The notes under the pieces are model-generated. The model ran no database searches. It was not told where the DNA came from and worked only from the letters and a program-made list of their open reading frames with translations. DNA of 64,000 bases from an uncultured Bacteroidales bacterium (GTDB taxonomy: Bacteria; Bacteroidota; Bacteroidia; Bacteroidales; Paludibacteraceae), in contig ONUF01000009.1 in the NCBI GenBank assembly GCA_900321005.1, positions 47,823 through 111,822 on the forward strand. The letters run 5' to 3'. Below are positions 1 to 64,000 of this stretch, in pieces (the stretch's first letter is position 1; each line of letters opens with the position of its first letter). Both the position numbers and the translations under genes were made by a program.

Positions 1-77
1 TGAACATCCTTATCAAACTGATGTCGATGGTATCTATTGTGATGGCCGGTTTGACCGTCACTTACCACCTGTTATAA
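1..77 (+). CDS. hppA: Membrane-bound pyrophosphatase, C-terminal end only
   Basis: This is the last 24 codons of a gene that starts before the window; the frame begins at base 3 and stops with TAA at 75-77. The peptide contains NILIKLMSMVSIVMAG and ends in a short polar tail. It resembles the conserved last transmembrane helix of Na+ or H+ pumping membrane pyrophosphatases, which couple pyrophosphate hydrolysis to ion export. The guanine deaminase ATG follows one base after the stop, so the two genes are probably co-transcribed. The assignment rests on one helix and is therefore moderate. Confidence 0.65.
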   Translation, partial: NILIKLMSMVSIVMAGLTVTYHLL

Positions 78-78
78 T

Positions 79-1350
79 ATGAAGATTTACAGAGGAAACA
101 TTCTTTTCACGCCCACTCCGGAACAGTTTACTGTTCTGGAGCGCGGCTATGTGATTGTAGGCGATGACGGGATCATCATCAAGACCTGTCAGGACCTGCC
201 GGATGACTGCCAGAACGTAGAGGTAGTCGATTTCGGCGACCAGCTCGTGATGCCGGCGATGAACGACCTGCATGTCCACGCGCCGCAGTACCGCAACCTC
301 GGTATAGCGATGGACATGGAGTTGCTGCCCTGGCTCAACACCTATACCTTCCCCGAAGAGGCGAAGTACAAAGACCTCAAGTACGCCGAGCGTATGTACC
401 GTCGGTTTGTACACGACCTGTGGAAATTAGGTACGATGCGTGCCGCTATCTTCGCCACCATCCATCCGGATGCGACCTGCCTCTTGGCGGACCTGCTCAA
501 CGAAGCCGGCATGGGCGGTATGATCGGTCTGGTAGGTATGGACCGCAACAGTCCCTCGACGCTGAGTAACACCGTCGAGCAGGCCGTAGAAGGCACCAAG
601 CGGGTGATGGAGCATACGAAAGACATGCCGCTCGTCTCCGCCATCGTCACCCCGCGCTTCGTGCCCAGTTGTACGCCGCGTATGATGACGGCGCTCGGGA
701 AGTTAGCCAATGACTATAAGCTGCCGGTGCAGTCCCACCTGAGCGAGAACCGGTCGGAGATAGAGTGGGTAGCCCAACTCGAGCCCCAGTCCACCTGCTA
801 CGGCGATGCGTACCACCGCTACGGTATGTTCGGCCAGACACCGACGCTCATGGCGCACTGCTGCTACACCGAAGGCAAGGAGTTCGAGCTGATGCGCAAG
901 AACCATGTCTTCGCTGTGCACTGCCCGACGAGTAACTGTAACCTTGGTTCAGGTATCGCGCCTATCCGTCGCTTCATCTCCGCCGGCATCCCCGTCGCGT
1001 TGGGTTCCGACGTCTCGGGCGGCAGCGGCTTCTCTATCTTCCGCGTGATGCACTATGCGCTACAAATGGCGAAGATGCAGTGGGTACGCACCAACCACGA
1101 GGACCAGTTCCTGAGCCTGAGCGAAGCGTTCTGGCTCGCGACCAAGTCCGGCGGATCGTTCTTCGGCAAGGTCGGTTCGTTCGAGCCGGGCTACGCCTTC
1201 GATGCACTGGTAGTGGATGACAGTGACCTCAATTTCGATAACTATTCCATCCAGCACCGCCTGGAGCGCTATATCTACCTGGGCGACGATCGTCAACTGA
1301 CCCGCCGTTTCTGCCAAGGAAAGGAGATATCCGCGCCGCGGATTGATTAG
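79..1350 (+). CDS. guaD: Guanine deaminase (amidohydrolase family)
   Basis: A 423-residue amidohydrolase that probably converts guanine to xanthine and ammonia in the cytosol (purine salvage or catabolism). The N-terminal metal-binding HxH lies in NDLHVHAPQ (H65, H67). Further metal and substrate residues are seen in QSHLSENRSE, MAHCCYTE and ALGSDVSGGSG, the last giving the metal-binding Asp. Length and motif order fit guanine deaminases better than chlorohydrolases. It starts one base after the pyrophosphatase stop and is separated from the lipoate ligase only by a TGATTAC tandem repeat, so the three genes look like one transcript. Confidence 0.85.
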   Translation: MKIYRGNILFTPTPEQFTVLERGYVIVGDDGIIIKTCQDLPDDCQNVEVVDFGDQLVMPAMNDLHVHAPQYRNLGIAMDMELLPWLNTYTFPEEAKYKDLKYAERMYRRFVHDLWKLGTMRAAIFATIHPDATCLLADLLNEAGMGGMIGLVGMDRNSPSTLSNTVEQAVEGTKRVMEHTKDMPLVSAIVTPRFVPSCTPRMMTALGKLANDYKLPVQSHLSENRSEIEWVAQLEPQSTCYGDAYHRYGMFGQTPTLMAHCCYTEGKEFELMRKNHVFAVHCPTSNCNLGSGIAPIRRFISAGIPVALGSDVSGGSGFSIFRVMHYALQMAKMQWVRTNHEDQFLSLSEAFWLATKSGGSFFGKVGSFEPGYAFDALVVDDSDLNFDNYSIQHRLERYIYLGDDRQLTRRFCQGKEISAPRID

Positions 1351-1351
1351 C

Positions 1352-1373
1352 TGATTACTGATTACTGATTACT
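1352..1373 (+). repeat. Heptanucleotide tandem repeat, TGATTAC x3
   Basis: Three perfect TGATTAC units fill almost the whole guaD-lplA gap, from just after the guaD stop to just before the lplA start. It belongs to the dispersed 7-nt repeat family seen throughout the window. Confidence 0.9.
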
Positions 1374-1375
1374 AA

Positions 1376-2011
1376 ATGCTGATAGCTCATTACCCCGAAG
1401 GGCTGGCTCTGATTGACTATTTGGATAAGGAGCAAGAATTAGTGAAGAGTGTCCAAGAACCGACACTCTTCACTTGGATTGTATCGCCGACGGTTATCTA
1501 CGGCCGGCATCAGAGCGCCGAGATAGAGGTGAACGAAGCCTACTGCCGCGAGCACGGCATCGCCGTCGTGCAGCGCAAGAGCGGGGGAGGGTGCGTCTAT
1601 GCGGACGAAGGTAACCTGATGATCTCGTATGTAGAGCCTTCAGATTTCAGTCGTCAGCATTCAGATCAGAACACCTTTGCGCGCTTCCTGGCGATGATGG
1701 CGCAAGCGCTGCAGGCCAAAGGACTGCCGGCGGTGACGACGGCGCATAATGACATATTGGTGGACGGAAGAAAAGTCTCCGGCTGCGCGTGCTTCACCGG
1801 CCCGACGGGCACTATCGTGCATGGCACCTTGCTCTACGACGTCAACCTCGAGGCGATGTTGCAGGCCCTCACGCCGGGCACCGACAAACTCGCCAAGCAC
1901 GGCGTAGCGTCCGTAAGACAGCGAGTGGCCAACCTCAGAGAGTTGACCACGGCTTTCGAATCCATTCACGCCTTACGCGCGTATATAGAAGGATATATAG
2001 GGGCGTTATAA
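1376..2011 (+). CDS. lplA: Lipoate-protein ligase A family protein, short form
   Basis: A 211-residue member of the biotin/lipoate ligase fold, expected to attach lipoate (or an octanoyl-type acyl group) to the E2 or GcvH lysine. The lipoyl-binding loop is RKSGGGCVY (about residues 67-75), and the conserved lysine lies in DGRKVSG (K133). The C-terminal accessory domain of full-length LplA is absent, as in many short homologues, so ligase and transferase activity cannot be separated by sequence. Two odd features lie in the coding sequence: a perfect 13-bp inverted repeat near the N-terminus and a 4-unit 7-nt repeat at 1639-1666. A gcvT gene elsewhere in the window fits a need for lipoylated GcvH. 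The last 6 bp overlap the convergent rsmG. Confidence 0.8.
   Translation: MLIAHYPEGLALIDYLDKEQELVKSVQEPTLFTWIVSPTVIYGRHQSAEIEVNEAYCREHGIAVVQRKSGGGCVYADEGNLMISYVEPSDFSRQHSDQNTFARFLAMMAQALQAKGLPAVTTAHNDILVDGRKVSGCACFTGPTGTIVHGTLLYDVNLEAMLQALTPGTDKLAKHGVASVRQRVANLRELTTAFESIHALRAYIEGYIGAL
1441..1474. repeat. Perfect 13-bp inverted repeat inside lplA
   Basis: AGTGAAGAGTGTC (1441-1453) is exactly mirrored by GACACTCTTCACT (1462-1474), with an 8-nt loop. It lies in the coding sequence around residues 22-33 and is not followed by a T run, so it is not an ordinary terminator. Confidence 0.85.
1639..1666 (+). repeat. In-frame 7-nt tandem repeat inside lplA
   Basis: Four degenerate units (TTCAGAT, TTCAGTC, GTCAGCA, TTCAGAT) encode a polar stretch around residues 88-98, after the lipoyl-binding loop. 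The reading frame is kept. Confidence 0.6.
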
Positions 2012-2620
2012 GGGCAAGTAGATGACTTGTTTGGTGGTAAACCACTCGCCTTTGAAGAACTGAGAGCAGGGGGTGACCTCTGCTTTTTTTATGAACGGCG
2101 CGATCTCTGCCTGCAGGTCGCCGCCTTTGAGGACGACCAGACCGTTCGGCACGGCATTGCGGTGCTTGTTTGACACGTTCTTGCGCACCAGCTTCACCAG
2201 GTCGGGCAGGGGCATCACGGCGCGCGAGACGACGAAGTCAAACTGCCGTTTCTCTTCCTCCGCCCGCTCCTGCTTGCACTCCACGTTCGTCAGGCCCAGC
2301 GCTGCCGCCACCTCCGATGCCACCTTGATCTTCTTGCCGATGGAGTCGATCAGCAGGAACTGACACTCCGGAAAGAGGATGGCCAAGGGGATTCCGGGAA
2401 AACCGCCGCCTGTGCCGACATCGAGGATGGTCGTGCCGGGCTGGAAAGGCAGCAGTTTGGCGATCGCGAGGGAATGGAGCACATGGTGCTCGTAGAGGTT
2501 GTCGATGTCCTTGCGGGAGATGACGTTGATCTTGCTGTTCCAATCCCGATAGAGCGCGTCAAGCGCAGCGAACTGCTGCGCCTGATGCGGGGTTAGTTTG
2601 AAATAATCGGAGATTATCAT
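2006..2620 (-). CDS. rsmG: 16S rRNA (guanine-527-N7)-methyltransferase RsmG
   Basis: A 204-residue SAM-dependent methyltransferase of the GidB/RsmG family, which modifies G527 of 16S rRNA; loss in other bacteria gives low-level streptomycin resistance. The SAM-binding motif is ILDVGTGGGFPG (about residues 65-76), followed by LLIDSIGKKIKVASEV and the FDFVVSRAVMPLPDL region typical of the family. Length is normal. Its ATG shares one base with the yebC stop (TAATG), so it is translationally coupled to yebC. The 3' end overlaps the convergent lplA by 6 bp. Confidence 0.93.
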   Translation of the reverse strand: MIISDYFKLTPHQAQQFAALDALYRDWNSKINVISRKDIDNLYEHHVLHSLAIAKLLPFQPGTTILDVGTGGGFPGIPLAILFPECQFLLIDSIGKKIKVASEVAAALGLTNVECKQERAEEEKRQFDFVVSRAVMPLPDLVKLVRKNVSNKHRNAVPNGLVVLKGGDLQAEIAPFIKKAEVTPCSQFFKGEWFTTKQVIYLPL

Positions 2621-3339
2621 TAATCCGCCAGGTTAGTGAACACATTCTGTACGTCTTCGTCCTCCTCGATCTTGTCGATGAGTTTCTGTACGGACTCACG
2701 TTGGTCTTCCGGCAGCTCTTTGGTGTCGTTCGGGATACGAACGAACTCCATCGACTGGATCTCGAAGCCGTTGTCCTCGAGGTACTTCTGCATGTTGATC
2801 GCCTCGTCGAAGTCGGAGTAGATGACGATGGTGTTCTCCTCCTCGTCCACGCCGAGTTCTTCTACGCCGAAGTCAATGAGCTCGAGTTCGAGTTCGTCCA
2901 GGTCGATACCGTCCTTCATCGTGACGGTGAAGCATGCCTTGCGGTCGAAGAGGAACTGGAGGCTGCCCTGCGTGCCGAGCGTGCCGCCGAACTTGGTGAA
3001 GTACGAGCGGATGTTGGCAACTGTACGCATGTGGTTGTCGGTTGCGGTCTCGACGAAGATAGCGATACCGTGCGGTCCGTAGCCTTCGTAGTTGATCTCC
3101 TTGTAGCCTTCGGACGACTTATCGGTGGCTTTCTTGATAGCGCGGTCGATGTTATCCTTCGGCATGTTCTCCCGCTTGCACTGCTGGATGAGTGCACGCA
3201 GACGCGGGTTGGAGTCCGGATCCGGTCCACCCTCGCGGGCTGCAATAGTGATTTCTTTTCCTAACTTGGTAAATGTGCGGGACATGTGTCCCCATCTTTT
3301 CAGTTTTGTCGCTTTGCGATATTCAAATGCGCGTCCCAT
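2620..3339 (-). CDS. yebC: YebC/PmpR family DNA-binding or translation-associated protein
   Basis: A 239-residue full-length YebC family protein. The N-terminal signature MGRAFEYRK...KRWGHMSR, the KLGKEITIAAREGGPDPDSN block and the CKRENMPKDNIDRAIKKA helix are all present, and the acidic middle and C-terminal domains follow. Family members are annotated as transcriptional regulators; more recent work links them to translation of difficult (for example proline-rich) sequences. It lies 17 bp downstream of the OmpA-like gene and overlaps rsmG by one base. Confidence 0.93.
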   Translation of the reverse strand: MGRAFEYRKATKLKRWGHMSRTFTKLGKEITIAAREGGPDPDSNPRLRALIQQCKRENMPKDNIDRAIKKATDKSSEGYKEINYEGYGPHGIAIFVETATDNHMRTVANIRSYFTKFGGTLGTQGSLQFLFDRKACFTVTMKDGIDLDELELELIDFGVEELGVDEEENTIVIYSDFDEAINMQKYLEDNGFEIQSMEFVRIPNDTKELPEDQRESVQKLIDKIEEDEDVQNVFTNLAD

Positions 3340-3356
3340 ATGTTAATATTTTATGA

Positions 3357-5837
3357 TTAATCTGCATGATCGAGGATGGTTTCGATATGTACTTCCTCGA
3401 AGGTGATGTTAAACTCTACGCGGCGGTTCTTCGCGCGTCCTGCCTTGGTGCTGTTATCCGCAATAGGCACGTCCGGACCGTAGCCGACAGCCGTCATGCG
3501 ATCCGCCGGAACACCCTTCTTGATCAGGTAGTCCATCACGGCATGCGCACGCTTGTCGGACAGTTTGCGGTTGACGGATTCCTTACCGACATTATCAGTA
3601 TGACCTTGTACCTCAATCAGGTAGTTGGTGTTCTCGATAAAGGTCTCTGCGATCTGGTCGAGCAGCGGGAAGGACCTCGACTTGATAGTCGCCTTGCCGG
3701 TCTCGAATTCGATACCTTGCATGGCTTTCTGGAGCAGCAGGCGTACCTCGCGTTTCACCTCCGGGCAGCCTTTATTGGCCTTCACACCCGCGGAGTACGG
3801 GCACTCGTCCTTATAGTCGGGCACACCGTCGCCGTCGCTGTCGAGTTCACAGCCGTGCTCATCCACGAAGCCGAGGGCTTCTATCGTGGTCTCCGGACAC
3901 TCGTCGAGGTAGTCGGGTACACCGTCGTCATCGCTGTCGAGCGGGCATCCGTCTTTGTCCACGAGGCCCCAAGCCGCTTCAGGCGTATCCGGGCACTTGT
4001 CCTTATAGTCGGGCACTCCGTCGCCGTCGGTATCGCGCGGACAACCTCTCTCGTCGAGGTAGATACCGAAGGACTCTCTCGGCGTGTTCGGACACTCGTC
4101 GAGGTAGTCGGGCACACCGTCCTCATCGGTGTCAAGCGGGCAACCTACGCTGTCCACCAACCCGATAGCGGCAGCCGGTGTACCAAGACAATGGTCGAGG
4201 TAGTCGGGCACTCCGTCGTGGTCTTCGTCCACAGGACAACCGACGCTGTCCACGGCTACGCCGCGCGGGGTCTCCGGACACATGTCGATCTTATCCCATA
4301 CGCCGTCTTTGTCGCTATCCTTGCGGTTCGTGCCCCAGCAGATAGAGAAGCCGATAGCGAGGTTAACCATCTTCGCCTTGTCCGGGATGACATACATGTT
4401 GCTGCCCGGCATCTTGGCATAGCTCGTCGGGATATAATCCATCGCGAGGGTGAGGTTGATACCGTCGTAAGGCATGAAACTCAGACCCGCGCCGATATTG
4501 CTGTACTTACCGTTGTTCATCAGCGAGTAGGTCGCCGCGATGTTAAACCAGTGTACGGGGCGGAAGGACAGACCGAAGGTCACCTCTTCGTACAGGCGGG
4601 CGTTATACAGGCGAGTAGCGGAGACGATACCTATGCCTACGCGGTTCTCCCAGAAATTGGCATCCAGACCGATATTCAGGCGCGCCGTCACCATCTTTGC
4701 GTAGCCGCGGCCGGTGGGGTGGAGAATGATGTTATTCGCCAGACCCATGATGTTATTGATCAGTGAATCCCCTAACGCTTGGGTGTTGAAACTGCCGTCC
4801 GGGTTGCGGTATGCCGGGTCACTGTAGTTGATATTTCCGAGGCCGTTGAAGGTGGTATCCATCGAGGCCGTGTATTTGCGGGAATTGGTCCAGTAGATAA
4901 ATCCGAGGTCGTTGATAGCACCCGTCACCTGGAGGTTCTCAATAGGCTTCCATGCAAAACCGAAGTCGATCGCTGCACCGTAGCCGCTGGGTTTGAGCAG
5001 ACTGAGGATATTATCCGTATTGATGATGTTGCTCAGCGAGGACTGACCGCTTGTGCCGCCCGTCTCTATGTCATGGATCACGTCTATCAGACGACGGCCA
5101 CCCATGTCGGGCAGCGCATCGAAATTGAGCGGACCTGCCATCTCGAGCGCCAGGTCGCCTTTGATACGCCACGCGTTGGTGCTGGCGTCGATACCGAGCA
5201 TCTTCGCCCGTCCCGACATATCCATCGTTCCCAAGAGGAACTTCAGTTTACCACCGATCGTCCAGTGTTCATCCAGACGGTGACTGTAGCCGGCACCTAT
5301 CTCCGTGTACATCGTACCTCCGGCACCGAAACCGGCGAGGTTAAACGAGTTCACGGCGCCCACGTTGAGGTTGGACATACCGCCGCCGAGCAGGAACTCA
5401 AATCCCGGTTTGGGTAGGGTTCCGCCGAGGTCGATGCGCTCGTTGATACCGATCATCAGATAGCCGTTCTCCTTGATGCGGAGACCCATGTTAAACCAAC
5501 TGAAGGTCATACTTCCGTCTATGAGCGTCATGCTGCGCAGCGAGCGGAGGAAAGCGCCTTTGTCGGCATCCGGGTGCAGCGGCGTGATGGTCCTGCCCGT
5601 AGCAGGATCCACGAACAGCACATCGCGCAGCGTGAGCGAGTTGTTACCGGCACTCATACTCGTCCAGCCGAGCGGAGTGAAGTTGATATATCCGCGGCTG
5701 ACAGGTTGGAGAGCAGGGTTGATGGTATGACGCATCGGTGCGTTCTCCAGAAAATAGAGCGTCGTCACCTGTTGTGCGCTCGCGCTGAGGGCTACGAGTG
5801 CCGCGAGGGCTACAAGAAACGATTGAATTTTTTTCAT
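3357..5837 (-). CDS. DUF5723-like outer-membrane protein with thrombospondin-3 repeats and OmpA domain
   Basis: An 826-residue exported protein. A signal peptide (MKKIQSFLVALAALVALSASAQ) is followed by a large beta-barrel-like region (about residues 25-500) resembling Bacteroidota DUF5723 proteins. Next come six thrombospondin type 3 repeats (DxDxDGVxDxxDxCP, about 506-690) that should bind calcium. A C-terminal OmpA peptidoglycan-binding domain contains FETGKATI and EVQGHTDNVG. The inferred role is a structural link between outer membrane and cell wall. It lies 13 bp after the lipoprotein gene, suggesting a shared envelope function. DUF assignment is from memory of the family; OmpA and TSP3 parts are clear. 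Confidence 0.8.
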   Translation of the reverse strand: MKKIQSFLVALAALVALSASAQQVTTLYFLENAPMRHTINPALQPVSRGYINFTPLGWTSMSAGNNSLTLRDVLFVDPATGRTITPLHPDADKGAFLRSLRSMTLIDGSMTFSWFNMGLRIKENGYLMIGINERIDLGGTLPKPGFEFLLGGGMSNLNVGAVNSFNLAGFGAGGTMYTEIGAGYSHRLDEHWTIGGKLKFLLGTMDMSGRAKMLGIDASTNAWRIKGDLALEMAGPLNFDALPDMGGRRLIDVIHDIETGGTSGQSSLSNIINTDNILSLLKPSGYGAAIDFGFAWKPIENLQVTGAINDLGFIYWTNSRKYTASMDTTFNGLGNINYSDPAYRNPDGSFNTQALGDSLINNIMGLANNIILHPTGRGYAKMVTARLNIGLDANFWENRVGIGIVSATRLYNARLYEEVTFGLSFRPVHWFNIAATYSLMNNGKYSNIGAGLSFMPYDGINLTLAMDYIPTSYAKMPGSNMYVIPDKAKMVNLAIGFSICWGTNRKDSDKDGVWDKIDMCPETPRGVAVDSVGCPVDEDHDGVPDYLDHCLGTPAAAIGLVDSVGCPLDTDEDGVPDYLDECPNTPRESFGIYLDERGCPRDTDGDGVPDYKDKCPDTPEAAWGLVDKDGCPLDSDDDGVPDYLDECPETTIEALGFVDEHGCELDSDGDGVPDYKDECPYSAGVKANKGCPEVKREVRLLLQKAMQGIEFETGKATIKSRSFPLLDQIAETFIENTNYLIEVQGHTDNVGKESVNRKLSDKRAHAVMDYLIKKGVPADRMTAVGYGPDVPIADNSTKAGRAKNRRVEFNITFEEVHIETILDHAD
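3795..4321 (-). repeat. Six thrombospondin-3 coding repeats
   Basis: About 90-100 bp tandem units inside the OmpA-like gene, each coding D-x-D-x-D-G-V-x-D-x-x-D-x-C-P. Units 2-6 share the GVPDY core and are close at DNA level, so copy number could vary by recombination. Confidence 0.85.
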
Positions 5838-5850
5838 ACGTCAGCCCTCC

Positions 5851-7719
5851 TTATTTTTTGCGGTTAAAATTCAAAACGGCATCTATCTGCGCAGTGAGGC
5901 CGATCTGGAACTCCAGCGTCTGATCCGGCGTGAGCCGTATCTCCTGCAGACCCGGCGTCGCGATAAAGGCCTCATGGAGTGCCTCGTTATCGACCATCAC
6001 CTTATAGGCGATCTTCTTGATCTCCGGCACGGCGGCGAGTTGCTCTTTGTTCATATGGGCGGTAAACACACTCTTGCCGTCCTCCGCCTGGGTCCATATG
6101 TTGGAGGTGTTCTTCTCGAAGCGCGGCGAGACGATGCGGAGCGTGTCTTCTAAGAACGGATTGAAGAGCTTGGACGGATCGGTCGGGTCTTTGATCGGTT
6201 GGTTGTTCTTGTCCAGATAAGCGAGGACCGCCTTGAGACCTACCGGAATGTTGTTCTTCACCGTGAGGAACAGCGTCACTTCTCCGGCGTGGAGACTGTC
6301 GATGATCTCGGACTCACGTACGAGCGAGTCGATATCGACGGCGGTGAGGTTGACCTCCCGGATGGTGTCCTTATAGTCGATGAGCAGACTGTCGCGGAAC
6401 TTCAGCGGCAGGTCGCATATCGCGTTGATGTTCACACTCGTGTTCGGCGTAATACGCACCTGCGGGGACTTCATATTATTGATATTGACGTAGAAGTCAT
6501 AGCCTAATTTCTGCGGCATCTTGCCGAACAAGCGGTCGATACGGCCCTCCTTGTTCTCCTTGCTGAACCGTACGGTGTCCGTCACGGATGCACCGATAGC
6601 GCTCTTCTTGGGATCCGGATGCAGCCAGGGATTCATCGGGAACTCTAAGTTCCGATGGTTGTCGAAGAGGGCGAAGGTCGAATCGCCGTCCTGGTCAATC
6701 ACATACACGTAATTGCCGGTCAGTACCATCGCGCCAGCTATCTGGGTCGTCACCGCTACGTCTATCTTCGGATCGGTGAAAGGCGTGCTCAGACGGTCGA
6801 ACATCGTCAGGTCGCCTAAGATCGTGTCGAGGTTCACCTCTACCTTCTTCGAGATCATGTCCTTATCCGGCTGGAAATAACCCCATATAGCGCTATAGTC
6901 GATGAACTCAACCTGCATCATGTATTTGAATTTCGCGGTGGGAGGAACGGTGATCACTCCGGCCGACTTAGGAATAGTGAGTTTGAAATCCACACCGAAG
7001 GTGAAGACCGAATCCACATTCGTATCGTACTGAGAGATAGTGTTGGTCTCAATGTTGAGATTCTTGTTCTTCATCAGCGAGATAGAGAAATGGTCGATGT
7101 CGGTGGTGAACGGCGTATCATACCCGCCTGCGCTGCCTTTACGATAGATGACCTTGCTGTTACCGGCAGGACGATGTACCTGGTTGCCTAAGTCCAAGTC
7201 CACCTCATCTATCCATTCCCATTCTAACGGCAGATTTTCTCGTCTGAACATAGATATGAAGCGGGCGCTGTCAATCAGCGCGCTGTCCAGACGCTCACGC
7301 CCAATCTCTGTATTGATATCTTTCAACTTGATTGGGAAGTCAAAATGCAGGGTCGCCGGGATATCGTATCCCATACCCGTACCTTTGATCACGCCGCCCG
7401 GGCCGATCAGACCGAGTGCATCCAGTTTCTGATAGACATTCAGGGTGTCCTCTCGCGCGGAGATATGCTGCCTTATGTTGAACTTATGGAAGTCGCGGTC
7501 GTCTTTGAAATTGAAGCGTAACGCGAGTACGCCTTCCGAATTCACGTACATGCCCGGGATGTCGCCGACAAAATCGCCGAGCTTGGCACGCACGCTACCC
7601 ACCGGCACCGCCAATCCCATTTTCACCTCTGCCGAGGTATCCACATCATTGAGATTAAGGTCCGAGTGACACGCCATCAGCATGCCGCCTACAAGCACCA
7701 TTAGTAACGTTTTTTTCAT
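5851..7719 (-). CDS. Large lipoprotein of unknown function
   Basis: A 622-residue protein with a lipoprotein signal: hydrophobic start MKKTLLMVLVGGMLMAC with lipobox cysteine at residue 17, followed by HSDLNLNDVDTS. The rest is mostly beta-rich and polar with no motif I recognise. The charged residues after the cysteine suggest possible surface export, but this is inference. It is the first gene of a unit with the OmpA-like protein, yebC and rsmG, and has its own promoter 70-100 bp upstream. A role with the neighbouring OmpA-like protein in envelope structure is plausible but unproven. Confidence 0.75.
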   Translation of the reverse strand: MKKTLLMVLVGGMLMACHSDLNLNDVDTSAEVKMGLAVPVGSVRAKLGDFVGDIPGMYVNSEGVLALRFNFKDDRDFHKFNIRQHISAREDTLNVYQKLDALGLIGPGGVIKGTGMGYDIPATLHFDFPIKLKDINTEIGRERLDSALIDSARFISMFRRENLPLEWEWIDEVDLDLGNQVHRPAGNSKVIYRKGSAGGYDTPFTTDIDHFSISLMKNKNLNIETNTISQYDTNVDSVFTFGVDFKLTIPKSAGVITVPPTAKFKYMMQVEFIDYSAIWGYFQPDKDMISKKVEVNLDTILGDLTMFDRLSTPFTDPKIDVAVTTQIAGAMVLTGNYVYVIDQDGDSTFALFDNHRNLEFPMNPWLHPDPKKSAIGASVTDTVRFSKENKEGRIDRLFGKMPQKLGYDFYVNINNMKSPQVRITPNTSVNINAICDLPLKFRDSLLIDYKDTIREVNLTAVDIDSLVRESEIIDSLHAGEVTLFLTVKNNIPVGLKAVLAYLDKNNQPIKDPTDPSKLFNPFLEDTLRIVSPRFEKNTSNIWTQAEDGKSVFTAHMNKEQLAAVPEIKKIAYKVMVDNEALHEAFIATPGLQEIRLTPDQTLEFQIGLTAQIDAVLNFNRKK

Positions 7720-7776
7720 TGCTCTATAGAGTTTGTTTGTTAGTCTGTTTGTTGTTGGTCTGTGTGCCAGTCACAC

Positions 7777-7819
7777 ACTTTTGCGGTGCAAAAGTACAAC
7801 AATTTTTGCAAATATGCAA
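7777..7819 (-). promoter_or_regulatory. Promoter with -7 box palindrome, upstream of the lipoprotein operon
   Basis: On the minus strand the -33 TTG is at 7817-7819 and the -7 box TACTTTTG at 7789-7796, spaced by 20 nt. The -7 box and its reverse complement form ACTTTTGC-GGT-GCAAAAGT (7777-7795), which would cover the transcription start. Confidence 0.75.
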
Positions 7820-7835
7820 GGAAATTGCGAATTTT

Positions 7836-9251
7836 TTATCTTAGGAGGTAGATTTTTTCGGTGGAGCGGGTGAGGGCGGTGTAGAGCCAGCGGAGGTACT
7901 CGCGGCGCTCGGCGGGGTCGGACATACGCGCCTCATCCTCGCCGATGCCGCTGGTGTCGATATAGACATGGCGCCACTGTCCGCCCTGCGCCTTATGGCA
8001 GGTGACGCAATAGGCATAGCGGATCTGGAGCGCATTATAATAAGGCGAGTCATAGACCGCTTTGACGAGGTCTTTCTTGTTGCGGATCTCCGGGAAGTCC
8101 TCGGCGATGCGCGCGAAGAGTTCGCGCTGCAGCGCGTAGTTGGCCTCGGGGCTGTCGGTGGTCAGCGTATCGAGCCATACGAGGGCTTCTATCTCCCAGT
8201 CATAATCGAGGGAACGCAGTTCGGCTTTCGCAAAATGAAAACCATAAAGCTCATGGACATTCGTCAGGCGCTGGATAGCCAGCATATCGCCGTTGGCGAG
8301 GAACTCGAGGTCCTTATAGTCCTTTGCCCAGAAATAGTTGTTCTTGCTGATCATCACCCGGTCGCCGTTCGACAGTTCGTCCTCTTTCCATAACACTCGC
8401 GCCCGCACGCCGCCGTTATAGAGGTTGGTCATCTTATTGCTGCGGGCGATGATAAGGGTCTCTTCGGGTCCGACGGTGCGCCAACTGGTCTCCAGGGTGT
8501 CGATGACGTCTTCGCCTTTGAGCTTGATGATATCGGCGTTAGGGGTCAAGGTGATCGGAGTATTCCGAGTATTCGGGGAATTCTGAGTATTCAGAAGATC
8601 CCGGAGGCGGGTGGCTTCGGAGAGGATGCCACTATCCAAAGTTTGCCGGGCAACTTTGGATAATTGATAATGGATGATTGATAATTGATAATTGGCGGCC
8701 ATATAGTCCGCATCAAGGGCGGGACTGGAGAGGTTGCCGACGGGGGGCAGTTGGGCATCGTCGCCGAGCAGGAGCAGGCTGCAGCCCTGGCCGCTATAGA
8801 CATAGCGCACAAGGTCGTCGAGCAGGCAGCCGCTACCGAAGGTAGGGTTATCGCGGGAGCCGGAGAGCATGGACGCCTCATCGACAATAAAGAGGGTACG
8901 TACATGCCGGTTGTCGGAGAGCGAGAAAGCCTCGACACCCAGTTGGTTCTGGCGGTAGATTTTTTTGTGAATCGTATAAGCGGGGAAGCCCGAGTAGCGG
9001 CTGAGGACCTTGGCGGCACGGCCGGTGGGGGCGAGCAGTACACAGGGTTGTTTTAGGCCGCCGAGCGCGCGGACGAGTGCACTCATCACGCTCGTCTTGC
9101 CGGTGCCGGCGTAGCCGCGGAGGATGAAGGCTTTGCGGTCATCACGGGACACGAGGAAGGCTCCGAGCGCCTTCAGCAAGCCCTCTTTCTCGTCGTTCGG
9201 TTGCCACGGCAATTCGGCCTTGATACGCGAAATAATAAATTCCTCCAACAT
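7836..9251 (-). CDS. RecD-like ATP-dependent DNA helicase (superfamily 1)
   Basis: A 471-residue helicase. The P-loop is LRGYAGTGKTSVM, motif II is LFIVDEASML, and the C-terminal UvrD/RecD-like part has TCHKAQGGQW and WLYTALTRSTEKIYLL. It probably unwinds DNA in repair or recombination; it lacks the long N-terminus of full RecD2. I chose ATG 9251 over an upstream GTG at 9290, because the extra 13 residues lie in the divergent promoter region of the SRP RNA. Two tandem repeats interrupt the coding sequence in frame (8558-8593, 8659-8693), both in loops between conserved motifs. Confidence 0.88.
   Translation of the reverse strand: MLEEFIISRIKAELPWQPNDEKEGLLKALGAFLVSRDDRKAFILRGYAGTGKTSVMSALVRALGGLKQPCVLLAPTGRAAKVLSRYSGFPAYTIHKKIYRQNQLGVEAFSLSDNRHVRTLFIVDEASMLSGSRDNPTFGSGCLLDDLVRYVYSGQGCSLLLLGDDAQLPPVGNLSSPALDADYMAANYQLSIIHYQLSKVARQTLDSGILSEATRLRDLLNTQNSPNTRNTPITLTPNADIIKLKGEDVIDTLETSWRTVGPEETLIIARSNKMTNLYNGGVRARVLWKEDELSNGDRVMISKNNYFWAKDYKDLEFLANGDMLAIQRLTNVHELYGFHFAKAELRSLDYDWEIEALVWLDTLTTDSPEANYALQRELFARIAEDFPEIRNKKDLVKAVYDSPYYNALQIRYAYCVTCHKAQGGQWRHVYIDTSGIGEDEARMSDPAERREYLRWLYTALTRSTEKIYLLR
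8558..8593 (-). repeat. In-frame 9-nt tandem repeat in the helicase gene
   Basis: Four units (GAGTATTCC, GAGTATTCG, GGGAATTCT, GAGTATTCA on the plus strand) encode an Asn/Thr/Pro-rich loop, NTQNSPNTRNTP. Confidence 0.85.
8659..8693 (-). repeat. In-frame 7-nt tandem repeat in the helicase gene
   Basis: Five GATAATT-like units (two variant) encode NYQLSIIHYQLS between the motif II-III region and the next helicase block. The same unit type recurs at 10787, 11426 and 15891. Confidence 0.9.
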
Positions 9252-9267
9252 TTTTTTACGAAAAAAC

Positions 9268-9298
9268 TTGCGTATGTCGAAAAAAAGCACTACCTTTG
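9268..9298 (+). promoter_or_regulatory. Promoter of the SRP RNA
   Basis: TTG at 9268-9270, 20 nt spacing, then TACCTTTG at 9291-9298: an exact Bacteroidota sigma-ABfr layout. The initiation region CACCCGC lacks the palindrome seen at some other promoters. Confidence 0.85.
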
Positions 9299-9319
9299 CA
9301 CCCGCTTTTGAGAGTTATA

Positions 9320-9414
9320 GGTAGGTGCTATACGACCAGCTCCCTCTGAACTCCCCCAGGTCTTGACCGAAGCAAGGGTAGGAGGTTGTAGCGGTGCGAT
9401 GTAGTTAGCCTACC
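9320..9414 (+). ncRNA. ffs: Signal recognition particle RNA, small bacterial (4.5S) type
   Basis: The terminal helix pairs GGTAGG (9320-9325) with CCTACC (9409-9414). Conserved SRP elements are present: GGTGCTATACGACCAGCTCC, TCTGAACTCCCCCAGG, AGCAAGGGTA and GGTTGTAGCGGTGCGAT. It binds Ffh and FtsY for co-translational membrane targeting. The symmetric loop (CAGG opposite AGCA, 9357-9360 and 9371-9374) is intact. The apical loop between C9362 and G9369 reads TTGACC, not the usual GGAA tetraloop on a CC/GG stem. The 5' end could lie up to about 15 nt upstream. The 3' end overlaps the last codons of the convergent subtilase gene. Confidence 0.92.
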
Positions 9415-9420
9415 TTTTTT
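9408..9420 (+). terminator. 3' end and T-run of the SRP RNA
   Basis: The 3' strand of the SRP terminal helix is followed directly by six T (9415-9420), an intrinsic terminator. It lies on top of the 3' end of the minus-strand subtilase gene (stop at 9410-9412). Confidence 0.75.
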
Positions 9421-10786
9421 GTGTGGTGACTAGGACTCCAGTCACTGTATAAGTCTTATCTCCTTTTATGATATATAGCTGACCGTCGCGGAGGAGCTTC
9501 TGATAACTGATTGCTGAATTCTGAATACTCTCTATGCCTGTCGGGATATTCATCGTGTAGGCTTTCCAGGCGTCGGGGATGCCGTAGCCGTACTGATAGT
9601 TCTCCGTGTCGGGGTTGTCGTAGCGGTCGGCCGAACGGAGAATACGCTCGCGGATCTGCATGGCGTTCTCGTCGGGCAGTGCGGACCACAGGGCCGCGGC
9701 AAAACCTGCCAAGAGGGGCGTCGCAAAACTGGTGCCATTGGATTGCACGACGGCATTGTTATGGTTGATGAGGGTGGTCTTGACACCTACCGCGCACACC
9801 TCGGGTTTGATACGCCCGTCGGAGGTAGGTCCGTAGCTGGAGAAATACCCGATCGTACCGGCGGTGTTGACTGCTCCTACGGTGAGCGTACTGTCGGCAT
9901 CGCCCGGGATACCTAAGGTATGGGGCGGATTGCCCAACTCATCACCTTCATTGCCCGCGGCGATGCATACGAGCATACCTTTGCGCGCAGCGATGGTAGC
10001 CGCCCGGCTGCAGCGCGTGCTGCGTCCGTCAAAAGCGGACTTAGGGAGATTCCATGCGGGGTTGTCAAACCGGAAATAACCTAAAGAGACGGAGAAGACA
10101 TTCACGCCGAGCGAGTCGGCTGTCTCGAGCGCCGCTACGAGGTTATCCATCTCCTTCGGACTCTCGGTATCGTTCTCTTCGGAGCGCATGAGGTAATACT
10201 GCGCCTTGGTGGCTGCGCCGTAGAAGTCATAGCCGTACTTATCATCATCGGTGAAGTCAAAATGACCGAGTTCCAGTTCTTTCTGCCGGAAACACTCGAC
10301 CTTATCGGCGTTATAAAACCCGCCGTCGCATATCGCCATGAGAATACCCTGGCCCTCAAAGCCGGCGTCGTGCAAGGTCAGCAGGTTATACAGCGCGAGT
10401 TGCTCATCGGTGTAGGCACCCGGGATGTCCGAGCTCTGCTCGCGTTTGCGCGCCAGGCGCTTGGGCAGGTACAGGTCGGGCTCCGTCTCATCGCGCGTCA
10501 TCTCGACGGAGGTGACGCACTTGAGCTCCGCCACTTTGGCTGCGGTCTGTTCGTCCATCTCGACGGTCGCGCCGTTGAACCAGCGGCTCTTGTGCATGAT
10601 CTTTCCTCCGGCCTCGCGCACCTTATTGAGGTACATCGGACTGACGGGGTAGTCCATGTTGTCGGTAGGGATATTCCACTTGGCGCGTTGTTCTACTGCC
10701 CGCGGAGAGAGTTGCGGGGCTGTTTTCTCGGGTTTATCCGTGAAGGTCACGAAATAAACGGAAAGGATGATTAATAAATTAATCAT
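9410..10786 (-). CDS. Subtilisin-like (S8) protein lacking the catalytic histidine segment
   Basis: A 458-residue exported S8 family protein: hydrophobic start, propeptide-like region, then the subtilase domain. Catalytic Asp (ILMAICDGGF, D154), oxyanion Asn (CIAAGNEGD, N279) and Ser (SNGTSFATP, S353) are present. The His segment (HGTxVLS) expected between about residues 180 and 195 is missing; the sequence runs DDKYGYDFYGAATKAQ straight into YYLMRSEEN. No HG dipeptide occurs anywhere. The C-terminus (LYIIKGDKTYTVTGVLV) resembles a type A T9SS sorting domain, fitting porD, porE and porT in this window. It is probably inactive as a protease unless the gap is a sequence error. It is the last gene of the long minus-strand run. 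Confidence 0.8.
   Translation of the reverse strand: MINLLIILSVYFVTFTDKPEKTAPQLSPRAVEQRAKWNIPTDNMDYPVSPMYLNKVREAGGKIMHKSRWFNGATVEMDEQTAAKVAELKCVTSVEMTRDETEPDLYLPKRLARKREQSSDIPGAYTDEQLALYNLLTLHDAGFEGQGILMAICDGGFYNADKVECFRQKELELGHFDFTDDDKYGYDFYGAATKAQYYLMRSEENDTESPKEMDNLVAALETADSLGVNVFSVSLGYFRFDNPAWNLPKSAFDGRSTRCSRAATIAARKGMLVCIAAGNEGDELGNPPHTLGIPGDADSTLTVGAVNTAGTIGYFSSYGPTSDGRIKPEVCAVGVKTTLINHNNAVVQSNGTSFATPLLAGFAAALWSALPDENAMQIRERILRSADRYDNPDTENYQYGYGIPDAWKAYTMNIPTGIESIQNSAISYQKLLRDGQLYIIKGDKTYTVTGVLVTTQKR
9500..9527 (-). repeat. In-frame 7-nt tandem repeat in the S8 gene
   Basis: Four units (CTGATAA, CTGATTG, CTGAATT, CTGAATA) encode the linker SIQNSAISYQ between the subtilase domain and the C-terminal sorting-type domain. 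Confidence 0.85.
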
Positions 10787-10814
10787 ATTGATGATTGATT
10801 ATTGATGATTGATT
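10787..10814 (-). repeat. Intergenic 7-nt tandem repeat between rlmD and the S8 gene
   Basis: ATTGATG and ATTGATT alternate for four units. They start at the base after the S8 start codon and run into the rlmD stop (TAA at 10813-10815), so the repeat is the whole intergenic gap. Confidence 0.92.
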
Positions 10815-12156
10815 ATTTGAGTTCCAGTTGTACGACATTCTCGACATGCTGGGTGTGCGGGAACATGTCCACGGGTTGGACACGCGTCACGCGGTATTTG
10901 GCATCGAGCAGGGCGAGGTCTCGCGCCTGGGTGGCGGGGTTACAGCTGACATAGACGATGCGTTGCGGCGCGGCGTTGAGAATGACGTTGACCACATCCT
11001 CGTGCATGCCGGCGCGGGGCGGGTCGGAGTTCACTTTCGCGTCCTCGATGGCTTCGGGCACATACTCAATACCGATGACCTGACGGGCCTGCCGGGCGAC
11101 GAAATTGGCTATCGTTCCCGTGCCTGTATAGAGATCATAAACCAAAGGTTTAGTGTTGAGTGAATGAGTGTTGAGTGAATGAGGTTCGAAGGCAAATTCT
11201 CTCGCTACTTTGTAGAGTTCGTAAGCCTGCTCGGTGTTGGTCTGGTAGAACGATTTCGGACCGACCTTGAACTGCAAGCCTTCCATCGTCTCCATGATAT
11301 GGTCCTGACCGAAATAGGTCTTGACCTCCAGGTCGCCAATCGTGTCGTTGAACTTCGTGTTCTCGACATACATGAGGGAGACTATTTCCGGAAAATCTTC
11401 ATGAAGTTTTTCCAGAAAATTGCAGATTGTTGATTGATTATTGATGATTGGTTCTCCAAACGAGACGACGAGCATGAGTTCGCCCTTATGGTTATTGCGG
11501 AGGATGAGGTTGCGGAGCAGGCCCTCGTGCGTGTGTTCGTTATAGAACGTGAGTCCGTGCGTCCGCGCATACTCGCGCACAGCGTTGCGGATGCGGTTGT
11601 TGATATCCGGCATGAGGTGGCACTCCTCTATATCCAGCACTTTGTCGAAGCAGTTAGGGATGTGGAATCCGAGGCCGTAGGTGCTGTCCACTTTGTCGAG
11701 TCCTCCGGCGGCTTCGATGACTTCCCACGGGAACCACTTGCGGTCGGCGCAGGTGAACTCGAGTTTGTTGCGATACTCGTATATATGCTTGGAGCCGAGG
11801 ATAGGGCTTATCTCCGGCAGTTCGATCTTGCCGATGCGGGTGAGGTTATCGACGATCTGCTGCTGTTTGTACTTGAGTTGTTCGTCGTAGGGCAGGATCT
11901 GCCATTTACATCCTCCGCATACACCGAAATGTTTGCAGCGCGCCTCGCAGCGCACAGGGCTCGGCGTGACGAGTCGCAGCACTTTCGCCTCCATGAAGGA
12001 GTGCTTCTTCTTCGTGATCTGCAAGTCCACGATATCCCCCGGCACGCAGTTCGGCACGAAGGTGACGATATCGTTGATACGCACCAGAGCTTTGCCTTCG
12101 GCGGCTACACCGGTGATCTCAACCTGCTCGTATATAGGTAAGTTCTTCTTTTTCAT
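10813..12156 (-). CDS. rlmD: 23S rRNA (uracil-C5)-methyltransferase, RumA/RlmD type, with internal deletion
   Basis: A 447-residue RNA methyltransferase. An N-terminal TRAM domain is followed by Fe-S cysteines in CKHFGVCGGCKW. Motif I is YDLYTGTGTIANF and the catalytic Cys lies in VYVSCNPATQARDL. Between IEDAKVNS and DPPRAGM about 35-40 residues usual for this family are absent, including the segment that contacts the SAM adenine. Two in-frame tandem repeats sit elsewhere in the gene. Activity is therefore doubtful unless the deletion is an assembly fault. I chose ATG 12156, which overlaps the upstream gene stop as ATGA, over a GTG five codons earlier. Confidence 0.85.
   Translation of the reverse strand: MKKKNLPIYEQVEITGVAAEGKALVRINDIVTFVPNCVPGDIVDLQITKKKHSFMEAKVLRLVTPSPVRCEARCKHFGVCGGCKWQILPYDEQLKYKQQQIVDNLTRIGKIELPEISPILGSKHIYEYRNKLEFTCADRKWFPWEVIEAAGGLDKVDSTYGLGFHIPNCFDKVLDIEECHLMPDINNRIRNAVREYARTHGLTFYNEHTHEGLLRNLILRNNHKGELMLVVSFGEPIINNQSTICNFLEKLHEDFPEIVSLMYVENTKFNDTIGDLEVKTYFGQDHIMETMEGLQFKVGPKSFYQTNTEQAYELYKVAREFAFEPHSLNTHSLNTKPLVYDLYTGTGTIANFVARQARQVIGIEYVPEAIEDAKVNSDPPRAGMHEDVVNVILNAAPQRIVYVSCNPATQARDLALLDAKYRVTRVQPVDMFPHTQHVENVVQLELK
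11152..11181 (-). repeat. In-frame 15-nt perfect duplication in rlmD
   Basis: AGTGTTGAGTGAATG occurs twice exactly, coding HSLNT-HSLNT just before the SAM-binding motif. Each 15-mer itself looks like a 7+8 repeat (GAGTGTT, GAGTGAAT). Confidence 0.9.
11426..11453 (-). repeat. In-frame 7-nt tandem repeat in rlmD
   Basis: Four ATTG-led units (ATTGTTG, ATTGATT, ATTGATG, ATTGGTT) encode EPIINNQS in a loop of the central domain. Confidence 0.85.
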
Positions 12157-14453
12157 TTTGCTAATAACCACTCAATGGAGTGTTTGTAAAGGCTCTCAAA
12201 ATTACGCACGGCTTCGAGGGGAAAACCGTACACGAGGGTAGTGGGTGTGCCGCTCGCGTTGGTGTATCCCACCGCTGCACCGCACCGCATGTCGAGGTAC
12301 TGCGCTGTGCGCTTGGCACCCATGCCTGCAGGACTCAGCCCTTCGGGCGTGCAGGTGAAGAGTTGCTCTTCGTTGGGTTCGGTAAAGAGTTGATAGACGC
12401 GATGCCCCGGCACGCCGACCCGTCCGCTATGCGTAGCCTGACGGGCGTAATAGGACGCATGGAGATTCGCGCGCAGCCACGCGGGATCGACGGCACTGAG
12501 GTGGTCGCTGCTGAGCAGCACTTTGCCGCCTTGGCGCAGGTATGAGGCTAACTGCGAGCGGGTCTGATCCATCAGCGGCTGCCGCTGGCGTCCACATACG
12601 ACATCGACGAGGGCATAGGTGGTGTCCACCCGGGCGAGACCTTCCGTAGCACTGACATAACTGATCTTCAGCGCTTGCAGCGCTTTGCCGTGCAACGCAC
12701 TCCAGTTACGGGTGTTACCGACCGTCATCTGTCCGGCATGGTCGCGGTAACAGGAACCCCAGCCGCAGTTATCGTCATCTATCCACTCATCGGCACGAAG
12801 GTAGTTCCACTGCGCACCGATATAGGCACAACTGAACCCGTCCTCGCAGGCATAACTGCCCGGCACGATGCCGGCATAGGCGGAGTCAGCAAACCACTCG
12901 ACACCATAGGTGTCGTTGAAGGCGTCGATGATAAGCGCCAAGGGCGCTTGTTTAGAGGCTGCGCCGTTTATTGCTGCGCGTTTATTGCCTTCGGCATTTA
13001 TAAAGGCACTCACCATGGGTGACGGGAAGGAGAGGCCGCCGTCATTGCCGGCTACGACATAGTAGTTATACCGGGTGCCGGGTTCGAGGGTGGTCTGGAG
13101 CTGGCAACCTTTGTTGACCTGCTGCACATCCCACTCGCCTTCGTTCTGCTGGATATAGACCATGTAATAGGTGGGTTTGGCTTCGGGCTCGAGTGCATCC
13201 TCTTTGGGTTCCCACCGCAGCAGTCCTTTGGCGTCAATCGCGAGTTGCTCGACAGGCAGGGGTTGCACGACGGCGGACTTACCGTTGAGGTAGCGCAAGA
13301 TACCTTTATACACCGCGCGGGCGGCGGCAAAGCGGAACTTCGGGTCGAGGCCGTAGCGCATGTCCGCCATGTTCTTATGGCTGAGCAGTTCGAGGATGAT
13401 ACTCGGCACGACGGGTACGCGGGACTCGCAGTAGTTGGCTTCTTTGAGTTGGCGGCGCGTCCACTCCGGCGCGAGGGTCTGGAGGTCTTGAGTGACCTGG
13501 GTCTGGATATAGTCGGCGAAGTTACGGTTCACTTTCTCGCGGTTTCGTCCGTCCCGCAGCACGCGGTTGCCGTCATCGTCTTTGGCGGTATAGATGACGA
13601 GTGTACCGATGATGGTAGAGTCATCGCCGCTGTCCTGTCCGTCGGTGTGGAAGGCGAGGCAGAGGTCCATCGGCGTGCTGTGCTCGTTGACCCACATCGG
13701 CCGGCACTTCATGTCGTCCTTGTACTCATTGCCTTCGTAGAGGTCCCATATCGCAGGATCGACGCCTTTGTCTTTGAGCCAATAGCGCGCCCCTTCCGCC
13801 CAGCGCGGCATGCCGGATACACCCGTCTCCTGGTTCTCGAGTCCCGCGCGCGGCATATGCACCGTAGCGCCGGCGTTCTCGAGCATGCGGCGGATGAGTT
13901 TGACATACTCCTGGCTGTAGAGGTCTTCGACGGTGGTCCAGAGCGTCGCGCGCTGCCAGATCCACTCCTCGCGGTCGGCGTTGTAGTAAAGACCATGACT
14001 CGGCCAGAGGGCGATGTTGCGCTCCGTGAGGTCTTTCTGCTCGCCGGCCGGGATAGAACCCTTCGCCAGGTCCGTCACCAGTTCGTCGATATCGGTCTTG
14101 CCGGTGTAGATCGTCACTTTGCCGTTCGGGTGACCGAGCACCCAGCGGCTGACTTGCTGCTTGAGTGCCGCGAGGTTCTGCGGCGTCCAGCGCACGTCGT
14201 GCAGGGTGGCGTTGGTGCGGACGGTGACGGAACGACCATCGGCGCGCAGTTGCTTGACGCGCACCGGCGGCGACCACACACGCGAGAAGCCCGTGAAGGC
14301 CGTCAGCGAGTCTCCGAGTTCCTGCATGCCGATGGTGGCGTAGGCGGGAGTACAGAGTACAGAGCACAGAAGCGCAAGTGCAAGTACTATGCACTTGAAA
14401 ATCTTCTTAACCCTAAAGGGTACGATTATTTTTGATGAATCAAAAATCTTCAT
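12153..14453 (-). CDS. N-acetylmuramoyl-L-alanine amidase-like exported protein (xanthan lyase-annotated family)
   Basis: A 766-residue exported protein. The signal peptide ends CSVLCTPAYA. An amidase_3-like domain follows, with candidate zinc ligands in ALWPSHGLYY, LCLAFHTDGQD and the glutamate of IILELLSHKNM. A fibronectin-type linker and a C-terminal Bacteroidota domain with IVPGSYACEDGFSCAYIG and DDNCGWGSCYRDHAG complete it. The likely role is peptidoglycan or envelope glycan turnover; the xanthan lyase label sometimes given is not supported. ATG 14453 is preferred to GTG 14456; it overlaps the preceding gene by 14 bp. The signal peptide and a central linker are built from repeats (14349-14369, 12933-13009). 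Confidence 0.75.
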   Translation of the reverse strand: MKIFDSSKIIVPFRVKKIFKCIVLALALLCSVLCTPAYATIGMQELGDSLTAFTGFSRVWSPPVRVKQLRADGRSVTVRTNATLHDVRWTPQNLAALKQQVSRWVLGHPNGKVTIYTGKTDIDELVTDLAKGSIPAGEQKDLTERNIALWPSHGLYYNADREEWIWQRATLWTTVEDLYSQEYVKLIRRMLENAGATVHMPRAGLENQETGVSGMPRWAEGARYWLKDKGVDPAIWDLYEGNEYKDDMKCRPMWVNEHSTPMDLCLAFHTDGQDSGDDSTIIGTLVIYTAKDDDGNRVLRDGRNREKVNRNFADYIQTQVTQDLQTLAPEWTRRQLKEANYCESRVPVVPSIILELLSHKNMADMRYGLDPKFRFAAARAVYKGILRYLNGKSAVVQPLPVEQLAIDAKGLLRWEPKEDALEPEAKPTYYMVYIQQNEGEWDVQQVNKGCQLQTTLEPGTRYNYYVVAGNDGGLSFPSPMVSAFINAEGNKRAAINGAASKQAPLALIIDAFNDTYGVEWFADSAYAGIVPGSYACEDGFSCAYIGAQWNYLRADEWIDDDNCGWGSCYRDHAGQMTVGNTRNWSALHGKALQALKISYVSATEGLARVDTTYALVDVVCGRQRQPLMDQTRSQLASYLRQGGKVLLSSDHLSAVDPAWLRANLHASYYARQATHSGRVGVPGHRVYQLFTEPNEEQLFTCTPEGLSPAGMGAKRTAQYLDMRCGAAVGYTNASGTPTTLVYGFPLEAVRNFESLYKHSIEWLLAK
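12933..13009 (-). repeat. TAAAC-linked mini-hairpin repeat inside the amidase-like gene
   Basis: A perfect AAGCGCC-AAG-GGCGCTT hairpin (12933-12949) is followed by GTTTATTGC-type units carrying GC-rich hairpins (for example TGCCTTCGGCA). Read on the minus strand the unit is ATAAACG plus a hairpin, as in the gaps at 49298 and 53232. It encodes the linker INAEGNKRAAINGAASKQA. Confidence 0.7.
14349..14369 (-). repeat. 7-nt tandem repeat encoding a signal peptide
   Basis: AGTACAG, AGTACAG, AGCACAG. On the minus strand they code LLCSVLCT of the signal peptide ending CTPAYA. The same unit encodes the signal peptide of the TPR protein at 17819-17846. Confidence 0.9.
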
Positions 14454-14997
14454 CACTCAGGTCGGTGTTGCTCTTACGGTTTGCCAGTTCCGCCTCTTGG
14501 TAGGACTTGAGCAGGTCAGCCGCCATCTTAGCCTGGTAGCCCTCGACGATGTCATAGTCTTTGGCGTCGTTCTCCTTGAAGACCACGCGCACCTTGATGA
14601 CAGCCGTTCCGGCCTTGAGTTTGTCAATCACTTCCGGCACTACCTCATAGGAGGTGATAGTCTCGTAGTACGAGATGGTGGCATTACCGTTCTTCTTGGT
14701 GTACTTGTTCTTCTGCACCTCCGATCCCGCTGCGCGGTTAAGACGAACAGCCTTGCCGTCCGCAAAACGGATGAGGACACGGGACGCGTCGGTGAACTCA
14801 TTGTAGGCGTTGACATTCACGGTCTTGACGAGCAGCGTCGTGACGTCCTGACCGTCCTTGTGCTCTTGGCAGAAGGCGATCTGCGGCTTGAGGTTCTTGT
14901 TTACAGAATTGTCCACGTGGATAAACTTACCGCGCTCGGCGGCACTCATCGTAAGTACTGACAACACAGCCAGCAACAACATACATACTTTTTTCAT
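14440..14997 (-). CDS. Exported protein of unknown function
   Basis: A 185-residue protein with a clear signal peptide (MKKVCMLLLAVLSVLTMSAAE). The mature part is charged and probably beta-rich, with no known motif. It starts in the ATGA overlap with the TraB-like gene and its end overlaps the amidase-like gene by 14 bp, so the three are coupled. It may be a periplasmic or outer-membrane accessory protein. Confidence 0.75.
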   Translation of the reverse strand: MKKVCMLLLAVLSVLTMSAAERGKFIHVDNSVNKNLKPQIAFCQEHKDGQDVTTLLVKTVNVNAYNEFTDASRVLIRFADGKAVRLNRAAGSEVQKNKYTKKNGNATISYYETITSYEVVPEVIDKLKAGTAVIKVRVVFKENDAKDYDIVEGYQAKMAADLLKSYQEAELANRKSNTDLSDEDF

Positions 14998-15899
14998 ACT
15001 TTATTTTTGTTAATTTTAAACATTCTGTTCACCGGTCGTACACGGTAGCCGGCCGACCGTAGTTGCTCCAGCAGTCCTTCTTCTCCGCCCAGATAGACGG
15101 CGTTGAGCGTGATGAAACATCCGCCCTGCGCGAGCAAGGGTTGCAGGCGCTTGACCCATTCTTTGTTTCGCCGGCAATAGACCTGGTAGTCCGAATAGGA
15201 GATACTCGTTTTGTTGTTCGGTCCTTCGACTTGGTAGGCTATCTCGGTCAGGCGGCCGTTGCGGTACATGTCCCGGATGGCGCGCTCCTGCTTGACTTCG
15301 TTCTCGGGGTACTCGATGACTTTGAGCAGTTCCCGGCACTGCCAATGGAAGGGCTCGCGATCGAAGAGCATATACATCGTCTCGCCGATATTATCGAGTC
15401 CTACGACGGGGATGTTCCGCTCGGCGGCGACGGACTCAAAGAACGACTCCATCGAGTGCTGCTCATCGTACTGCAGCCACTGCTTCATCAGTTCGGTGCG
15501 GAACATCTCCGTGAGGTAGGAGGGCTTCATGCGGCAGAGTTTGTCGAGCCCCATGCCGAGGTTGATGCGGAGCGAGTTATCGATATACTCGTATTCGGAT
15601 TCGCTGTAGAAATTGCTCAGTTTGATGGAGTCGGGTAGGACGGCAGCCTGGCGGAGTGCCGCTATCGCTTCGTAGTCCTGCATGGCGAACTCCGTCACCA
15701 CTCTCTTGCACTTGCTGAAGCACTTGAAGACATTCGGGATGGTGTCGAGGAACTGCATATTCACCAGGCGGTTCGTAGCCAGGATATACGACTTCTGCTT
15801 GACGGACCGTCCGCTGATCTCATACAGCACCTGCGCCTTTGCCGGAACAAGGAACAAGGCCAAAAGAGCAAGAAGTACTATGTATTTATAATTGATCAT
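14994..15899 (-). CDS. TraB/GumN family protein with both GxxH histidines replaced
   Basis: A 301-residue exported protein resembling TraB/GumN (TIKI-like) proteins, whose two GxxH motifs are thought to bind a catalytic metal. Alignment by eye: the opening VLYEISGRSVKQKSYILATNR matches the family LLWEISG...SYLFGTHH, with GTHH read as ATNR. The C-terminal FITLNAVYLGGEEGL matches the usual VGAGHLxGxxG, with the His replaced by Tyr. VVTEF keeps the conserved acidic residue. It is therefore probably a non-catalytic relative. ATG 15899 (MINYKYIVLLALL) gives a clean signal peptide; the frame extends upstream only through a 7-nt repeat. Confidence 0.75.
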   Translation of the reverse strand: MINYKYIVLLALLALFLVPAKAQVLYEISGRSVKQKSYILATNRLVNMQFLDTIPNVFKCFSKCKRVVTEFAMQDYEAIAALRQAAVLPDSIKLSNFYSESEYEYIDNSLRINLGMGLDKLCRMKPSYLTEMFRTELMKQWLQYDEQHSMESFFESVAAERNIPVVGLDNIGETMYMLFDREPFHWQCRELLKVIEYPENEVKQERAIRDMYRNGRLTEIAYQVEGPNNKTSISYSDYQVYCRRNKEWVKRLQPLLAQGGCFITLNAVYLGGEEGLLEQLRSAGYRVRPVNRMFKINKNKV

Positions 15900-15918
15900 T
15901 GATGATTGATTATTGATC
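15891..15918 (-). repeat. 7-nt tandem repeat at the TPR/TraB-like junction
   Basis: ATTGATC, ATTGATG, ATTGATT, ATTGATC. It spans from the TPR gene stop (TGA at 15917-15919) to the TraB-like start codon (15897-15899), so both signals lie in repeat units. Confidence 0.92.
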
Positions 15919-17878
15919 ATTTAAATCGCGAGATCATGTTATACGCTTGGTAAATACCTAATTCTCCGGCCTTGCTGAGGTCCGGTAGGCCTCGGTCCGT
16001 ATCGCCGGTGTAGATATACGTCAGTCCGCGGTTGAAGTAGGCCTCCGCGAAGTCGGCGTCGATGTCGATGGCTTTGGTATATTGCTTGATCGCCTCGGCG
16101 TACTCATGCTTGGCGCAGAGGATGTTCGCTTTGTTGTAGTACGCGAAGGCGAAGTCCGGGCGCAACGCCAGCACATGGTCGTAGTCGCGCAGAATGAGTT
16201 CATAGTCCGGATCGGCCATGCGGTAACGCCAGTTAGCGCGGCAGAAGACGACGATCGGTTCGGTGTCGCTATCCGCCAGCAAGAGCGCTTTCGTGCAGTC
16301 ATCGACGGCACTCGCGTAGTCCTTGATAATGGCGAACTCCATGGCGCGCGCCAGATAGACGGCCATGCTCTCCGATTGGTCGATGAGCAGGGTCAGCCGG
16401 CGTATCTCCGAGAAGTGGAAGTCCACCATCTCGGCGGTGAGCGTCAGTTCCTGGGTGGTGAACTTCATCGCCGCCGGCAGCACCTCCTGACGGTTCAGCG
16501 CTTCTACCAGCGGGTGGTAGTAATTGGTGCGCCGGAGGCTCATGTCCTGCGTGTAATAGCTGAGCACGATCTGGGGTTCGTTGACGATGTTCTGGTATTT
16601 CTTCTGCACCGCTCCGCGGGTCTGCGAGCCGTATTTCTGCTCGTCCTCGGTAGGCTCAGACTGGTTCTGCGCGGCGGTCGCGGAGAACTGCTTGCGATAG
16701 TCTTTCTTCTGCGGCTGCGCATCGGCGATGACCATGTCGGTGTTAGGTTGGGTTGCCTGTTGCGCCCGGATAACGTCCTTGCGTTCTTCCAGATCATGCG
16801 CTTTCTGGCGATAGCGGTAGGCGGCCGCCTGGTCGCCTTGCTTGGCTTTCGCCTGGGCGGCGAGGTAGTAACTGGGCAGGAAATAAGGATAGCGCGCGAT
16901 GAGAGCGTCCATGTCCTTCACTACCTCTTTCCACTGCTTGAGTTGCATCTCGACTAAGGCGCGCTGGTAGCGCATCTCGACCTTGTCCGGCTCGAGATCG
17001 ATCGCTTTGTTGAAGTCCTCCAGGGCGCGGTTGTAGTCTCCCACCTCCTGACGCATCATACCGCGGTTGTAGTAACAATCGGCTTCGTTGGGCGCTATCT
17101 TCACCGCCTGGTCGTAGTCCGCCAGGGCGCCGCGGTAGTTATGACGGCGGTAGTGCAGCAGACCGCGGTTGATATAGTCGCCCGCCCACTTGGAGCCGAG
17201 GTTGATAGCCTGCGTGAGTTGGGCATAGGCTTCGTCCTCGCGGTTGAGCATGAGATTGGTCACACCCAGCGCGGACCATGCCGCAGGGTTCGTCCTATCG
17301 TATTTGACGGCTTCGGAGAAAGCGTCCAACGCCGGCAGGGTGTCGCCCTTGAGCATGCACACTCGTCCGCGCTCGCTCCAGCCCGAAGCGGATTGGGGTT
17401 CGCGGCGCAGGAGTTGGTCGATGTCCTCCAAGGCCTCGTCGTAGTGCTTCATTAACGCACGCGTGTCTGCGCGAAGAATCATATAGGTGCGGTTTTCCGG
17501 CGAGAAACGCAGTGCCTCCGTGTAGTCCGCCTCCGCCAGTTCCAGTTGGTTCAACTGGCGGTATATATACCCGCGGGCGTAGTAACAACCCGGCGAGAAC
17601 GGATTACGCTCGATCGCGGCGTTACAGTCCCGCAAGGCGCCCTGGTAGTCCTCCAGTTGGATCTTCGCTATCGAGCGGTAGAAATAGGGTTCGGCAAGGT
17701 AGGGCTTGAGGTGAATGACCTGATTGAAATACTGAATCGACAGCACATAGTCCTCGAAATACAGCGCATTCCGTCCGATCGCGGTGATACGATCGGTGTT
17801 GAGTTGCGCGAAGGCAGGAGTACAGAGTACAGAATACAGAGTACAGACTATGAATGCTATTTTCCTATACGTTTTCAA
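15917..17878 (-). CDS. Exported tetratricopeptide repeat (TPR) protein
   Basis: About 653 residues. After a signal peptide ending CTPAFA come roughly ten TPR units (for example YYNRGMMRQEVGDYNRALED and YFNRGLTYIYTGDTDRGL), separated by a charged region about residues 380-430. It is a probable periplasmic protein-interaction scaffold next to the PBP1A gene. There is no ATG or GTG before the signal peptide. TTG at 17878, two bases after the PBP1A stop, or TTG at 17890, which overlaps that stop, must be the start; I prefer 17878. Confidence 0.82.
   Translation of the reverse strand: MKTYRKIAFIVCTLYSVLCTPAFAQLNTDRITAIGRNALYFEDYVLSIQYFNQVIHLKPYLAEPYFYRSIAKIQLEDYQGALRDCNAAIERNPFSPGCYYARGYIYRQLNQLELAEADYTEALRFSPENRTYMILRADTRALMKHYDEALEDIDQLLRREPQSASGWSERGRVCMLKGDTLPALDAFSEAVKYDRTNPAAWSALGVTNLMLNREDEAYAQLTQAINLGSKWAGDYINRGLLHYRRHNYRGALADYDQAVKIAPNEADCYYNRGMMRQEVGDYNRALEDFNKAIDLEPDKVEMRYQRALVEMQLKQWKEVVKDMDALIARYPYFLPSYYLAAQAKAKQGDQAAAYRYRQKAHDLEERKDVIRAQQATQPNTDMVIADAQPQKKDYRKQFSATAAQNQSEPTEDEQKYGSQTRGAVQKKYQNIVNEPQIVLSYYTQDMSLRRTNYYHPLVEALNRQEVLPAAMKFTTQELTLTAEMVDFHFSEIRRLTLLIDQSESMAVYLARAMEFAIIKDYASAVDDCTKALLLADSDTEPIVVFCRANWRYRMADPDYELILRDYDHVLALRPDFAFAYYNKANILCAKHEYAEAIKQYTKAIDIDADFAEAYFNRGLTYIYTGDTDRGLPDLSKAGELGIYQAYNMISRFK
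17819..17846 (-). repeat. 7-nt tandem repeat encoding the TPR protein signal peptide
   Basis: AGTACAG, AGTACAG, AATACAG, AGTACAG. It codes VCTLYSVLCT just before the predicted cleavage site PAFA, almost the same peptide as in the amidase-like gene 3.5 kb away. Confidence 0.92.
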
Positions 17879-17880
17879 TG

Positions 17881-20151
17881 TTATTTGCAACCTTCGTTGG
17901 GGTCAAACCACTCGGGGATATCGAACTGCTCCTCCGGACTATAGCCTAATTCCGGGTCCGCCAGCACTTTCTGCATGTATAGCGCGCAGATAGGCAGAGC
18001 CATCGAAGCACCCTGTCCTTCTGCCATATTATCAAAATGTATGCCACGGTCTTCTCCGCCGACCCACGTACCACATACGAGCGAAGGCGTGAAGCACATG
18101 AACCATCCGTCGGAGTTATTGTTCGTCGTACCTGTTTTTCCGCCCATAGGCGCAGTGATGCCGTATTTGAAGCGGGTGCGGACACCGGTGCCGTGGTCGA
18201 GTACGGCGCGCAGCATATAAATCATCTTATAGGCGGTTGTCTCGCTGATGATCTCGTGCGTCCGCGGGGTGAAAGTACCGATGACATTACCGTTGTTGTC
18301 CTCGATACGGGTGACGTAGAGCGGTTCGGTTCGGATACCCTTGTTGGCAAAAGTGGTGTAGGCATCGACCATCTCCTCGACGCTCACCTCGCACGGACCG
18401 AGACAGAGCGAGACGACCGGATCGAGTTGACCCTGGATTCCGAAGGACTGCATCATCTTCACCAGTTGCTCGGGCGTGAAGAGGGTCATCAGGTAGGCCG
18501 CCATCCAGTTGGACGACTCTTTGAGTCCCCAGGTGAGGGAGACGGTGTCGCCCCAGTATTTCTCGTGGGTGTCGCGCGGCGCCCAGCGGTCGCCGTTCGG
18601 GAGGATGACGACGACGGAGTCATAGACCCAGGTCTCGCAGGGCCACATACCTTCGTCCATCGCGAGCGTGTAGAGGTAGGGCTTGACGGTCGAACCCACC
18701 TGGCGCTTGCCTTTGGTACACATGTCGTATTGGAAATGTGTGAAGTTCGGTCCGCCGACATAGGCTTTCACATGGCCGGTGTGCGGGTCGATGGACATGA
18801 ATCCGCAGCGCAGGTAACTCTTGAGCCACTTGATGGAGTCGTAGGGCGAGAGGGTGGTATCGACCAGTCCGCGGTCATAGGTAAAGACCTGCATCTCCCG
18901 CGGCGTCATAAAGGCTTTGGTGATGGAGTCGGAACTGCAGCCGGCACTGCGCATCCGCCGATAGCGGTCGGTTTGGCGCATGGAGCGGTTCATGATACCA
19001 TCCACCTCCTCTTGCGTGAGTTGCTTGGAGAAAGGCGCGTTCTTCTTGCGTCTGAGTTCGCGGAAGAACGATTTCTGCTGCTCCTGCATGTGCTCGCTCA
19101 CTGCCTCTTCGGCATAGCGCTGCATACGCGAGTCGATGGTAGTGTAGATCTTCAGACCGTCCTGATAGATATCGTATTTGGATCCGTCCGCTTTGCGGTT
19201 CTTCTCGCAGAAACCGTACAAGGGGTTATTGTCCCACTGCTGTCTGTCCAACACATACTGCTGCTTGTTCCACTCCGAATAGTCGCTCTCTTTGGGTTCT
19301 TTGGCCGTCAGCGTAACACGCAGATACTCACGCAGATAGGGCGCGATACCTTGCTTATGATCGACCGAACTGTAGCGGATCTCGAGGGGTATGGCCGCCA
19401 CCGAGTCGCGCGTCGCTGCGTCGATATATCCGTATTTCTCCATCTGTCCTAGCACGGTGTTGCGGCGACCCGTCGCACGCTCGGGATGGCGCACAGGGTT
19501 ATAGAGCGAAGGGTTCTTACACATGCCGACTAACATCGCCGCCTCTTCGAGTTTGAGGTCCTTCGGCGTGGTAGAGAAATAGACCTGCGAAGCCGATTGA
19601 ATACCTACGGCATTATAGAGGAAGTCGAACTGGTTGAGGTACATGAGCAGAATCTCGTCCTTGGAGTAGAGTCGCTCCAGTTTGGTAGCGATGACCCATT
19701 CGATCGGTTTCTGCATGGCGCGCTCGAGGATGTTATTGGCGCGCGGCGACCATAGCTGCTTCGCTAACTGCTGGGTGAGGGTACTACCGCCACCGGCGCG
19801 ACCGAGTTTGAGAATCGCGCGGAACATGGACTTGAAATCCACGCCGGTGTGCTCGTAGAAACGCACGTCTTCGGTCGCGATCAGCGCATCAATCAGGTCC
19901 TGCGAGAGGTCGGTGTATTGCACGCCGATACGGTTCTCATAGCGGTAATAGCGCCCGAGCGATTGCATATCCGACGAGATAATCTCGCTGGCGAAGGTGT
20001 TCTTCGGGTTCTGCAGTTCTTCCAGCGGTGGCAGGTAGCCCAACGCACCTCGCGTGATGAGCCACATGACGAGGAAGACGATTAGGATGCCTCCGAAGAA
20101 AAGGCCCCAGAACCAGAGTAAGAACGGTTTATACCATGTTTTTGTATTCAT
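17881..20151 (-). CDS. mrcA: Bifunctional penicillin-binding protein 1A
   Basis: A 756-residue class A PBP that polymerises and cross-links peptidoglycan at the inner membrane. One N-terminal membrane helix (about residues 10-33) is followed by the glycosyltransferase domain with EDVRFYEHTG (catalytic E94) and GGGSTLTQQLAKQL. The transpeptidase domain has SxxK in GSTVKPY (S487), SSN in KESSNWMAAY and KTG in GGKTGTTNNNSDGW. Length is normal for the phylum. It starts in an ATGA overlap with hemW. Confidence 0.93.
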   Translation of the reverse strand: MNTKTWYKPFLLWFWGLFFGGILIVFLVMWLITRGALGYLPPLEELQNPKNTFASEIISSDMQSLGRYYRYENRIGVQYTDLSQDLIDALIATEDVRFYEHTGVDFKSMFRAILKLGRAGGGSTLTQQLAKQLWSPRANNILERAMQKPIEWVIATKLERLYSKDEILLMYLNQFDFLYNAVGIQSASQVYFSTTPKDLKLEEAAMLVGMCKNPSLYNPVRHPERATGRRNTVLGQMEKYGYIDAATRDSVAAIPLEIRYSSVDHKQGIAPYLREYLRVTLTAKEPKESDYSEWNKQQYVLDRQQWDNNPLYGFCEKNRKADGSKYDIYQDGLKIYTTIDSRMQRYAEEAVSEHMQEQQKSFFRELRRKKNAPFSKQLTQEEVDGIMNRSMRQTDRYRRMRSAGCSSDSITKAFMTPREMQVFTYDRGLVDTTLSPYDSIKWLKSYLRCGFMSIDPHTGHVKAYVGGPNFTHFQYDMCTKGKRQVGSTVKPYLYTLAMDEGMWPCETWVYDSVVVILPNGDRWAPRDTHEKYWGDTVSLTWGLKESSNWMAAYLMTLFTPEQLVKMMQSFGIQGQLDPVVSLCLGPCEVSVEEMVDAYTTFANKGIRTEPLYVTRIEDNNGNVIGTFTPRTHEIISETTAYKMIYMLRAVLDHGTGVRTRFKYGITAPMGGKTGTTNNNSDGWFMCFTPSLVCGTWVGGEDRGIHFDNMAEGQGASMALPICALYMQKVLADPELGYSPEEQFDIPEWFDPNEGCK

Positions 20152-21224
20152 ATCATCAAATCTTCAATTATCCTGTTTAATATATGGATGCCGCTTTGCG
20201 TAGCGACGATGTCTCCTTCGGGTGTCTCGCGCAACAGACCGTCCGCTATATACGGGCTGAGCTCCGCTTGTATCGCTGCGCGGGGCACGCCTCTGTTCGT
20301 ACGAAGGCCAAGCATGATGCGCTCGTTGTAGAGGTCTTTGTCCGTCAGTGTCTCGCTCTCGCGTATCAGGTTGCCGTCCCGGATGCCGCGGAGGTAGGCG
20401 TCCAAGTCGTCGGGGTTCCAACTACGGATGCGACCTATGTAACTGTGTGCGCCGGCGCCGATACCTATATACGGCGTGCCGTCCCAATAACGGCTGTTAT
20501 GCTTGGCTTCGAAGCCCGGCAGCGCAAAATTGCTTACTTCATAATGCACGAATCCGGCATTCTTCAACCGCTCGCATAAGTCGTCATACATCGCGTTCTC
20601 CGTGTCTTCGTCAACGGGCGTCAGTTCGCCCTTATCGCGCATGCGTGTCAGCGCCGTGCCGTCTTCGTACATCAGCCCGTAGCACGATATATGCTGTATG
20701 TTTAGCCGCAAGGCCGTCTCTATGTCCGCTCTCCACTGTTCCATCGTCTGTGCCGGCAGGGCGTACATCAGGTCGATGGAGAGGTTGTTGAAGCCTGCTT
20801 CCTGCGCCATCGTTACTGCCTCTATCGCTTGCACGGCATTATGACGCCGGTCGATGAGCTGCAACAGCGGGTCCTGAAAGGACTGTATCCCGATGGACAG
20901 ACGGTTGATGCCCGCTTTTTTCAAGGCTCGCAGGTATTCCGGTGTCGCATCGCCCGGATTGAGTTCCATCGTGATTTCTTCGGCATCGTTCGTGCCAACG
21001 GCCTCTATTAAACGCTGTATGTCTTGCGGTTCCAACGTACTGGGTGTTCCTCCGCCGAGGTAAATCGTACGAATGGGTTCGCCGGTTTCGTGTTTGCGCG
21101 CCTGTATCTCCGCCAACAAGGCTTCCATGTATTCCGCTCGCCGCTCCAAAAGGGTGGTGGAGAAGAAGTCGCAGTACACGCAGCGCTTCTTGCAAAACGG
21201 AATATGGATGTACAGGCCTGCCAT
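20148..21224 (-). CDS. hemW: Radical SAM heme chaperone HemW
   Basis: A 358-residue radical SAM protein of the HemW (formerly HemN-like) family, which transfers heme. The 4Fe-4S ligands are C11, C15 and C18 in IPFCKKRCVYCDF. Other family marks are IYLGGGTPSTL, SIGIQSFQDP and GIGAGAHSYIG. ATG 21224 overlaps the rarA stop (TGATG); an earlier in-frame start would only add rarA-overlapping sequence and break the usual MAGLYIHIPFC beginning. The family is often misnamed coproporphyrinogen oxidase. Confidence 0.92.
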   Translation of the reverse strand: MAGLYIHIPFCKKRCVYCDFFSTTLLERRAEYMEALLAEIQARKHETGEPIRTIYLGGGTPSTLEPQDIQRLIEAVGTNDAEEITMELNPGDATPEYLRALKKAGINRLSIGIQSFQDPLLQLIDRRHNAVQAIEAVTMAQEAGFNNLSIDLMYALPAQTMEQWRADIETALRLNIQHISCYGLMYEDGTALTRMRDKGELTPVDEDTENAMYDDLCERLKNAGFVHYEVSNFALPGFEAKHNSRYWDGTPYIGIGAGAHSYIGRIRSWNPDDLDAYLRGIRDGNLIRESETLTDKDLYNERIMLGLRTNRGVPRAAIQAELSPYIADGLLRETPEGDIVATQSGIHILNRIIEDLMI

Positions 21225-22444
21225 CAGTCTTTCTTCCAGAATGTCGTTCCGACCAATTCGTCCGGCAGGTACTGCTGTTCGGTCCAATGTCCCGGATAGT
21301 CGTGCGGGTACTTATAGCCGTCGGCGTAGCCGAGTTCTTTCATCAGGCTGGTCGGAGCATTGCGGAGGTGTAGGGGCACAGGTAGGTTGCCCGTCTCACG
21401 CACTTTCGCCAAGGCCGCGTCGATCGCCAGGTAGGCCGAGTTATCTTTCTTGCAAGTCGCCAAGTAGATGGTGGTTTCCGCCAAAGGTATACGCCCTTCC
21501 GGCCAACCGATCTTATTGACCACATCGAAGCAGGTGTTGGCCAACAACATAGCGTTAGGGTTGGCCAAACCGATGTCTTCACTCGCCAAAATGACTAGTC
21601 GCCGCGCGATGAATTTCGGGTCCTCTCCGCCCTCAATCATGCGTGCCAGCCAATAGATGGCAGCTTGCGGGTCACTGCCGCGCACCGACTTGATGAAGGC
21701 CGAGATGATATCGTAGTGCATCTCCCCGTCCTTGTCATAGGCGACGGGGTTCTGCTGCAACTGCTTGGTGACCGTCTCATTATCAATGATTCTCGCACCG
21801 CTGTTGCTTACTAACTCGATGATGTTGAGTAGTTTGCGCGCATCGCCGCCGCTATAGCGCAGCAAAGCCTCCGTGTCCTTTATCTCCAGATTCAGCGACC
21901 GGATATATTCGTCTTTGGTCAGCACGCGGTGGAGCAGTTCCATCAGGTCGTCTTTGTCCAGCGATTTGAGCACATAGACCTGACAGCGGCTGAGCAGGGG
22001 AGTGATGACCTCAAACGAAGGGTTCTCGGTGGTCGCGCCGATGAGGGTGATGGTACCTTCTTCGACGGCGCCTAACAGGCTGTCCTGCTGACTCTTGCTG
22101 AAACGATGGATCTCATCGATGAAGAGGATCGGACTGCGGCTGTCGGCGGGTGCAAAAAGACCGGCATTGAGACTCGCGTTGCGTTTTGCCTTGTCAATCA
22201 CGTCCCTTACTTCCTTCACCCCGCTCGTCACGGCGCTCAGCGTATAGAACGGCCGCTGGAGCTGGTGGGCAATGATGCGCGCGAGGGTGGTCTTACCGAC
22301 TCCCGGAGGACCCCACAAGATAAAACTGGCGATATTGCCGCTCTCGATCATCCGGCGGAGAATCGCTCCTTCGCCCACCAGGTGTTTCTGACCTATGTAC
22401 TCGTCCAAAGTCTTTGGACGCATGCGTTCTGCTAATGGCAACAT
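21224..22444 (-). CDS. rarA: Replication-associated recombination protein RarA (MgsA)
   Basis: A 406-residue AAA+ ATPase acting at stalled replication forks. It has MRPKTLDEYIGQKHL, Walker A GPPGVGKTTLA, Walker B ILFIDEIHRFSK, sensor ATTENPSFEV, and the C-terminal tetramerisation part ending in DYPGHWTEQQYLP. Length and motifs are complete. The start overlaps the recN end by 13 bp. Confidence 0.94.
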   Translation of the reverse strand: MLPLAERMRPKTLDEYIGQKHLVGEGAILRRMIESGNIASFILWGPPGVGKTTLARIIAHQLQRPFYTLSAVTSGVKEVRDVIDKAKRNASLNAGLFAPADSRSPILFIDEIHRFSKSQQDSLLGAVEEGTITLIGATTENPSFEVITPLLSRCQVYVLKSLDKDDLMELLHRVLTKDEYIRSLNLEIKDTEALLRYSGGDARKLLNIIELVSNSGARIIDNETVTKQLQQNPVAYDKDGEMHYDIISAFIKSVRGSDPQAAIYWLARMIEGGEDPKFIARRLVILASEDIGLANPNAMLLANTCFDVVNKIGWPEGRIPLAETTIYLATCKKDNSAYLAIDAALAKVRETGNLPVPLHLRNAPTSLMKELGYADGYKYPHDYPGHWTEQQYLPDELVGTTFWKKD

Positions 22445-24009
22445 AATAATTCCTTTGCTGTTTTCAAGGCGGCCTCTGTGACATTCTTTCCGCTAAGCAT
22501 CGACGCGATTTCGTTCACTCGCTCGGATTCATTCAAGAGGCTGATATGCGTCTCGGTGCGCTTGTCCGTATCGGCCTTATAGACCTTATAATGGGTTTGG
22601 CCCAACGCCGCTATCTGCGGCAGGTGGGTGATAGCAATGATCTGGCGGGTCTTCGCCATGTCTCGCATGATGGACGCCATTTGTGTCGCTATCTCACCGC
22701 TCACACCCGTGTCTATCTCATCGAAGATGATGGTCGGCAGGCCTTTGGTGCTGGCGATGAGCGCTTTCACGCATAGCATCAACCGGCTTATCTCACCGCC
22801 CGAAGCCACTTCACTCACGTTGCGCAGGCTCTGGTTGAGGTTCGCGGCAAAGAGTATCTGCACCTCGTCGCACCCGCTCGGCGTAAAGTCGGCGGTGGGC
22901 AACACAGGTATCTCCACTTTGGCATGCGCCACACCCAGACGCGTCAGTCCCTTTACGAGTCGCTCGCATATCTGCGGCACGACGGCCTTACGGCTCTTGG
23001 TCAGCGTCTCCGCCGCTTTGGTGAGCGCTGCTCGCTTGGATGCCACCTCGTTCTCTGCCTGCGATATATCAAAATCAAAACTGTCTAAGCGGTTGACTTG
23101 TTCCGCCAACTCGTCGCGCAGCGCGATCAGTTCCTCGATCTTCTCCGCACTGAACTTATGCAGCAGGCTGTTCAGGCTGTCCATGCGCTCTTCAACCCAA
23201 TTGAGCCGCTGCGGGTCCATCTCCACGCGATTCGCCATCCGCTCCGCTTCATCCGCTATATCCTGCAACTCGATGCGGGCGCTGTCGAGCCGTTTCTGCA
23301 GTTCCGGCGCGGCTTCATCTAAGCGGCAGGCACGGATAGCGTCCAGCGCACTGCCTTGCTCGCCGTTGAGTGCTGCTACCGCCGTCTCCAGCGCCATGCG
23401 GATCTCTTCGGCATGACTCAGACGGAACTGCTCTTGCTCCAGTTCGTCCAACTCACCCGCCTGCAGATTGGCTTCGTCCAAAAGCTTGTAGCGGTACTGA
23501 ATATAATCCGCGTCCTGCTGGCTCTTCTTGGCCAGGTCCTGCAATTTGCGCAGTGCCTCTACGGCCGCGGTATAGGCCTCATAGTGCACATTGTAATCCG
23601 ACCGCAGGGCATCGTTCTGCGCGATCGCATCCAAGACCTCCAGTTGAAAATCGGCGTTCTCAATCAGCAGATTGGCGTGCTGCGAGTGGATGTCAATCAG
23701 TTTGTTAGCTAAGAGTTTCAACTCCTGCAGCGTCACCACACTATCGTCCACGAACGAACGACTCTTGCCGGAAGCGTATAACTCGCGGCGGATGATGCCT
23801 TCGTCAAATTCCGCCTCGATGATACACTTGTCCTCGCCGTCGGTGATGGCTTTGCTGTCCGCGCGGGCACCGAGCACCAAGGCCAGGGCACCGAGGATGA
23901 TACTCTTTCCTGCACCCGTCTCACCCGTCATCACCGAGAAGCCGGCTCCGAAGTCGATATCCAGGTGGCTGATCAGTGCGTAGTTCTGTATGTGTAAATG
24001 CTTTAGCAT
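22432..24009 (-). CDS. recN: DNA repair protein RecN, with a short internal gap
   Basis: A 525-residue SMC-like ATPase for double-strand break repair. Walker A is GETGAGKS (about 29-36), the signature is EVASGGEISRLML, Walker B is TIIFDEIDTGVSG, and a long coiled coil lies between. After CIIEAEFDEG (about residue 70) the usual 20-odd residues before IIRRELYASGKSR in Bacteroidota RecN are missing, making the protein shorter than the usual ~550. This loop is variable in the family, so function may be kept. Confidence 0.92.
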   Translation of the reverse strand: MLKHLHIQNYALISHLDIDFGAGFSVMTGETGAGKSIILGALALVLGARADSKAITDGEDKCIIEAEFDEGIIRRELYASGKSRSFVDDSVVTLQELKLLANKLIDIHSQHANLLIENADFQLEVLDAIAQNDALRSDYNVHYEAYTAAVEALRKLQDLAKKSQQDADYIQYRYKLLDEANLQAGELDELEQEQFRLSHAEEIRMALETAVAALNGEQGSALDAIRACRLDEAAPELQKRLDSARIELQDIADEAERMANRVEMDPQRLNWVEERMDSLNSLLHKFSAEKIEELIALRDELAEQVNRLDSFDFDISQAENEVASKRAALTKAAETLTKSRKAVVPQICERLVKGLTRLGVAHAKVEIPVLPTADFTPSGCDEVQILFAANLNQSLRNVSEVASGGEISRLMLCVKALIASTKGLPTIIFDEIDTGVSGEIATQMASIMRDMAKTRQIIAITHLPQIAALGQTHYKVYKADTDKRTETHISLLNESERVNEIASMLSGKNVTEAALKTAKELLCCH

Positions 24010-24012
24010 TCC

Positions 24013-24044
24013 CTAATTCTCTAATTCACTAATTCACTCATTCA
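24013..24044 (-). repeat. 8-nt tandem repeat between porD and recN
   Basis: CTAATTCT, CTAATTCA, CTAATTCA, CTCATTCA fill the gap and cover the porD stop (TGA at 24038-24040). Confidence 0.88.
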
Positions 24045-24943
24045 TTAATCCGGTCGTAGGTGTTGACGCGGGTCGGGTCGATGTCCGTCAAGATCTCATA
24101 CACCGCCTTCTTCTCTTTGTCCGTTCCCTTGCTGAAGATATCCACCAACTCATCGGCTTTGGCGTCGAGGAAAGTGTTGATGACATAGGTCGCGGGGCGC
24201 GAGCGATACGCCTCTTTGAGCACAGGCATGCCTTCGGCGATGCGACCGCGGGCATTGGCGACGTTATTGCTCATCTCGTCCAGACCAAGGCGGTGGTACT
24301 CATAATAGAAATTGCGATATTTCTTAAATGCATCGTCCACCAGATTATGAATCAGCGCATAGCGGTTGCGGTTGCTCTCAAACGCCAACCAGCCTGTCTG
24401 CTCATGTCCGTCCATCGAAGCGGTCTGACATACATCGGCAATCTGCTCGCATTGCAGGAAGAACGGCGTACCTCCGAGGCGCTGGAAACTGTCCTGATCA
24501 TGGCCGATGATGAGGTAGCAATAGTACGCGAGCATTGCCGTGAGGTTTGTGGTGAACTGGTTCTGCTGCCAATCCAAGCGGTCGAACTCCTTGTAGGAAA
24601 AGTTAAACGCACCGTCTTTGAAGTTCAAGATAGGCGTCGTGTAGGTGGTGCCATACACCGGCCGGCGGCTCTGCAGCGTCATTTCACAAGTGTACATCTC
24701 ACCCGCAACCTGCTTTACCACGATCAGCATGCTGCACTCGATCTTCTCGTTGTCCGCGTATGTCATGTTCGTCCAGCGGTTCTGGTTCATATACTCCTCG
24801 ATACCCGCCTTCAGCGTCTCATACACCTGTTTGTTCGTACCTTCAATCATTTCCGAATTGATGGTCACGGTACAATTGATCTCTTGTGCTCGCGCTATAC
24901 CTACGGCACAGAGCATCAACGCTATGTATAAAATCTTTCTCAT
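24038..24943 (-). CDS. porD: Type IX secretion protein PorD-like (DUF4835)
   Basis: A 301-residue exported protein (signal MRKILYIALMLCAVGIARAQ). Beginning EINCTVTINSEMIEGTNKQV and the body (NQFTTNLTAMLAYYCYLIIGHD, RFFxxKADELVDIFS-like end) match DUF4835/PorD, a T9SS accessory protein. The position next to recN is the usual one in Bacteroidota. Its start overlaps the DUF4831 stop as ATGA. Confidence 0.85.
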   Translation of the reverse strand: MRKILYIALMLCAVGIARAQEINCTVTINSEMIEGTNKQVYETLKAGIEEYMNQNRWTNMTYADNEKIECSMLIVVKQVAGEMYTCEMTLQSRRPVYGTTYTTPILNFKDGAFNFSYKEFDRLDWQQNQFTTNLTAMLAYYCYLIIGHDQDSFQRLGGTPFFLQCEQIADVCQTASMDGHEQTGWLAFESNRNRYALIHNLVDDAFKKYRNFYYEYHRLGLDEMSNNVANARGRIAEGMPVLKEAYRSRPATYVINTFLDAKADELVDIFSKGTDKEKKAVYEILTDIDPTRVNTYDRINE

Positions 24944-26019
24944 TTCGAAATGGAGATAATATTTCCGGTCTTCTCGCTAAATACAATCTTCGGTAACTCT
25001 TTGCCGGTGAACAGGCTCTTGGGCAGGGGGATGTCGATACCTAACTGCGCCACCGGAATGGTGCGCTCGCCCAACAGCCGACCTTGGTAGATAATACGCA
25101 CGATGGCACTTCCCGGCAGGTTATATGAGATCTGCGAAAGGGCCTCGCCTTTCTTGGAGTTCTTGTCTGTGCGGGGAATGGTGTATTCCTGAGCCCGGTG
25201 ACCGACGAAGATTGTAATCGAATCCGCATCGATATTGTCTTTGTCGGTAAATCCGTTCTCCTCCGAGAAATACAGAAAATCCTTCTGACTCGCACGAACC
25301 ATGTGATTGTCGTGGGTGATATGATCCCACATAATGCGCTTATGCTCGGTGGTGACACTGCGCTTTCCGACGAACAGCTCCGTCAACTCGCGCTCCTGCT
25401 TGTCCAGTTCCGCCAACACCAGTTCCATCGCCTTGCCATCCGCCGGCGCGTGCTCTACCTCGCCGCTCAGCAGATACATACGTGTCTCGCGGATGTGGAA
25501 GATCTGCTTCGCGATCTCATAAGCCTGCGCCTGCGGTGTACTGGCTTTCAGTACTTCCTCGGGGTAAGGTGCTACGTGGATGCTGGTCTTATTCGTTTTT
25601 TCTTCTTTCTTGCCGTTTTGGAACTTCGGGGCTGCAGCTTTTTCTGTCTCTGCCGGCACATTGAAACCCACGAGGAGATTCTTCTCGTTCAGGCGCAACA
25701 ACTGGATATCCAGTCCTTTCTCCGGAACTACCTTATGCGGGCGAGTGGGATCGGCTTCGGTTTTTGTGCCAATCATGACGTTCTTCAACGTATAAACCGT
25801 CTTGTTTTCCTTCACAAAATCCGTCGCACCGAGCATGTCCGCAGCAAATTTTGCATATGGTCCCACCTCTTCTTTCTCCACAGTGTATGTGAAGTCCAGA
25901 GCCAGCACGGTCTTCGGCGTGTAATAGATCAACGCCGGTTCATTCTCTTCGATGATGGTCGCTTGCATCGCGCCAATCATCATCATTCCTACGAGTACAA
26001 AAAATAACTTTTTCATCAT
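24940..26019 (-). CDS. DUF4831 family exported protein
   Basis: A 359-residue exported protein with signal peptide (MMKKLFFVLVGMMMIGAMQA). The beginning ALIYYTPKTVLALDFTYTVEK and the AYEIAKQIFHIRETRMYLLSGE segment match DUF4831, a Bacteroidota family of unknown function. It is coupled to porD by a 4-bp overlap, so a role in secretion or the outer membrane is possible but not shown. Confidence 0.8.
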   Translation of the reverse strand: MMKKLFFVLVGMMMIGAMQATIIEENEPALIYYTPKTVLALDFTYTVEKEEVGPYAKFAADMLGATDFVKENKTVYTLKNVMIGTKTEADPTRPHKVVPEKGLDIQLLRLNEKNLLVGFNVPAETEKAAAPKFQNGKKEEKTNKTSIHVAPYPEEVLKASTPQAQAYEIAKQIFHIRETRMYLLSGEVEHAPADGKAMELVLAELDKQERELTELFVGKRSVTTEHKRIMWDHITHDNHMVRASQKDFLYFSEENGFTDKDNIDADSITIFVGHRAQEYTIPRTDKNSKKGEALSQISYNLPGSAIVRIIYQGRLLGERTIPVAQLGIDIPLPKSLFTGKELPKIVFSEKTGNIISISK

Positions 26020-26033
26020 ATGTTTGATTTTAT

Positions 26034-26104
26034 TATGCTTGTTTATGCTTGTTTATGCTTGTTTATGCAGGGTTCATGCAGGGTTTATGCAGGGTTTATG
26101 CAGG
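26034..26104 (-). repeat. Two-phase tandem repeat (10-nt x3, then 11-nt x3)
   Basis: TATGCTTGTT three times, then ATGCAGGGTTT-type units three times, sharing the TATGC core. The 11-nt part encodes the last residues of AroE (ACINPA) and its stop; the 10-nt part fills the gap to the DUF4831 gene. Confidence 0.92.
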
Positions 26105-26831
26105 CATTCTGCTGTTCAGAATTCCAAATCTCCCAGGCAGCCCTCGCTTGACCCAACAGCATTCCGATGCCGTTTTGGATGGTTGCTCCCTGCGCTTTGC
26201 CTTTCTGCAAAAAGAGGGTCTCTTCGGGATTATACACGCAGTCAAAGAGCAAGTGCCGCGGCGTGATGAGTTCGTACGGGATGGCGGGACAACTGTTCAC
26301 ATCCGGCAACATACCGAGCGGCGTACAATTGACAATCACTGTGTTAGCGTCCATGATTTCTTTATTCAAATCCTCATACCCTAACATCCCTTCTTTCGGC
26401 GTGCGGCTCACGAGGGTAGGGGTGAGTCCCAATTTCTTCAAACCGTAACAAACCGCCTTCGATGCCCCGCCGGTGCCTAACACCAGTGCTTTACGGTCAA
26501 ACTCCCGCAATAAGGGTTTGATGGACTCCATGAATCCGATACAATCGGTGTTGTACCCCACACGCTGATGCACCACATTCACCGCACCAATCGCCTGTGC
26601 CGTCTCATCCAAGCGCTTGAGATACGGAATGACGGTCTGCTTGTACGGCAGCGTGACATTACATCCGTCCAAGCGATCCAGCAAACCCTCTATCTCCGAA
26701 GGAATGTGTTTCGGACGGATGGGGTACAAACTGTACTCCGCATCAATCGTTTCTGTTGCAAATTTCTCATTGAAATATTTCGCCGAGAAGGAATGCAACA
26801 GGGGATATCCTATTATACCGAAGTGACGCAT
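26085..26831 (-). CDS. aroE: Shikimate dehydrogenase (AroE)
   Basis: A 248-residue NADP-dependent enzyme reducing 3-dehydroshikimate in aromatic amino acid synthesis. Substrate residues are seen in LLHSFSAKYFNEKF, CNVTLPYKQ (catalytic Lys) and GYNTDCIGF (catalytic Asp); the nucleotide loop is LGTGGASKAV. The last six residues and stop are supplied by a tandem repeat. The start overlaps tilS by 19 bp. aroQ lies 22 kb away in another unit. Confidence 0.93.
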   Translation of the reverse strand: MRHFGIIGYPLLHSFSAKYFNEKFATETIDAEYSLYPIRPKHIPSEIEGLLDRLDGCNVTLPYKQTVIPYLKRLDETAQAIGAVNVVHQRVGYNTDCIGFMESIKPLLREFDRKALVLGTGGASKAVCYGLKKLGLTPTLVSRTPKEGMLGYEDLNKEIMDANTVIVNCTPLGMLPDVNSCPAIPYELITPRHLLFDCVYNPEETLFLQKGKAQGATIQNGIGMLLGQARAAWEIWNSEQQNACINPA

Positions 26832-27691
26832 AATTTTCCTTTTTTTATCGTTGCCTGATGGGTCTTGGAGGTGAATGTTTTTCCTCCTTCTCCCTTTTGC
26901 AACGCATCGTATATCTTATCTATTCCCGCGAAATTATATTCGCGAAGTTCTTCGTAAAGCATAACAATTCCTGCTTCGCGCGTATCTTTGCCGTCCAATA
27001 TATCGGCGTAGCCTTGCAGGTATTCGGCTGTTCGGGCCATGTGTTCGATTTCCGCTTTGCTGTAGTTCTTGAGTTGCTCACGGACCGCATTGCGGGTGAT
27101 GGAGGTGTCGCTGTTGGTACTATCTACGACCCAATTGATGTGCCGCTTGTCCCGCAAATAATGTTCAATATAGTCCCGTGTCGTGCAGAGCAGCGGACGT
27201 ACGACCGGCACACCGTTCTGTGCCATGGGATTAGCACTCTTCGGACGCATACCAGCCAAGCCTCTCAGTCCTGCGCCGCGCTTGAGGTTCAGCAGCAAAG
27301 TCTCCGCTTGGTCATTCTGGTGATGCGCTACGGCCACCGCTTGACAGCCGTTGGCTTGGGCAAGTTCGTCAAACCACGCATAGCGCAATTCCCGCGCAGC
27401 CATCTCCACGCTCACTTCATGAGCTCGCGCGTAAGCCAAGGTATCGAAATCCTTTACATGCAGTTGCACTTTCATGCGCTCACACAAGTTCCGCACAAAC
27501 GCTTCGTCGCGATCACTCTCTGCGCCTCGCAGATGAAAATTACAATGTGCTACGATACATTCATACCCTGCGCGAACCAGTACATCCAGCAATCCTACAC
27601 TGTCCGCACCGCCGCTCACGGCTACCAACACCGGTTGGCCTTTGACCAACAAACCCCGCTGGCGAATATATGTCGTCACACGCCGTAACAC
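26813..27691 (-). CDS. tilS: tRNA(Ile)-lysidine synthase, lacking the C-terminal domain
   Basis: About 292 residues; makes lysidine at the wobble base of tRNA-Ile(CAU). The PP-loop is VAVSGGADSVGLLD. Further conserved parts are AHCNFHLRGAESDRDE and VAVAHHQNDQAETLLLNLKRGAGLRGL. The sequence stops after FTSKTHQATIKKGKL, where longer Bacteroidota TilS proteins (about 430 residues) continue into a C-terminal tRNA-binding domain; short forms such as that of Aquifex exist. GTG 27691, two bases after the ettA stop, is the likely start; a GTG at 27736 inside ettA is possible. Confidence 0.88.
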   Translation of the reverse strand: MLRRVTTYIRQRGLLVKGQPVLVAVSGGADSVGLLDVLVRAGYECIVAHCNFHLRGAESDRDEAFVRNLCERMKVQLHVKDFDTLAYARAHEVSVEMAARELRYAWFDELAQANGCQAVAVAHHQNDQAETLLLNLKRGAGLRGLAGMRPKSANPMAQNGVPVVRPLLCTTRDYIEHYLRDKRHINWVVDSTNSDTSITRNAVREQLKNYSKAEIEHMARTAEYLQGYADILDGKDTREAGIVMLYEELREYNFAGIDKIYDALQKGEGGKTFTSKTHQATIKKGKLCVTSV

Positions 27692-27693
27692 TT

Positions 27694-29370
27694 TTAATCC
27701 CCTAAACCTCTGTATTTCACTCGCTTGGGCTGACACGCCTCTTCGCCTAGACGCATCTTCTTGTTCTCTTCGTACTCCGAGTAACTGCCTTCGAACCAGA
27801 ACACCTTGCCGTCTCCTTCGTACGCGAGGATATGCGTGCAGATACGGTTGAGGAACCAGCGGTCGTGGCTGATCACAACGGCGCAGCCGGCGAAGTTCTC
27901 CAGACCTTCCTCCAACGCGCGCAGGGTATTCACATCGATGTCGTTCGTCGGCTCGTCGAGCAGCAGCACGTTGGCTTCGCTCTTGAGCGTCAGCGCCAAG
28001 TGTAGGCGATTTCGTTCACCGCCGGACAGCACACCGCATTTTTTCTCTTGGTCTGCACCGGTGAAATTAAAACGACTTAAGTACGCGCGGGCGTTGATCT
28101 CACGGCCCGCCACACGGATAAACTCCGTACCACCGCTGATGGTCTCGAAAACCGACTTATTCGGGTCGATATCCGTGTGTTGCTGGTCCACATATCCGAT
28201 CTTCACCGTCTCGCCGACGCTAAACGTACCTTTGTCGGCTTTCTCGGAACCGATGATCATGCGGAACAGTGTGGTCTTGCCGGCGCCGTTCGGGCCTATC
28301 ACGCCTACGATGCCGTTCGGCGGCAACATGAAGTTGAGGTCCTCAAACAACAGCCGGTCGCCAAAAGACTTGGCTACTCCTTCGGCGTTAATGACCTTGT
28401 TACCGAGACGCGGACCGTTCGGAATAAAGATCTCTAACTTCTCCTCGCGCTCTTTCTGCTCCTCGTTCAGCATGCGGTCGTAGGACTCGAGACGCGCTTT
28501 CTGTTTGGCGTGGCGTGCTTTCGGCGCCATGCGGATCCATTCCAACTCGCGCTCGAGTGTCTTGCGGCGCTTGGAAGCTTGTTTCTCTTCCTGCGCCATA
28601 CGATTGGTCTTCTGCTCCAACCAAGAGGAGTAGTTGCCCTTCCAAGGAATACCTTCGCCGCGGTCAAGTTCGAGTATCCATCCGGCTACATTATCGAGGA
28701 AATAGCGGTCGTGGGTGATACAGATCACCGTACCGGCATATTGTTGCAGGTGTTGCTCCAACCAATCGATTGACTCCGCGTCCAAGTGGTTCGTAGGCTC
28801 GTCGAGCAACAGCACATCCGGTTGTTGCAGCAACAGACGGCACAAGGCCACACGGCGACGCTCGCCTCCGGAGAGGGTAGTGACACTCGCGTCATCGGGC
28901 GGGCAGCGTAAAGCATCCATCGCGCGGTCGAGTTTCTGGTCGATATTCCATGCGTCCGCAGCGTCTAACTTGTCCTGTAACTCTGCCTGACGCGCCAGTA
29001 ACTTATCGAAGTCCGCATCCGGCTCCGCGAATGCCATGTTGATATCGTCGTACTCCTTGAGCATGTCCATGATCGGCTGTACACCTTCCTGCACCACTTC
29101 CCGAACGGTCTTGTTCGGGTCGAGTTTCGGATCTTGCTCCAAATAGCCGACACTATATCCGGGCGACCATACTACTTCTCCCTGATACTCCTTCTCTATA
29201 CCCGCGATGATCTTGAGCAGGGTCGATTTGCCCGCACCGTTCAGACCGATGATGCCGATCTTGGCACCATAGAAAAAACTCAGGTAGATATTCTTTAATA
29301 CCTGTTTCTGGGGACCGAAACTCTTGTTCAGTCCTACCATCGAGAAAATAATCTTCTTATCGTCTGCCAT
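27694..29370 (-). CDS. ettA: Energy-dependent translational throttle protein EttA (ABC-F)
   Basis: A 558-residue soluble ABC-F protein that acts at the ribosomal E site. Two ABC domains: Walker A GLNGAGKSTLLK and GPNGAGKTTLFR, signatures LSGGERRRVAL and LSGGERNRLHL, Walker B LLLDEPTNHLD and LLLDEPTNDID. The linker WIRMAPKARHAKQKARLESY is the EttA type. Length is normal. It overlaps folA by 14 bp. Confidence 0.95.
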   Translation of the reverse strand: MADDKKIIFSMVGLNKSFGPQKQVLKNIYLSFFYGAKIGIIGLNGAGKSTLLKIIAGIEKEYQGEVVWSPGYSVGYLEQDPKLDPNKTVREVVQEGVQPIMDMLKEYDDINMAFAEPDADFDKLLARQAELQDKLDAADAWNIDQKLDRAMDALRCPPDDASVTTLSGGERRRVALCRLLLQQPDVLLLDEPTNHLDAESIDWLEQHLQQYAGTVICITHDRYFLDNVAGWILELDRGEGIPWKGNYSSWLEQKTNRMAQEEKQASKRRKTLERELEWIRMAPKARHAKQKARLESYDRMLNEEQKEREEKLEIFIPNGPRLGNKVINAEGVAKSFGDRLLFEDLNFMLPPNGIVGVIGPNGAGKTTLFRMIIGSEKADKGTFSVGETVKIGYVDQQHTDIDPNKSVFETISGGTEFIRVAGREINARAYLSRFNFTGADQEKKCGVLSGGERNRLHLALTLKSEANVLLLDEPTNDIDVNTLRALEEGLENFAGCAVVISHDRWFLNRICTHILAYEGDGKVFWFEGSYSEYEENKKMRLGEEACQPKRVKYRGLGD

Positions 29371-29845
29371 ACTCTGCGAATGTATAATCGTAGGGGTTCT
29401 TATCGTCCGCGCTGTGCCGCTCTGCGCTCAGCTGCTTCCAAATTTTCGGATCAATCTCCGGGAAGAAGGTATCGGCGTCTTCCCAAGAATGATGGATATG
29501 CGTGATATAGAGTTTATCTGCAAACTCCATAGCTTGTTTATAAACCATTCCGCCACCAATAACAAAGGCTTCTTCATCCGGCGACACTTTCGCTCTTAGC
29601 TCTTCCATCGAATACACCGTCTCTGCGCCTTCGAAAGTCTTTCCCTTCACATCGGTCAGCACGATATTACGCCTATTCGGCAGCGGGTGTTTTGGGAGCG
29701 ACAGAAACGTTCGCTCACCCATCATTACTGTATGCCCGCTGGTGATCTCTTTGAAATGCTTCAAGTCTGCCGGCATGTGACACAACAGGTCACCTTTCTT
29801 GCCGATTGCATAATTCTCTGCTATCGCTACAATGATGGAAATCAT
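29357..29845 (-). CDS. folA: Dihydrofolate reductase
   Basis: A 162-residue enzyme regenerating tetrahydrofolate for thymidylate synthesis. Motifs: [30 protein letters not shown] split around the substrate loop, [11 protein letters not shown], and [13 protein letters not shown]. It starts in a 4-bp overlap with thyA, the usual functional pairing. Confidence 0.95.
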
Positions 29846-30636
29846 ACGCTTACTACGCCCGCAATATGAGGGTGCGGGTCATATCCCTCTAATGTGAAAT
29901 CTTCGAATTGGAAACCAAACAGGTCTTTGACCTCAGGGTTAATAATCATTTTCGGCAGCGGTCGCGGATCGCGCGTTAACTGCAGCTTCACCTGCTCAAG
30001 GTGGTTCAAGTAGATATGTGCATCACCGAGCGTGTGAACGAAGTCGCCGCATTGGAGCCCCGTCACTTGTGCCATCATCTGAAGGAGTAGGGCATACGAC
30101 GCGATATTAAACGGCACGCCGAGGAAGATATCCGCACTGCGCTGGTATAGCTGCAAACTCAACTTGCCGTCCGCTACATAGAACTGGAACAGGCAGTGGC
30201 ACGGCGGCAAAGCCATCTTCTCCACTTCCGCCACATTCCATGCACTCACCATCATACGCCGGCTGTCCGGATTCTTCTTAATCGTCTCCACGATATTCGC
30301 GATCTGGTCAATCGTGCCACCGTTATAATCGGGCCAACTTCTCCATTGGTGACCATACACCGGTCCTAACTCGCCGTTCTCATCCGCCCATTCGTTCCAG
30401 ATACGCACGCCGTGCTCCTGCAGATACTTCACATTCGTGTCGCCCTGCAAGAACCACAAGAGTTCGTAGATAATGGACTTGAGGTGCAACTTCTTGGTGG
30501 TCAAGAGCGGAAAACCGTCTTCCATCTTAAAGCGCATCTGATGACCGAACACAGAGATCGTTCCCGTGCCGGTTCTATCGTGCTTCACCGTACCTTCTTC
30601 CAGTACGCGCTTACATAAGTCTAAATACTGTTTCAT
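29842..30636 (-). CDS. thyA: Thymidylate synthase
   Basis: A 264-residue classical ThyA. The catalytic Cys is in [29 protein letters not shown], the [19 protein letters not shown] block and the terminal PHIAGVV are intact. It is translationally coupled to folA. The 34-bp gap to porE holds a 12-bp palindrome (GCCTCCGGAGGC, 30652-30663). Confidence 0.96.
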
Positions 30637-30670
30637 TATGCTATGTTGTTTGCCTCCGGAGGCTCTCCGG

Positions 30671-32725
30671 TTAATACAAATTATACGTCGTCTTGATCAC
30701 CTTAAACTCCGTGCGGCGGTTGATTTGGTTGCATATGTCCTGCTTGTCGGTCGGGAGACTCAATATAAATGCTTCGTCCAAGGCCTGCTCTACAGGAATC
30801 CAGGGGTACTGCTTATTCAAATTCTTATCGGCTATCACCGGTTTTGTCTTGCCGTATCCCACCGGCGTGAGGCGTTCTTTCTCGATGCCGTGTGCTATGA
30901 GGTAGTCGCAACAACTCTGTGCACGTTTTTGGGACAGTTCGTTATTGAACTCATCCGTACCTTTCATATCCGTGTGTGCGGAGAGTTCGATCGTGATATT
31001 CGGGTTGTCGTTCAGCAACTTCACCAAGCGGTCCAACTCGGCCTCGGAGGCTTTCGTCAATTCCCAGCGGCCGAACTCATAGAAGATATTCTCCATCTTC
31101 ACCGGTCGCGAGATAGGACTCAACGCAAAATCCATCGTATAGGTCTTGCTGTCCTTCAGATCCATGGTGTTCCATTGTTGCTTGGCGTTCAAGTGGCCGC
31201 GTGCAGCTGCCATCATAACGTATTTCACGTCTTTCTTCAACTTGATCTTGTATGTTCCGTCGCGCCGCGCGTTGACTTTGCTGTTCGTCCCGTCGCTGCC
31301 CACTAACCGCAACTTGGCGTCACTCAGCGGGTTGCCGGCTTCATCCGTCACCGTTCCCTCTACGAGGAACTCCATCTCCGGCAGCCAGAAACGGTATATC
31401 TTGTCAAAGCCTTTCTTGTCGCCTTTGTTGGAAGAGAAGAAACCGTCTTGGGTGTTGCCCGCAAAGGTGATGCCGAAATCATCGCCGATACCGTTGAAGG
31501 TAGGACCCATGTTATACAACACCCAGACCGTGGTGTCTCTGCGTGTCGTGTCCGGGTATGCTTTGAAGATATCCAAACCGCCGTAGCCGGGATGACCGTT
31601 CGAAGCAAAGAACAACGAACCGTCTTCGTGGACATAAGGAAACATCTCATCCGCCGCGGTGTTGATGCCTTTGCCTAAAGGATGCACATTCACCCATTCA
31701 TCGCCATCCAGCTCCGCCATCCATATATCTTTGCCTCCTTCACCGCCCGCTGCATCGCTCACGAAATAGAGCGTGTCGGCGGTGGCATTCAAGGCCGGAT
31801 GACCTACGGTGATCGAACTGTCGGCAAACAGCTTCACTTCCTGAGCTTCGCCCCATTCTCCGCTCGCGCGCTCGCTGCGGTAGATCTTAGCACCTAAGTC
31901 CTTGCCGTTAATAGGTTTCGAATAGGTGAAGTACATCGTGCGGCCGTCTTTGGTAAAACTGCATACACCGATCTCCGCATTTCCGGCTTGTTTGTCGGTT
32001 GAGTCGTTCTTTTGTTCACTATCCGAAGAGCCGTACAGTCCTTCCGCCAATGAGATCTCGCCCCATTCACCAGCGGCATTCTTACGCGTCTGGTATAACT
32101 GGAAGAGTTGTTGCCCCGTGACATTACTCGGTCGTTTCAACTTCTTCGTACCTGTCTGCTTCTCTTGCCTGTTACTGGTGAACATGATGGCGTCGGCTTG
32201 ATCACCGATAAACATCGGCGCGAAGTTGCCGGTGCGCTTTTGGTTAAACTCCTTCGCTTCGCCAGCCTTATACCGCGAACCCTCTTTCTTCCATTCGTCA
32301 ATCTTGTTGCACGCGTACTTGCCCGCCTGCGCGACATAGTTGTCCGGGTGGGCTTGTAAGTAGAGCTCGTAACTCTTGGCGGCGTCTTTGTACTTACCTT
32401 GGTATTGCAATGCCAGACCGGCATTGAGGAAGATAATCGAGTCCTGTAACTGGTATTTGCAGCGCAGCGCACTCTGGTAACAATTGGCGGCACGGGGATT
32501 ATTCAAGATCCGGTAACACTCACCTTGCTTGAAGGCCACATAACCCTTCAACTCACGGTCTTTCTTGGTGCTCAACCGACTGTAGCATTGCTTATAGATA
32601 TCCGCCGCGATGTAATACTCGCCGATAGCGAACTTCTTGTCCGCCCGCTTCACACGCTGCTGGATAGAACAACCGGTCAGCAACAGCGCCGCTAATAGTA
32701 TGTAAATTATTTTACGACAATTCAT
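30671..32725 (-). CDS. porE: Type IX secretion peptidoglycan-anchoring protein PorE-like
   Basis: A 684-residue lipoprotein (lipobox LLLTGC, Cys 19). Domains in order: TPR-like helices (about 25-150), a PD40/WD40-like beta-propeller (about 165-450), a carboxypeptidase regulatory-like domain (about 455-540, [20 protein letters not shown]) and an OmpA peptidoglycan-binding domain (about 550-684, [15 protein letters not shown]). This order matches PorE of the T9SS, which ties the outer-membrane machinery to the cell wall. The OmpA domain has an insertion ([19 protein letters not shown]), common in this family. Confidence 0.85.
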
Positions 32726-33977
32726 GAATAACTAATCCGCTTCGTAACTTCGGTTCAAACCATGTGGTCTTCGGCGGCATGATGTTGCCGCTGTCTGCGA
32801 TATCAATGATCTGTTGCATCGTAACAGGGTAGAGGGCTAAGGCAACCTTCATCTCGCCGCTATCCACTCTGCGCTTCAACTCACCGAGACCGCGGATACC
32901 GCCGACGAAGTCAATACGTTTGTCGCTACGCAAGTCTTTGATGCCCAAGATCTTGTCCAGAATCAGGTTACTCGATATCGTGACATCCAATACCCCGATC
33001 GGGTCTTGGTCGTTATATCTGCCGGCTTTCGCGGTCAGCGAATACCAACGCCCGTCCAGATACAGCGAGAAATTATGCAAGCGCTGCGGCTTGTAGATCT
33101 CGGTGCCTTTGTCTTCTATCTCGAAGTCTTCGGCGATCTTAGCCAAGAACGCTTCGGAACTCAACCCGTTCAGGTCCTTCACCACACGGTTGTAGTCGAT
33201 GATGTTCAACTGGTTGTCGGGGAAACACACGGCGAGGAAGAAATTAAACTCCGCCTCTTTGTCGCCTGTCGCTTTTTGCTTCTCTGCGCCGACACCTGCT
33301 GCGGCTGCCGACCGATGGTGGCCGTCCGCAATATACATCGCCGGAATCTCGGCAAAGATCTTGGTGATGTGTTCAATGGTCGCCTTGTCGTCCACCACCC
33401 AGAAGGTATGTCTAAATCCTTCCGGCGCGGCTACAAAGTCGTACTCGGGCTTGCCGGCGCATACGCGCGTAACAATCGCATCCAAGTCCTCGCGGTGCGG
33501 GTACGCAAAGAACACCGGCTCCATGTTTGCATTCAGCACGCGCACATGTTTCATGCGGTCTTCTTCTTTATCGCGACGCGTCAACTCGTGCTTCTTGATA
33601 CGTCCCTCCAAGTAGTCATCTACCCATGCACCAACGACCAAGCCGTATTGCGTCTTCTCCTTGCCGCCCGATAGCGGGTTGTCGGCCAGGATTGTCTGCG
33701 CATAGACATAATACCGATCCTCCGGATCCTGCACCAACCAGCCTTCCGCTTTGAATCGCTTGAACTGCTCTACAGCAGCGTCATACACCCGCGGATCGTG
33801 CTCGTCGAGCATGGGCTCAAAGTTAATCTCCGGCTTGATGATGTGATACAGACTCTTCGGGTTGCCGGCAGCTTCTTTGCGCGCCTCCTCCGAATTCAAC
33901 ACATCGTAGGGACGGCTGCTGACTTGCTCCACCAACTGTTTCGGCGGACGAATACCCTTAAATGGTTTGATTCTCAT
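32712..33977 (-). CDS. DUF1015 family protein
   Basis: About 421 residues, a full-length DUF1015 protein. Marks are MRIKPFKGIRP, SSRPYDVLNSEEAR, YIADGHHRSAAA and FVGGIRGLGELKRRV. The family is of unknown function and is often linked to serine biosynthesis genes; serA-like and serC genes are not adjacent here. ATG 33977 is chosen because upstream codons only read the bactofilin end and a 9-nt repeat. It overlaps porE by 14 bp. Confidence 0.88.
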   Translation of the reverse strand: MRIKPFKGIRPPKQLVEQVSSRPYDVLNSEEARKEAAGNPKSLYHIIKPEINFEPMLDEHDPRVYDAAVEQFKRFKAEGWLVQDPEDRYYVYAQTILADNPLSGGKEKTQYGLVVGAWVDDYLEGRIKKHELTRRDKEEDRMKHVRVLNANMEPVFFAYPHREDLDAIVTRVCAGKPEYDFVAAPEGFRHTFWVVDDKATIEHITKIFAEIPAMYIADGHHRSAAAAGVGAEKQKATGDKEAEFNFFLAVCFPDNQLNIIDYNRVVKDLNGLSSEAFLAKIAEDFEIEDKGTEIYKPQRLHNFSLYLDGRWYSLTAKAGRYNDQDPIGVLDVTISSNLILDKILGIKDLRSDKRIDFVGGIRGLGELKRRVDSGEMKVALALYPVTMQQIIDIADSGNIMPPKTTWFEPKLRSGLVIHELS

Positions 33978-33983
33978 AATACT

Positions 33984-34019
33984 CAGATTCTTCTGATTAT
34001 TCTGATTGCTCGGATTACT
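33984..34019 (-). repeat. 9-nt tandem repeat between bactofilin and DUF1015 genes
   Basis: CAGATTCTT, CTGATTATT, CTGATTGCT, CGGATTACT. The units fill the gap and contain the bactofilin stop (34015-34017). Confidence 0.85.
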
Positions 34020-34383
34020 TCGCCGGAGCCTTCGGCGCTTCCGTACTTCCCATCGAGCAAGTTCCGTTGAACAACGCACCCGGTTCTACGATCAAGGTCT
34101 TGGTCTGCACATCGCCGTGGATCTTACCGCTAGTACGCAGCGACAACTGCTGGTGGCAGTTAATCTTACCGTCCAACAAACCCAGGATCTCTGCGTGTTG
34201 GCATACGATCGTACCTTTGACGCGACCCGCCTCACCAATAACGACCTTACCGCTACAATTCAAATCACCTTCGATCATGCCGTCAATACGAAAATCGCTG
34301 TCTGCGGTGATGGTACCTACGATTTTACTGCCTGCGGTCAATGCATTGAACATCAATCCGCTCTGTTGTTTCTCATTTGCCAT
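34015..34383 (-). CDS. Bactofilin (polymer-forming cytoskeletal protein)
   Basis: About 122 residues forming a beta-helical bactofilin domain (GSKIVGTITADSDFRIDG, GDLNCSGKVVIGEAGRVKG, GKIHGDVQTKTLIVEPGA). Bactofilins self-assemble into filaments and help localise cell wall enzymes. ATG 34383 (MANEKQQSG) is the usual family start; an ATG three codons upstream is possible. It is the first gene after the 34423 promoter and heads the long minus-strand run that includes PBP1A. Confidence 0.92.
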   Translation of the reverse strand: MANEKQQSGLMFNALTAGSKIVGTITADSDFRIDGMIEGDLNCSGKVVIGEAGRVKGTIVCQHAEILGLLDGKINCHQQLSLRTSGKIHGDVQTKTLIVEPGALFNGTCSMGSTEAPKAPAK

Positions 34384-34422
34384 ACTATTCAATTTTTTAA
34401 TTCATTTCACAAAATTAGCGTG

Positions 34423-34453
34423 CAAAGATACGAAATCTATTTCATATACGCAA
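34423..34453 (-). promoter_or_regulatory. Promoter of the bactofilin gene and downstream run
   Basis: On the minus strand TTG at 34451-34453, 20 nt, TATCTTTG at 34423-34430. No other clear promoter is visible before the S8 gene 25 kb downstream. Confidence 0.8.
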
Positions 34454-34506
34454 GTGCGCGCGTATTTTTTTTCAAAAAAAGACGCAAAAGGCGTAAAAAT
34501 ACTAAA

Positions 34507-34541
34507 ACTTTCCACTTTCCACTTTCGACTTTCAACTTTTT
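34507..34541 (+). repeat. 7-nt tandem repeat in the bactofilin/ompH divergent region
   Basis: ACTTTCC x2, ACTTTCG, ACTTTCA, ACTTTTT: five units ending five bases before the -7 box of the plus-strand promoter and occupying its -33 region. Confidence 0.9.
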
Positions 34542-34553
34542 TGCGTACCTTTG
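34523..34553 (+). promoter_or_regulatory. Promoter of the small membrane protein and ompH unit
   Basis: -7 box TACCTTTG at 34546-34553. The expected -33 position (34523-34525) reads TTT within a 7-nt repeat rather than TTG. Confidence 0.65.
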
Positions 34554-34574
34554 CATGCTCTTTTGTGCGCAAAA

Positions 34575-34781
34575 ATGAAAATAGTACTCGTCATAGTTCT
34601 GGTCGCGGTTGCGATAATCCTCCTTTCGGTGGGAGTGATTTTTCGCAAGGACCACTCCTTTCGCTCGCAACATATCCATGAGAACGAACGGATGCGCGAG
34701 GACCATATTCATTGTTCTACCGCGCAGGATAAAGAGCTGAGACGCAAGAAAAAGAACCAAATAGACACTAAAAAATTATAA
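34575..34781 (+). CDS. Small conserved membrane-anchored protein
   Basis: A 68-residue protein: an N-terminal hydrophobic helix (MKIVLVIVLVAVAIILLSVG) followed by a polar tail with SQHIHENERMREDHIHCSTAQD. Similar small proteins (hydrophobic start, then a conserved HxxxNxxMRExxIHC-type pattern) are common in Bacteroidota and have no known function. Start ATG 34575 is 21 nt after the -7 box. It precedes ompH by 5 bp. Confidence 0.78.
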   Translation: MKIVLVIVLVAVAIILLSVGVIFRKDHSFRSQHIHENERMREDHIHCSTAQDKELRRKKKNQIDTKKL

Positions 34782-34786
34782 CCATT

Positions 34787-35413
34787 ATGAACAAAATCAC
34801 TATTATCGTTGAATCGATTTTGGCAGCAGCTGTTGTTGCCCTGTTTGTACTCTTCTTTACGGTTAATCCGCACGCAAGAAAGGTGAACAATGATGAAATT
34901 GTAGCGAGTGGAGAACTGCTTCCGATCGCTATCATCAACACGGATTCGATCCTCAAACACTACACCCTCGCTGAGGAGGCTTCGGACAAACTGATGGCCA
35001 GCTACGAGGAGTCGACCGTTAAACTCGACACCAAGGCTAAATCGCTGCAGAAAGAGGTGGAGACTTTCCAGCAGGATGTGATTAATTTCCAGAAGAAAGT
35101 GGAAGCCAACGCGTTCCTCAGTCGGGATCGTGCAGAGAGCGAGCAGGCTCGTTTGCAGAAGAAAGAGCAACAACTCATGGCGAAGCAGCAGGATCTGGAG
35201 AACCTCCGTCAGAAACTCAGTGCGGACTTCATGAACGAGCAGGCAGCGCTGACCCAACAGCTCCAGGATTCCGTACAGGCTTACCTGCGCGAGTTCAATG
35301 CCGACGGTCGTTATCACCTCGTGCTTAACGACGCCGTGCTGCTGAACAAAGTAGCCGGTTATGATATCACCAACGAAGTAATTGAAGCACTCAATGCACG
35401 CTACCAGAAGTAA
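34787..35413 (+). CDS. OmpH/Skp family periplasmic chaperone
   Basis: A 208-residue protein with one N-terminal membrane or signal segment, then IAIINTDSILKHY and a long coiled coil (about residues 60-150), ending with LVLNDAVLLNKVAGYDIT. This is the Skp/OmpH pattern: a chaperone for outer-membrane proteins in transit. The next gene encodes an outer-membrane barrel and overlaps it by 20 bp. Confidence 0.88.
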   Translation: MNKITIIVESILAAAVVALFVLFFTVNPHARKVNNDEIVASGELLPIAIINTDSILKHYTLAEEASDKLMASYEESTVKLDTKAKSLQKEVETFQQDVINFQKKVEANAFLSRDRAESEQARLQKKEQQLMAKQQDLENLRQKLSADFMNEQAALTQQLQDSVQAYLREFNADGRYHLVLNDAVLLNKVAGYDITNEVIEALNARYQK

Positions 35414-37262
35414 AATAGTCTTTATCGCGTTAACGGTCTTGTGTTTGGCTTTGCCAAAAGCATACGCTCAGCGTATTCCGCAAGCGATAGAGTACACGGA
35501 GATCTATGATTTTCTCGAGGAGCTGACGACCGACGGAATTATCCGCTCGAATGTGGCTGTCAAACCCTACACGCGGGACTATATCGCGCGGCTCTTGGTT
35601 GAAGCGCAGAGCAAGGACTCGCTGCTGAACAAGCGCCAAAAAGATGACTTGCAGTTCTATCTGCAGGACTATGCCTTGGAACTGGACACCCTGCCGGTGT
35701 ATTACAGTTACGGACATCGTCATGTGACGCAGTGGATCACACCGGTGTCGAACCTCTCGTTAGCGGATCCGAGTTTGCATATCTTGACCAAAGACAAAGT
35801 CTTCAAGATGCGTGTTCGTCCTATCTTAGGCATGGATCTGTACGCCAACAAGAAAGGTCTTATCCAGCATCGTTGGTACGGTATCGATATCCAAATGGAT
35901 ATCGCAAAGCACCTCTCTATCTGGGGTTCTATCCGTGACAACAGTTGGGGCGGACAAGGAATACGAGGCTCGAAGATCCATTTCGGCTGGACGCGAGTAG
36001 GGGGCTTAGAAAATCCTATTGGTACGCCGGCGCTGAATAACATCCCCGGCGTGCAGTACAAAGAAGCCAACTACGGCGGAGATTTCTCCGACTCGCGCGG
36101 CGGTATTTCTCTCTACACCTGGTGGGGTTCTATCGGCGTACAGCGCGAACGGATCACTTGGGGCGATGCGCAACATTGCTCGAACATCCTCTCGGCGCAT
36201 AATCCTGCCGTGCCGATGGTGACGCTTCAACTCACGCCCTGTAAATGGTTCCAATTCGACTATTTTCACGCGTGGTTGCCCTCGAATGTGATTGACTCGA
36301 CCTATTACTATGTAGAGAAAGCGAGCGAAGGTGTTACGGAGCGCGAATACCGCCCTGCCAACAAATTTATGGCGGCGAATATGTTCACCTTCATGCCCTG
36401 CAAATACATTCAGTTCGGTTTCGGAAACTCGATCGTTTACGCGGAGCGTAATGTGCAGGCGGCGTACTTCATTCCGATCGCGTTCTTCAAGTCGTTGGAC
36501 CACCTCATGACCAAAGGTCTCGGGTCTGAGAACCAGAACTCGCAGGTGTTCGCGACGATCACTATACGGCCTACGGATCATCTCCGTCTATACGGCTCGT
36601 TCTATCTCGATGAGTTTAAGTTCGCGCGTCTGAAACCTTCGAATCCGGAGAGGAATCCGATCTCTTATCTCGTCGGTTTCAACTGGAGCGGTTGGCCTGT
36701 CAAAGGACTCGCTCTTCGCGGAGAATTCACGCGCACTTATATCGCGTGCTACTCGCATTCCATTAAGGTGCTGGATTATACCTCCAACTCCTTTAATATG
36801 GGCCATTACATGGGCGATAACGCGCAGAGTATTTTTGTGCAACTGTCCTATCGTCCGACGCGTAGTTTGCGCCTGATGTTGGACTATACCGGCGATACAA
36901 AGTATCGCGCGTACGACTATTTCCGCGCATATATCGGTTCTACCGGTGGAAATCCGTACCCGGTCATTGCCCAGAAACCCTTCAGCGAGAAGATCTGGAA
37001 AAGCGATGTGATTGGTTTCCACGCCGTGTATGAGGTATTTAATAACTGCTACGCGCACATCGACCTTGAGTATTCGAATGTCCGCGCGTATGCGCCTACT
37101 TCGGAGCGTATCCCGTCCGAAGACCGCGGATGGAATGCCGACGGGACGTCTATGAACCTCGCGGGCGATGAACTCAAAGAGTATTACTTGAATAAATATA
37201 CCCCTGTCTATCTGCAGGGTCAAAAATTCACTTTCACATGTGGACTAAGTTTCGGTTTCTAA
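35394..37262 (+). CDS. Outer-membrane beta-barrel protein, capsule assembly Wzi-like
   Basis: About 622 residues with signal peptide (cleavage near PKAYAQ) and many alternating aromatic beta strands, ending in Phe as barrels do. The beginning IEYTEIYDFLEELTTDGII and blocks such as KFMAANMFTFMPCKYIQFGFG and FNMGHYMGDNAQSIF match a conserved Bacteroidota barrel family often annotated as Wzi-like. A role in capsule or surface polysaccharide assembly is inferred from that annotation only. ATG 35394 gives the best signal peptide. Confidence 0.65.
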   Translation: MHATRSKIVFIALTVLCLALPKAYAQRIPQAIEYTEIYDFLEELTTDGIIRSNVAVKPYTRDYIARLLVEAQSKDSLLNKRQKDDLQFYLQDYALELDTLPVYYSYGHRHVTQWITPVSNLSLADPSLHILTKDKVFKMRVRPILGMDLYANKKGLIQHRWYGIDIQMDIAKHLSIWGSIRDNSWGGQGIRGSKIHFGWTRVGGLENPIGTPALNNIPGVQYKEANYGGDFSDSRGGISLYTWWGSIGVQRERITWGDAQHCSNILSAHNPAVPMVTLQLTPCKWFQFDYFHAWLPSNVIDSTYYYVEKASEGVTEREYRPANKFMAANMFTFMPCKYIQFGFGNSIVYAERNVQAAYFIPIAFFKSLDHLMTKGLGSENQNSQVFATITIRPTDHLRLYGSFYLDEFKFARLKPSNPERNPISYLVGFNWSGWPVKGLALRGEFTRTYIACYSHSIKVLDYTSNSFNMGHYMGDNAQSIFVQLSYRPTRSLRLMLDYTGDTKYRAYDYFRAYIGSTGGNPYPVIAQKPFSEKIWKSDVIGFHAVYEVFNNCYAHIDLEYSNVRAYAPTSERIPSEDRGWNADGTSMNLAGDELKEYYLNKYTPVYLQGQKFTFTCGLSFGF

Positions 37263-38692
37263 CTCTTTTTGCCACACTCAGCATTGCGCTGAACAGCTTG
37301 GCAACCACCTTCGATTACAATGCCGATGGTACGCAAAATCAGACCATTGATGGCATTACCGTCAAACTGGAGAAAGGTGATAACGCGAACAATGCACCGG
37401 CGTATTCCTCCTATAACGGAATGAAGATGTACGCTAAGAATACCATTACGATAAGCGCTAACCAAGCTTTCAAGAATGTGCAATTGGTGTTTTCCAAGAA
37501 TGAAAATAAGGAATACCTCACCATGACCGCTTCTGAGGGCGAACTTATTTCCGGTGGTACTTCTACTTCGCTCTCGGATAAGAAAATCGATGTATGGAAC
37601 GGCGAGACTTCACAATTGGTGTTTACGATGGGGCCGAAAGGTCAGCGTGTGATCTATCAGATAGTGGTGGACGGTGAACCTATTGATATCGAACCGACAT
37701 CGAATATCGTAGCAATAGACACTGCAGAATGGGATCCGGAGTGGCTGTGGTACAGTGAACCTACGGCGCTCATTACGCCGGATACGACATTCTCCAAAAA
37801 AGAGTATATATTTGTAGAAACCAATATTCGTGTGCATTGTACGCAAGGTACGATTAACGATACAGCTTCCACCCCGTATTTTAACTGTAATGCCGGTTAT
37901 ACACTTTCTTTCGAAGCCACGCAACCAATAAAAGGCTTAGTCATCAACGGCTATGTACGCAAGCAGTTCTCCGCTTCGGTGGACAAGGGTACTATTGAGT
38001 ATTGTAGTCCCGGAGCGTTGGAAGAGGACCACGAAGGTTATCCTGTAGTGATTGTATCGGATATCAACGACACAAAGGTCACGCTTTCTTGTGAAAAGCA
38101 ACTGCGTTGCTATAGTGTGTATGTCTATTTCGACGCAAATCCGGAAGAGACATTGGATTGTGGCGGCAGTTCGGGCGGAGAGACTTTCTTCCTGACCTTT
38201 GATGCGGCGGATGCCGTCTATGAATCAGAAATCTCGGCCGAGGAAGGCAAGCCCAACTATACGATATACCTCTATAACCAGGCTTCGCCTGACTATCCCT
38301 ATATAGCGTTCGACTTGTACCCTGTGGCGCAAGGAGATTTGGTGGGACTTTACAGCATGGATGATGAGTCGTTAGGCGAGACTACTTGGTATCAGTACGG
38401 GGAGAGTGCGCTTGACCGTGCATGGATGGAGATGGACGGACAAATGGTTGTCAATAGGGATGGCGAAATCTATTCCATCTCTGGCTATCTCACTTGCGAC
38501 GATAGTAACACGTATAACTTCACTTTCTCCGGCGCGATGCCTTTCTACACCGATACGGAGTATTACGCCGAAGGCATAGAGGTTGTGCCGGCGATAGATC
38601 GCAACGCACCGATGTACGATATTCTCGGACGAAAAGTAAACGATACCTACCAAGGCATCGTTATACAAAACGGACATAAATACCTGAAGTAA
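37238..38692 (+). CDS. Secreted protein with T9SS-like C-terminal motif
   Basis: A 484-residue exported protein of unknown function (signal MWTKFRFLTLFATLSIALNSLA). Three or so beta-sandwich-like segments follow. The end, APMYDILGRKVNDTYQGIVI then QNGHKYLK, resembles the sorting-domain endings found on Bacteroidales cell-surface proteins. It overlaps the barrel gene by 25 bp. The DNA looks more AT-rich and less biased in codon use than its neighbours, suggesting faster evolution or transfer; I did not measure this. It ends directly against the convergent glycosyltransferase gene. Confidence 0.7.
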   Translation: MWTKFRFLTLFATLSIALNSLATTFDYNADGTQNQTIDGITVKLEKGDNANNAPAYSSYNGMKMYAKNTITISANQAFKNVQLVFSKNENKEYLTMTASEGELISGGTSTSLSDKKIDVWNGETSQLVFTMGPKGQRVIYQIVVDGEPIDIEPTSNIVAIDTAEWDPEWLWYSEPTALITPDTTFSKKEYIFVETNIRVHCTQGTINDTASTPYFNCNAGYTLSFEATQPIKGLVINGYVRKQFSASVDKGTIEYCSPGALEEDHEGYPVVIVSDINDTKVTLSCEKQLRCYSVYVYFDANPEETLDCGGSSGGETFFLTFDAADAVYESEISAEEGKPNYTIYLYNQASPDYPYIAFDLYPVAQGDLVGLYSMDDESLGETTWYQYGESALDRAWMEMDGQMVVNRDGEIYSISGYLTCDDSNTYNFTFSGAMPFYTDTEYYAEGIEVVPAIDRNAPMYDILGRKVNDTYQGIVIQNGHKYLK

Positions 38693-39580
38693 TCAGCGAT
38701 AGTTACGTCGCATCTTGCGATAGTCTCTGCGGGCTTGGAATACGGCCTTGAAGGCACCAAAACGACCTTGCAGCAGATAGAAACAAGCAGCGGCATAATC
38801 CAATATTCCTCGAACGAACAGCACTCCACACGGGTGCTGTTTGTTTTTGTAGATCATCAGCAGGTTGTTGCGGTGGTTCAGATAAGTCTTGCGCGGACTC
38901 TCGTAACTCAACGCGCCGCCGCCGAGGTGGTACACTACGCTCTGAGGCAGACAAACCAAGTGCCAACCGGCATTGCGCATGCGCCAGCACAGGTCGATCT
39001 CTTCCATGTGGGCAAAGAACGCTGCGTCCAGTCCGCCGCACTCCTTATATACTTGCGTCCGCACGCACATGCACGCGCCGCTCGTCCAATCGACTTCGGT
39101 CTCCGTGTCATATTGGCCTTTGTCTTCCTCTACATGCCATAAGATGCGTCCGCGGCAGTAGGGGAAGTATAACTTGCTCAGATAACCTCCTGCAGCGCCC
39201 GCGTGCTCAAAAGATGTGCGATGAAGCCAACTACGCACTTTCGGTTGAACCGCCGCGACATCTTTGTGTTCGTCCAGATAAGCGAGTAGGGGATTAAGCC
39301 AACCTTCCGTCACTTCTACGTCGCTGTTCAGCAGCACGATGTATTCGCTGTCCACCTGTGCGATCGCGCGGTTGTAACCCTCCGCAAAACCGTAGTTCTT
39401 GTCCAGGACGATCGTCTTGACGCCCGGAAACTCCTTGGCTAAGACCTCGAGGCTGTTGTCCGTACTGCCGTTATCGGCCACGAAGATCTCCGCGCCTTTT
39501 GTGTGCGCGACCACCGACGGCAGATAGCGGCGAAGCATCTCTGCGCCGTTCCAGTTTAATATGATGACACTACATTTCAT
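38693..39580 (-). CDS. Family 2 glycosyltransferase
   Basis: A 295-residue GT-A enzyme. It begins MKCSVIILNWNGAEMLRRYL, then FVADNGSTDNSLEVL, the nucleotide-sugar acidic motif in LLNSDVEVTEGWL, and the acceptor region FAHMEEIDLCWRMRNAGW. It resembles rhamnosyltransferase-like GT2 enzymes of cell surface glycan synthesis. Start ATG 39580 overlaps the acyltransferase gene by 11 bp. Confidence 0.88.
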   Translation of the reverse strand: MKCSVIILNWNGAEMLRRYLPSVVAHTKGAEIFVADNGSTDNSLEVLAKEFPGVKTIVLDKNYGFAEGYNRAIAQVDSEYIVLLNSDVEVTEGWLNPLLAYLDEHKDVAAVQPKVRSWLHRTSFEHAGAAGGYLSKLYFPYCRGRILWHVEEDKGQYDTETEVDWTSGACMCVRTQVYKECGGLDAAFFAHMEEIDLCWRMRNAGWHLVCLPQSVVYHLGGGALSYESPRKTYLNHRNNLLMIYKNKQHPCGVLFVRGILDYAAACFYLLQGRFGAFKAVFQARRDYRKMRRNYR

Positions 39581-40436
39581 TCTTTCGATACTTGAACCGG
39601 TTATGCGTCCAGAGCCATAAATGGGGTTCGGCAATGATATTTCGTTCCAAATTGCGTGCGTAGGCGGTGGTTATCTCTCCTTGGTCGGTGTTCTTCGGAT
39701 CCAGACTGATACATTCGAACCGGCATTGGTAATAGCCTCTCGCAGGTCGTTTGACTGTTAAGGCGAACACCGGATAGCCGAATTTCTTGGCCATTTCTTC
39801 TCCGCCGTCCAGGAACCCGATCTCCTGGTGCAAAAACTTCACCCAGGTACGCGTCACCTCCGGTCGCGGTTTCTGGTCTGCAATAAGACCTAAGACGATA
39901 GCTTGTTTTTCCGCCCGGTATCGTATCATTTCCCGCAGCACGCGTTGTTTCTCTACATAGGCGCCGCCTCTTTTCTTGCGGATCTCCAGCAGGTCTCTGT
40001 CCGTGCGTTCGTTTTTGGCCTTGCGGTACACATTGAGTTCCAGCACCTCGGGCGAGAACCACTGTTGGCAGGAAGACATCCATTCCCAGCAACCCACGTG
40101 CGCCAGCATCACAATACACCCGCCGGCCTCTTTGGCAGCCTTGTCCACTTCATCTGCGTTCTCAAAGACCACCCGCTGCTTCATCTCTGCCGGGCTGATA
40201 CGAAAACCGTACAATGTCTCGGCAAAGGTATAGGTCAGCTGATGGTAGAAATCCCGTGCAATACGGGTGCGATCCTTGTCCGTCTTGTCCGGAAAAGCAA
40301 GGCGCAGGTTATGCTCCACGATCTTCCGCCGATAACGCACCACGTGGTACATCAACGGATAGATGAGCCAATCCGCGAACCAATAATGGACGCGCAGCGG
40401 CAACTTACTTAGAAGAGCGGCACAATGAAGTAGCAT
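39570..40436 (-). CDS. Lipid A-type lysophospholipid acyltransferase (LpxL/HtrB family)
   Basis: A 288-residue membrane-associated acyltransferase, probably adding a secondary acyl chain to lipid A. The catalytic motif is MLAHVGCWEWM (HxxxxxE type); VVRYRRKIVEHNLRLAFPDK and PHLWLWTHNRFKYR are family typical. ATG 40436 overlaps cdsA by 28 bp. Together with cdsA and the glycosyltransferase it forms an envelope lipid unit. Confidence 0.88.
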   Translation of the reverse strand: MLLHCAALLSKLPLRVHYWFADWLIYPLMYHVVRYRRKIVEHNLRLAFPDKTDKDRTRIARDFYHQLTYTFAETLYGFRISPAEMKQRVVFENADEVDKAAKEAGGCIVMLAHVGCWEWMSSCQQWFSPEVLELNVYRKAKNERTDRDLLEIRKKRGGAYVEKQRVLREMIRYRAEKQAIVLGLIADQKPRPEVTRTWVKFLHQEIGFLDGGEEMAKKFGYPVFALTVKRPARGYYQCRFECISLDPKNTDQGEITTAYARNLERNIIAEPHLWLWTHNRFKYRKNEM

Positions 40437-41278
40437 AACCAACTATACGAAGTAATCAGCGGAGCTGCCAATAATATACTGTCAAAACGGTCCAACACGC
40501 CTCCGTGTCCGGGCAAGAACCGACCGGAATCCTTCACGCCTATCGACCGTTTGAACAAACTCTCCATCAGGTCGCCGAAAGTACCGAACGCGCTTGCGAT
40601 AAATGCGAAGCCCAACGCCACGACTAATCCGAACCCGCTCGCAGATATCTCGTCGAACCATCCGCAGAAGAACAGGATGATCGCGGTGAGGAAAGAAAAG
40701 ACGATACCGCCGAACAGTCCTTCCCAACTTTTCTTGGGGCTGATATGCGGTGCCATCTTATGGTTGCCGTTCGGCCGTTTGGCGGTCAGGCTGCCTACGC
40801 AATACGCGCCCGTGTCGTTTACCCAGATAAGGATAAACAGCGCCAACAGCAGCCATTTGCTGAGACTCATCAGGAAGCACATCATGCAGAGCGGCAAAGC
40901 GATCATCAGTTGGGAGATAAGCATGTTTCCCCAGTTCTGCATGGGCTTGCCGGAGAGGTTCCAGACCTCGTCCAAGAGTGCAATCAGGATAATCGGCAGA
41001 TAAATCATCGCCCCGGTGATACCGAACGCGCGGTAGAACTCGCCGCCTAAGGGGTTGTATGCCATGCCCACGAAGGTACCCCAGAGCACGAATGTCGCCA
41101 AGGCCGAGCATACGCGGAAGACCGTGTGTGATTGTACCAGACGATGAAATTCATCTACCGCCAGCAGACAAATCAGCAGCAGCAAGCCCGCAAAAGCCCA
41201 CTCATTCCAAAGAATACTGCCGACGATGCATCCCACAAATACCGCCCCGCTCAGGGTCCGTTTCCAAAATTCACTCAT
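40409..41278 (-). CDS. cdsA: Phosphatidate cytidylyltransferase
   Basis: About 289 residues with roughly eight membrane segments; makes CDP-diacylglycerol for phospholipid synthesis. The signature is SIGVKDSGRFLPGHGGVLDR then FDSILLAAP. WVNDTGAY and SPKKSWEGLFGG are also typical. ATG 41278 (MSEFWKRTLSG) is chosen; upstream codons run through the promoter. Confidence 0.93.
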   Translation of the reverse strand: MSEFWKRTLSGAVFVGCIVGSILWNEWAFAGLLLLICLLAVDEFHRLVQSHTVFRVCSALATFVLWGTFVGMAYNPLGGEFYRAFGITGAMIYLPIILIALLDEVWNLSGKPMQNWGNMLISQLMIALPLCMMCFLMSLSKWLLLALFILIWVNDTGAYCVGSLTAKRPNGNHKMAPHISPKKSWEGLFGGIVFSFLTAIILFFCGWFDEISASGFGLVVALGFAFIASAFGTFGDLMESLFKRSIGVKDSGRFLPGHGGVLDRFDSILLAAPLITSYSWLCYFIVPLF

Positions 41279-41288
41279 AATATTAAAA

Positions 41289-41332
41289 ACCTTTGCGGCC
41301 GCAAAGGTACTACTTTTTTTTGACATGTGCAA
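41289..41332 (-). promoter_or_regulatory. Promoter of cdsA with a perfect 20-bp palindrome
   Basis: TTG at 41330-41332, 20 nt, TACCTTTG at 41302-41309. ACCTTTGCGGCCGCAAAGGT (41289-41308) is a perfect palindrome made of the -7 box and its mirror. Confidence 0.82.
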
Positions 41333-41349
41333 ATTTTATCTACCACAAA

Positions 41350-41382
41350 ATATATCCCGTGACTCAAAATCACGGGATATAT
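41350..41382 (-). terminator. Strong stem-loop, probable terminator of the 41483-42793 gene
   Basis: ATATATCCCGTGA (41350-41362) pairs perfectly with TCACGGGATATAT (41370-41382) across a 7-nt loop. On the minus strand it is followed by TTTTGTGG. It lies 100 nt beyond the stop of the upstream gene and just before the cdsA promoter, so it could also insulate cdsA. The remaining sequence to 41482 holds nothing recognisable. Confidence 0.65.
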
Positions 41383-41482
41383 ACATAGTATATATAGGGT
41401 AGTGCAGGATACGAGATTACCCCGAAAATACCTGCATGCGCTATGCAAGCGCCCCTTGCTTGTTGCTTAATGTTGTGCTATA

Positions 41483-42793
41483 TTATCCTTTGATGGAGAA
41501 TGGCCAGCAGTACGATTCTTCTTGATGAGCTACGTGAGGGAATTGCAGTGCCACCTCGAGGATAAAGTTGAAGTCGTAGAGGTGTGTTGCTGCTATATAG
41601 GCTTGGTTTTTCGCTGCTGCATATGCTGCGGTTATTTCGCCGCCGTTGCGGATCTGCTCGAGTTGGTTGTCCAATTCAATCAGACGCTTCATCATGGCGG
41701 TCACCTGAGCATCGTAAGCCTTTACTTCTGCGAGCCATTTCTCTGCTTGTCTTCTATTGTAGGCATCGATGAGTGCGTTCTCGGATTTGCGGCCTTCGGT
41801 CCACCAACCCGGGTAGCAAATGGTTTGTCCTTCTTTGGCATTCTTGCAGCAGTCCCAGTTATCCAAGCGCTCTGCGAGCGGATCTTCGATTTGGATGGCA
41901 CGTTTGCACTCGGAGGATGTACGCCAATCGTTAATGATTTTCACGAAGAGTTCCTCCAGTTTATTGGTAGGCAGACCAACGGTGTGCGCAGCAAAACTTG
42001 CATCGTTTAACATACCATTCGAGTGCGCTTGGAACTGCACGTGCTTCGTCATATCCATGTTCGTGTTTCTGAACTCGAAGGCTTCGTTAGCCAGAGCAGA
42101 GAGTTGTTCGCCTAATTCACCATATTCATTTTCGTGCGGGTCACCGACATTGACATTCTGCTTGCCATACTTCGCGTTAGTCGCATAGAGACGGTTGTAG
42201 AGATCCGGATGATTGCTCTGGAGATATTGGGCAGCCTGTTTCTCGTTCTTCTGCGCCATGTTAATGATTTTGAGGTATTCTTGTTTGGAAACACCCCATT
42301 TAGCCGCGAACTTACCAGCCATCGCATCCATGATTTTCTCTTCCGGCCAGTTCGGGTTGATTTCGCCACTCATCATCATTTGCATCATCTCTTCTTGCGA
42401 AGGCATGAGTCCGGCATTGACATTGGCGTTGTACTGCTCCATGGCTTTTTGGTTGTTCTTCGACTGTTTCTTGCCGAGTTCAATGGTTTTGCTATTCAGT
42501 TCCGCTTGTGCGTCTAATAGTGCGCTGCGGAAATTCTGCACGCCGAGGTAGTAAGCAGCGGAACTTCTGCGGGCATACGCCGTTTTCGCTTCGGGCGTAA
42601 GCAGGTCATTGGCCGTAGGCATCGCCGGACGCTTGTTGATAAGGTCCGCGAACGAGTTAATCTTCATTGCAGGAACGTTTTCTGCCAATTCATAGCCACC
42701 ACCGGTGATGAGGGCTTCAATTTGATTGTCATAATCTTGTGCCATCATGGGCAGGGCAAGCATAATTGCTGCCAGTAATAATAATTTTTTCAT
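41483..42793 (-). CDS. Exported protein of unknown function
   Basis: A 436-residue protein with signal peptide (MKKLLLLAAIMLALPMMAQ). The mature part is mostly helical and charged, with long Lys/Glu/Gln/Asn-rich stretches, a Met-rich segment (EEMMQMMMSGE) and two CC or C residues late (WDCCKNAKEGQTICYPGWW). I recognise no family. It is monocistronic with its own promoter and a downstream stem-loop. ATG 42793 is clear; upstream codons cover the promoter. Confidence 0.75.
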   Translation of the reverse strand: MKKLLLLAAIMLALPMMAQDYDNQIEALITGGGYELAENVPAMKINSFADLINKRPAMPTANDLLTPEAKTAYARRSSAAYYLGVQNFRSALLDAQAELNSKTIELGKKQSKNNQKAMEQYNANVNAGLMPSQEEMMQMMMSGEINPNWPEEKIMDAMAGKFAAKWGVSKQEYLKIINMAQKNEKQAAQYLQSNHPDLYNRLYATNAKYGKQNVNVGDPHENEYGELGEQLSALANEAFEFRNTNMDMTKHVQFQAHSNGMLNDASFAAHTVGLPTNKLEELFVKIINDWRTSSECKRAIQIEDPLAERLDNWDCCKNAKEGQTICYPGWWTEGRKSENALIDAYNRRQAEKWLAEVKAYDAQVTAMMKRLIELDNQLEQIRNGGEITAAYAAAKNQAYIAATHLYDFNFILEVALQFPHVAHQEESYCWPFSIKG

Positions 42794-42817
42794 AAATATA
42801 TTATATAATACAAATAA

Positions 42818-42861
42818 ACCTTTGCGACCGCAAAGGTACAACTTTTTTTTGAAACATGCAA
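42818..42861 (-). promoter_or_regulatory. Promoter with near-perfect -7 palindrome
   Basis: TTG at 42859-42861, 20 nt, TACCTTTG at 42831-42838. ACCTTTGCG-AC-CGCAAAGGT (42818-42837 read on plus) differs from the cdsA palindrome by one base. Confidence 0.82.
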
Positions 42862-42879
42862 ATAAAAACATGTAAAAAC

Positions 42880-42910
42880 TTGCATATATGCAATTTTTGT
42901 AGTACTTTTG
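42880..42910 (+). promoter_or_regulatory. Promoter of the 42939 gene and ribF
   Basis: TTG at 42880-42882, 20 nt, TACTTTTG at 42903-42910, followed by CACC as at the SRP and rho promoters. Confidence 0.82.
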
Positions 42911-42938
42911 CACCGGATTTAGAAAATTACAAATCATT

Positions 42939-43292
42939 ATGGAAAATAACACTTTGGAACTGTCCTTGATGGACGTGGAAGAACGCGAGTTGGTAGAGTA
43001 TATCTACAATGCTATTCCTGCTCAGGATCGCGGAGCGCTGAACGCAGACGACATCCTCTTTGTGCTCGATGAGATGGATAACTACCTCGAGACGCAGGGC
43101 CTGCTGCGCGAGGATCCGCAGACAGGTGAGGTAGAGTACCTCGACGGCGAAGTGGATGAGACGGAGCAACTGAACTTCGTGCTCGAAGCAGCCAAGAAAC
43201 ACCAACGCGCGCTGAGCAGCGTCCAGATTCAACTTATCCAGGATGCCGAACTCCAATACGGAATAGCCAAAGGCTATTACGAAGAGGAGTGA
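42939..43292 (+). CDS. Conserved small acidic cytoplasmic protein of unknown function
   Basis: A 117-residue acidic protein, no signal peptide. It begins MENNTLELSLMDVEERELVEY and contains DILFVLDEMDNYLETQGL and EVEYLDGEVDETEQLNFV. It looks like a Bacteroidales-conserved hypothetical; I do not know its function. It is transcribed with ribF, and its stop codon lies in the first unit of a 7-nt repeat. Confidence 0.75.
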   Translation: MENNTLELSLMDVEERELVEYIYNAIPAQDRGALNADDILFVLDEMDNYLETQGLLREDPQTGEVEYLDGEVDETEQLNFVLEAAKKHQRALSSVQIQLIQDAELQYGIAKGYYEEE

Positions 43293-43337
43293 TGTGTGAT
43301 GTGTGATGTGTGATGTGTGATGTGTGATGGGTGATGG
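43289..43337 (+). repeat. 7-nt tandem repeat GTGATGT/GTGATGG x7
   Basis: Seven units with no interruption. The first holds the stop (TGA 43290-43292) of the upstream gene and the last holds the ribF start (ATG 43334-43336); the whole leader between them is repeat. Confidence 0.95.
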
Positions 43338-44188
43338 TAAAGAGGATTGCGACGATAGGTTTTTTTGACGGGGTGCACAAGGGGCATCAGTTCTTGTTTG
43401 CCCGTCTGCGTGCGCTCGCCGAAGAACGCGGGCTGGCGCCGCTTATCGTCACCTTTGACACCCATCCGCGGGCTGTGTTGGATGCCGATTATATCCCGCA
43501 ACTGCTCACTTCCCGCGAGGAGCGCGAGAAGCACTTGGAGCAATACGGCGAGGTACTGATGTTGCCCTTTGCGGATATCCAACCCCTCACGGCTTTGGAG
43601 TTTATGACGCGTCTGCGCGACGAGTATCAGGTATCCGTCTTACTTATGGGCTATGACCATCGTTTCGGCTCCGACCGTCTCAAACACCCGCAGGACTACC
43701 GCAGGGTAGGCGAGCAATGCGGCGTGGAAGTGCTGACGCTCAACGAGTACGTGGAGAATGAATGGCATGTGTCGTCCACGGAGATCCGTCTGGCGCTCGA
43801 GAATGGCAACATCGTCATGGCGAATGAGCTGTTAGGTCGCCCGTATACGCTGCGCGGCCGTGTTATTCACGGCAAAGCGCTCGGGCGTACGATCGGTTTT
43901 CCGACCGCCAACATCGCCCCGCTGGACCCGCTCAAAGTTATCCCGAAAACGGGCGTGTATCTCGCCTATGTTGATACGCCTTTGCGCGACAACACCCCGT
44001 CGTTCGTCAACATAGACACCAACCGACTGATCGAGGTTTATGTGCCGTCTTTCAAGGGCGACCTGTACGATCAGATACTCAAAATCCGCTTCGTGCGTTT
44101 CTTGCGCGAAGAGCGACATTTCGAGACCTTAGAAGAACTGCAAGCGCAGATCAAGGAAGATGTTGATAGCATCCTGCGTCTGGCTTAA
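43334..44188 (+). CDS. ribF: Riboflavin kinase / FAD synthetase, with a short gap in the kinase domain
   Basis: A 284-residue bifunctional enzyme making FMN and FAD. The N-terminal FAD synthetase has IGFFDGVHKGHQFL and the WHVSSTEIR region. The kinase domain has GFPTANIAPL and GDLYDQILKIRFVRFLREE. Between these, the family pattern NIGxRPTF...IEVH is shortened to VNIDTNRLIEVY, a loss of about eight to ten residues in the substrate-binding part; the conserved Glu remains. Kinase activity is uncertain. Every other NTG or ATG in the leader lies in the GTGATGT repeat; ATG 43334 fits best. The end overlaps the convergent lipoprotein gene by 38 bp. Confidence 0.88.
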   Translation: MVKRIATIGFFDGVHKGHQFLFARLRALAEERGLAPLIVTFDTHPRAVLDADYIPQLLTSREEREKHLEQYGEVLMLPFADIQPLTALEFMTRLRDEYQVSVLLMGYDHRFGSDRLKHPQDYRRVGEQCGVEVLTLNEYVENEWHVSSTEIRLALENGNIVMANELLGRPYTLRGRVIHGKALGRTIGFPTANIAPLDPLKVIPKTGVYLAYVDTPLRDNTPSFVNIDTNRLIEVYVPSFKGDLYDQILKIRFVRFLREERHFETLEELQAQIKEDVDSILRLA

Positions 44189-45590
44189 GCCCTGTGCGTG
44201 AGATGCCGTCTCTATCCGTAGGATAGGGCACCGCGAGCAGACTGTCGGCAATGCCGATAGCCGGACTCAGGCTGTCCAGGTGGAAGTTATAATAGATATA
44301 CTCCTTGTACTTATAGAAATCGTTCACAAAGAGTTTCGCCGTGTCGGTCTTCTGCCAATAGGTATTATCCCGCGCATTCGGGATATCGAGCGTGTCGGTT
44401 TTCAGATAATTGCCGATAAATTCGCCCGGATAATACTGGTCGAAAGCCGTTGCGACCACTAACTGATTCGGGAGATAACCGGTGATAATACTGTTGTAGA
44501 AAGAGGTCGTGGTTTGCGCTTTCTTGTCGAGGTTGTCGATGAAGACCGCCGCCACATCGTCTTTGGCTACCGACTGAATGCGGATGGTCGTATAGCCGAA
44601 ATAGGACGCCACCGTCGTGTGGATGAATTTCTGTGAGCCGCCGGCGCAGTACACGCAATACGAGGCGCAGTTGCTGATCTCGGAATTGGTTACCGTCGCG
44701 TCCGTGTTCACGAACACCAAACCGTACATCGAGTGGTTATGGATACGACAGCCGTTCATCGTCATCTGCGGCAGGGACGCGCCTTTGCCGTCGTTATAAC
44801 TATACAGACCGATGTTTCCGGAGAGGATATCTACATATTGCAAGTCGTATTTCTGCGTCTCTGTACCTTGCAGGTAGATGCCGTTCCAACTGCCGCCGGC
44901 AAAGGCGTAAGGCACGCTGTCGAAGAGGCGGTCTATGCGGTCGCCGCGAAAGACAATCGGGTGGGTAACTGTTCCGGTAGCCGTCACATCGCCGCCCACA
45001 TAGATACAGGCGCCGTTATGCATGTAAACCGTTGTGCCGGCCTCCAGTTGCATGTTCTCGCGAATAATCAAGGTGTCGTAGATCAGATACGGGCGCTTGG
45101 CCGTGAAAACCATACTGGTGGTATCCGTCCGACCGCAACCTTTTCGTCCGATACGCCGTACGTCCTGGCCGTAGGCTTCAAGTTCAACCTCTTGCGTGTG
45201 TCCGCTTGCAAGGTGAAAACAGAGCTGGTCTGTGACCAATACCGGGTTGTCCTGATCCATAGGATCAATCTCCACGCGGATAAACAGATAGATGCTGTCG
45301 TGGCCGTTGATTTGGATGTCGCGCCATTTGTCTGCGTCGGGTTCGCCGTCAATGTTCACATGAAAAGCATTCCCTTCCTTTAGCCACACCCGGTCGATGA
45401 GCAGGGCTGACGCGTTGCGGTTATAGACCTTCATCTGCGCCGTAGCGCTGCCTTGCGCCGTGAAGACGGTATCGAAACTGAGCGTGTCGCAAGAGAATGC
45501 CAGACGAAGCGTCGGGTCGCCGCTTATTTTGTACTCGCTGCAGCCCACCAGCGCGCACGCGCATAATATGATAAAGAGAAGCTTACGCAC
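44151..45590 (-). CDS. Lipoprotein with right-handed beta-helix domain
   Basis: A 479-residue lipoprotein (MRKLLFIILCACALVGCSEY, lipobox Cys 17). An Ig-like N-terminal part (about 25-150) is followed by parallel beta-helix repeats (about 180-380) with many Asn/Tyr/Thr turns, and the end DRDGISRTGLKPDAGCYQ as in many surface beta-helix proteins. Substrate unknown. The start is GTG 45590, directly after the porT stop; no ATG is available near the signal peptide. Confidence 0.78.
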   Translation of the reverse strand: MRKLLFIILCACALVGCSEYKISGDPTLRLAFSCDTLSFDTVFTAQGSATAQMKVYNRNASALLIDRVWLKEGNAFHVNIDGEPDADKWRDIQINGHDSIYLFIRVEIDPMDQDNPVLVTDQLCFHLASGHTQEVELEAYGQDVRRIGRKGCGRTDTTSMVFTAKRPYLIYDTLIIRENMQLEAGTTVYMHNGACIYVGGDVTATGTVTHPIVFRGDRIDRLFDSVPYAFAGGSWNGIYLQGTETQKYDLQYVDILSGNIGLYSYNDGKGASLPQMTMNGCRIHNHSMYGLVFVNTDATVTNSEISNCASYCVYCAGGSQKFIHTTVASYFGYTTIRIQSVAKDDVAAVFIDNLDKKAQTTTSFYNSIITGYLPNQLVVATAFDQYYPGEFIGNYLKTDTLDIPNARDNTYWQKTDTAKLFVNDFYKYKEYIYYNFHLDSLSPAIGIADSLLAVPYPTDRDGISRTGLKPDAGCYQHLP

Positions 45591-46337
45591 TTATTCGAAA
45601 TTGAAGGTCAGACACACGCAATGACTCGTAAGGCGTGAGATAGCGTCCGTATAGAACAGATTATCCACGGGGACTTCGTTGCGTTCGGAAATCGGACAGA
45701 GTTGGTTCGCAAAACCGATACGGTAGGTGATTTCCGGACAGAACTTAAACCAGTTGAAATACAGGTCCACGCCAAAACCTACTTCGCAGAAATAATCCGT
45801 GGTATTCAGCAGCACAGGCTTCTCGTGGTCACGACTCACATTGAAACTCACGCCGCCGCCGGCAATCACATAGGGCCGGTAGTTACCTTCGCGCTCCGCG
45901 GACCATTTGAGATAAAAGGGCAGGTAGATCGGGATAGCCAGTACATCGACCGTCGAACTCGTGCCGATTCCTCCCTTGACCGGATTACCCTTGGCGGATT
46001 GATACGAGAGCGTACGGCTCGTGAAGAGCAATCCCGGACAGAAACGGAGATTGAGGAACTTACACAGACGCAAGTCACTCACAAAACCGACATGAAAACC
46101 GGGTAGGAGTGTACTGACGCGGGAATGCACCGTGTCCACCATATGTTGCCCTGTTCGTGCATCGGTAAACTCCACGGGAATCGAACTTTCCGCTACATGG
46201 AAGGTCGCGAAGTTGACACCCAACTGGAAACCGAAGTGGAAGAGTTTGTCATCCACATAAGGCCTGTTCTGCGCCTTCTGCGCCTGTGCGCCCAACGCAC
46301 AAAAGGTCATTAATATAAGTAAGATTCTTCTCGTCAT
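45591..46337 (-). CDS. porT: Type IX secretion protein PorT-like
   Basis: A 248-residue outer-membrane protein (signal ending LGAQAQ). The opening YVDDKLFHFGFQLGVNFATF, the PGFHVGFVSDLRLCKFLNLR middle and a terminal aromatic strand (CVCLTFNFE) match PorT, a barrel needed for T9SS assembly or function. Its ATG shares a base with the preceding gene's stop (TAATG). Confidence 0.87.
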   Translation of the reverse strand: MTRRILLILMTFCALGAQAQKAQNRPYVDDKLFHFGFQLGVNFATFHVAESSIPVEFTDARTGQHMVDTVHSRVSTLLPGFHVGFVSDLRLCKFLNLRFCPGLLFTSRTLSYQSAKGNPVKGGIGTSSTVDVLAIPIYLPFYLKWSAEREGNYRPYVIAGGGVSFNVSRDHEKPVLLNTTDYFCEVGFGVDLYFNWFKFCPEITYRIGFANQLCPISERNEVPVDNLFYTDAISRLTSHCVCLTFNFE

Positions 46338-48919
46338 TAAAAGTCATTCGATGTCGTGCTGTTTCCGCTATCGTCAAGATCGTCACCTGCGCCTCCGAAG
46401 TCTCCATCCTGTCTGTTCGGACGACGACCTCTCTGGTTTCCGAAACTATAGGTGATGGTGAAGTTGACCGTACGGCTGTGCCATCTATTCTCGCTGAACT
46501 GCCAGAAACCACCGGTGCCATCACCGCCCCACGTAGTGTTACTACGTGCACGGCTGTCCAAGAGGTCGCGGACATTCAGCGCGAGCGCCAACTGCTTGTT
46601 GAGCAGCGTGTATCGCAGACCTACGTCAATCGAGTAGCTGTGACTTGTCGTTCCTTGTGCCACCACGCGCGGCGAACGATACATACCCGTCAACTGACCG
46701 CTGAAATTCTTCGTGAACAGGAACTGCGCATTCACGCGTACGCTTGCCGCGAAGATGTTCTGCGCTGTTAAGTCAATAGGGATGGTCGCGCCCTGATGCA
46801 GGATGCTGTCATGCACCGCGGCGATGTTGTTCCAATAGAAATTGACACTGGTCGTGAGTTGCAGCAACTCGCCAAACAGGCGGTTCTTGGCTACCAATTC
46901 TACACCCAACTCCTGACGCGCACCGATGTTGAAGTAGGTATTCTTCATCACCGGGTTCGTAAGCTCGGTGTAGTCCATGTATTTGTAGTTTTGGATTGCT
47001 CGCTCGTTGTATTTCCAGAAGATGCCGGCACTCAGCGTGTGGCGCTCCCAGTTCTTGAGGTAGTTCAACTCGAGGTTGTTCGAGAACGAGGGCAACAGAT
47101 CGACGTTACCGTAGCTGATGTTCGTGCTATCGGAGAAGTCCATGCGCGGGTTGATCTGGTGCCCCCACGGACGGCGCACGCGGCGCGTGTAGTTCAACTG
47201 CAACTCATGGCCGTGACCGAAGTCATAGCCGATATACGCACTCGGATAGATCTGGAAATACGCCGTGTCTTTCTTGCCCGGGTAGTTCTCATACGCGTCG
47301 TGGATATTTCCCGCGTCATCCTTGTAACTGGACTCGAGATGGCGCATGTAATACTCGCCGCGCAGGCCCACTTGGATGGATAAGCGATCCCAGAAACGGT
47401 TGCCGTAGGTCACATAGAACGCATGGTTCTGATTGATGCCGTTAAAGGTCGTGTAGTAGGGGAACAGTTCGTTGATATGCGATCCGTCGGGGTTGTCGTT
47501 ATAGGCGTCCGCCGCACTTCGACCCCAATTACGCGTATAGTCATATCCGGCCTCCAGACGGCTCTGCGGCGTCGGTTTCCATTCATACTCCGCTTTGACC
47601 TCGATGCCCTGCTCCAGGCTCTCGCTGTTCTGGTCCTGGTAGAGCGGACTTCTGCCTAATTCACTCTGGGTATAGCCGGTCAGCATGTTAAAGCCGAAAT
47701 GGTTGTATGTGCCGCTCACATAGAGTTTGTGAGCATCCATCTCGAAGGTGTAGTCGAGCGTCACATTGCCGCCCGGGTGACTGCCCGTAGCTGTCTGATC
47801 TCGGTTGTACTGACGCAGCGTGTCGCCGGCAGCATTCGTCATCAGGTAGGTGCGGTTGGTGTTATTACTCATTTTAAAGACCTTCGGGTCACTCACCATG
47901 CCAAATCCCGACACACCGATCGTGTGGCCTTCCGCTACGCGGAAATTCAAACCGGCACGCGTGAAGAGTCCTCCGCCGCGGTGGGTCTGCTTACCTTCCT
48001 GATTCAGGTGACTCATGATCAGGCTGGTGTCTAATTGTGCGCTGCCTGCGCCGCTTAAGTTATAGCGGTCCGTATAACTACCGCCGTTGCTGATGTGGTA
48101 GCGGTATCCGACGTTGAAATAGCCGTCTACCGGACCGGCGTTGAAGTTGATGTTAAAACCTACGTTGGCGCCGGGCGGCACGTTCCATGGCGCTGCCAAG
48201 GAATAGTCGATACCGGCGCGTACGGAGCCGTAGAAACCCGCCGCGCGGTCGCGTTTCATCACAAGATTGATGATACCCGACGTACCTTCCGGACTGTATT
48301 TGGCGGAAGGGTTGGTGATGACTTCTATCTTCTCGATCGTTCCGGCAGGCATCTGTTGGAGCACCTGACCGCGGTTGTCGCTGTTCAGTCCGGCCGGCTT
48401 GCCGTTGATCCAGATCTCCACATCCTCGCTGTTACGCAGACTGACATTTCCTTCCTGATCCACTTCCACAGACGGGATGTTCTCCAACACATCGGCTACC
48501 GACGCACCCGCGGACGCGATGTTCTGATCGACCGTGAAGACCTTCTTATCGAGCTCGAAGCGCATCGAACTGCCTTGTCCGACGACCTCGACATCCTGCA
48601 GCATCTTACTGTCCTCGCGCAGCGCAAAGCGAACCTGTACCGGTTTGCCGGCTACCGTCACTTCGCGTTTCTGCTCGCTATAGCCCATAAACGACACCAC
48701 GAGCGTGTAACTGCCGTCGGCTAAGTCCAGCGCGAACTCTCCTTTCTCGTCCGTCACCGTTCCTTTGACCGGGGCAGGGTCGGAGCCTTGTAGCACACTG
48801 ACGTTGGCGAAATCCACCGGTTTCTTCGTGCCGGCATCAATCACCTTTCCCGTCACTTCCGCTGCGAAGACACTAATCGTGAATGTTAGCAGCAATAAGG
48901 TGTTGAACAGCTTCTTCAT
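46337..48919 (-). CDS. TonB-receptor-like outer membrane beta-barrel protein
   Basis: An 860-residue exported protein. After the signal peptide, a carboxypeptidase-D regulatory-like domain (about 20-105, VTGKVIDAGTKKPVDFANV), a plug-like domain (about 125-240, ENIPSVEVDQEGNVSLRN, PEGTSGIINLVMK) and a long barrel (OMP_b-brl_3 type) follow. The C-terminus has a Gly/Arg/Asp-rich extension (RGRRPNRQDGDFGGAGDD) past the last strand. The substrate is unknown. It overlaps aroQ by 47 bp. Confidence 0.85.
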   Translation of the reverse strand: MKKLFNTLLLLTFTISVFAAEVTGKVIDAGTKKPVDFANVSVLQGSDPAPVKGTVTDEKGEFALDLADGSYTLVVSFMGYSEQKREVTVAGKPVQVRFALREDSKMLQDVEVVGQGSSMRFELDKKVFTVDQNIASAGASVADVLENIPSVEVDQEGNVSLRNSEDVEIWINGKPAGLNSDNRGQVLQQMPAGTIEKIEVITNPSAKYSPEGTSGIINLVMKRDRAAGFYGSVRAGIDYSLAAPWNVPPGANVGFNINFNAGPVDGYFNVGYRYHISNGGSYTDRYNLSGAGSAQLDTSLIMSHLNQEGKQTHRGGGLFTRAGLNFRVAEGHTIGVSGFGMVSDPKVFKMSNNTNRTYLMTNAAGDTLRQYNRDQTATGSHPGGNVTLDYTFEMDAHKLYVSGTYNHFGFNMLTGYTQSELGRSPLYQDQNSESLEQGIEVKAEYEWKPTPQSRLEAGYDYTRNWGRSAADAYNDNPDGSHINELFPYYTTFNGINQNHAFYVTYGNRFWDRLSIQVGLRGEYYMRHLESSYKDDAGNIHDAYENYPGKKDTAYFQIYPSAYIGYDFGHGHELQLNYTRRVRRPWGHQINPRMDFSDSTNISYGNVDLLPSFSNNLELNYLKNWERHTLSAGIFWKYNERAIQNYKYMDYTELTNPVMKNTYFNIGARQELGVELVAKNRLFGELLQLTTSVNFYWNNIAAVHDSILHQGATIPIDLTAQNIFAASVRVNAQFLFTKNFSGQLTGMYRSPRVVAQGTTSHSYSIDVGLRYTLLNKQLALALNVRDLLDSRARSNTTWGGDGTGGFWQFSENRWHSRTVNFTITYSFGNQRGRRPNRQDGDFGGAGDDLDDSGNSTTSNDF

Positions 48920-49298
48920 ATCCTTTTGTACCTTTACCTATTATACTGTACGCGCATACCTCCGTGAGCAGACTGTTCTGCCGGAACGGCTCGCGCGCCT
49001 TGATGTCGCTTATATGCACCTCTACCACGGGTACCTCACATTCCTCTACCGCATCGCGCAGCGCCACACTCGTATGACTGTACCCGCCGGCATTCAGCAC
49101 TATTCCGTCACCGTCAAACGCTTGTATTTGATCAATCAGGTCGCCTTCATGGTTCGACTGAAAGTACACTAAATGCACCTCCGGCAGAGCTCGCTGGATA
49201 TCCAACAAAATCTGTGCCATCGTCTTTGTGCCGTATAGTTCCGGCTTTCTCAGTCCCAGACGATTCAAGTTCGGTCCGTTTAGTATCAATATCCGCAT
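48873..49298 (-). CDS. aroQ: Type II 3-dehydroquinate dehydratase
   Basis: A 141-residue cytosolic enzyme of the shikimate pathway. It has NGPNLNRLGLRKPELYG (catalytic Arg and Tyr), NHEGDLIDQI, NAGGYSHTSVALRDA and VEVHISDIKAREPFR (catalytic His). Complete. It lies between rho and an outer-membrane gene; the 46-bp gap to rho is mini-hairpin repeat. Confidence 0.95.
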   Translation of the reverse strand: MRILILNGPNLNRLGLRKPELYGTKTMAQILLDIQRALPEVHLVYFQSNHEGDLIDQIQAFDGDGIVLNAGGYSHTSVALRDAVEECEVPVVEVHISDIKAREPFRQNSLLTEVCAYSIIGKGTKGYEEAVQHLIAANIHD

Positions 49299-49338
49299 AA
49301 ACTGCGAAGCAATAAACTTTTAAACAGCGAAGCGCTAC
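49298..49338 (-). repeat. TAAAC-linked mini-hairpin repeats between rho and aroQ
   Basis: TAAACTGCGAAGCAA, TAAACTTT, TAAACAGCGAAGCGCT: TAAAC followed by a short GCG-A-A-GC hairpin. Same design as 53232-53270 and 12933-13009. Confidence 0.7.
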
Positions 49339-49340
49339 AC

Positions 49341-49365
49341 GCGGTTAACGTGCTCCGTTAACCGC
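49341..49365 (-). repeat. Perfect 10-bp stem-loop over the rho stop codon
   Basis: GCGGTTAACG (49341-49350), 5-nt loop, CGTTAACCGC (49356-49365). It contains the last codons and the TAA stop of rho (49345-49347). There is no T run after it. Confidence 0.8.
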
Positions 49366-51120
49366 CAAGAGGAACTCGTCGTTATCTTCGGTGCGCTCCA
49401 TGTATTGGCGCAGTTTTTCCATCGCCTCCTGGCCGCTCATGTCGCTCAACTGCTTGCGGATCTGCCACATGCGCGTCAGCACATCGGCCGGCAACAGCAG
49501 GTCGTCGCGGCGGGTACTCGAAGCAGGGATGTCCACAGCCGGGAAGATGCGGCGGTTCGCAAGTTTGCGGTCGAGCTGCAACTCCATGTTACCTGTTCCC
49601 TTGAACTCCTCGAAGATCAAGTCGTCCATCTTACTGCCGGTCTCGGTAAGCGCGGTAGCGATGATGGTTAACGAACCACCGTTCTCGATGTTTCGTGCCG
49701 CGCCGAAGAAGCGTTTGGGCTTGTGCAGCGCCTGTGCTTCCACACCTCCGGACAATACCTTGCCGCTCGACGGAGCTACGGTATTATAGGCACGTGCCAG
49801 GCGGGTGATCGAGTCGAGCAGGATCACTACATCGTGACCGCTCTCTACGAGGCGTTTGGCTTTCTCGTGCACGATATTGGCTACTTTCACATGGTTTTCC
49901 GCCGGTTCGTCAAAGGTCGAAGCAATGACTTCGGCCGCTACGCTGCGCTGCATATCCGTCACCTCTTCCGGGCGCTCGTCGATGAGCAGCACGATCATAT
50001 ATACCTCGGGGTTGTTTTTTAGAATAGCGTTCGCCAACTCTTTGAGCAGCACGGTCTTACCGGTCTTCGGCTGGGCTACTATCAGTCCGCGTTGACCCTT
50101 TCCGATCGGCGCAAACAAGTCGATCATACGTACGCTCAGACTGTCGTTGTGACCCGTGCAGAGTTTGAATTTCTGGTCGGGGAAGAGCGGGGTAAGGTTC
50201 TCGAACGCCACGCGGCTCTTTGCCAACTCCGGCGCCAAACCGTTGATGCGGATCACCTTGTCCATCGGGAAGAACTTATCCGGCTGCGGATTGATGCGAA
50301 TCGAGCATTCTACGGTGTCGCCCGGCTTGAGACCGTACTGACGAACCTGGTCCTTGCTCACATACACATCGTCCGGACTCGAGAGGTAGTTATAATCGGC
50401 GGAGCGCAGGAATCCGTATCCGTCCGGCGCGCACTCCAGCGTACCCATAGCCACTACATTCTCGCCCAAATCCGGTAAGTCCGTCTTCGGCGCTTCCGTC
50501 TTCGGCGCTTCCTTCTTCGGTTCCTCTGCTTGTGGTTGCTCTGCTTTCGGCTGTTCAGCCTTAGGCTCTTCATTTTGCGGCTTTGCCGTCTCACTCTTCT
50601 TCGGCCGTCCGCGTTTCTTCTTCGGCTGCTCTACAACCGGTGCCTCAACAACTGCCGCTTTCTCAACCTCCTTCACTTCAGGGAGGGTCGGAGTAGGCTT
50701 TTCCGCTTTAGCGGCAGCCTGCACCTCCGGCGCATCGTTTAGCAGCGGCTTGGCTGCTACCACGGTCTTGTTCGGACGGTGGTTATTGGCCTTGAGTTGT
50801 TCTTGCATCGCTTCCATCTGCTCTTTCTCCGAACCCACGGTAGCAATCACGCGCTCACTTCTTGCGCCCTCTGTGATCACCTTTGCTACGGTTCGTTTCA
50901 CTCCTCTCACACGCTCGCGTCTGCTGGGTTTGCCGGCAGCCTCACGGGCGTCTTCTTTCGCCTGAACGACGGCAGCGCGGTTATCGGCCTGCGCATCGAG
51001 GATGGCATAACTGATCTCGCGTATTGACTGACTGCGGCGCGGACTCAGACCCATGCTCACAGCTATCTCACGCACTTCGTCGAGCGACATACGCTCGAGT
51101 TTTTGTAATTCGTATTGCAT
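49345..51120 (-). CDS. rho: Transcription termination factor Rho with a long disordered insertion
   Basis: A 591-residue hexameric RNA helicase. An N-terminal helix bundle (about 1-50) is followed by a low-complexity region (about 60-215) with an AT-hook-like KKKRGRPKK and repeats of EQPKAE/EAPKTE. Then come the RNA-binding domain ([20 protein letters not shown]) and the ATPase core: Walker [36 protein letters not shown], and the secondary RNA site [20 protein letters not shown]. Such insertions are known in Bacteroidota Rho. The promoter lies 65-95 bp upstream. Confidence 0.95.
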
Positions 51121-51184
51121 AAATTCAATAGATTGTATATACTTGAAAAGCTTTTGTCAGAAAGAACTCCAACAAAATCGGGTG

Positions 51185-51215
51185 CAAAGATACAACTTTT
51201 TTTTTATATATGCAA
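51185..51215 (-). promoter_or_regulatory. Promoter of rho
   Basis: On the minus strand TTG at 51213-51215, 20 nt, TATCTTTG at 51185-51192, then CACC. This leaves a leader of about 60 nt. It is divergent from the nadE promoter; the two -33 boxes are about 37 bp apart. Confidence 0.82.
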
Positions 51216-51251
51216 ATAAAAATGAAAAATTGCCGTAAAAATGCAAAATAT

Positions 51252-51294
51252 TTGCATATGTCAAAAAAAATCAGTAATTTTGCGGCGCAAAATT
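51252..51294 (+). promoter_or_regulatory. Promoter of nadE-murB-murA with -7 palindrome
   Basis: TTG at 51252-51254, 20 nt, TAATTTTG at 51275-51282. AATTTTGC-GGC-GCAAAATT (51276-51294) mirrors the -7 box. The nadE ATG follows only 8 nt later, so the leader must be very short. Confidence 0.8.
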
Positions 51295-51302
51295 GTTTGA
51301 AT

Positions 51303-53234
51303 ATGGATACCAATTTAGGATTTGTGCGTGTGGCGGCAGCTGTGCCGACCTTGCGAGTGGCCGATTGTAAGTACAATGCCGAGCAGATTCGTCTGCAGAT
51401 AGACGAGGCGATCGCCGAAGGTGTGGAAGTGGTTTGTTTTCCGGAGTTGAGTCTCACGGGTTACACTTGTGCGGACCTCTTCTTCACTCAGGCTTTGCAG
51501 CAGAGCGCGATGCGTGAGTTGGAAGCGCTGTGCGACTACACGCGCGGCAAGGCGATCATCGTGCTTGTCGGTGCGCCGCTGAAAGTGGATAACGACCTGT
51601 TTAACTGCGCCTTCGTGATGACGGACGGCGAAGTGATGGGTGTCGTGCCGAAAGTGAACCTGCCGAATACCGGTGAGTTCTACGAAAAGCGCTGGTTTAC
51701 CTCGGGACGCGCAGCGCGCGAGTTTACACCCGGCGGCATCGCCCCGCGTATTCCGAAGATCGAGATATGGAGTGGAGAAGTGCCCTTCGGTACAGACCTA
51801 CTCTTCACAACCCGCAACTACACCTTTGGCGTAGAGATATGCGAGGACTTGTGGAGTCCGCTGCCTCCTTCGACCCAACTGGCTATCCAAGGTGCGGAGT
51901 TGATCTTCAACCTCTCGAGCTCCAACTGCGTGGTCGGCAAGCATGCTTTCCGTCGCCAAATGATCACGCAGCAGAGTGCGCGCGTGCATTGCGGCTATAT
52001 ATACACTTCCTCGGGTGTGGGCGAGTCCACGACCGATGTGGTCTTCTCCGGTAGCACCTATATCGCCGAGAACGGTGAGATGCTTTGCGAGGGCGAGCGT
52101 TTCCAGCGCGAGAGCACGATGAATATTCAGGAGATAGATGTCGAGCGTCTGCGCACCGACCGTCAGCGTAATACCAATTTTACCAAAGACAAAGCCGGTC
52201 ATTACCGTCATATCAATGTGGCGCCGATAGAGCGCGAAGAAGAGATGACCGAACCCGTTCACCGTCATTTCTCGGCGCTGCCGTTCCTGCCCAAGAAAGG
52301 TGAAGAAGATCAGTACTGCCTGGATACCTTCTCTATCCAGACGAGCGGTCTCGCGCGCCGTTGGGAGCACACGCATGCTGACACCCTCGTGCTCGGTATC
52401 TCCGGTGGTCTGGACAGCACGCTGGCGCTGTTAGTATGCGTTCAGACAGCGGACCTCTTAGGCTTCGACCGCGAACGGATTGTTGGCGTGACCATGCCCG
52501 GTTTCGGAACCTCCGACCGCACCTACCAGAACGCGCTTAACCTCATGAGCGAACTCGGTATCACCCACCGCGAGATATCGATCTGCGACGTCGCGACGCA
52601 ACACCTGAGCGATATCGCGCATAACATGGACATCCACGATGTGACGTACGAAAACGCCCAAGCGCGCGTGCGTACCTTAATACTGATGGACCTCGCCAAT
52701 GAACTGAACGGCCTCGTGGTCGGAACAGGTGACCTGAGTGAGTTGGCCCTCGGCTGGTGTACCTACAACGGCGATCAAATGTCGATGTACGGCGTCAATA
52801 CCGGTATTCCCAAGACCCTCGTGCGATACCTTGTCAGCTATGCGGCGGAGAATATGTACAGCGAACCGCTTCGCGAAATCCTGCTGGATATCGTGGATAC
52901 GCCCGTTTCGCCGGAACTGCTGCCGACGGATGAGCACGGCGAGATAGCGCAGAAGACCGAAGACAAAGTGGGACCGTACGACCTGCATGACTTCTTCATC
53001 TATTATTTCCTGCGTTACGGCTTCACGCGCGAGAAGATCCGCTACATGGCCTGCCAGGCCTTCGAAGACCAATACGACGAGGCAACCATTGACAAGTGGC
53101 TCAATACCTTCATGCGCCGTTTCTGCACCCAGCAGTTCAAGCGCAGTTGTATGCCCGACGGACCGAAAGTAGTATCTGTTTCATTATCTCCTCGCGGAGA
53201 CTGGAGAATGCCGAGCGATGCGTGCTGTATATAA
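51303..53234 (+). CDS. nadE: Glutamine-dependent NAD+ synthetase
   Basis: A 643-residue two-domain enzyme. The nitrilase-type glutaminase domain has the E/K/C triad in CFPELSLTGYTC, VVPKVNLPNTGEF and FGVEICEDLW. The synthetase domain has the PP-loop LGISGGLDSTLALLV, TGDLSELALGWCTYNGD and KVGPYDLHDFFIYYFLRYG. Start ATG 51303 matches the usual beginning GFVRVAAAVPTLRVADC; the frame upstream is promoter. First gene of the nadE-murB-murA unit. Confidence 0.95.
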   Translation: MDTNLGFVRVAAAVPTLRVADCKYNAEQIRLQIDEAIAEGVEVVCFPELSLTGYTCADLFFTQALQQSAMRELEALCDYTRGKAIIVLVGAPLKVDNDLFNCAFVMTDGEVMGVVPKVNLPNTGEFYEKRWFTSGRAAREFTPGGIAPRIPKIEIWSGEVPFGTDLLFTTRNYTFGVEICEDLWSPLPPSTQLAIQGAELIFNLSSSNCVVGKHAFRRQMITQQSARVHCGYIYTSSGVGESTTDVVFSGSTYIAENGEMLCEGERFQRESTMNIQEIDVERLRTDRQRNTNFTKDKAGHYRHINVAPIEREEEMTEPVHRHFSALPFLPKKGEEDQYCLDTFSIQTSGLARRWEHTHADTLVLGISGGLDSTLALLVCVQTADLLGFDRERIVGVTMPGFGTSDRTYQNALNLMSELGITHREISICDVATQHLSDIAHNMDIHDVTYENAQARVRTLILMDLANELNGLVVGTGDLSELALGWCTYNGDQMSMYGVNTGIPKTLVRYLVSYAAENMYSEPLREILLDIVDTPVSPELLPTDEHGEIAQKTEDKVGPYDLHDFFIYYFLRYGFTREKIRYMACQAFEDQYDEATIDKWLNTFMRRFCTQQFKRSCMPDGPKVVSVSLSPRGDWRMPSDACCI

Positions 53235-53270
53235 ACGCAGTTCGCTGCACTAAACGTGCCTTGGGCACTA
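53232..53270 (+). repeat. TAAAC-linked mini-hairpin repeats between nadE and murB
   Basis: TAAACGCAGTTCGCTGCAC and TAAACGTGCCTTGGGCACTA, followed by TAAACATTT and the murB ATG. Hairpins are GCAG-TTCG-CTGC and GTGCC-TTG-GGCAC. The first TAA is the nadE stop. Confidence 0.8.
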
Positions 53271-53279
53271 TAAACATTT

Positions 53280-54203
53280 ATGAATATAAATATAAACTAT
53301 CCAATACCCAATACCTTCGGCATCGACGCCAAGGCGCGGTTGTTCATCGAGTACTACTCGCTGGATGAGTTGCGGCAGGTGCTGAAGGAGCATAAAGGCG
53401 AACAAATCCTGCATATCGGGCAGGGTTCTAACTTGCTCTTTACCAAGGACTTCGACGGTGTTATCCTGCATTCCGGCATGGCGCGGGCGAAGTTCCTCGA
53501 CGACGAGACGGTAGAGGCGCAGAATGGCCTGAGGCTCGACGATCTCATTGCCCAACTGACGGACATGCAGTATTGCGGCATGGAGAAACTGAGTCTCATC
53601 CCGGGCGAAGTGGGTGCGTCGGCGGTGCAAAATGTCGGCGCGTACGGCTGTGAGGCCAAAGACGTGATAGAGCGCGTCTATACACTCGAGGTCGAGACTC
53701 TCGAAGAGCGCGTGTTTACCAATGCCGAATGCAAGTTCGGCTACCGCGACAGCGCCTTCAAGCATGAACTGAAAGGCAAGTATATCGTTACATCGGTCGT
53801 TTATAAAGTGAAGCCGGGCGATGCGACCAATACCCGTGAAGAGATCATAGAGACCCGTAATGGCAAGCTTCCGAAAGTAGGCGAAGTCGGTTCGGCGGGT
53901 TCGTTCTTCATGAATCCCTTTGTGCCGGAAGAGCAAGCGAACGAACTGCTCAAGCAATACCCGGACATGCCGCATTTTGAGACACCGCAAGGCGTGAAGA
54001 TTCCCGCCGCATGGCTTATCGAGCAATGCGGATGGAAAGGCAAGACGCTCGGCGGCGCGCAGGTATGGCCCAAACAACCGCTGGTCATCGTCAACGCCAA
54101 CCACGCTACCGCACAAGATATCATCGACCTCGCAGTTGCCGTCAGCGCGAGCGTCAAAGAGAAATTCGGCATATGTATTTCGCCAGAGGTGAACTACATA
54201 TAA
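53280..54203 (+). CDS. murB: UDP-N-acetylenolpyruvoylglucosamine reductase, compact form
   Basis: A 307-residue FAD enzyme of peptidoglycan precursor synthesis. FAD-binding HIGQGSNLLF and SLIPGEVGASAVQNVGAYG, then FGYRDSAFK, the catalytic Ser in GSAGSFFMNP, and the Glu in ISPEVNYI. Between VVYKVKPGDATN and TREEIIETRNGKLP about 25 residues present in typical Bacteroides MurB are missing; the catalytic residues all remain, so the enzyme may be active. It lies directly upstream of murA, from which only a 7-nt repeat separates it. Confidence 0.92.
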   Translation: MNININYPIPNTFGIDAKARLFIEYYSLDELRQVLKEHKGEQILHIGQGSNLLFTKDFDGVILHSGMARAKFLDDETVEAQNGLRLDDLIAQLTDMQYCGMEKLSLIPGEVGASAVQNVGAYGCEAKDVIERVYTLEVETLEERVFTNAECKFGYRDSAFKHELKGKYIVTSVVYKVKPGDATNTREEIIETRNGKLPKVGEVGSAGSFFMNPFVPEEQANELLKQYPDMPHFETPQGVKIPAAWLIEQCGWKGKTLGGAQVWPKQPLVIVNANHATAQDIIDLAVAVSASVKEKFGICISPEVNYI

Positions 54204-54231
54204 ACATTACACATTAAACATTCCACAATAT
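54204..54231 (+). repeat. 7-nt tandem repeat that is exactly the murB-murA gap
   Basis: ACATTAC, ACATTAA, ACATTCC, ACAATAT: 28 nt from the base after the murB stop to the base before the murA ATG. Confidence 0.9.
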
Positions 54232-55539
54232 ATGGCTACATTTGTAATCGAAGGAGGACATAAACTGCATGGTTCCATCACCCCGCAAGGCGCGAAGAAC
54301 GAAGCGCTGCAGGTGCTTTGCGCCGTGTTGCTCACCAAGGAAACGGTAGTCATCAACAACCTGCCTGACATCCTTGATGTCAATAACCTCATCGACCTCA
54401 TCGCTTCGATGGGCGTGACGGTGGAGAAACTCGCGAAAGGCAAGTACGCCTTCACGGCCCGTAACCTCGACACAGCTTATCTGCGCAGCGCGGATTTCCT
54501 CAAGAAATGCAATAAACTGCGCGGCTCGGTCATGTTTATTGGTCCGTTGTTGGCACGTCTGGGCGAGGTGACTTACGCCAAACCCGGCGGAGACAAGATC
54601 GGCCGTCGCCGTCTTGACACGCATTTCCAGGGAATGGTGAACCTCGGTGCGAGCTTTGAGTACGACCATGACTTGCTCGCTTATCGTTTTGAAGGAAAGC
54701 ACCTCAAAGGCAGTTACATGTTGCTCGACGAAGCATCTGTGACCGGAACGGCGAATATCATCATGGCGTCTGTGCTCGCCGAAGGCACGACGACGATCTA
54801 TAACGCAGCCTGCGAACCGTACTTGCAGCAACTATGCAAACTCCTCAACGCCATGGGAGCGAAGATCAGCGGAGTAGGGTCTAACCTCCTGACGATAGAA
54901 GGTGTGAAAGAACTGCACGGCGCGCAACACACGCTCCTGCCGGATATGATTGAAGTGGGTTCGTTCATCGGCATGGCGGCTATCACAGGTTCGGAACTGC
55001 GTATCCGAAATGTCGGCTATCGCGACCTCGGCATCATCCCCGATGCCTTCCGCCGGCTTGGTATCCGCATTGACGTGGACGGCGATGATATCATCATCCC
55101 TGCCCAGGAACACTACCAGATAGAGTCTTTCCTCGACGGCTCCATCCTCACGGTAGCAGACGCACCGTGGCCGGGTCTCACGCCGGACTTGCTCTCCGTA
55201 TTACTGGTTGTTGCCACCCAAGCGAAAGGAACGGTTCTTATCCACCAGAAGATGTTTGAGTCGCGTCTGTTCTTCGTGGACAAACTGATTGACATGGGTG
55301 CGCAAATCATCCTCTGCGACCCGCATAGAGCGGTTGTTGTCGGCCATGACCATCAGCGACAGCTCAAACCCAATAACATGACCAGTCCTGACATCCGTGC
55401 GGGTATCGCCATGCTTATCGCTGCCATGAGTGCCGAAGGTACCAGTAAGATCGACCATATCGATCAGATTGACCGTGGCTACGAAGACATCGAGCATCGT
55501 CTCAACGCCATCGGCGCTAAGATTCGACGCGAAGAATAA
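54232..55539 (+). CDS. murA: UDP-N-acetylglucosamine 1-carboxyvinyltransferase with Asp in place of the catalytic Cys
   Basis: A 435-residue MurA, first committed step of peptidoglycan synthesis. It has GAKNEALQVL (K22, N23), the active loop YAKPGGDKIGRRRLDTHF, and SFIGMAAITGSELRI. The position of the fosfomycin-target Cys (C115 in E. coli) is Asp121. Asp at this position is known to give fosfomycin insensitivity in Mycobacterium and Chlamydia MurA; the same is expected here. The gene ends at a bidirectional terminator. Confidence 0.95.
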   Translation: MATFVIEGGHKLHGSITPQGAKNEALQVLCAVLLTKETVVINNLPDILDVNNLIDLIASMGVTVEKLAKGKYAFTARNLDTAYLRSADFLKKCNKLRGSVMFIGPLLARLGEVTYAKPGGDKIGRRRLDTHFQGMVNLGASFEYDHDLLAYRFEGKHLKGSYMLLDEASVTGTANIIMASVLAEGTTTIYNAACEPYLQQLCKLLNAMGAKISGVGSNLLTIEGVKELHGAQHTLLPDMIEVGSFIGMAAITGSELRIRNVGYRDLGIIPDAFRRLGIRIDVDGDDIIIPAQEHYQIESFLDGSILTVADAPWPGLTPDLLSVLLVVATQAKGTVLIHQKMFESRLFFVDKLIDMGAQIILCDPHRAVVVGHDHQRQLKPNNMTSPDIRAGIAMLIAAMSAEGTSKIDHIDQIDRGYEDIEHRLNAIGAKIRREE

Positions 55540-55570
55540 AAAAAGCGGGGCTTCATGCTCCGCTTTTTTT
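55540..55570. terminator. Bidirectional intrinsic terminator between murA and the acyl-CoA synthetase gene
   Basis: AGCGGGG-CTTCATG-CTCCGCT flanked by an A run on the left and TTTTTTT on the right. It serves the convergent genes on both strands. Confidence 0.9.
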
Positions 55571-55585
55571 GTGCGCGTTCGCGCA

Positions 55586-57238
55586 TCACTTATACAAGAA
55601 TCGCTTGATGGATTTCTTCGGGGTGTGCTCGAAGGGTTTGTCCTGCACCTCGATATTCGATACCTTGCTGTAGGACGGAATGAGGTGGTTGAGTTTCTCG
55701 AGATTCTCCTTCATGATCTTCTGTACCTCCTCCAGCGTCATTCGCTTCGTCAGCGTCTCGTCCGGGAAGACCAGCGCAACGAGTTTGCCCTCGCGCTCTA
55801 CGATCAGGGACTCACCGACAGCCTCTTGGTTGTTCAGTTTGTCCTCAATCTCTTCGGGGTAGATATTCTGTCCCGACGCACCGAGGAACATGGTCTTACA
55901 GCGTCCCTTGATGTAGATATTCTTCTTGCGGTCGAGACGTCCGAGGTCGCCCGTACGCATCCATCCGTCTTCCGTAAAGGCTGCGTTCGTAGCCTCCGGG
56001 TTCTTGTAGTAGCCGAGCATGACATTCTCGCCTTTGACGAGTATTTCGCCTATTCCTGCTGCGTTGGGTTGGTCTATCTTGACTTCCATGTTCATCACCG
56101 GAACACCTCCTGTACGGGCCTTGAAGTACCTCGGTGGGTTACCTCCGATAAGCGGCCCGCATTCCGTCATGCCGTAGCCGATAGAGAGGGGGAAATGGAT
56201 ATCCATGAGACATTTCTCCACGATGGGGTTCATCGCCGCACCGCCGCAGATGAAATACCGCAACTTGCCGCCGAAAGCATTTCGCAGACCTTTCTTGACA
56301 CGGCTCTTGAGAATCGTGCTGATGATCGGCGTGTGCCAGAACATGCGAATAATCCGTTTGCTGAGCAGCGGGTCGAGGTTCTTTTTGTAGATTTTCTCTA
56401 TCACGAGCGGCACGGTAACCACCAAGTACGGCTGCACATCGCTTAGCGCTTTGAGCAGAATAGACGGCGTCGGGCTCTTGGTCAGGAAATAGATATGCGT
56501 GCCGCTGCAAAGCGGGTAGAGCAGTTCACATACTTGACCGAACATGTGAGCCAGAGGCAACATGGATACGAGACGTTGACCCGGATCTACGGGCAGCATT
56601 TTCATGCCCACCTCGATATTATTGCTTATCGAACGTCCATTGAGCATGACGCCCTTTGGACTGCCGGTCGAGCCGGAAGTGTAGTTAATGAGCGCGAGGT
56701 TGTTCTCGTCTGCCGAAAAATGAATGTCTTCGGGTTTGATGCCATGCGGATACTTCGCCTTGAAAGCCGCGTCCCAATTGGCCTTGAAAGCCTCATCGCT
56801 GATGTCCTTCAAGTCCTTACCCCGGTACAACACGCGCCAGTCTTCCAGCGAAAGAGCAGCCTTGAGGCGTTTAGGCAGCGTCTGGTTTTGCAACTCTTTC
56901 CATACATACGGACCAACGAACAGCAGGTCACTGTCGGAATGGTCAAGCAGGTGCGCAATGTCCACTGCCGTGAAATCCTGCAGGATAGACACGCACACTC
57001 CTTCGTACGCTGCTATAGCGAGGTACGCAACCGCCCAGTTGGCGCAGTTACGGCCTGCCAGAGCGACCTTATCGCCGCGTTTCAGACCTAATTGCTCAAA
57101 GAGCGCATGAAGGCGAAGCATCTCGGCGGCCAGTTCCCCAAAGGTGTACTCGTGTTCCTCGCCATAATCCGTCAATGCCGCATCATTCCATTGATGCGAC
57201 ATGACGTCGGTGAGGTAATGTAGATAATGTTTCTGCAT
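55586..57238 (-). CDS. Long-chain acyl-CoA synthetase-like AMP-binding enzyme (copy B)
   Basis: A 550-residue adenylate-forming enzyme, most like long-chain fatty acid CoA ligases: activates a carboxylate with ATP and transfers it to CoA. It has the P-loop-like LINYTSGSTGSPKGVML, SIGYGMTECGPLIGG, DGWMRTGDLGRLD and the C-terminal KSIKRFLYK lysine. It is a tandem paralogue of the next gene, 2 bp apart, with the same ending K(R/K)SIKRFLY; the middle (substrate) part differs more. Confidence 0.88.
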   Translation of the reverse strand: MQKHYLHYLTDVMSHQWNDAALTDYGEEHEYTFGELAAEMLRLHALFEQLGLKRGDKVALAGRNCANWAVAYLAIAAYEGVCVSILQDFTAVDIAHLLDHSDSDLLFVGPYVWKELQNQTLPKRLKAALSLEDWRVLYRGKDLKDISDEAFKANWDAAFKAKYPHGIKPEDIHFSADENNLALINYTSGSTGSPKGVMLNGRSISNNIEVGMKMLPVDPGQRLVSMLPLAHMFGQVCELLYPLCSGTHIYFLTKSPTPSILLKALSDVQPYLVVTVPLVIEKIYKKNLDPLLSKRIIRMFWHTPIISTILKSRVKKGLRNAFGGKLRYFICGGAAMNPIVEKCLMDIHFPLSIGYGMTECGPLIGGNPPRYFKARTGGVPVMNMEVKIDQPNAAGIGEILVKGENVMLGYYKNPEATNAAFTEDGWMRTGDLGRLDRKKNIYIKGRCKTMFLGASGQNIYPEEIEDKLNNQEAVGESLIVEREGKLVALVFPDETLTKRMTLEEVQKIMKENLEKLNHLIPSYSKVSNIEVQDKPFEHTPKKSIKRFLYK

Positions 57239-57240
57239 TC

Positions 57241-58881
57241 TTATTGGTATAAAAAGCGTTTAATCGAGCGTTTCGGTGTCTTCTCGAATTCTTGTGCTAC
57301 GAGTTCAATACTGCTGATCTGGCTGTAATTCGGAAGGCTCTTGTTCACCGCCACGCGGTTCTCTTCCATGAGCTGCGTCAGCGTCTTGGCGCTCATCATC
57401 TCTGCAGAAGGATCCGGGAAGACGAGGGCTACCAACTTATGGTCGCGATTGACGACGATGGACTCTACCACACCTGGCATCGAGTTGAGTTTGTCCTCCA
57501 ACTCCTCGGGGTAGATATTCTGTCCCGACGCACCGAGAATCATGTTCTTCGAACGTCCGTGGATGTAGATGTTTCCTTCTTTGTCGAGTACGCCGAGGTC
57601 ACCCGTGCGCATCCATCCGTCTTCGGTGAAGACGGCTTTCGTCGCCTCTTCGTTCTTATAATAACCCTTCATCACGTTGATACCCTTTACCTGGATCTCG
57701 CCGTCTTTGGAGGTCGGGTCTTCGGAATCGATACGAACGCGGCATTGCGGCAGTTCCTTTCCGCAGCTGTGGAAGGCATATCTGAACCAGTCTTCGTAGC
57801 TGATCAGCGGACCGCACTCGGTCATGCCGTAGCCTACGCAGTATTGGTAATTGATGTCATGCAGTACTTGCTCTACTTCGCCGTTAAGCGCAGCGCCGCC
57901 AATGATGAGGTAACGCAGCTTGCCGCCGAAAGTCTTGTCCAAGCCTTCTTTGACTTTGCCGCGGATGATATTCTTGAGTATCGGCGTCTTCCACATAATC
58001 TTTGCCGCCGGGCTGCTGATCTTTGGCAGCACACCTTTCTTGATGATTTTCTCCACTACCAGCGGCACGGTGAGAATCATGAACGGCTTCACTTGTGCGA
58101 AAGCTTTCATGAGTACTGTCGGAGTCGGAGCCTGGGTCAGGAAAAAGACTTCGGCGCCGTCGCATACCTGGTAGAGGAACTCGAACATCAGTCCGAACAT
58201 GTGCGCAATAGGCAGCATGGAGAGAACAGTATCGCCCGGTTTGTGCGGAATACGCTGGCATGCGAACTCAACGTTGCCGCTCAGGTTCAAGTGTGTCAGC
58301 ATTACGCCTTTCGGGTTTCCTGTCGAACCTGAGGTGTAATTGATAACGGCTACATCGTCCATATTGTCCGTCGGGTAATGTACGTCATCGCGCGTTACGC
58401 CATTCGGGAACGCTTTCTCGAAAGCGGCGTCTGCGCCTTCGAATTTCTTACGGAAAGCAGCGTCTGCCTCCACGATCGACATGTCGTCCATGAAGATGGT
58501 CGCTTTCAGACCTTTCATTTGCTTCGGGTCAATCTTCTTCAGCACGTTCGGTCCTACATAGAGCAGGATAGCCTCCGAGTGATCTACCAGCGAGTAGATG
58601 CCGTCTGCTGTGAAGTCCGGCAGGATGGATACCACGATTGCTTTGTAGCTCTCTGCTGCGAGGAAGAGCAATCCCCAGTTGGCGCAGTTACGACCGCAAA
58701 GTGCAATCTTGTCGCCTTCTTTGATGCCTAACTCACGCCAGGTGACATGCAACTTCTCAATCGCAGCAGCCAGTTCTGCATACGTGTACTTGTGCTCGCC
58801 GTCGATATCCTGCATTGCCAGGCGATCCCAATGTGAATGAATTGTTTCCTGTAAATAGGATAAGTAATGTTTTGTTGCCAT
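57241..58881 (-). CDS. Long-chain acyl-CoA synthetase-like AMP-binding enzyme (copy A)
   Basis: A 546-residue paralogue of the downstream gene. Motifs VINYTSGSTGNPKGVML, CVGYGMTECGPLISY, DGWMRTGDLGVLDKEG and TPKRSIKRFLYQ. The two share the start pattern (KHYLxYL) and most core motifs, so they arose by duplication. With the patatin-like lipase upstream, a fatty acid salvage and activation route is likely. Confidence 0.88.
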   Translation of the reverse strand: MATKHYLSYLQETIHSHWDRLAMQDIDGEHKYTYAELAAAIEKLHVTWRELGIKEGDKIALCGRNCANWGLLFLAAESYKAIVVSILPDFTADGIYSLVDHSEAILLYVGPNVLKKIDPKQMKGLKATIFMDDMSIVEADAAFRKKFEGADAAFEKAFPNGVTRDDVHYPTDNMDDVAVINYTSGSTGNPKGVMLTHLNLSGNVEFACQRIPHKPGDTVLSMLPIAHMFGLMFEFLYQVCDGAEVFFLTQAPTPTVLMKAFAQVKPFMILTVPLVVEKIIKKGVLPKISSPAAKIMWKTPILKNIIRGKVKEGLDKTFGGKLRYLIIGGAALNGEVEQVLHDINYQYCVGYGMTECGPLISYEDWFRYAFHSCGKELPQCRVRIDSEDPTSKDGEIQVKGINVMKGYYKNEEATKAVFTEDGWMRTGDLGVLDKEGNIYIHGRSKNMILGASGQNIYPEELEDKLNSMPGVVESIVVNRDHKLVALVFPDPSAEMMSAKTLTQLMEENRVAVNKSLPNYSQISSIELVAQEFEKTPKRSIKRFLYQ

Positions 58882-58914
58882 TTTGTATAATCTGTACTTT
58901 TAAAATCTATATAT

Positions 58915-59844
58915 TCATTTTTTGTTCTCGTACTTATCCAAAGCCTCGTTCATGATCTTCTTGCCGTCGGCAATGATCTGTTCGGCTTTGTCGAAGTCGA
59001 AGGTGTTATAGGCGTACTGTCGCATCACGGCGTGTACGTCGGGTGGGGTGAGACGCAGCGAGAGAAGGGTGTTCTGCTGGATCTGGATGTCGCTCATGCG
59101 GTCGAGCAGCGAGACGAAACTGACCTTGCGGCCCAAGTCCCTGGCGCGTTGCTCCAATATATTGTCCACGCGCTTGCCTAACGAGCGTAACTGTTGCTCC
59201 CAGGATTTAGGCACAGGAATGCCGCTCTTCTTTACTTCCGCCAGTTTGCCTTCCACGTCAATCGGTTCATACACCTCTTCTATCGGCATGCTGTCCTTGC
59301 CGCTGATGTCGGCCGCCACGAGGATATCTCCGGGCGTGCGCTCTATCACATGCAGCGGCAGCGGGTTCAGAATACCGCCGTCTATGAGCAGGCGTTTGCC
59401 TATCTGCACGGGTTTGAAGAACAGCGGAATACTGATCGACGCACGTACAGCCTCAAAGAGGCTTCCTTTGCGGAATACCACTTCGTCCGAATGAATCATA
59501 TCGGTCGCGACGATCGTGCAGGGGATGTTCAATTGCTCTATCGGTCGGTCCGGCACTACTTTTTCCAACTCCTTGATGATGCGTTCTCCTTTGACAAGCG
59601 AGTTCCCGCTAAGCAGGTTGATATCCATCATGCGGAGTATTAGCTGCTTGTCAACGCTTAAGAACCAGTCTTTAGCCTCTTTGAGTTGCCCCGCGGCGTA
59701 CATGCCGGCGATGATCGAACCCATCGAACAGCCGGCTATACTCGTGATGGTATAACCCCGTTCCTCGAGAGCCTCTATCGCACCGATATGCGCTAATCCG
59801 CGCGCACCGCCCGATCCCAAAACCAACGCTACATTCTTTGACAT
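58915..59844 (-). CDS. Patatin-like phospholipase
   Basis: A 309-residue cytosolic or membrane-associated serine hydrolase. Oxyanion loop LGSGGARGLAHIG, nucleophile in GCSMGS (S40), dyad Asp in LLIDGGILNPLP. It resembles the RssA/YlbK group. It precedes the two acyl-CoA synthetase genes by 33 bp, so released fatty acids could be activated by them (inference). Its start follows a pure 7-nt repeat. Confidence 0.88.
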   Translation of the reverse strand: MSKNVALVLGSGGARGLAHIGAIEALEERGYTITSIAGCSMGSIIAGMYAAGQLKEAKDWFLSVDKQLILRMMDINLLSGNSLVKGERIIKELEKVVPDRPIEQLNIPCTIVATDMIHSDEVVFRKGSLFEAVRASISIPLFFKPVQIGKRLLIDGGILNPLPLHVIERTPGDILVAADISGKDSMPIEEVYEPIDVEGKLAEVKKSGIPVPKSWEQQLRSLGKRVDNILEQRARDLGRKVSFVSLLDRMSDIQIQQNTLLSLRLTPPDVHAVMRQYAYNTFDFDKAEQIIADGKKIMNEALDKYENKK

Positions 59845-59846
59845 TT

Positions 59847-59902
59847 AATCAACAATCATCAATCATCAATCATCAATCATCAATCAACAATCAACAATCA
59901 TA
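59847..59902 (-). repeat. 7-nt tandem repeat AATCATC/AATCAAC x8
   Basis: The longest in the window: eight units fill the gcvT-patatin gap and include the gcvT stop (59898-59900). Confidence 0.95.
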
Positions 59903-60998
59903 CCTGCTTCGCCGGGACGAGTTTCTCTCGTATCCGGACGAAGATGATCTCGCCTTTCTTCGCGAACTCGGTCTTCACATAGCCCATGCCGATGCCGACT
60001 TTCGTGTTCGGCAGCATGATGCCGGAGGTCACATTACCGATCGTGTTGCCCGCTTCGTCGCATATCTCATAGCCGTTACGCGGGATCGCGCGCTCCAAAC
60101 ACTCGAAATGCACCAGTTTGCGCTTCACGCCTTCCGCTTTCTGCTTGCGCAGGAAATCGCGGTCGATGAAGTCCTTGGCATCAAGTTTCGTGATCCAACC
60201 CAGACCGGCCTCGAGCGGCGAAGTGGTATCGTCGATATCGTGTCCGTACAGGCAATACCATTTCTCCAGACGCAAGCTGTCGCGAGCACCCAGACCTATC
60301 GGTGCGAGGCCGAACGGTTTGCCTACTTCGAACAGCGCATCCCATATCTGTTTGCCTTTGTCTGCCGGGAAATAGAGTTCAAAACCTCCTGCGCCGGTGT
60401 AGCCCGTGTTGCTGAGAATAACACCCGGCACGCCCGCAAAACTCCATTCGCGGAATGCATAGTAGTCAATCGACTTCAAATCGGCGTCGGTCAGCAGTTG
60501 CAGCAACTCGACCGCTTTCGGTCCCTGAACCGCCAATTGACCATAACGCTCAGAAGCATTCTCGAGTTTGAGGTCTCCCCAGTCGCTCCGCATGGAAGGC
60601 TCGCCTCCGGATGCTATCCGGTTGACCCATGCCCAGTCTTTGTCGATATTGCCGGCATTGACCACCATCAGGTATTTCGTCGTCGAGTATTTATAGATGA
60701 TCAGGTCATCGACAATACCGCCTTTGCCGTTGGGCATGCAGGTGTACTGCGCCTTACCGGCGGCAATGACCGACAGGTCGTTGGTCGTGATGTATTGCAG
60801 AAAATCCAAGGCATTCTCACCTTTTACCCAGAACTCGCCCATATGGCTCACATCGAACACACCGACGCCCTCGCGAACGATCATGTGCTCTTGGTTAATA
60901 CCCGTAGGGTATTGAATCGGCATGTTAAAGCCTGCGAACTCTGCCATCTTTGCGCCTAACGCAATATGGATGTCTGTAAACGGAGTTGTTTTTAACAT
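59898..60998 (-). CDS. gcvT: Aminomethyltransferase (glycine cleavage T protein)
   Basis: A 366-residue T protein transferring the aminomethyl carbon to tetrahydrofolate. It has [47 protein letters not shown] and the C-terminal barrel [19 protein letters not shown]. Complete. It follows pepT with one base between, an order also usual in Bacteroides. The other glycine cleavage genes are not in the window. Confidence 0.95.
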
Positions 60999-60999
60999 A

Positions 61000-62175
61000 T
61001 TATTTCACTCTTTTAATGATTTCTAAAACGACATCTCTGGCCGCCTCGAGAGAGGGAACCGGCAAATACTCATAGCGGCTGTGGAAGTTCTCTCCGCCGG
61101 CGAAGATGTTCGGGCAGGGAAGTCCTTCGAAACTCAGTCTCGCGCCGTCTGTGCCGCCGCGAATCGGTTTCACGTTCGGCGTTACGCCTACGGCCGTCAT
61201 GGCTTCTTTGGCGAGATCCACGATATGCATCACGGGTTCGATCTTCTCGCGCATGTTATAGTACTGATCGCGTATCTCGATTTCCACCGTGCCTTCTCCG
61301 AACTCGCGGTTGACCTTGCGCACGAGGTGCTCCAATTCACGTTTGCGGCTCTCGAAGCGCGCGCGGTCATGGTCGCGGATGATGTAACTGAGCGTCGTCT
61401 CTTCCACCGTGCCGTTCATGCCGACCAGGTGATAGAACCCCTCGTATCCTTGCGTATGCTCCGGTGTCTCCCAGCGCGGCAACATCACCGCCAACTGGTA
61501 CGCGATGCGCATCGAGTTGACCATCTTGTGGTAGCCGTAGCCCGGGTGGACATTCAGTCCGTGGATCTTGATCTTACATGCCGCGGCGTTGAAGTTCTCA
61601 AACTCCAACTCACCGATAGCGCCGCCGTCCATCGTATAGGCGAAGTCTGCGCCGAAAGCTTTCACATCGAAATGGTCAGCGCCCTGACCGATCTCTTCGT
61701 CGGGCGTAAAACCGATGCGCACTTTGCCGTGCTCGATCTCCGGGTGTTGAATCAGGTACTCGCACGCCGTCACGATCTCCGCGATGCCGGCTTTGTCGTC
61801 TGCGCCGAGCAGAGTCGTCGTGTCCGTCACGATGACGTCCTGACCCGCATAACGCTTGTCGATGTACTCGCGCTCTTCGGCCTTTACGATCGATGCCTTC
61901 ACATGTCTTCCGCTCGCGTCCGGCGAGGTATCCATGTGGGCAATGAAACCTACGACGGGCTGATTACTGATCACTGACGGCTGATTACTTTCTAAGGTTG
62001 CCATGACATACCCGTTTTGGTCCAGCGTCACCTCTTTCAGACCGATCGCTTTCAGTTCGTCGGCCAGGTAGCGTGCAAACTCCAACTGTCCGGGCGTGGA
62101 TGGTGTCATGCCGGTGTTCTCATCGCTCGTCGTGCAGAAAGAGACGTATTTTAAGAATCGTTCTACGATATCCAT
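61000..62175 (-). CDS. pepT: Peptidase T (tripeptide aminopeptidase)
   Basis: A 391-residue M20 zinc peptidase releasing the N-terminal residue of tripeptides. Metal and catalytic residues lie in [41 protein letters not shown] and [14 protein letters not shown]. Dimerisation domain includes [17 protein letters not shown] 7-nt repeat at 61960-61987 encodes [11 protein letters not shown] in a surface loop just before the first metal ligand, where homologues have a short variable stretch. Confidence 0.95.
61960..61987 (-). repeat. In-frame 7-nt tandem repeat in pepT
   Basis: CTGATTA, CTGATCA, CTGACGG, CTGATTA, coding [11 protein letters not shown]. The unit is the same as in the guaD-lplA gap (rotated by one base) and close to 62617-62644. 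Confidence 0.9.
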
Positions 62176-62199
62176 CTAGGATAAAATTTATCTATGTTT

Positions 62200-62727
62200 T
62201 TACTTTCCAAACAAGGAGAGGAGGGAACTGATGGACGAAGCGTACTGAGCCGCGGTGTTGGCGTACGAAGCGGCAGAATTGGCGCCTTCTTGTACTTTGC
62301 TCGTTGCGTTCTGTACGGTCTCGTTGGCCTTTACCATATCTACGAGGCTGTTCGTCACGGTCTGCACATTGTTCTGCGTTACCAGACCGAGCGACGAAGC
62401 GATCATACCTTTACCGAACTCCTTCAGATAGGTCTTGTCTTTGTAGTTCTCTTTCAGGCCCTCGCAGTTAGCGACGAGCGTCACGGTGTTGAGCACATTC
62501 TGCATGTTCTTGTAGTCGTACTTGCCGTCGGCTTTATACTGCGTGTACAGCGCCTGCAGCGCGTTACCTGCGCCCTGACCCGCTGAAACGGCTGCGTTAC
62601 CCGTCTGCGTCGTTTTCTGACTGCTGACTACTGATTGCTGATTACTACTACTGTTACTCGTGCTGTTCTGCATGAATCCGCAACTTACCATCATGATGGC
62701 GGTTGCAAAAAGAATGATTTTTTTCAT
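62200..62727 (-). CDS. Small lipoprotein of unknown function
   Basis: A 175-residue lipoprotein (MKKIILFATAIMMVSC, Cys 16). The linker after the cysteine is Ser/Asn/Gln-rich and partly made of a 7-nt repeat. The rest is helical, with ALQALYTQYKADGKYDYKNM, a hydrophobic end (SSISSLLSLFGK) and no recognised motif. It lies 24 bp upstream of pepT. Confidence 0.75.
   Translation of the reverse strand: MKKIILFATAIMMVSCGFMQNSTSNSSSNQQSVVSSQKTTQTGNAAVSAGQGAGNALQALYTQYKADGKYDYKNMQNVLNTVTLVANCEGLKENYKDKTYLKEFGKGMIASSLGLVTQNNVQTVTNSLVDMVKANETVQNATSKVQEGANSAASYANTAAQYASSISSLLSLFGK
62617..62644 (-). repeat. In-frame 7-nt tandem repeat in the lipoprotein gene
   Basis: CTGACTG, CTGACTA, CTGATTG, CTGATTA, coding NQQSVVSSQ in the linker behind the lipid anchor. 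Confidence 0.9.
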
Positions 62728-62733
62728 ATTATT

Positions 62734-62774
62734 AAACTTTTAAACTTATAAACATTACACATTACACATTACAC
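62734..62774 (-). repeat. Tandem repeats between the dehydrogenase and lipoprotein genes
   Basis: AAACTTTT, AAACTTAT, then ATTACAC three times. The last unit contains the dehydrogenase stop (62769-62771). Confidence 0.88.
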
Positions 62775-63743
62775 GACAATATTCATGTCTTTCGGTCGAT
62801 TTTCGACGAAAGCAATAATATTGTCTACCACATTCTCGCACATCGCGATGCGTCCTTCCCAGGTCCCTGTGCCTGTGTGCGGCGAGAGAACTACGTTCGG
62901 CAGTTTCAACAACTCCGGACTTATCTGCGGCTCGAACTCATACACGTCGAGTGCTGCGCCGGCGATGATACCGCTCTTGAGCGCTTCTACCAATGCCGCT
63001 TCATCTACATGCGCTCCGCGCGCGGTATTGATAAGGAATGCGCTGCGTTTCATCATCCCCAATTCCGGCTTGCCGATGATATGATGCACTTCCGGCGTGT
63101 AGGGTAGGTTCAAACTCAAATAGTCGCTATCCTGCAGCAAAGTCTGAAAATCTACATACTTCACCATTTCATCATTCCCACCATTAAGCGCTTTCAGCGC
63201 GTCACCATTAATCTCGTGCCTGTTATGATAAATAATCCGCATCCCGCTTGCAACAGCTCGTCTCGCGAGCGCCTGACCGATTCGGCCCATACCCAATATA
63301 CCGAGCGTCTTCCCGTAAAGCGAGTGACTCAGGTTCTTCATCACGCCGAACACACCATTAAGCGCTTTTGGCGCGTCACCATTCACACCATTCTCACCAT
63401 TGTGAGACCGCAACATGCGGTCGAACTCACTCACCCTTCGTGCGACATCGATCATCAGCGCAAAGGCCAACTCTGCCGTCGGTTCGATCACCGGCTGCGG
63501 GGTGTTCGTCACACGTATCCCGCGTTCGCGGCATGCCTCGAGGTCGATGTTATTGTATCCCGCGCCGAAGTTCGCAATGAGCCGCAACTTCGGCATCCCA
63601 TCTATCATCTCCCGCGATACCTTATAATCGAAGGTACTCACCAACACCTCCGCTTCTTCCAACGGAGCATATAGCGTGTGGCCTTCTAATCGCCTAAATC
63701 CCTCAGCGGGCAATTTTGTGGTTAAAGCAATTTTCTTAGCCAT
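62769..63743 (-). CDS. D-isomer-specific 2-hydroxyacid dehydrogenase
   Basis: A 324-residue NAD(P)-dependent oxidoreductase, closest in appearance to glyoxylate/hydroxypyruvate reductases. Rossmann motif LGILGMGRIGQAL, catalytic Arg in NTARGAHVDE, and His in LSPHTGTGTWEG. An N-terminal substrate domain has FGAGYNNIDLEACRERGI. Two insertions built from the same repeat (NGDAPKALNG and NGDALKALNG) sit on either side of the Rossmann motif; homologues have short loops there. Substrate cannot be told from sequence. First gene of a seven-gene unit. Confidence 0.9.
   Translation of the reverse strand: MAKKIALTTKLPAEGFRRLEGHTLYAPLEEAEVLVSTFDYKVSREMIDGMPKLRLIANFGAGYNNIDLEACRERGIRVTNTPQPVIEPTAELAFALMIDVARRVSEFDRMLRSHNGENGVNGDAPKALNGVFGVMKNLSHSLYGKTLGILGMGRIGQALARRAVASGMRIIYHNRHEINGDALKALNGGNDEMVKYVDFQTLLQDSDYLSLNLPYTPEVHHIIGKPELGMMKRSAFLINTARGAHVDEAALVEALKSGIIAGAALDVYEFEPQISPELLKLPNVVLSPHTGTGTWEGRIAMCENVVDNIIAFVENRPKDMNIVV
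63161..63210 (-). repeat. Composite CACCATT/hairpin repeat, copy 1
   Basis: TCACCATTT, CATCATTCC, CACCATTAA, then a GCGC-TTTCA-GCGC hairpin and TCACCATTA. It codes NGDALKALNGGNDEM in the dehydrogenase. The 29-bp core (63181-63208) matches copy 2 at all but two positions. Confidence 0.85.
63353..63402 (-). repeat. Composite CACCATT/hairpin repeat, copy 2
   Basis: CACCATTAA, a GCGC-TTTTG-GCGC hairpin, then TCACCATTC, ACACCATTC, TCACCATTG. It codes NGENGVNGDAPKALNG, 190 bp upstream in the same gene as copy 1. Confidence 0.85.
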
Positions 63744-63768
63744 AATGGCACGATTAATTCATCTTTTC

Positions 63769-63812
63769 ACCTTTGCGGCTGCAAAGGTAGTAAAAAAAAA
63801 TGACATACACAA
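63769..63812 (-). promoter_or_regulatory. Promoter of the dehydrogenase-pepT-gcvT unit with -7 palindrome
   Basis: TTG at 63810-63812, 20 nt, TACCTTTG at 63782-63789. ACCTTTGCGGCTGCAAAGGT (63769-63788) is palindromic but for the centre. Confidence 0.82.
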
Positions 63813-63821
63813 GAGTGTATG
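63804..63821. promoter_or_regulatory. Inverted repeat over the -33 box (possible operator)
   Basis: CATACAC-AAGA-GTGTATG: 7-bp arms, 4-nt spacer, lying on the -33 element of the dehydrogenase promoter. A repressor bound here would block transcription (inference). Confidence 0.55.
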
Positions 63822-64000
63822 CCAATTTTCTAAAATTTTTGCAATTTTTCCTATATTTCCGATATGCTCTTTTTAGGCAATCATAACAGCAGAGTCGGCT
63901 GTTTGGTGTAGCGGGGTTATTGTGGGAATCATCTCACGGCGTTTCTTGGGATGAACAGGCGTGAGAAAAAGTTCATACACTTGATGATTATGGTAGTAGG
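63822..64000. other. Window end, unassigned; possible start of a plus-strand gene
   Basis: AT-rich to about 63870, then higher GC. An ATG at 63951 opens a frame to the window end (MNRREKKFIHLMIMVV), which looks like a charged start before a membrane helix. On the minus strand another frame runs from 63998 to a stop at 63873-63875 (41 codons, ending HQTADSAVMIA). I cannot choose between them, and I see no structural RNA. Confidence 0.3.

Follow-up and report, generated by a model that had tools for sequence, protein, structure and literature searches.

Cyanobacterial STRRs are degenerate heptamers, arranged in tandem and dispersed, and since those STRRs the origin of bacterial heptamer repeats has, to our knowledge, been an open question. 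Over-representation of heptamers in bacteria has already been published (PMC4679880 and PMC4692102). Long simple sequence repeats (LSSRs) with 7-nt units were reported above expectation, and slippage with a 7-nt polymerase contact was proposed (Mrazek 2007, as told in PMC4679880). In Xanthomonas and Nostoc, prominent heptamer arrays lay at different genes in two species (PMC4692102), and TAACTGA repeats have been reported in five Bacteroidetes (PMC4679880). Among the matches listed in the open-access literature there was no account of Bacteroidales arrays such as those presented here, which does not imply absence from print.

The window, that is, the whole 64,000-nt stretch that was analysed, comes from a 2.12-Mb genome (2,118,770 bases, 78% complete) of a bacterium that is probably gut-dwelling. 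Arrays in the window were called by TRF at a score of at least 30 and gene families were assigned by Pfam; gene starts and the assignments to 'gap' or 'coding' rest on a crude ATG-based gene caller. The results showed 17 period-7 rows, which reduce to 16 distinct places since two of the rows overlap at 62617-62658, and periods of 8, 9, 10, 11 and 15 nt were likewise present. A preliminary description had characterized the arrays as mostly 7-nt units, usually in four copies, with 8-, 9-, 10- and 11-nt versions, and the units that it named were recovered. Copy numbers of the 17 rows were 3.3-5.3 in 13, 2.1-2.3 in two, and 6.9 and 7.9 in the other two. The arrays are as follows.

1344..1373, + strand: TGATTAC array of 4.1 copies, stretching from where an amidohydrolase gene (79-1350) stops to where a lipoyl-ligase-family gene (1376-2011) starts; TRF, ORFs and Pfam.
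8659..8694, - strand: CAATTAT (coding sense) array, 5.1 copies, within a helicase-like ORF (7836-9290) that matches AAA_30, UvrD_C_2 and PIF1.
10786..10817, - strand: array of 7/14-nt period that reads CAATCAT/CAATAAT in sense, flanked by a tRNA-U5-methyltransferase-family gene (10813-12171) and a subtilase gene (9410-10786).
11148..11183, - strand: 7/8/15-nt array within the tRNA-U5-methyltransferase-family ORF (10813-12171); TRF, 15-nt period exact.
11425..11450, - strand: GATTGAT array, 3.7 copies, within the same ORF (10813-12171); TRF.
14348..14370, - strand: CTCTGTA (sense) array, 3.3 copies, close to the 5' end of an amidase-family ORF (12153-14456).
15891..15921, - strand: 7-nt array, ATTGATC on the + strand, 4.4 copies, where a TPR gene (15917-17890) meets a TraB-family gene (14994-15920).
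17818..17847, - strand: CTCTGTA (sense) array, 4.3 copies, within the TPR ORF (15917-17890), in its 5' part; its 30 nt are found again at L135:18425-18454.
24008..24049, - strand: 8-nt array, ATTCACTA on the + strand, 5.2 copies, where a DUF4835 gene (24038-24943) meets an SMC_N-family gene (22432-24009).
26033..26104, - strand: adjoining 10-nt (TTATGCTTGT on the + strand) and 11-nt (GTTTATGCAGG on the + strand) arrays, flanked by a shikimate-dehydrogenase-like gene (26085-26831) and a DUF4831 gene (24940-26019).
34507..34539, + strand: ACTTTCC array, 4.7 copies, in a short ORF according to the gene caller, probably non-coding by eye.
43289..43336, + strand: GTGATGT array, 6.9 copies, immediately upstream of a riboflavin kinase/FAD synthetase gene (43331-44188).
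54196..54232, + strand: ACATTAC array with a MurB_C-domain gene (53280-54203) on one side and, on the other, an EPSP-synthase-family gene (54232-55539) that appears to be MurA-like.
59847..59901, - strand: TGATTGA array, AATCATC on the + strand, 7.9 copies, bridging the stop of the GCV_T gene (59898-60998) and the start of the patatin gene (58915-59844).
62617..62658, - strand: 7-nt array, CTGACTG/CTGATTA on the + strand, in the 5' part of ORF 62200-62727.
62732..62774, - strand: 8-nt TTAAACTT and 7-nt ACATTAC arrays, flanked by a 2-hydroxyacid dehydrogenase gene (62769-63743) and ORF 62200-62727.

The genes that adjoin arrays in the window include housekeeping-type families.

The window contained 6 exact lag-7 runs of at least 12 matches, whereas 20 dinucleotide shuffles averaged 0.0. 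In a sample of the own genome comprising 684,618 of the 2,118,770 bases, window included, 100 period-7 arrays were detected at a score of at least 40 (146/Mb), against 0 in three shuffles. The observation was confirmed, and the phenomenon is larger than the preliminary description had it. Seven was the commonest period in the sample (7:100, 11:19, 8:18, 9:16, 10:10, 6:1), and an excess of tandem units of 5-11 nt, as used to recognize LSSRs, was present. In a 324-kb part of the sample, lag 7 was raised in co-directional gaps (0.340 vs 0.279), as were lags 8, 14 and 21, and no lag-7 rise was seen in its divergent (8) or convergent (12) gaps; among seven named congener loci, lag 7 was raised in the 6 convergent gaps. 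An Rfam search of L322 gave no match.

The genus set comprised 178 draft genomes including the own genome, one per species, which amounts to a large natural experiment on the origin of heptamer repeats; all densities were derived from samples, those of congeners being 40-140 kb. Period-7 arrays per Mb numbered 179 in G032, 150 in G030 (40 kb only), 146 in the own genome, 103 in G007, 79 in G002 and G017, 10 in G029 and 8 in G033. The last two held one 7-nt array each, yet 10 and 8 arrays of period 11, respectively. The seven separately assembled named loci, taken as congeners solely by 75-93% MurA-like identity, contained 21 arrays in 104 kb (201/Mb). The record titles of the named relatives read uncultured Bacteroidales or Paludibacteraceae, and two of these relatives come from horse faeces. 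Outside the family, 60 and 20 arrays per Mb were found in G060 and G038 of the same order, and 0 period-7 arrays in the samples of seven other-family genomes (G057, G051, G054, G059, G044, G043 and G055). The 73 named loci of other taxa, among them Flavobacteria and records whose titles name other taxa, carried 44 arrays (34.5/Mb), with 24 loci having any, and 50 kb of Escherichia coli had 0. In small samples of 3.9-12.7 kb each, a period-7 array was present in 18 of 37 genomes.

The arrays had been described as lying both in operon gaps and in coding sequence, and this was also the case across the own-genome sample: 56 of the 100 arrays had 30% or more of their length in gaps, although gaps make up 8.0% of the sequence by the crude gene caller, and most of the remainder lay inside ORFs. 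Fifty-four arrays (score at least 36) were assigned to gaps shorter than 150 nt, of which 47 were co-directional, 4 convergent and 3 divergent; given 304, 52 and 32 junctions of these kinds, the apparent excess at co-directional junctions was modest (47/304 vs 7/84 elsewhere). For the 47 co-directional junction arrays, the median start lay 4 nt before the stop codon ended, the median end lay 2 nt before the called start of the next gene, and mean G+C was 0.27; 27 of them covered the stop codon, and all three frames were closed in sense in 36 and in antisense in 19. The 40 nt 3' of own gap arrays showed less structure than the control (-4.65 vs -6.99). Bacteroidetes initiate translation without Shine-Dalgarno pairing, using low-G+C leaders that have little structure, perhaps via S1 (PMC3155529), and low-G+C arrays just upstream of start codons fit such leaders. 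However, because about 15% of co-directional junctions carry an array and some species have none at shared sites, a leader function would be optional at best.

It could be argued that the arrays are selected signals, bound by a protein or an RNA that is specific to the genome and co-evolves with the unit, for example to control translation of the downstream gene. The position of junction arrays just upstream of starts, their sense-strand stops and the species-specific units are consistent with this, as are the similarly placed TAACTGA repeats of Beggiatoaceae, for which translation control was proposed (PMC4679880). Nevertheless, one unit class occurs in both orientations to the next gene (AATCANC junction arrays: 1 sense, 1 antisense; likewise the TACACCT unit of G143) and within coding sequence, and some species have no array at orthologous junctions; we consider this explanation unlikely.

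In coding arrays, the A+C-richer strand was the coding strand in 34 of 40 cases, and the encoded peptides were of the type NQQSAIS or NHQSSII. A hairpin was found 3' of 14 of the 47 own coding arrays, compared with 26 of 470 in the control (Fisher p 1.6e-6); counted under another orientation, hairpins lay to the right of 15 of 40 and to the left of 6 of 40. No such excess was seen in five other genomes (2/33; control 20/330), and array plus hairpin as one element was rejected. Since, at the two sites compared, the hairpin lies within conserved codons (helicase) or is common to relatives with a different unit (CoaBC-like), no element is claimed. For most coding arrays no ortholog was found in the genome samples.

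Four sites were compared between species, namely the gcvT/patatin junction, the MurA-like leader, the helicase segment and the CoaBC-like loop, and near relatives had other units or none. At these sites the place often persists and the heptamer differs between species. Thirty MurA-like leaders were listed and scored by eye, 23 from the genus and 7 from other families; in the genus, 12 had an array (units such as CTGAATA, CAATAGT, AATTGTA and AAATCGT), 5 had a bare stop-start junction and 6 were unclear, and in the other families arrays were seen in 0 of 7.

The gcvT/patatin set consisted of 40 loci (30 of 167 matching genomes plus 10 near ones of 30), of which 39 were readable, with gaps spanning -1 to 68 nt. 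At 34 loci the gap measured 14-68 nt, mostly with 7- or 8-nt arrays whose units include GTGTAAG, AGTCGAA, GGTTACA, GTTGAGA and GTCGTTA, and 5 loci had an overlap or a 2-nt gap. By eye, the first unit often holds the Val-stop codons; in distant congeners the DNA upstream of the patatin gene was unrelated and showed no arrays by eye. Some close pairs differed by one unit, by one 15-nt unit or by the entire array: the gaps were 61 vs 68 nt in G170/G021 (94.6% identity), 29 vs 14 nt in G142/G182 (94.3%), 23 vs 15 nt in G098/G168 (92.4%) and -1 vs 23 nt in G003/G189 (91.6%), and 23 nt in both members of the closest pair, G150/G199 (99.2%). Such unit-step differences between relatives, which within genes would shift the frame when 7 nt long, would be expected if the arrays were contingency loci that toggle genes by copy-number change; but about half of the arrays are intergenic and neighbours in the window include housekeeping-type families, so that this reading seems very improbable to us.

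The helicase site was matched in 34 of 37 genomes, and 30 orthologs, 16 near and 14 distant, were used. An array was called at a lag-7 score of at least 15 of 21, a threshold uncalibrated by shuffles, and was reached at the same codons by 11 of the 16 near orthologs and 0 of the 14 distant ones. The units included CAATTAT, TTTCAAC, CAGTTAT and GGTTACG, one ortholog changing from GGTTACG to CAGTTAT midway, and the segment measured 117-120 nt in 29 of 30 with its hydrophobic pattern mostly retained. One stop was flagged inside the match in several helicase orthologs. The protein that we take to be CoaBC-like was matched in 94 of 101 genomes, of which 30 were used. Its loop had arrays in 8 of 30 loci, two of the eight at the threshold of a lag score likewise without shuffle calibration. 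The unit was AATCAGC in the own genome, TACACCN in G098 and G143, CAGTNTT-like in G006, G003 and G032, a 7+8 unit in G036 and an 8-nt unit in G035. The loop segment measured 60-81 nt in the 8 loci with an array vs 48-57 nt in the 22 without, and the reading frame was open in all 30. Although the CoaBC-like protein of the own genome is 92 and 91% identical to those of G098 and G143, the loop units are unrelated. Gain, loss, and differences in copy number and unit at orthologous sites bear out the active process that had been proposed, and suggest that repeat turnover can quickly rewrite protein segments and operon junctions.

Among 102 arrays there were 47 distinct units. The earlier statement that different units occupy different places holds in that units are many, but loci of one genome share units more than genomes do. 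In 173 arrays from six genomes, identical-unit pairs within genomes numbered 195, against a mean of 106 when genome labels were permuted irrespective of base composition, and 0 of 1000 permutations reached this value; without the own genome there were 26 pairs against 8.2, again reached by 0 of 1000. Pairs less than 5 kb apart in one piece were left out, and neighbouring pieces of a contig were treated as separate loci. The pattern (AATCANC)3 had 64 matches in the own genome, 47 in G106 and zero in 85 of the 178 genus genomes, and (TACACCN)3 had 84 in G175, 71 in G117, 2 in the own genome and zero in 109 of 178; such matches overlap inside arrays, the 31 in the own sample corresponding to 14 loci. 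The reversed-pattern control gave 0 in all four of these genomes and was common in a few others. If slippage acted locally and independently at each locus, units particular to one genome would not be expected, and so the permutation excess and the uneven pattern counts count against it. The unrelated CoaBC-like loop units of the own genome and G098/G143 also count against it, as does the lack of arrays in most samples from other families.

One explanation is that the heptamers form mobile families, in which arrays seed others by ectopic template switching or conversion, so that a few families colonise a genome and overwrite old arrays. Genome-specific units spread over many contigs, as with the two patterns above, argue for this, as does the TACACCT unit of G143, present both in the CoaBC-like loop and at the gcvT junction, there opposite to gene orientation. 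However, loci shared the order of unit variants no more than unit-shuffled controls did (10 pairs at k=22 against a null mean of 8.35, with similar results over k=16-24), no common flanks were seen around arrays, and first units often match the local stop codon by eye; we regard mobile families as possible but doubtful. Block copying between loci was also rejected as a candidate, as an excess obtained with flanks came from the array edges and vanished in array interiors. Of the suggestion that a process makes or spreads arrays, active turnover thus stands, but the block-copy test between loci was negative. More broadly, a trans-acting process may rewrite dispersed arrays into a species-own unit 'vocabulary' at kept positions, including overwritten codons of conserved proteins, which would be concerted evolution of very short dispersed repeats; we offer this tentatively. 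A reverse transcriptase or other templated enzyme that writes the units would yield a genome-specific repertoire from its template, and the own genome has one RVT_1 match; yet 30 of 41 incomplete drafts have none, including the array-rich G032, G007 and G017, and this explanation is hardly credible.

The reading to which we give an even chance is that the arrays arise by local slippage in steps of about 7 nt with fast unit turnover, followed by selection on where they survive. A period-7 excess, unit-step differences, presence or absence of arrays and unit change at kept positions were all observed; the unit-step length differences are between species, including some close pairs, and it is from these comparisons that we infer slippage itself. 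Replication errors with a preferred 7-nt step, less often 8, 10, 11 or 15, would create and rewrite arrays: the nascent strand may slip back about 7 nt and recopy, repeated slips gaining or losing units, and a slip that realigns later would overwrite the neighbouring unit with net length unchanged, giving in-place homogenisation. Selection would then keep arrays at harmless or useful places. A junction array beginning at the stop codon could close every frame and supply the next gene with a low-G+C leader, which would suit Bacteroidetes translation without Shine-Dalgarno pairing, and within genes frame-preserving versions may persist in tolerant protein segments. Slippage would be insufficient for the favoured units of each genome, which would need an added genome-specific bias or inter-locus copying. 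Taken together, the arrays point to an active, little-studied mutation process, and the origin of genome-specific units becomes testable.

Compared with known systems, the arrays represent an extreme variant of the known heptamer over-representation. The likeness to cyanobacterial STRRs that had been noted is one of anatomy, both being dispersed, degenerate heptameric tandem units. Like the GGGAATC / GGGGA(C/T)T heptamers of Xanthomonas and Nostoc, the arrays are genome-dispersed, mostly of four units and with degenerate positions (PMC4692102). Those heptamers are G-rich, were studied as a single unit class, and are 89-93% intergenic and nearer the 5' ORF (PMC4692102), whereas the present arrays are A+T-rich, have 47 distinct units in 102 arrays and lie about half outside gaps; nor does every unit hold a G-tract, as in GGGAATC-type G-quadruplex repeats, the commonest own units being without one. 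As with the TAACTGA repeats of Beggiatoaceae, heptamers stand directly 5' of start codons and contain stops (PMC4679880). There, one unit is used and related heptamers are rarely or never repeated (PMC4679880), whereas the many units found here are not confined to TAACTGA. The own unit ACTGATT is, by hand comparison, one base off a rotation of TAACTGA. In contrast to the 7-nt LSSRs (Mrazek et al. 2007, as told in PMC4679880), other units occupy the same orthologous codons and junctions here, and unit repertoires differ among species of one genus.

TRF showed ten period-11 arrays in the compared genome G029 and eight in G033, with one 7-nt array per genome (samples L165-L169 and L171-L176). The reversed pattern, used as a control for the unit-pattern counts, gave 11-27 matches in each of G073, G128, G151, G188 and G089; in these five genomes it is a further genome-specific unit.

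In the genome that contains the window, hairpins, which differ in sequence from one another, lie 3′ of 14 of the 47 arrays inside ORFs, for example:

L137:18486, coding array with 3′-side hairpin
L147:15105, coding array with 3′-side hairpin
L146:18289, coding array with 3′-side hairpin

Such hairpins at coding arrays were not a trait of the five other genomes checked. A structured-looking insert of about 140 nt, absent from the window's genome, was observed in L322 and L323 (loci of relatives G098 and G143), and an Rfam search of L322 gave no match.

One imperfect 30-nt CTCTGTA array is identical at window 17818-17847 and at L135:18425-18454 and, judged by eye, perhaps encodes part of a signal peptide.

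Two further features lie in the window:

9312-9419, + strand, Bacteroidales small SRP RNA (RF04183; Rfam match, 104 bits)
3798-4157, 195-nt and 99-nt tandem repeats (TRF) inside ORF 3357-5837 (− strand)

By eye, the latter repeats look like Asp-rich calcium-binding repeats.
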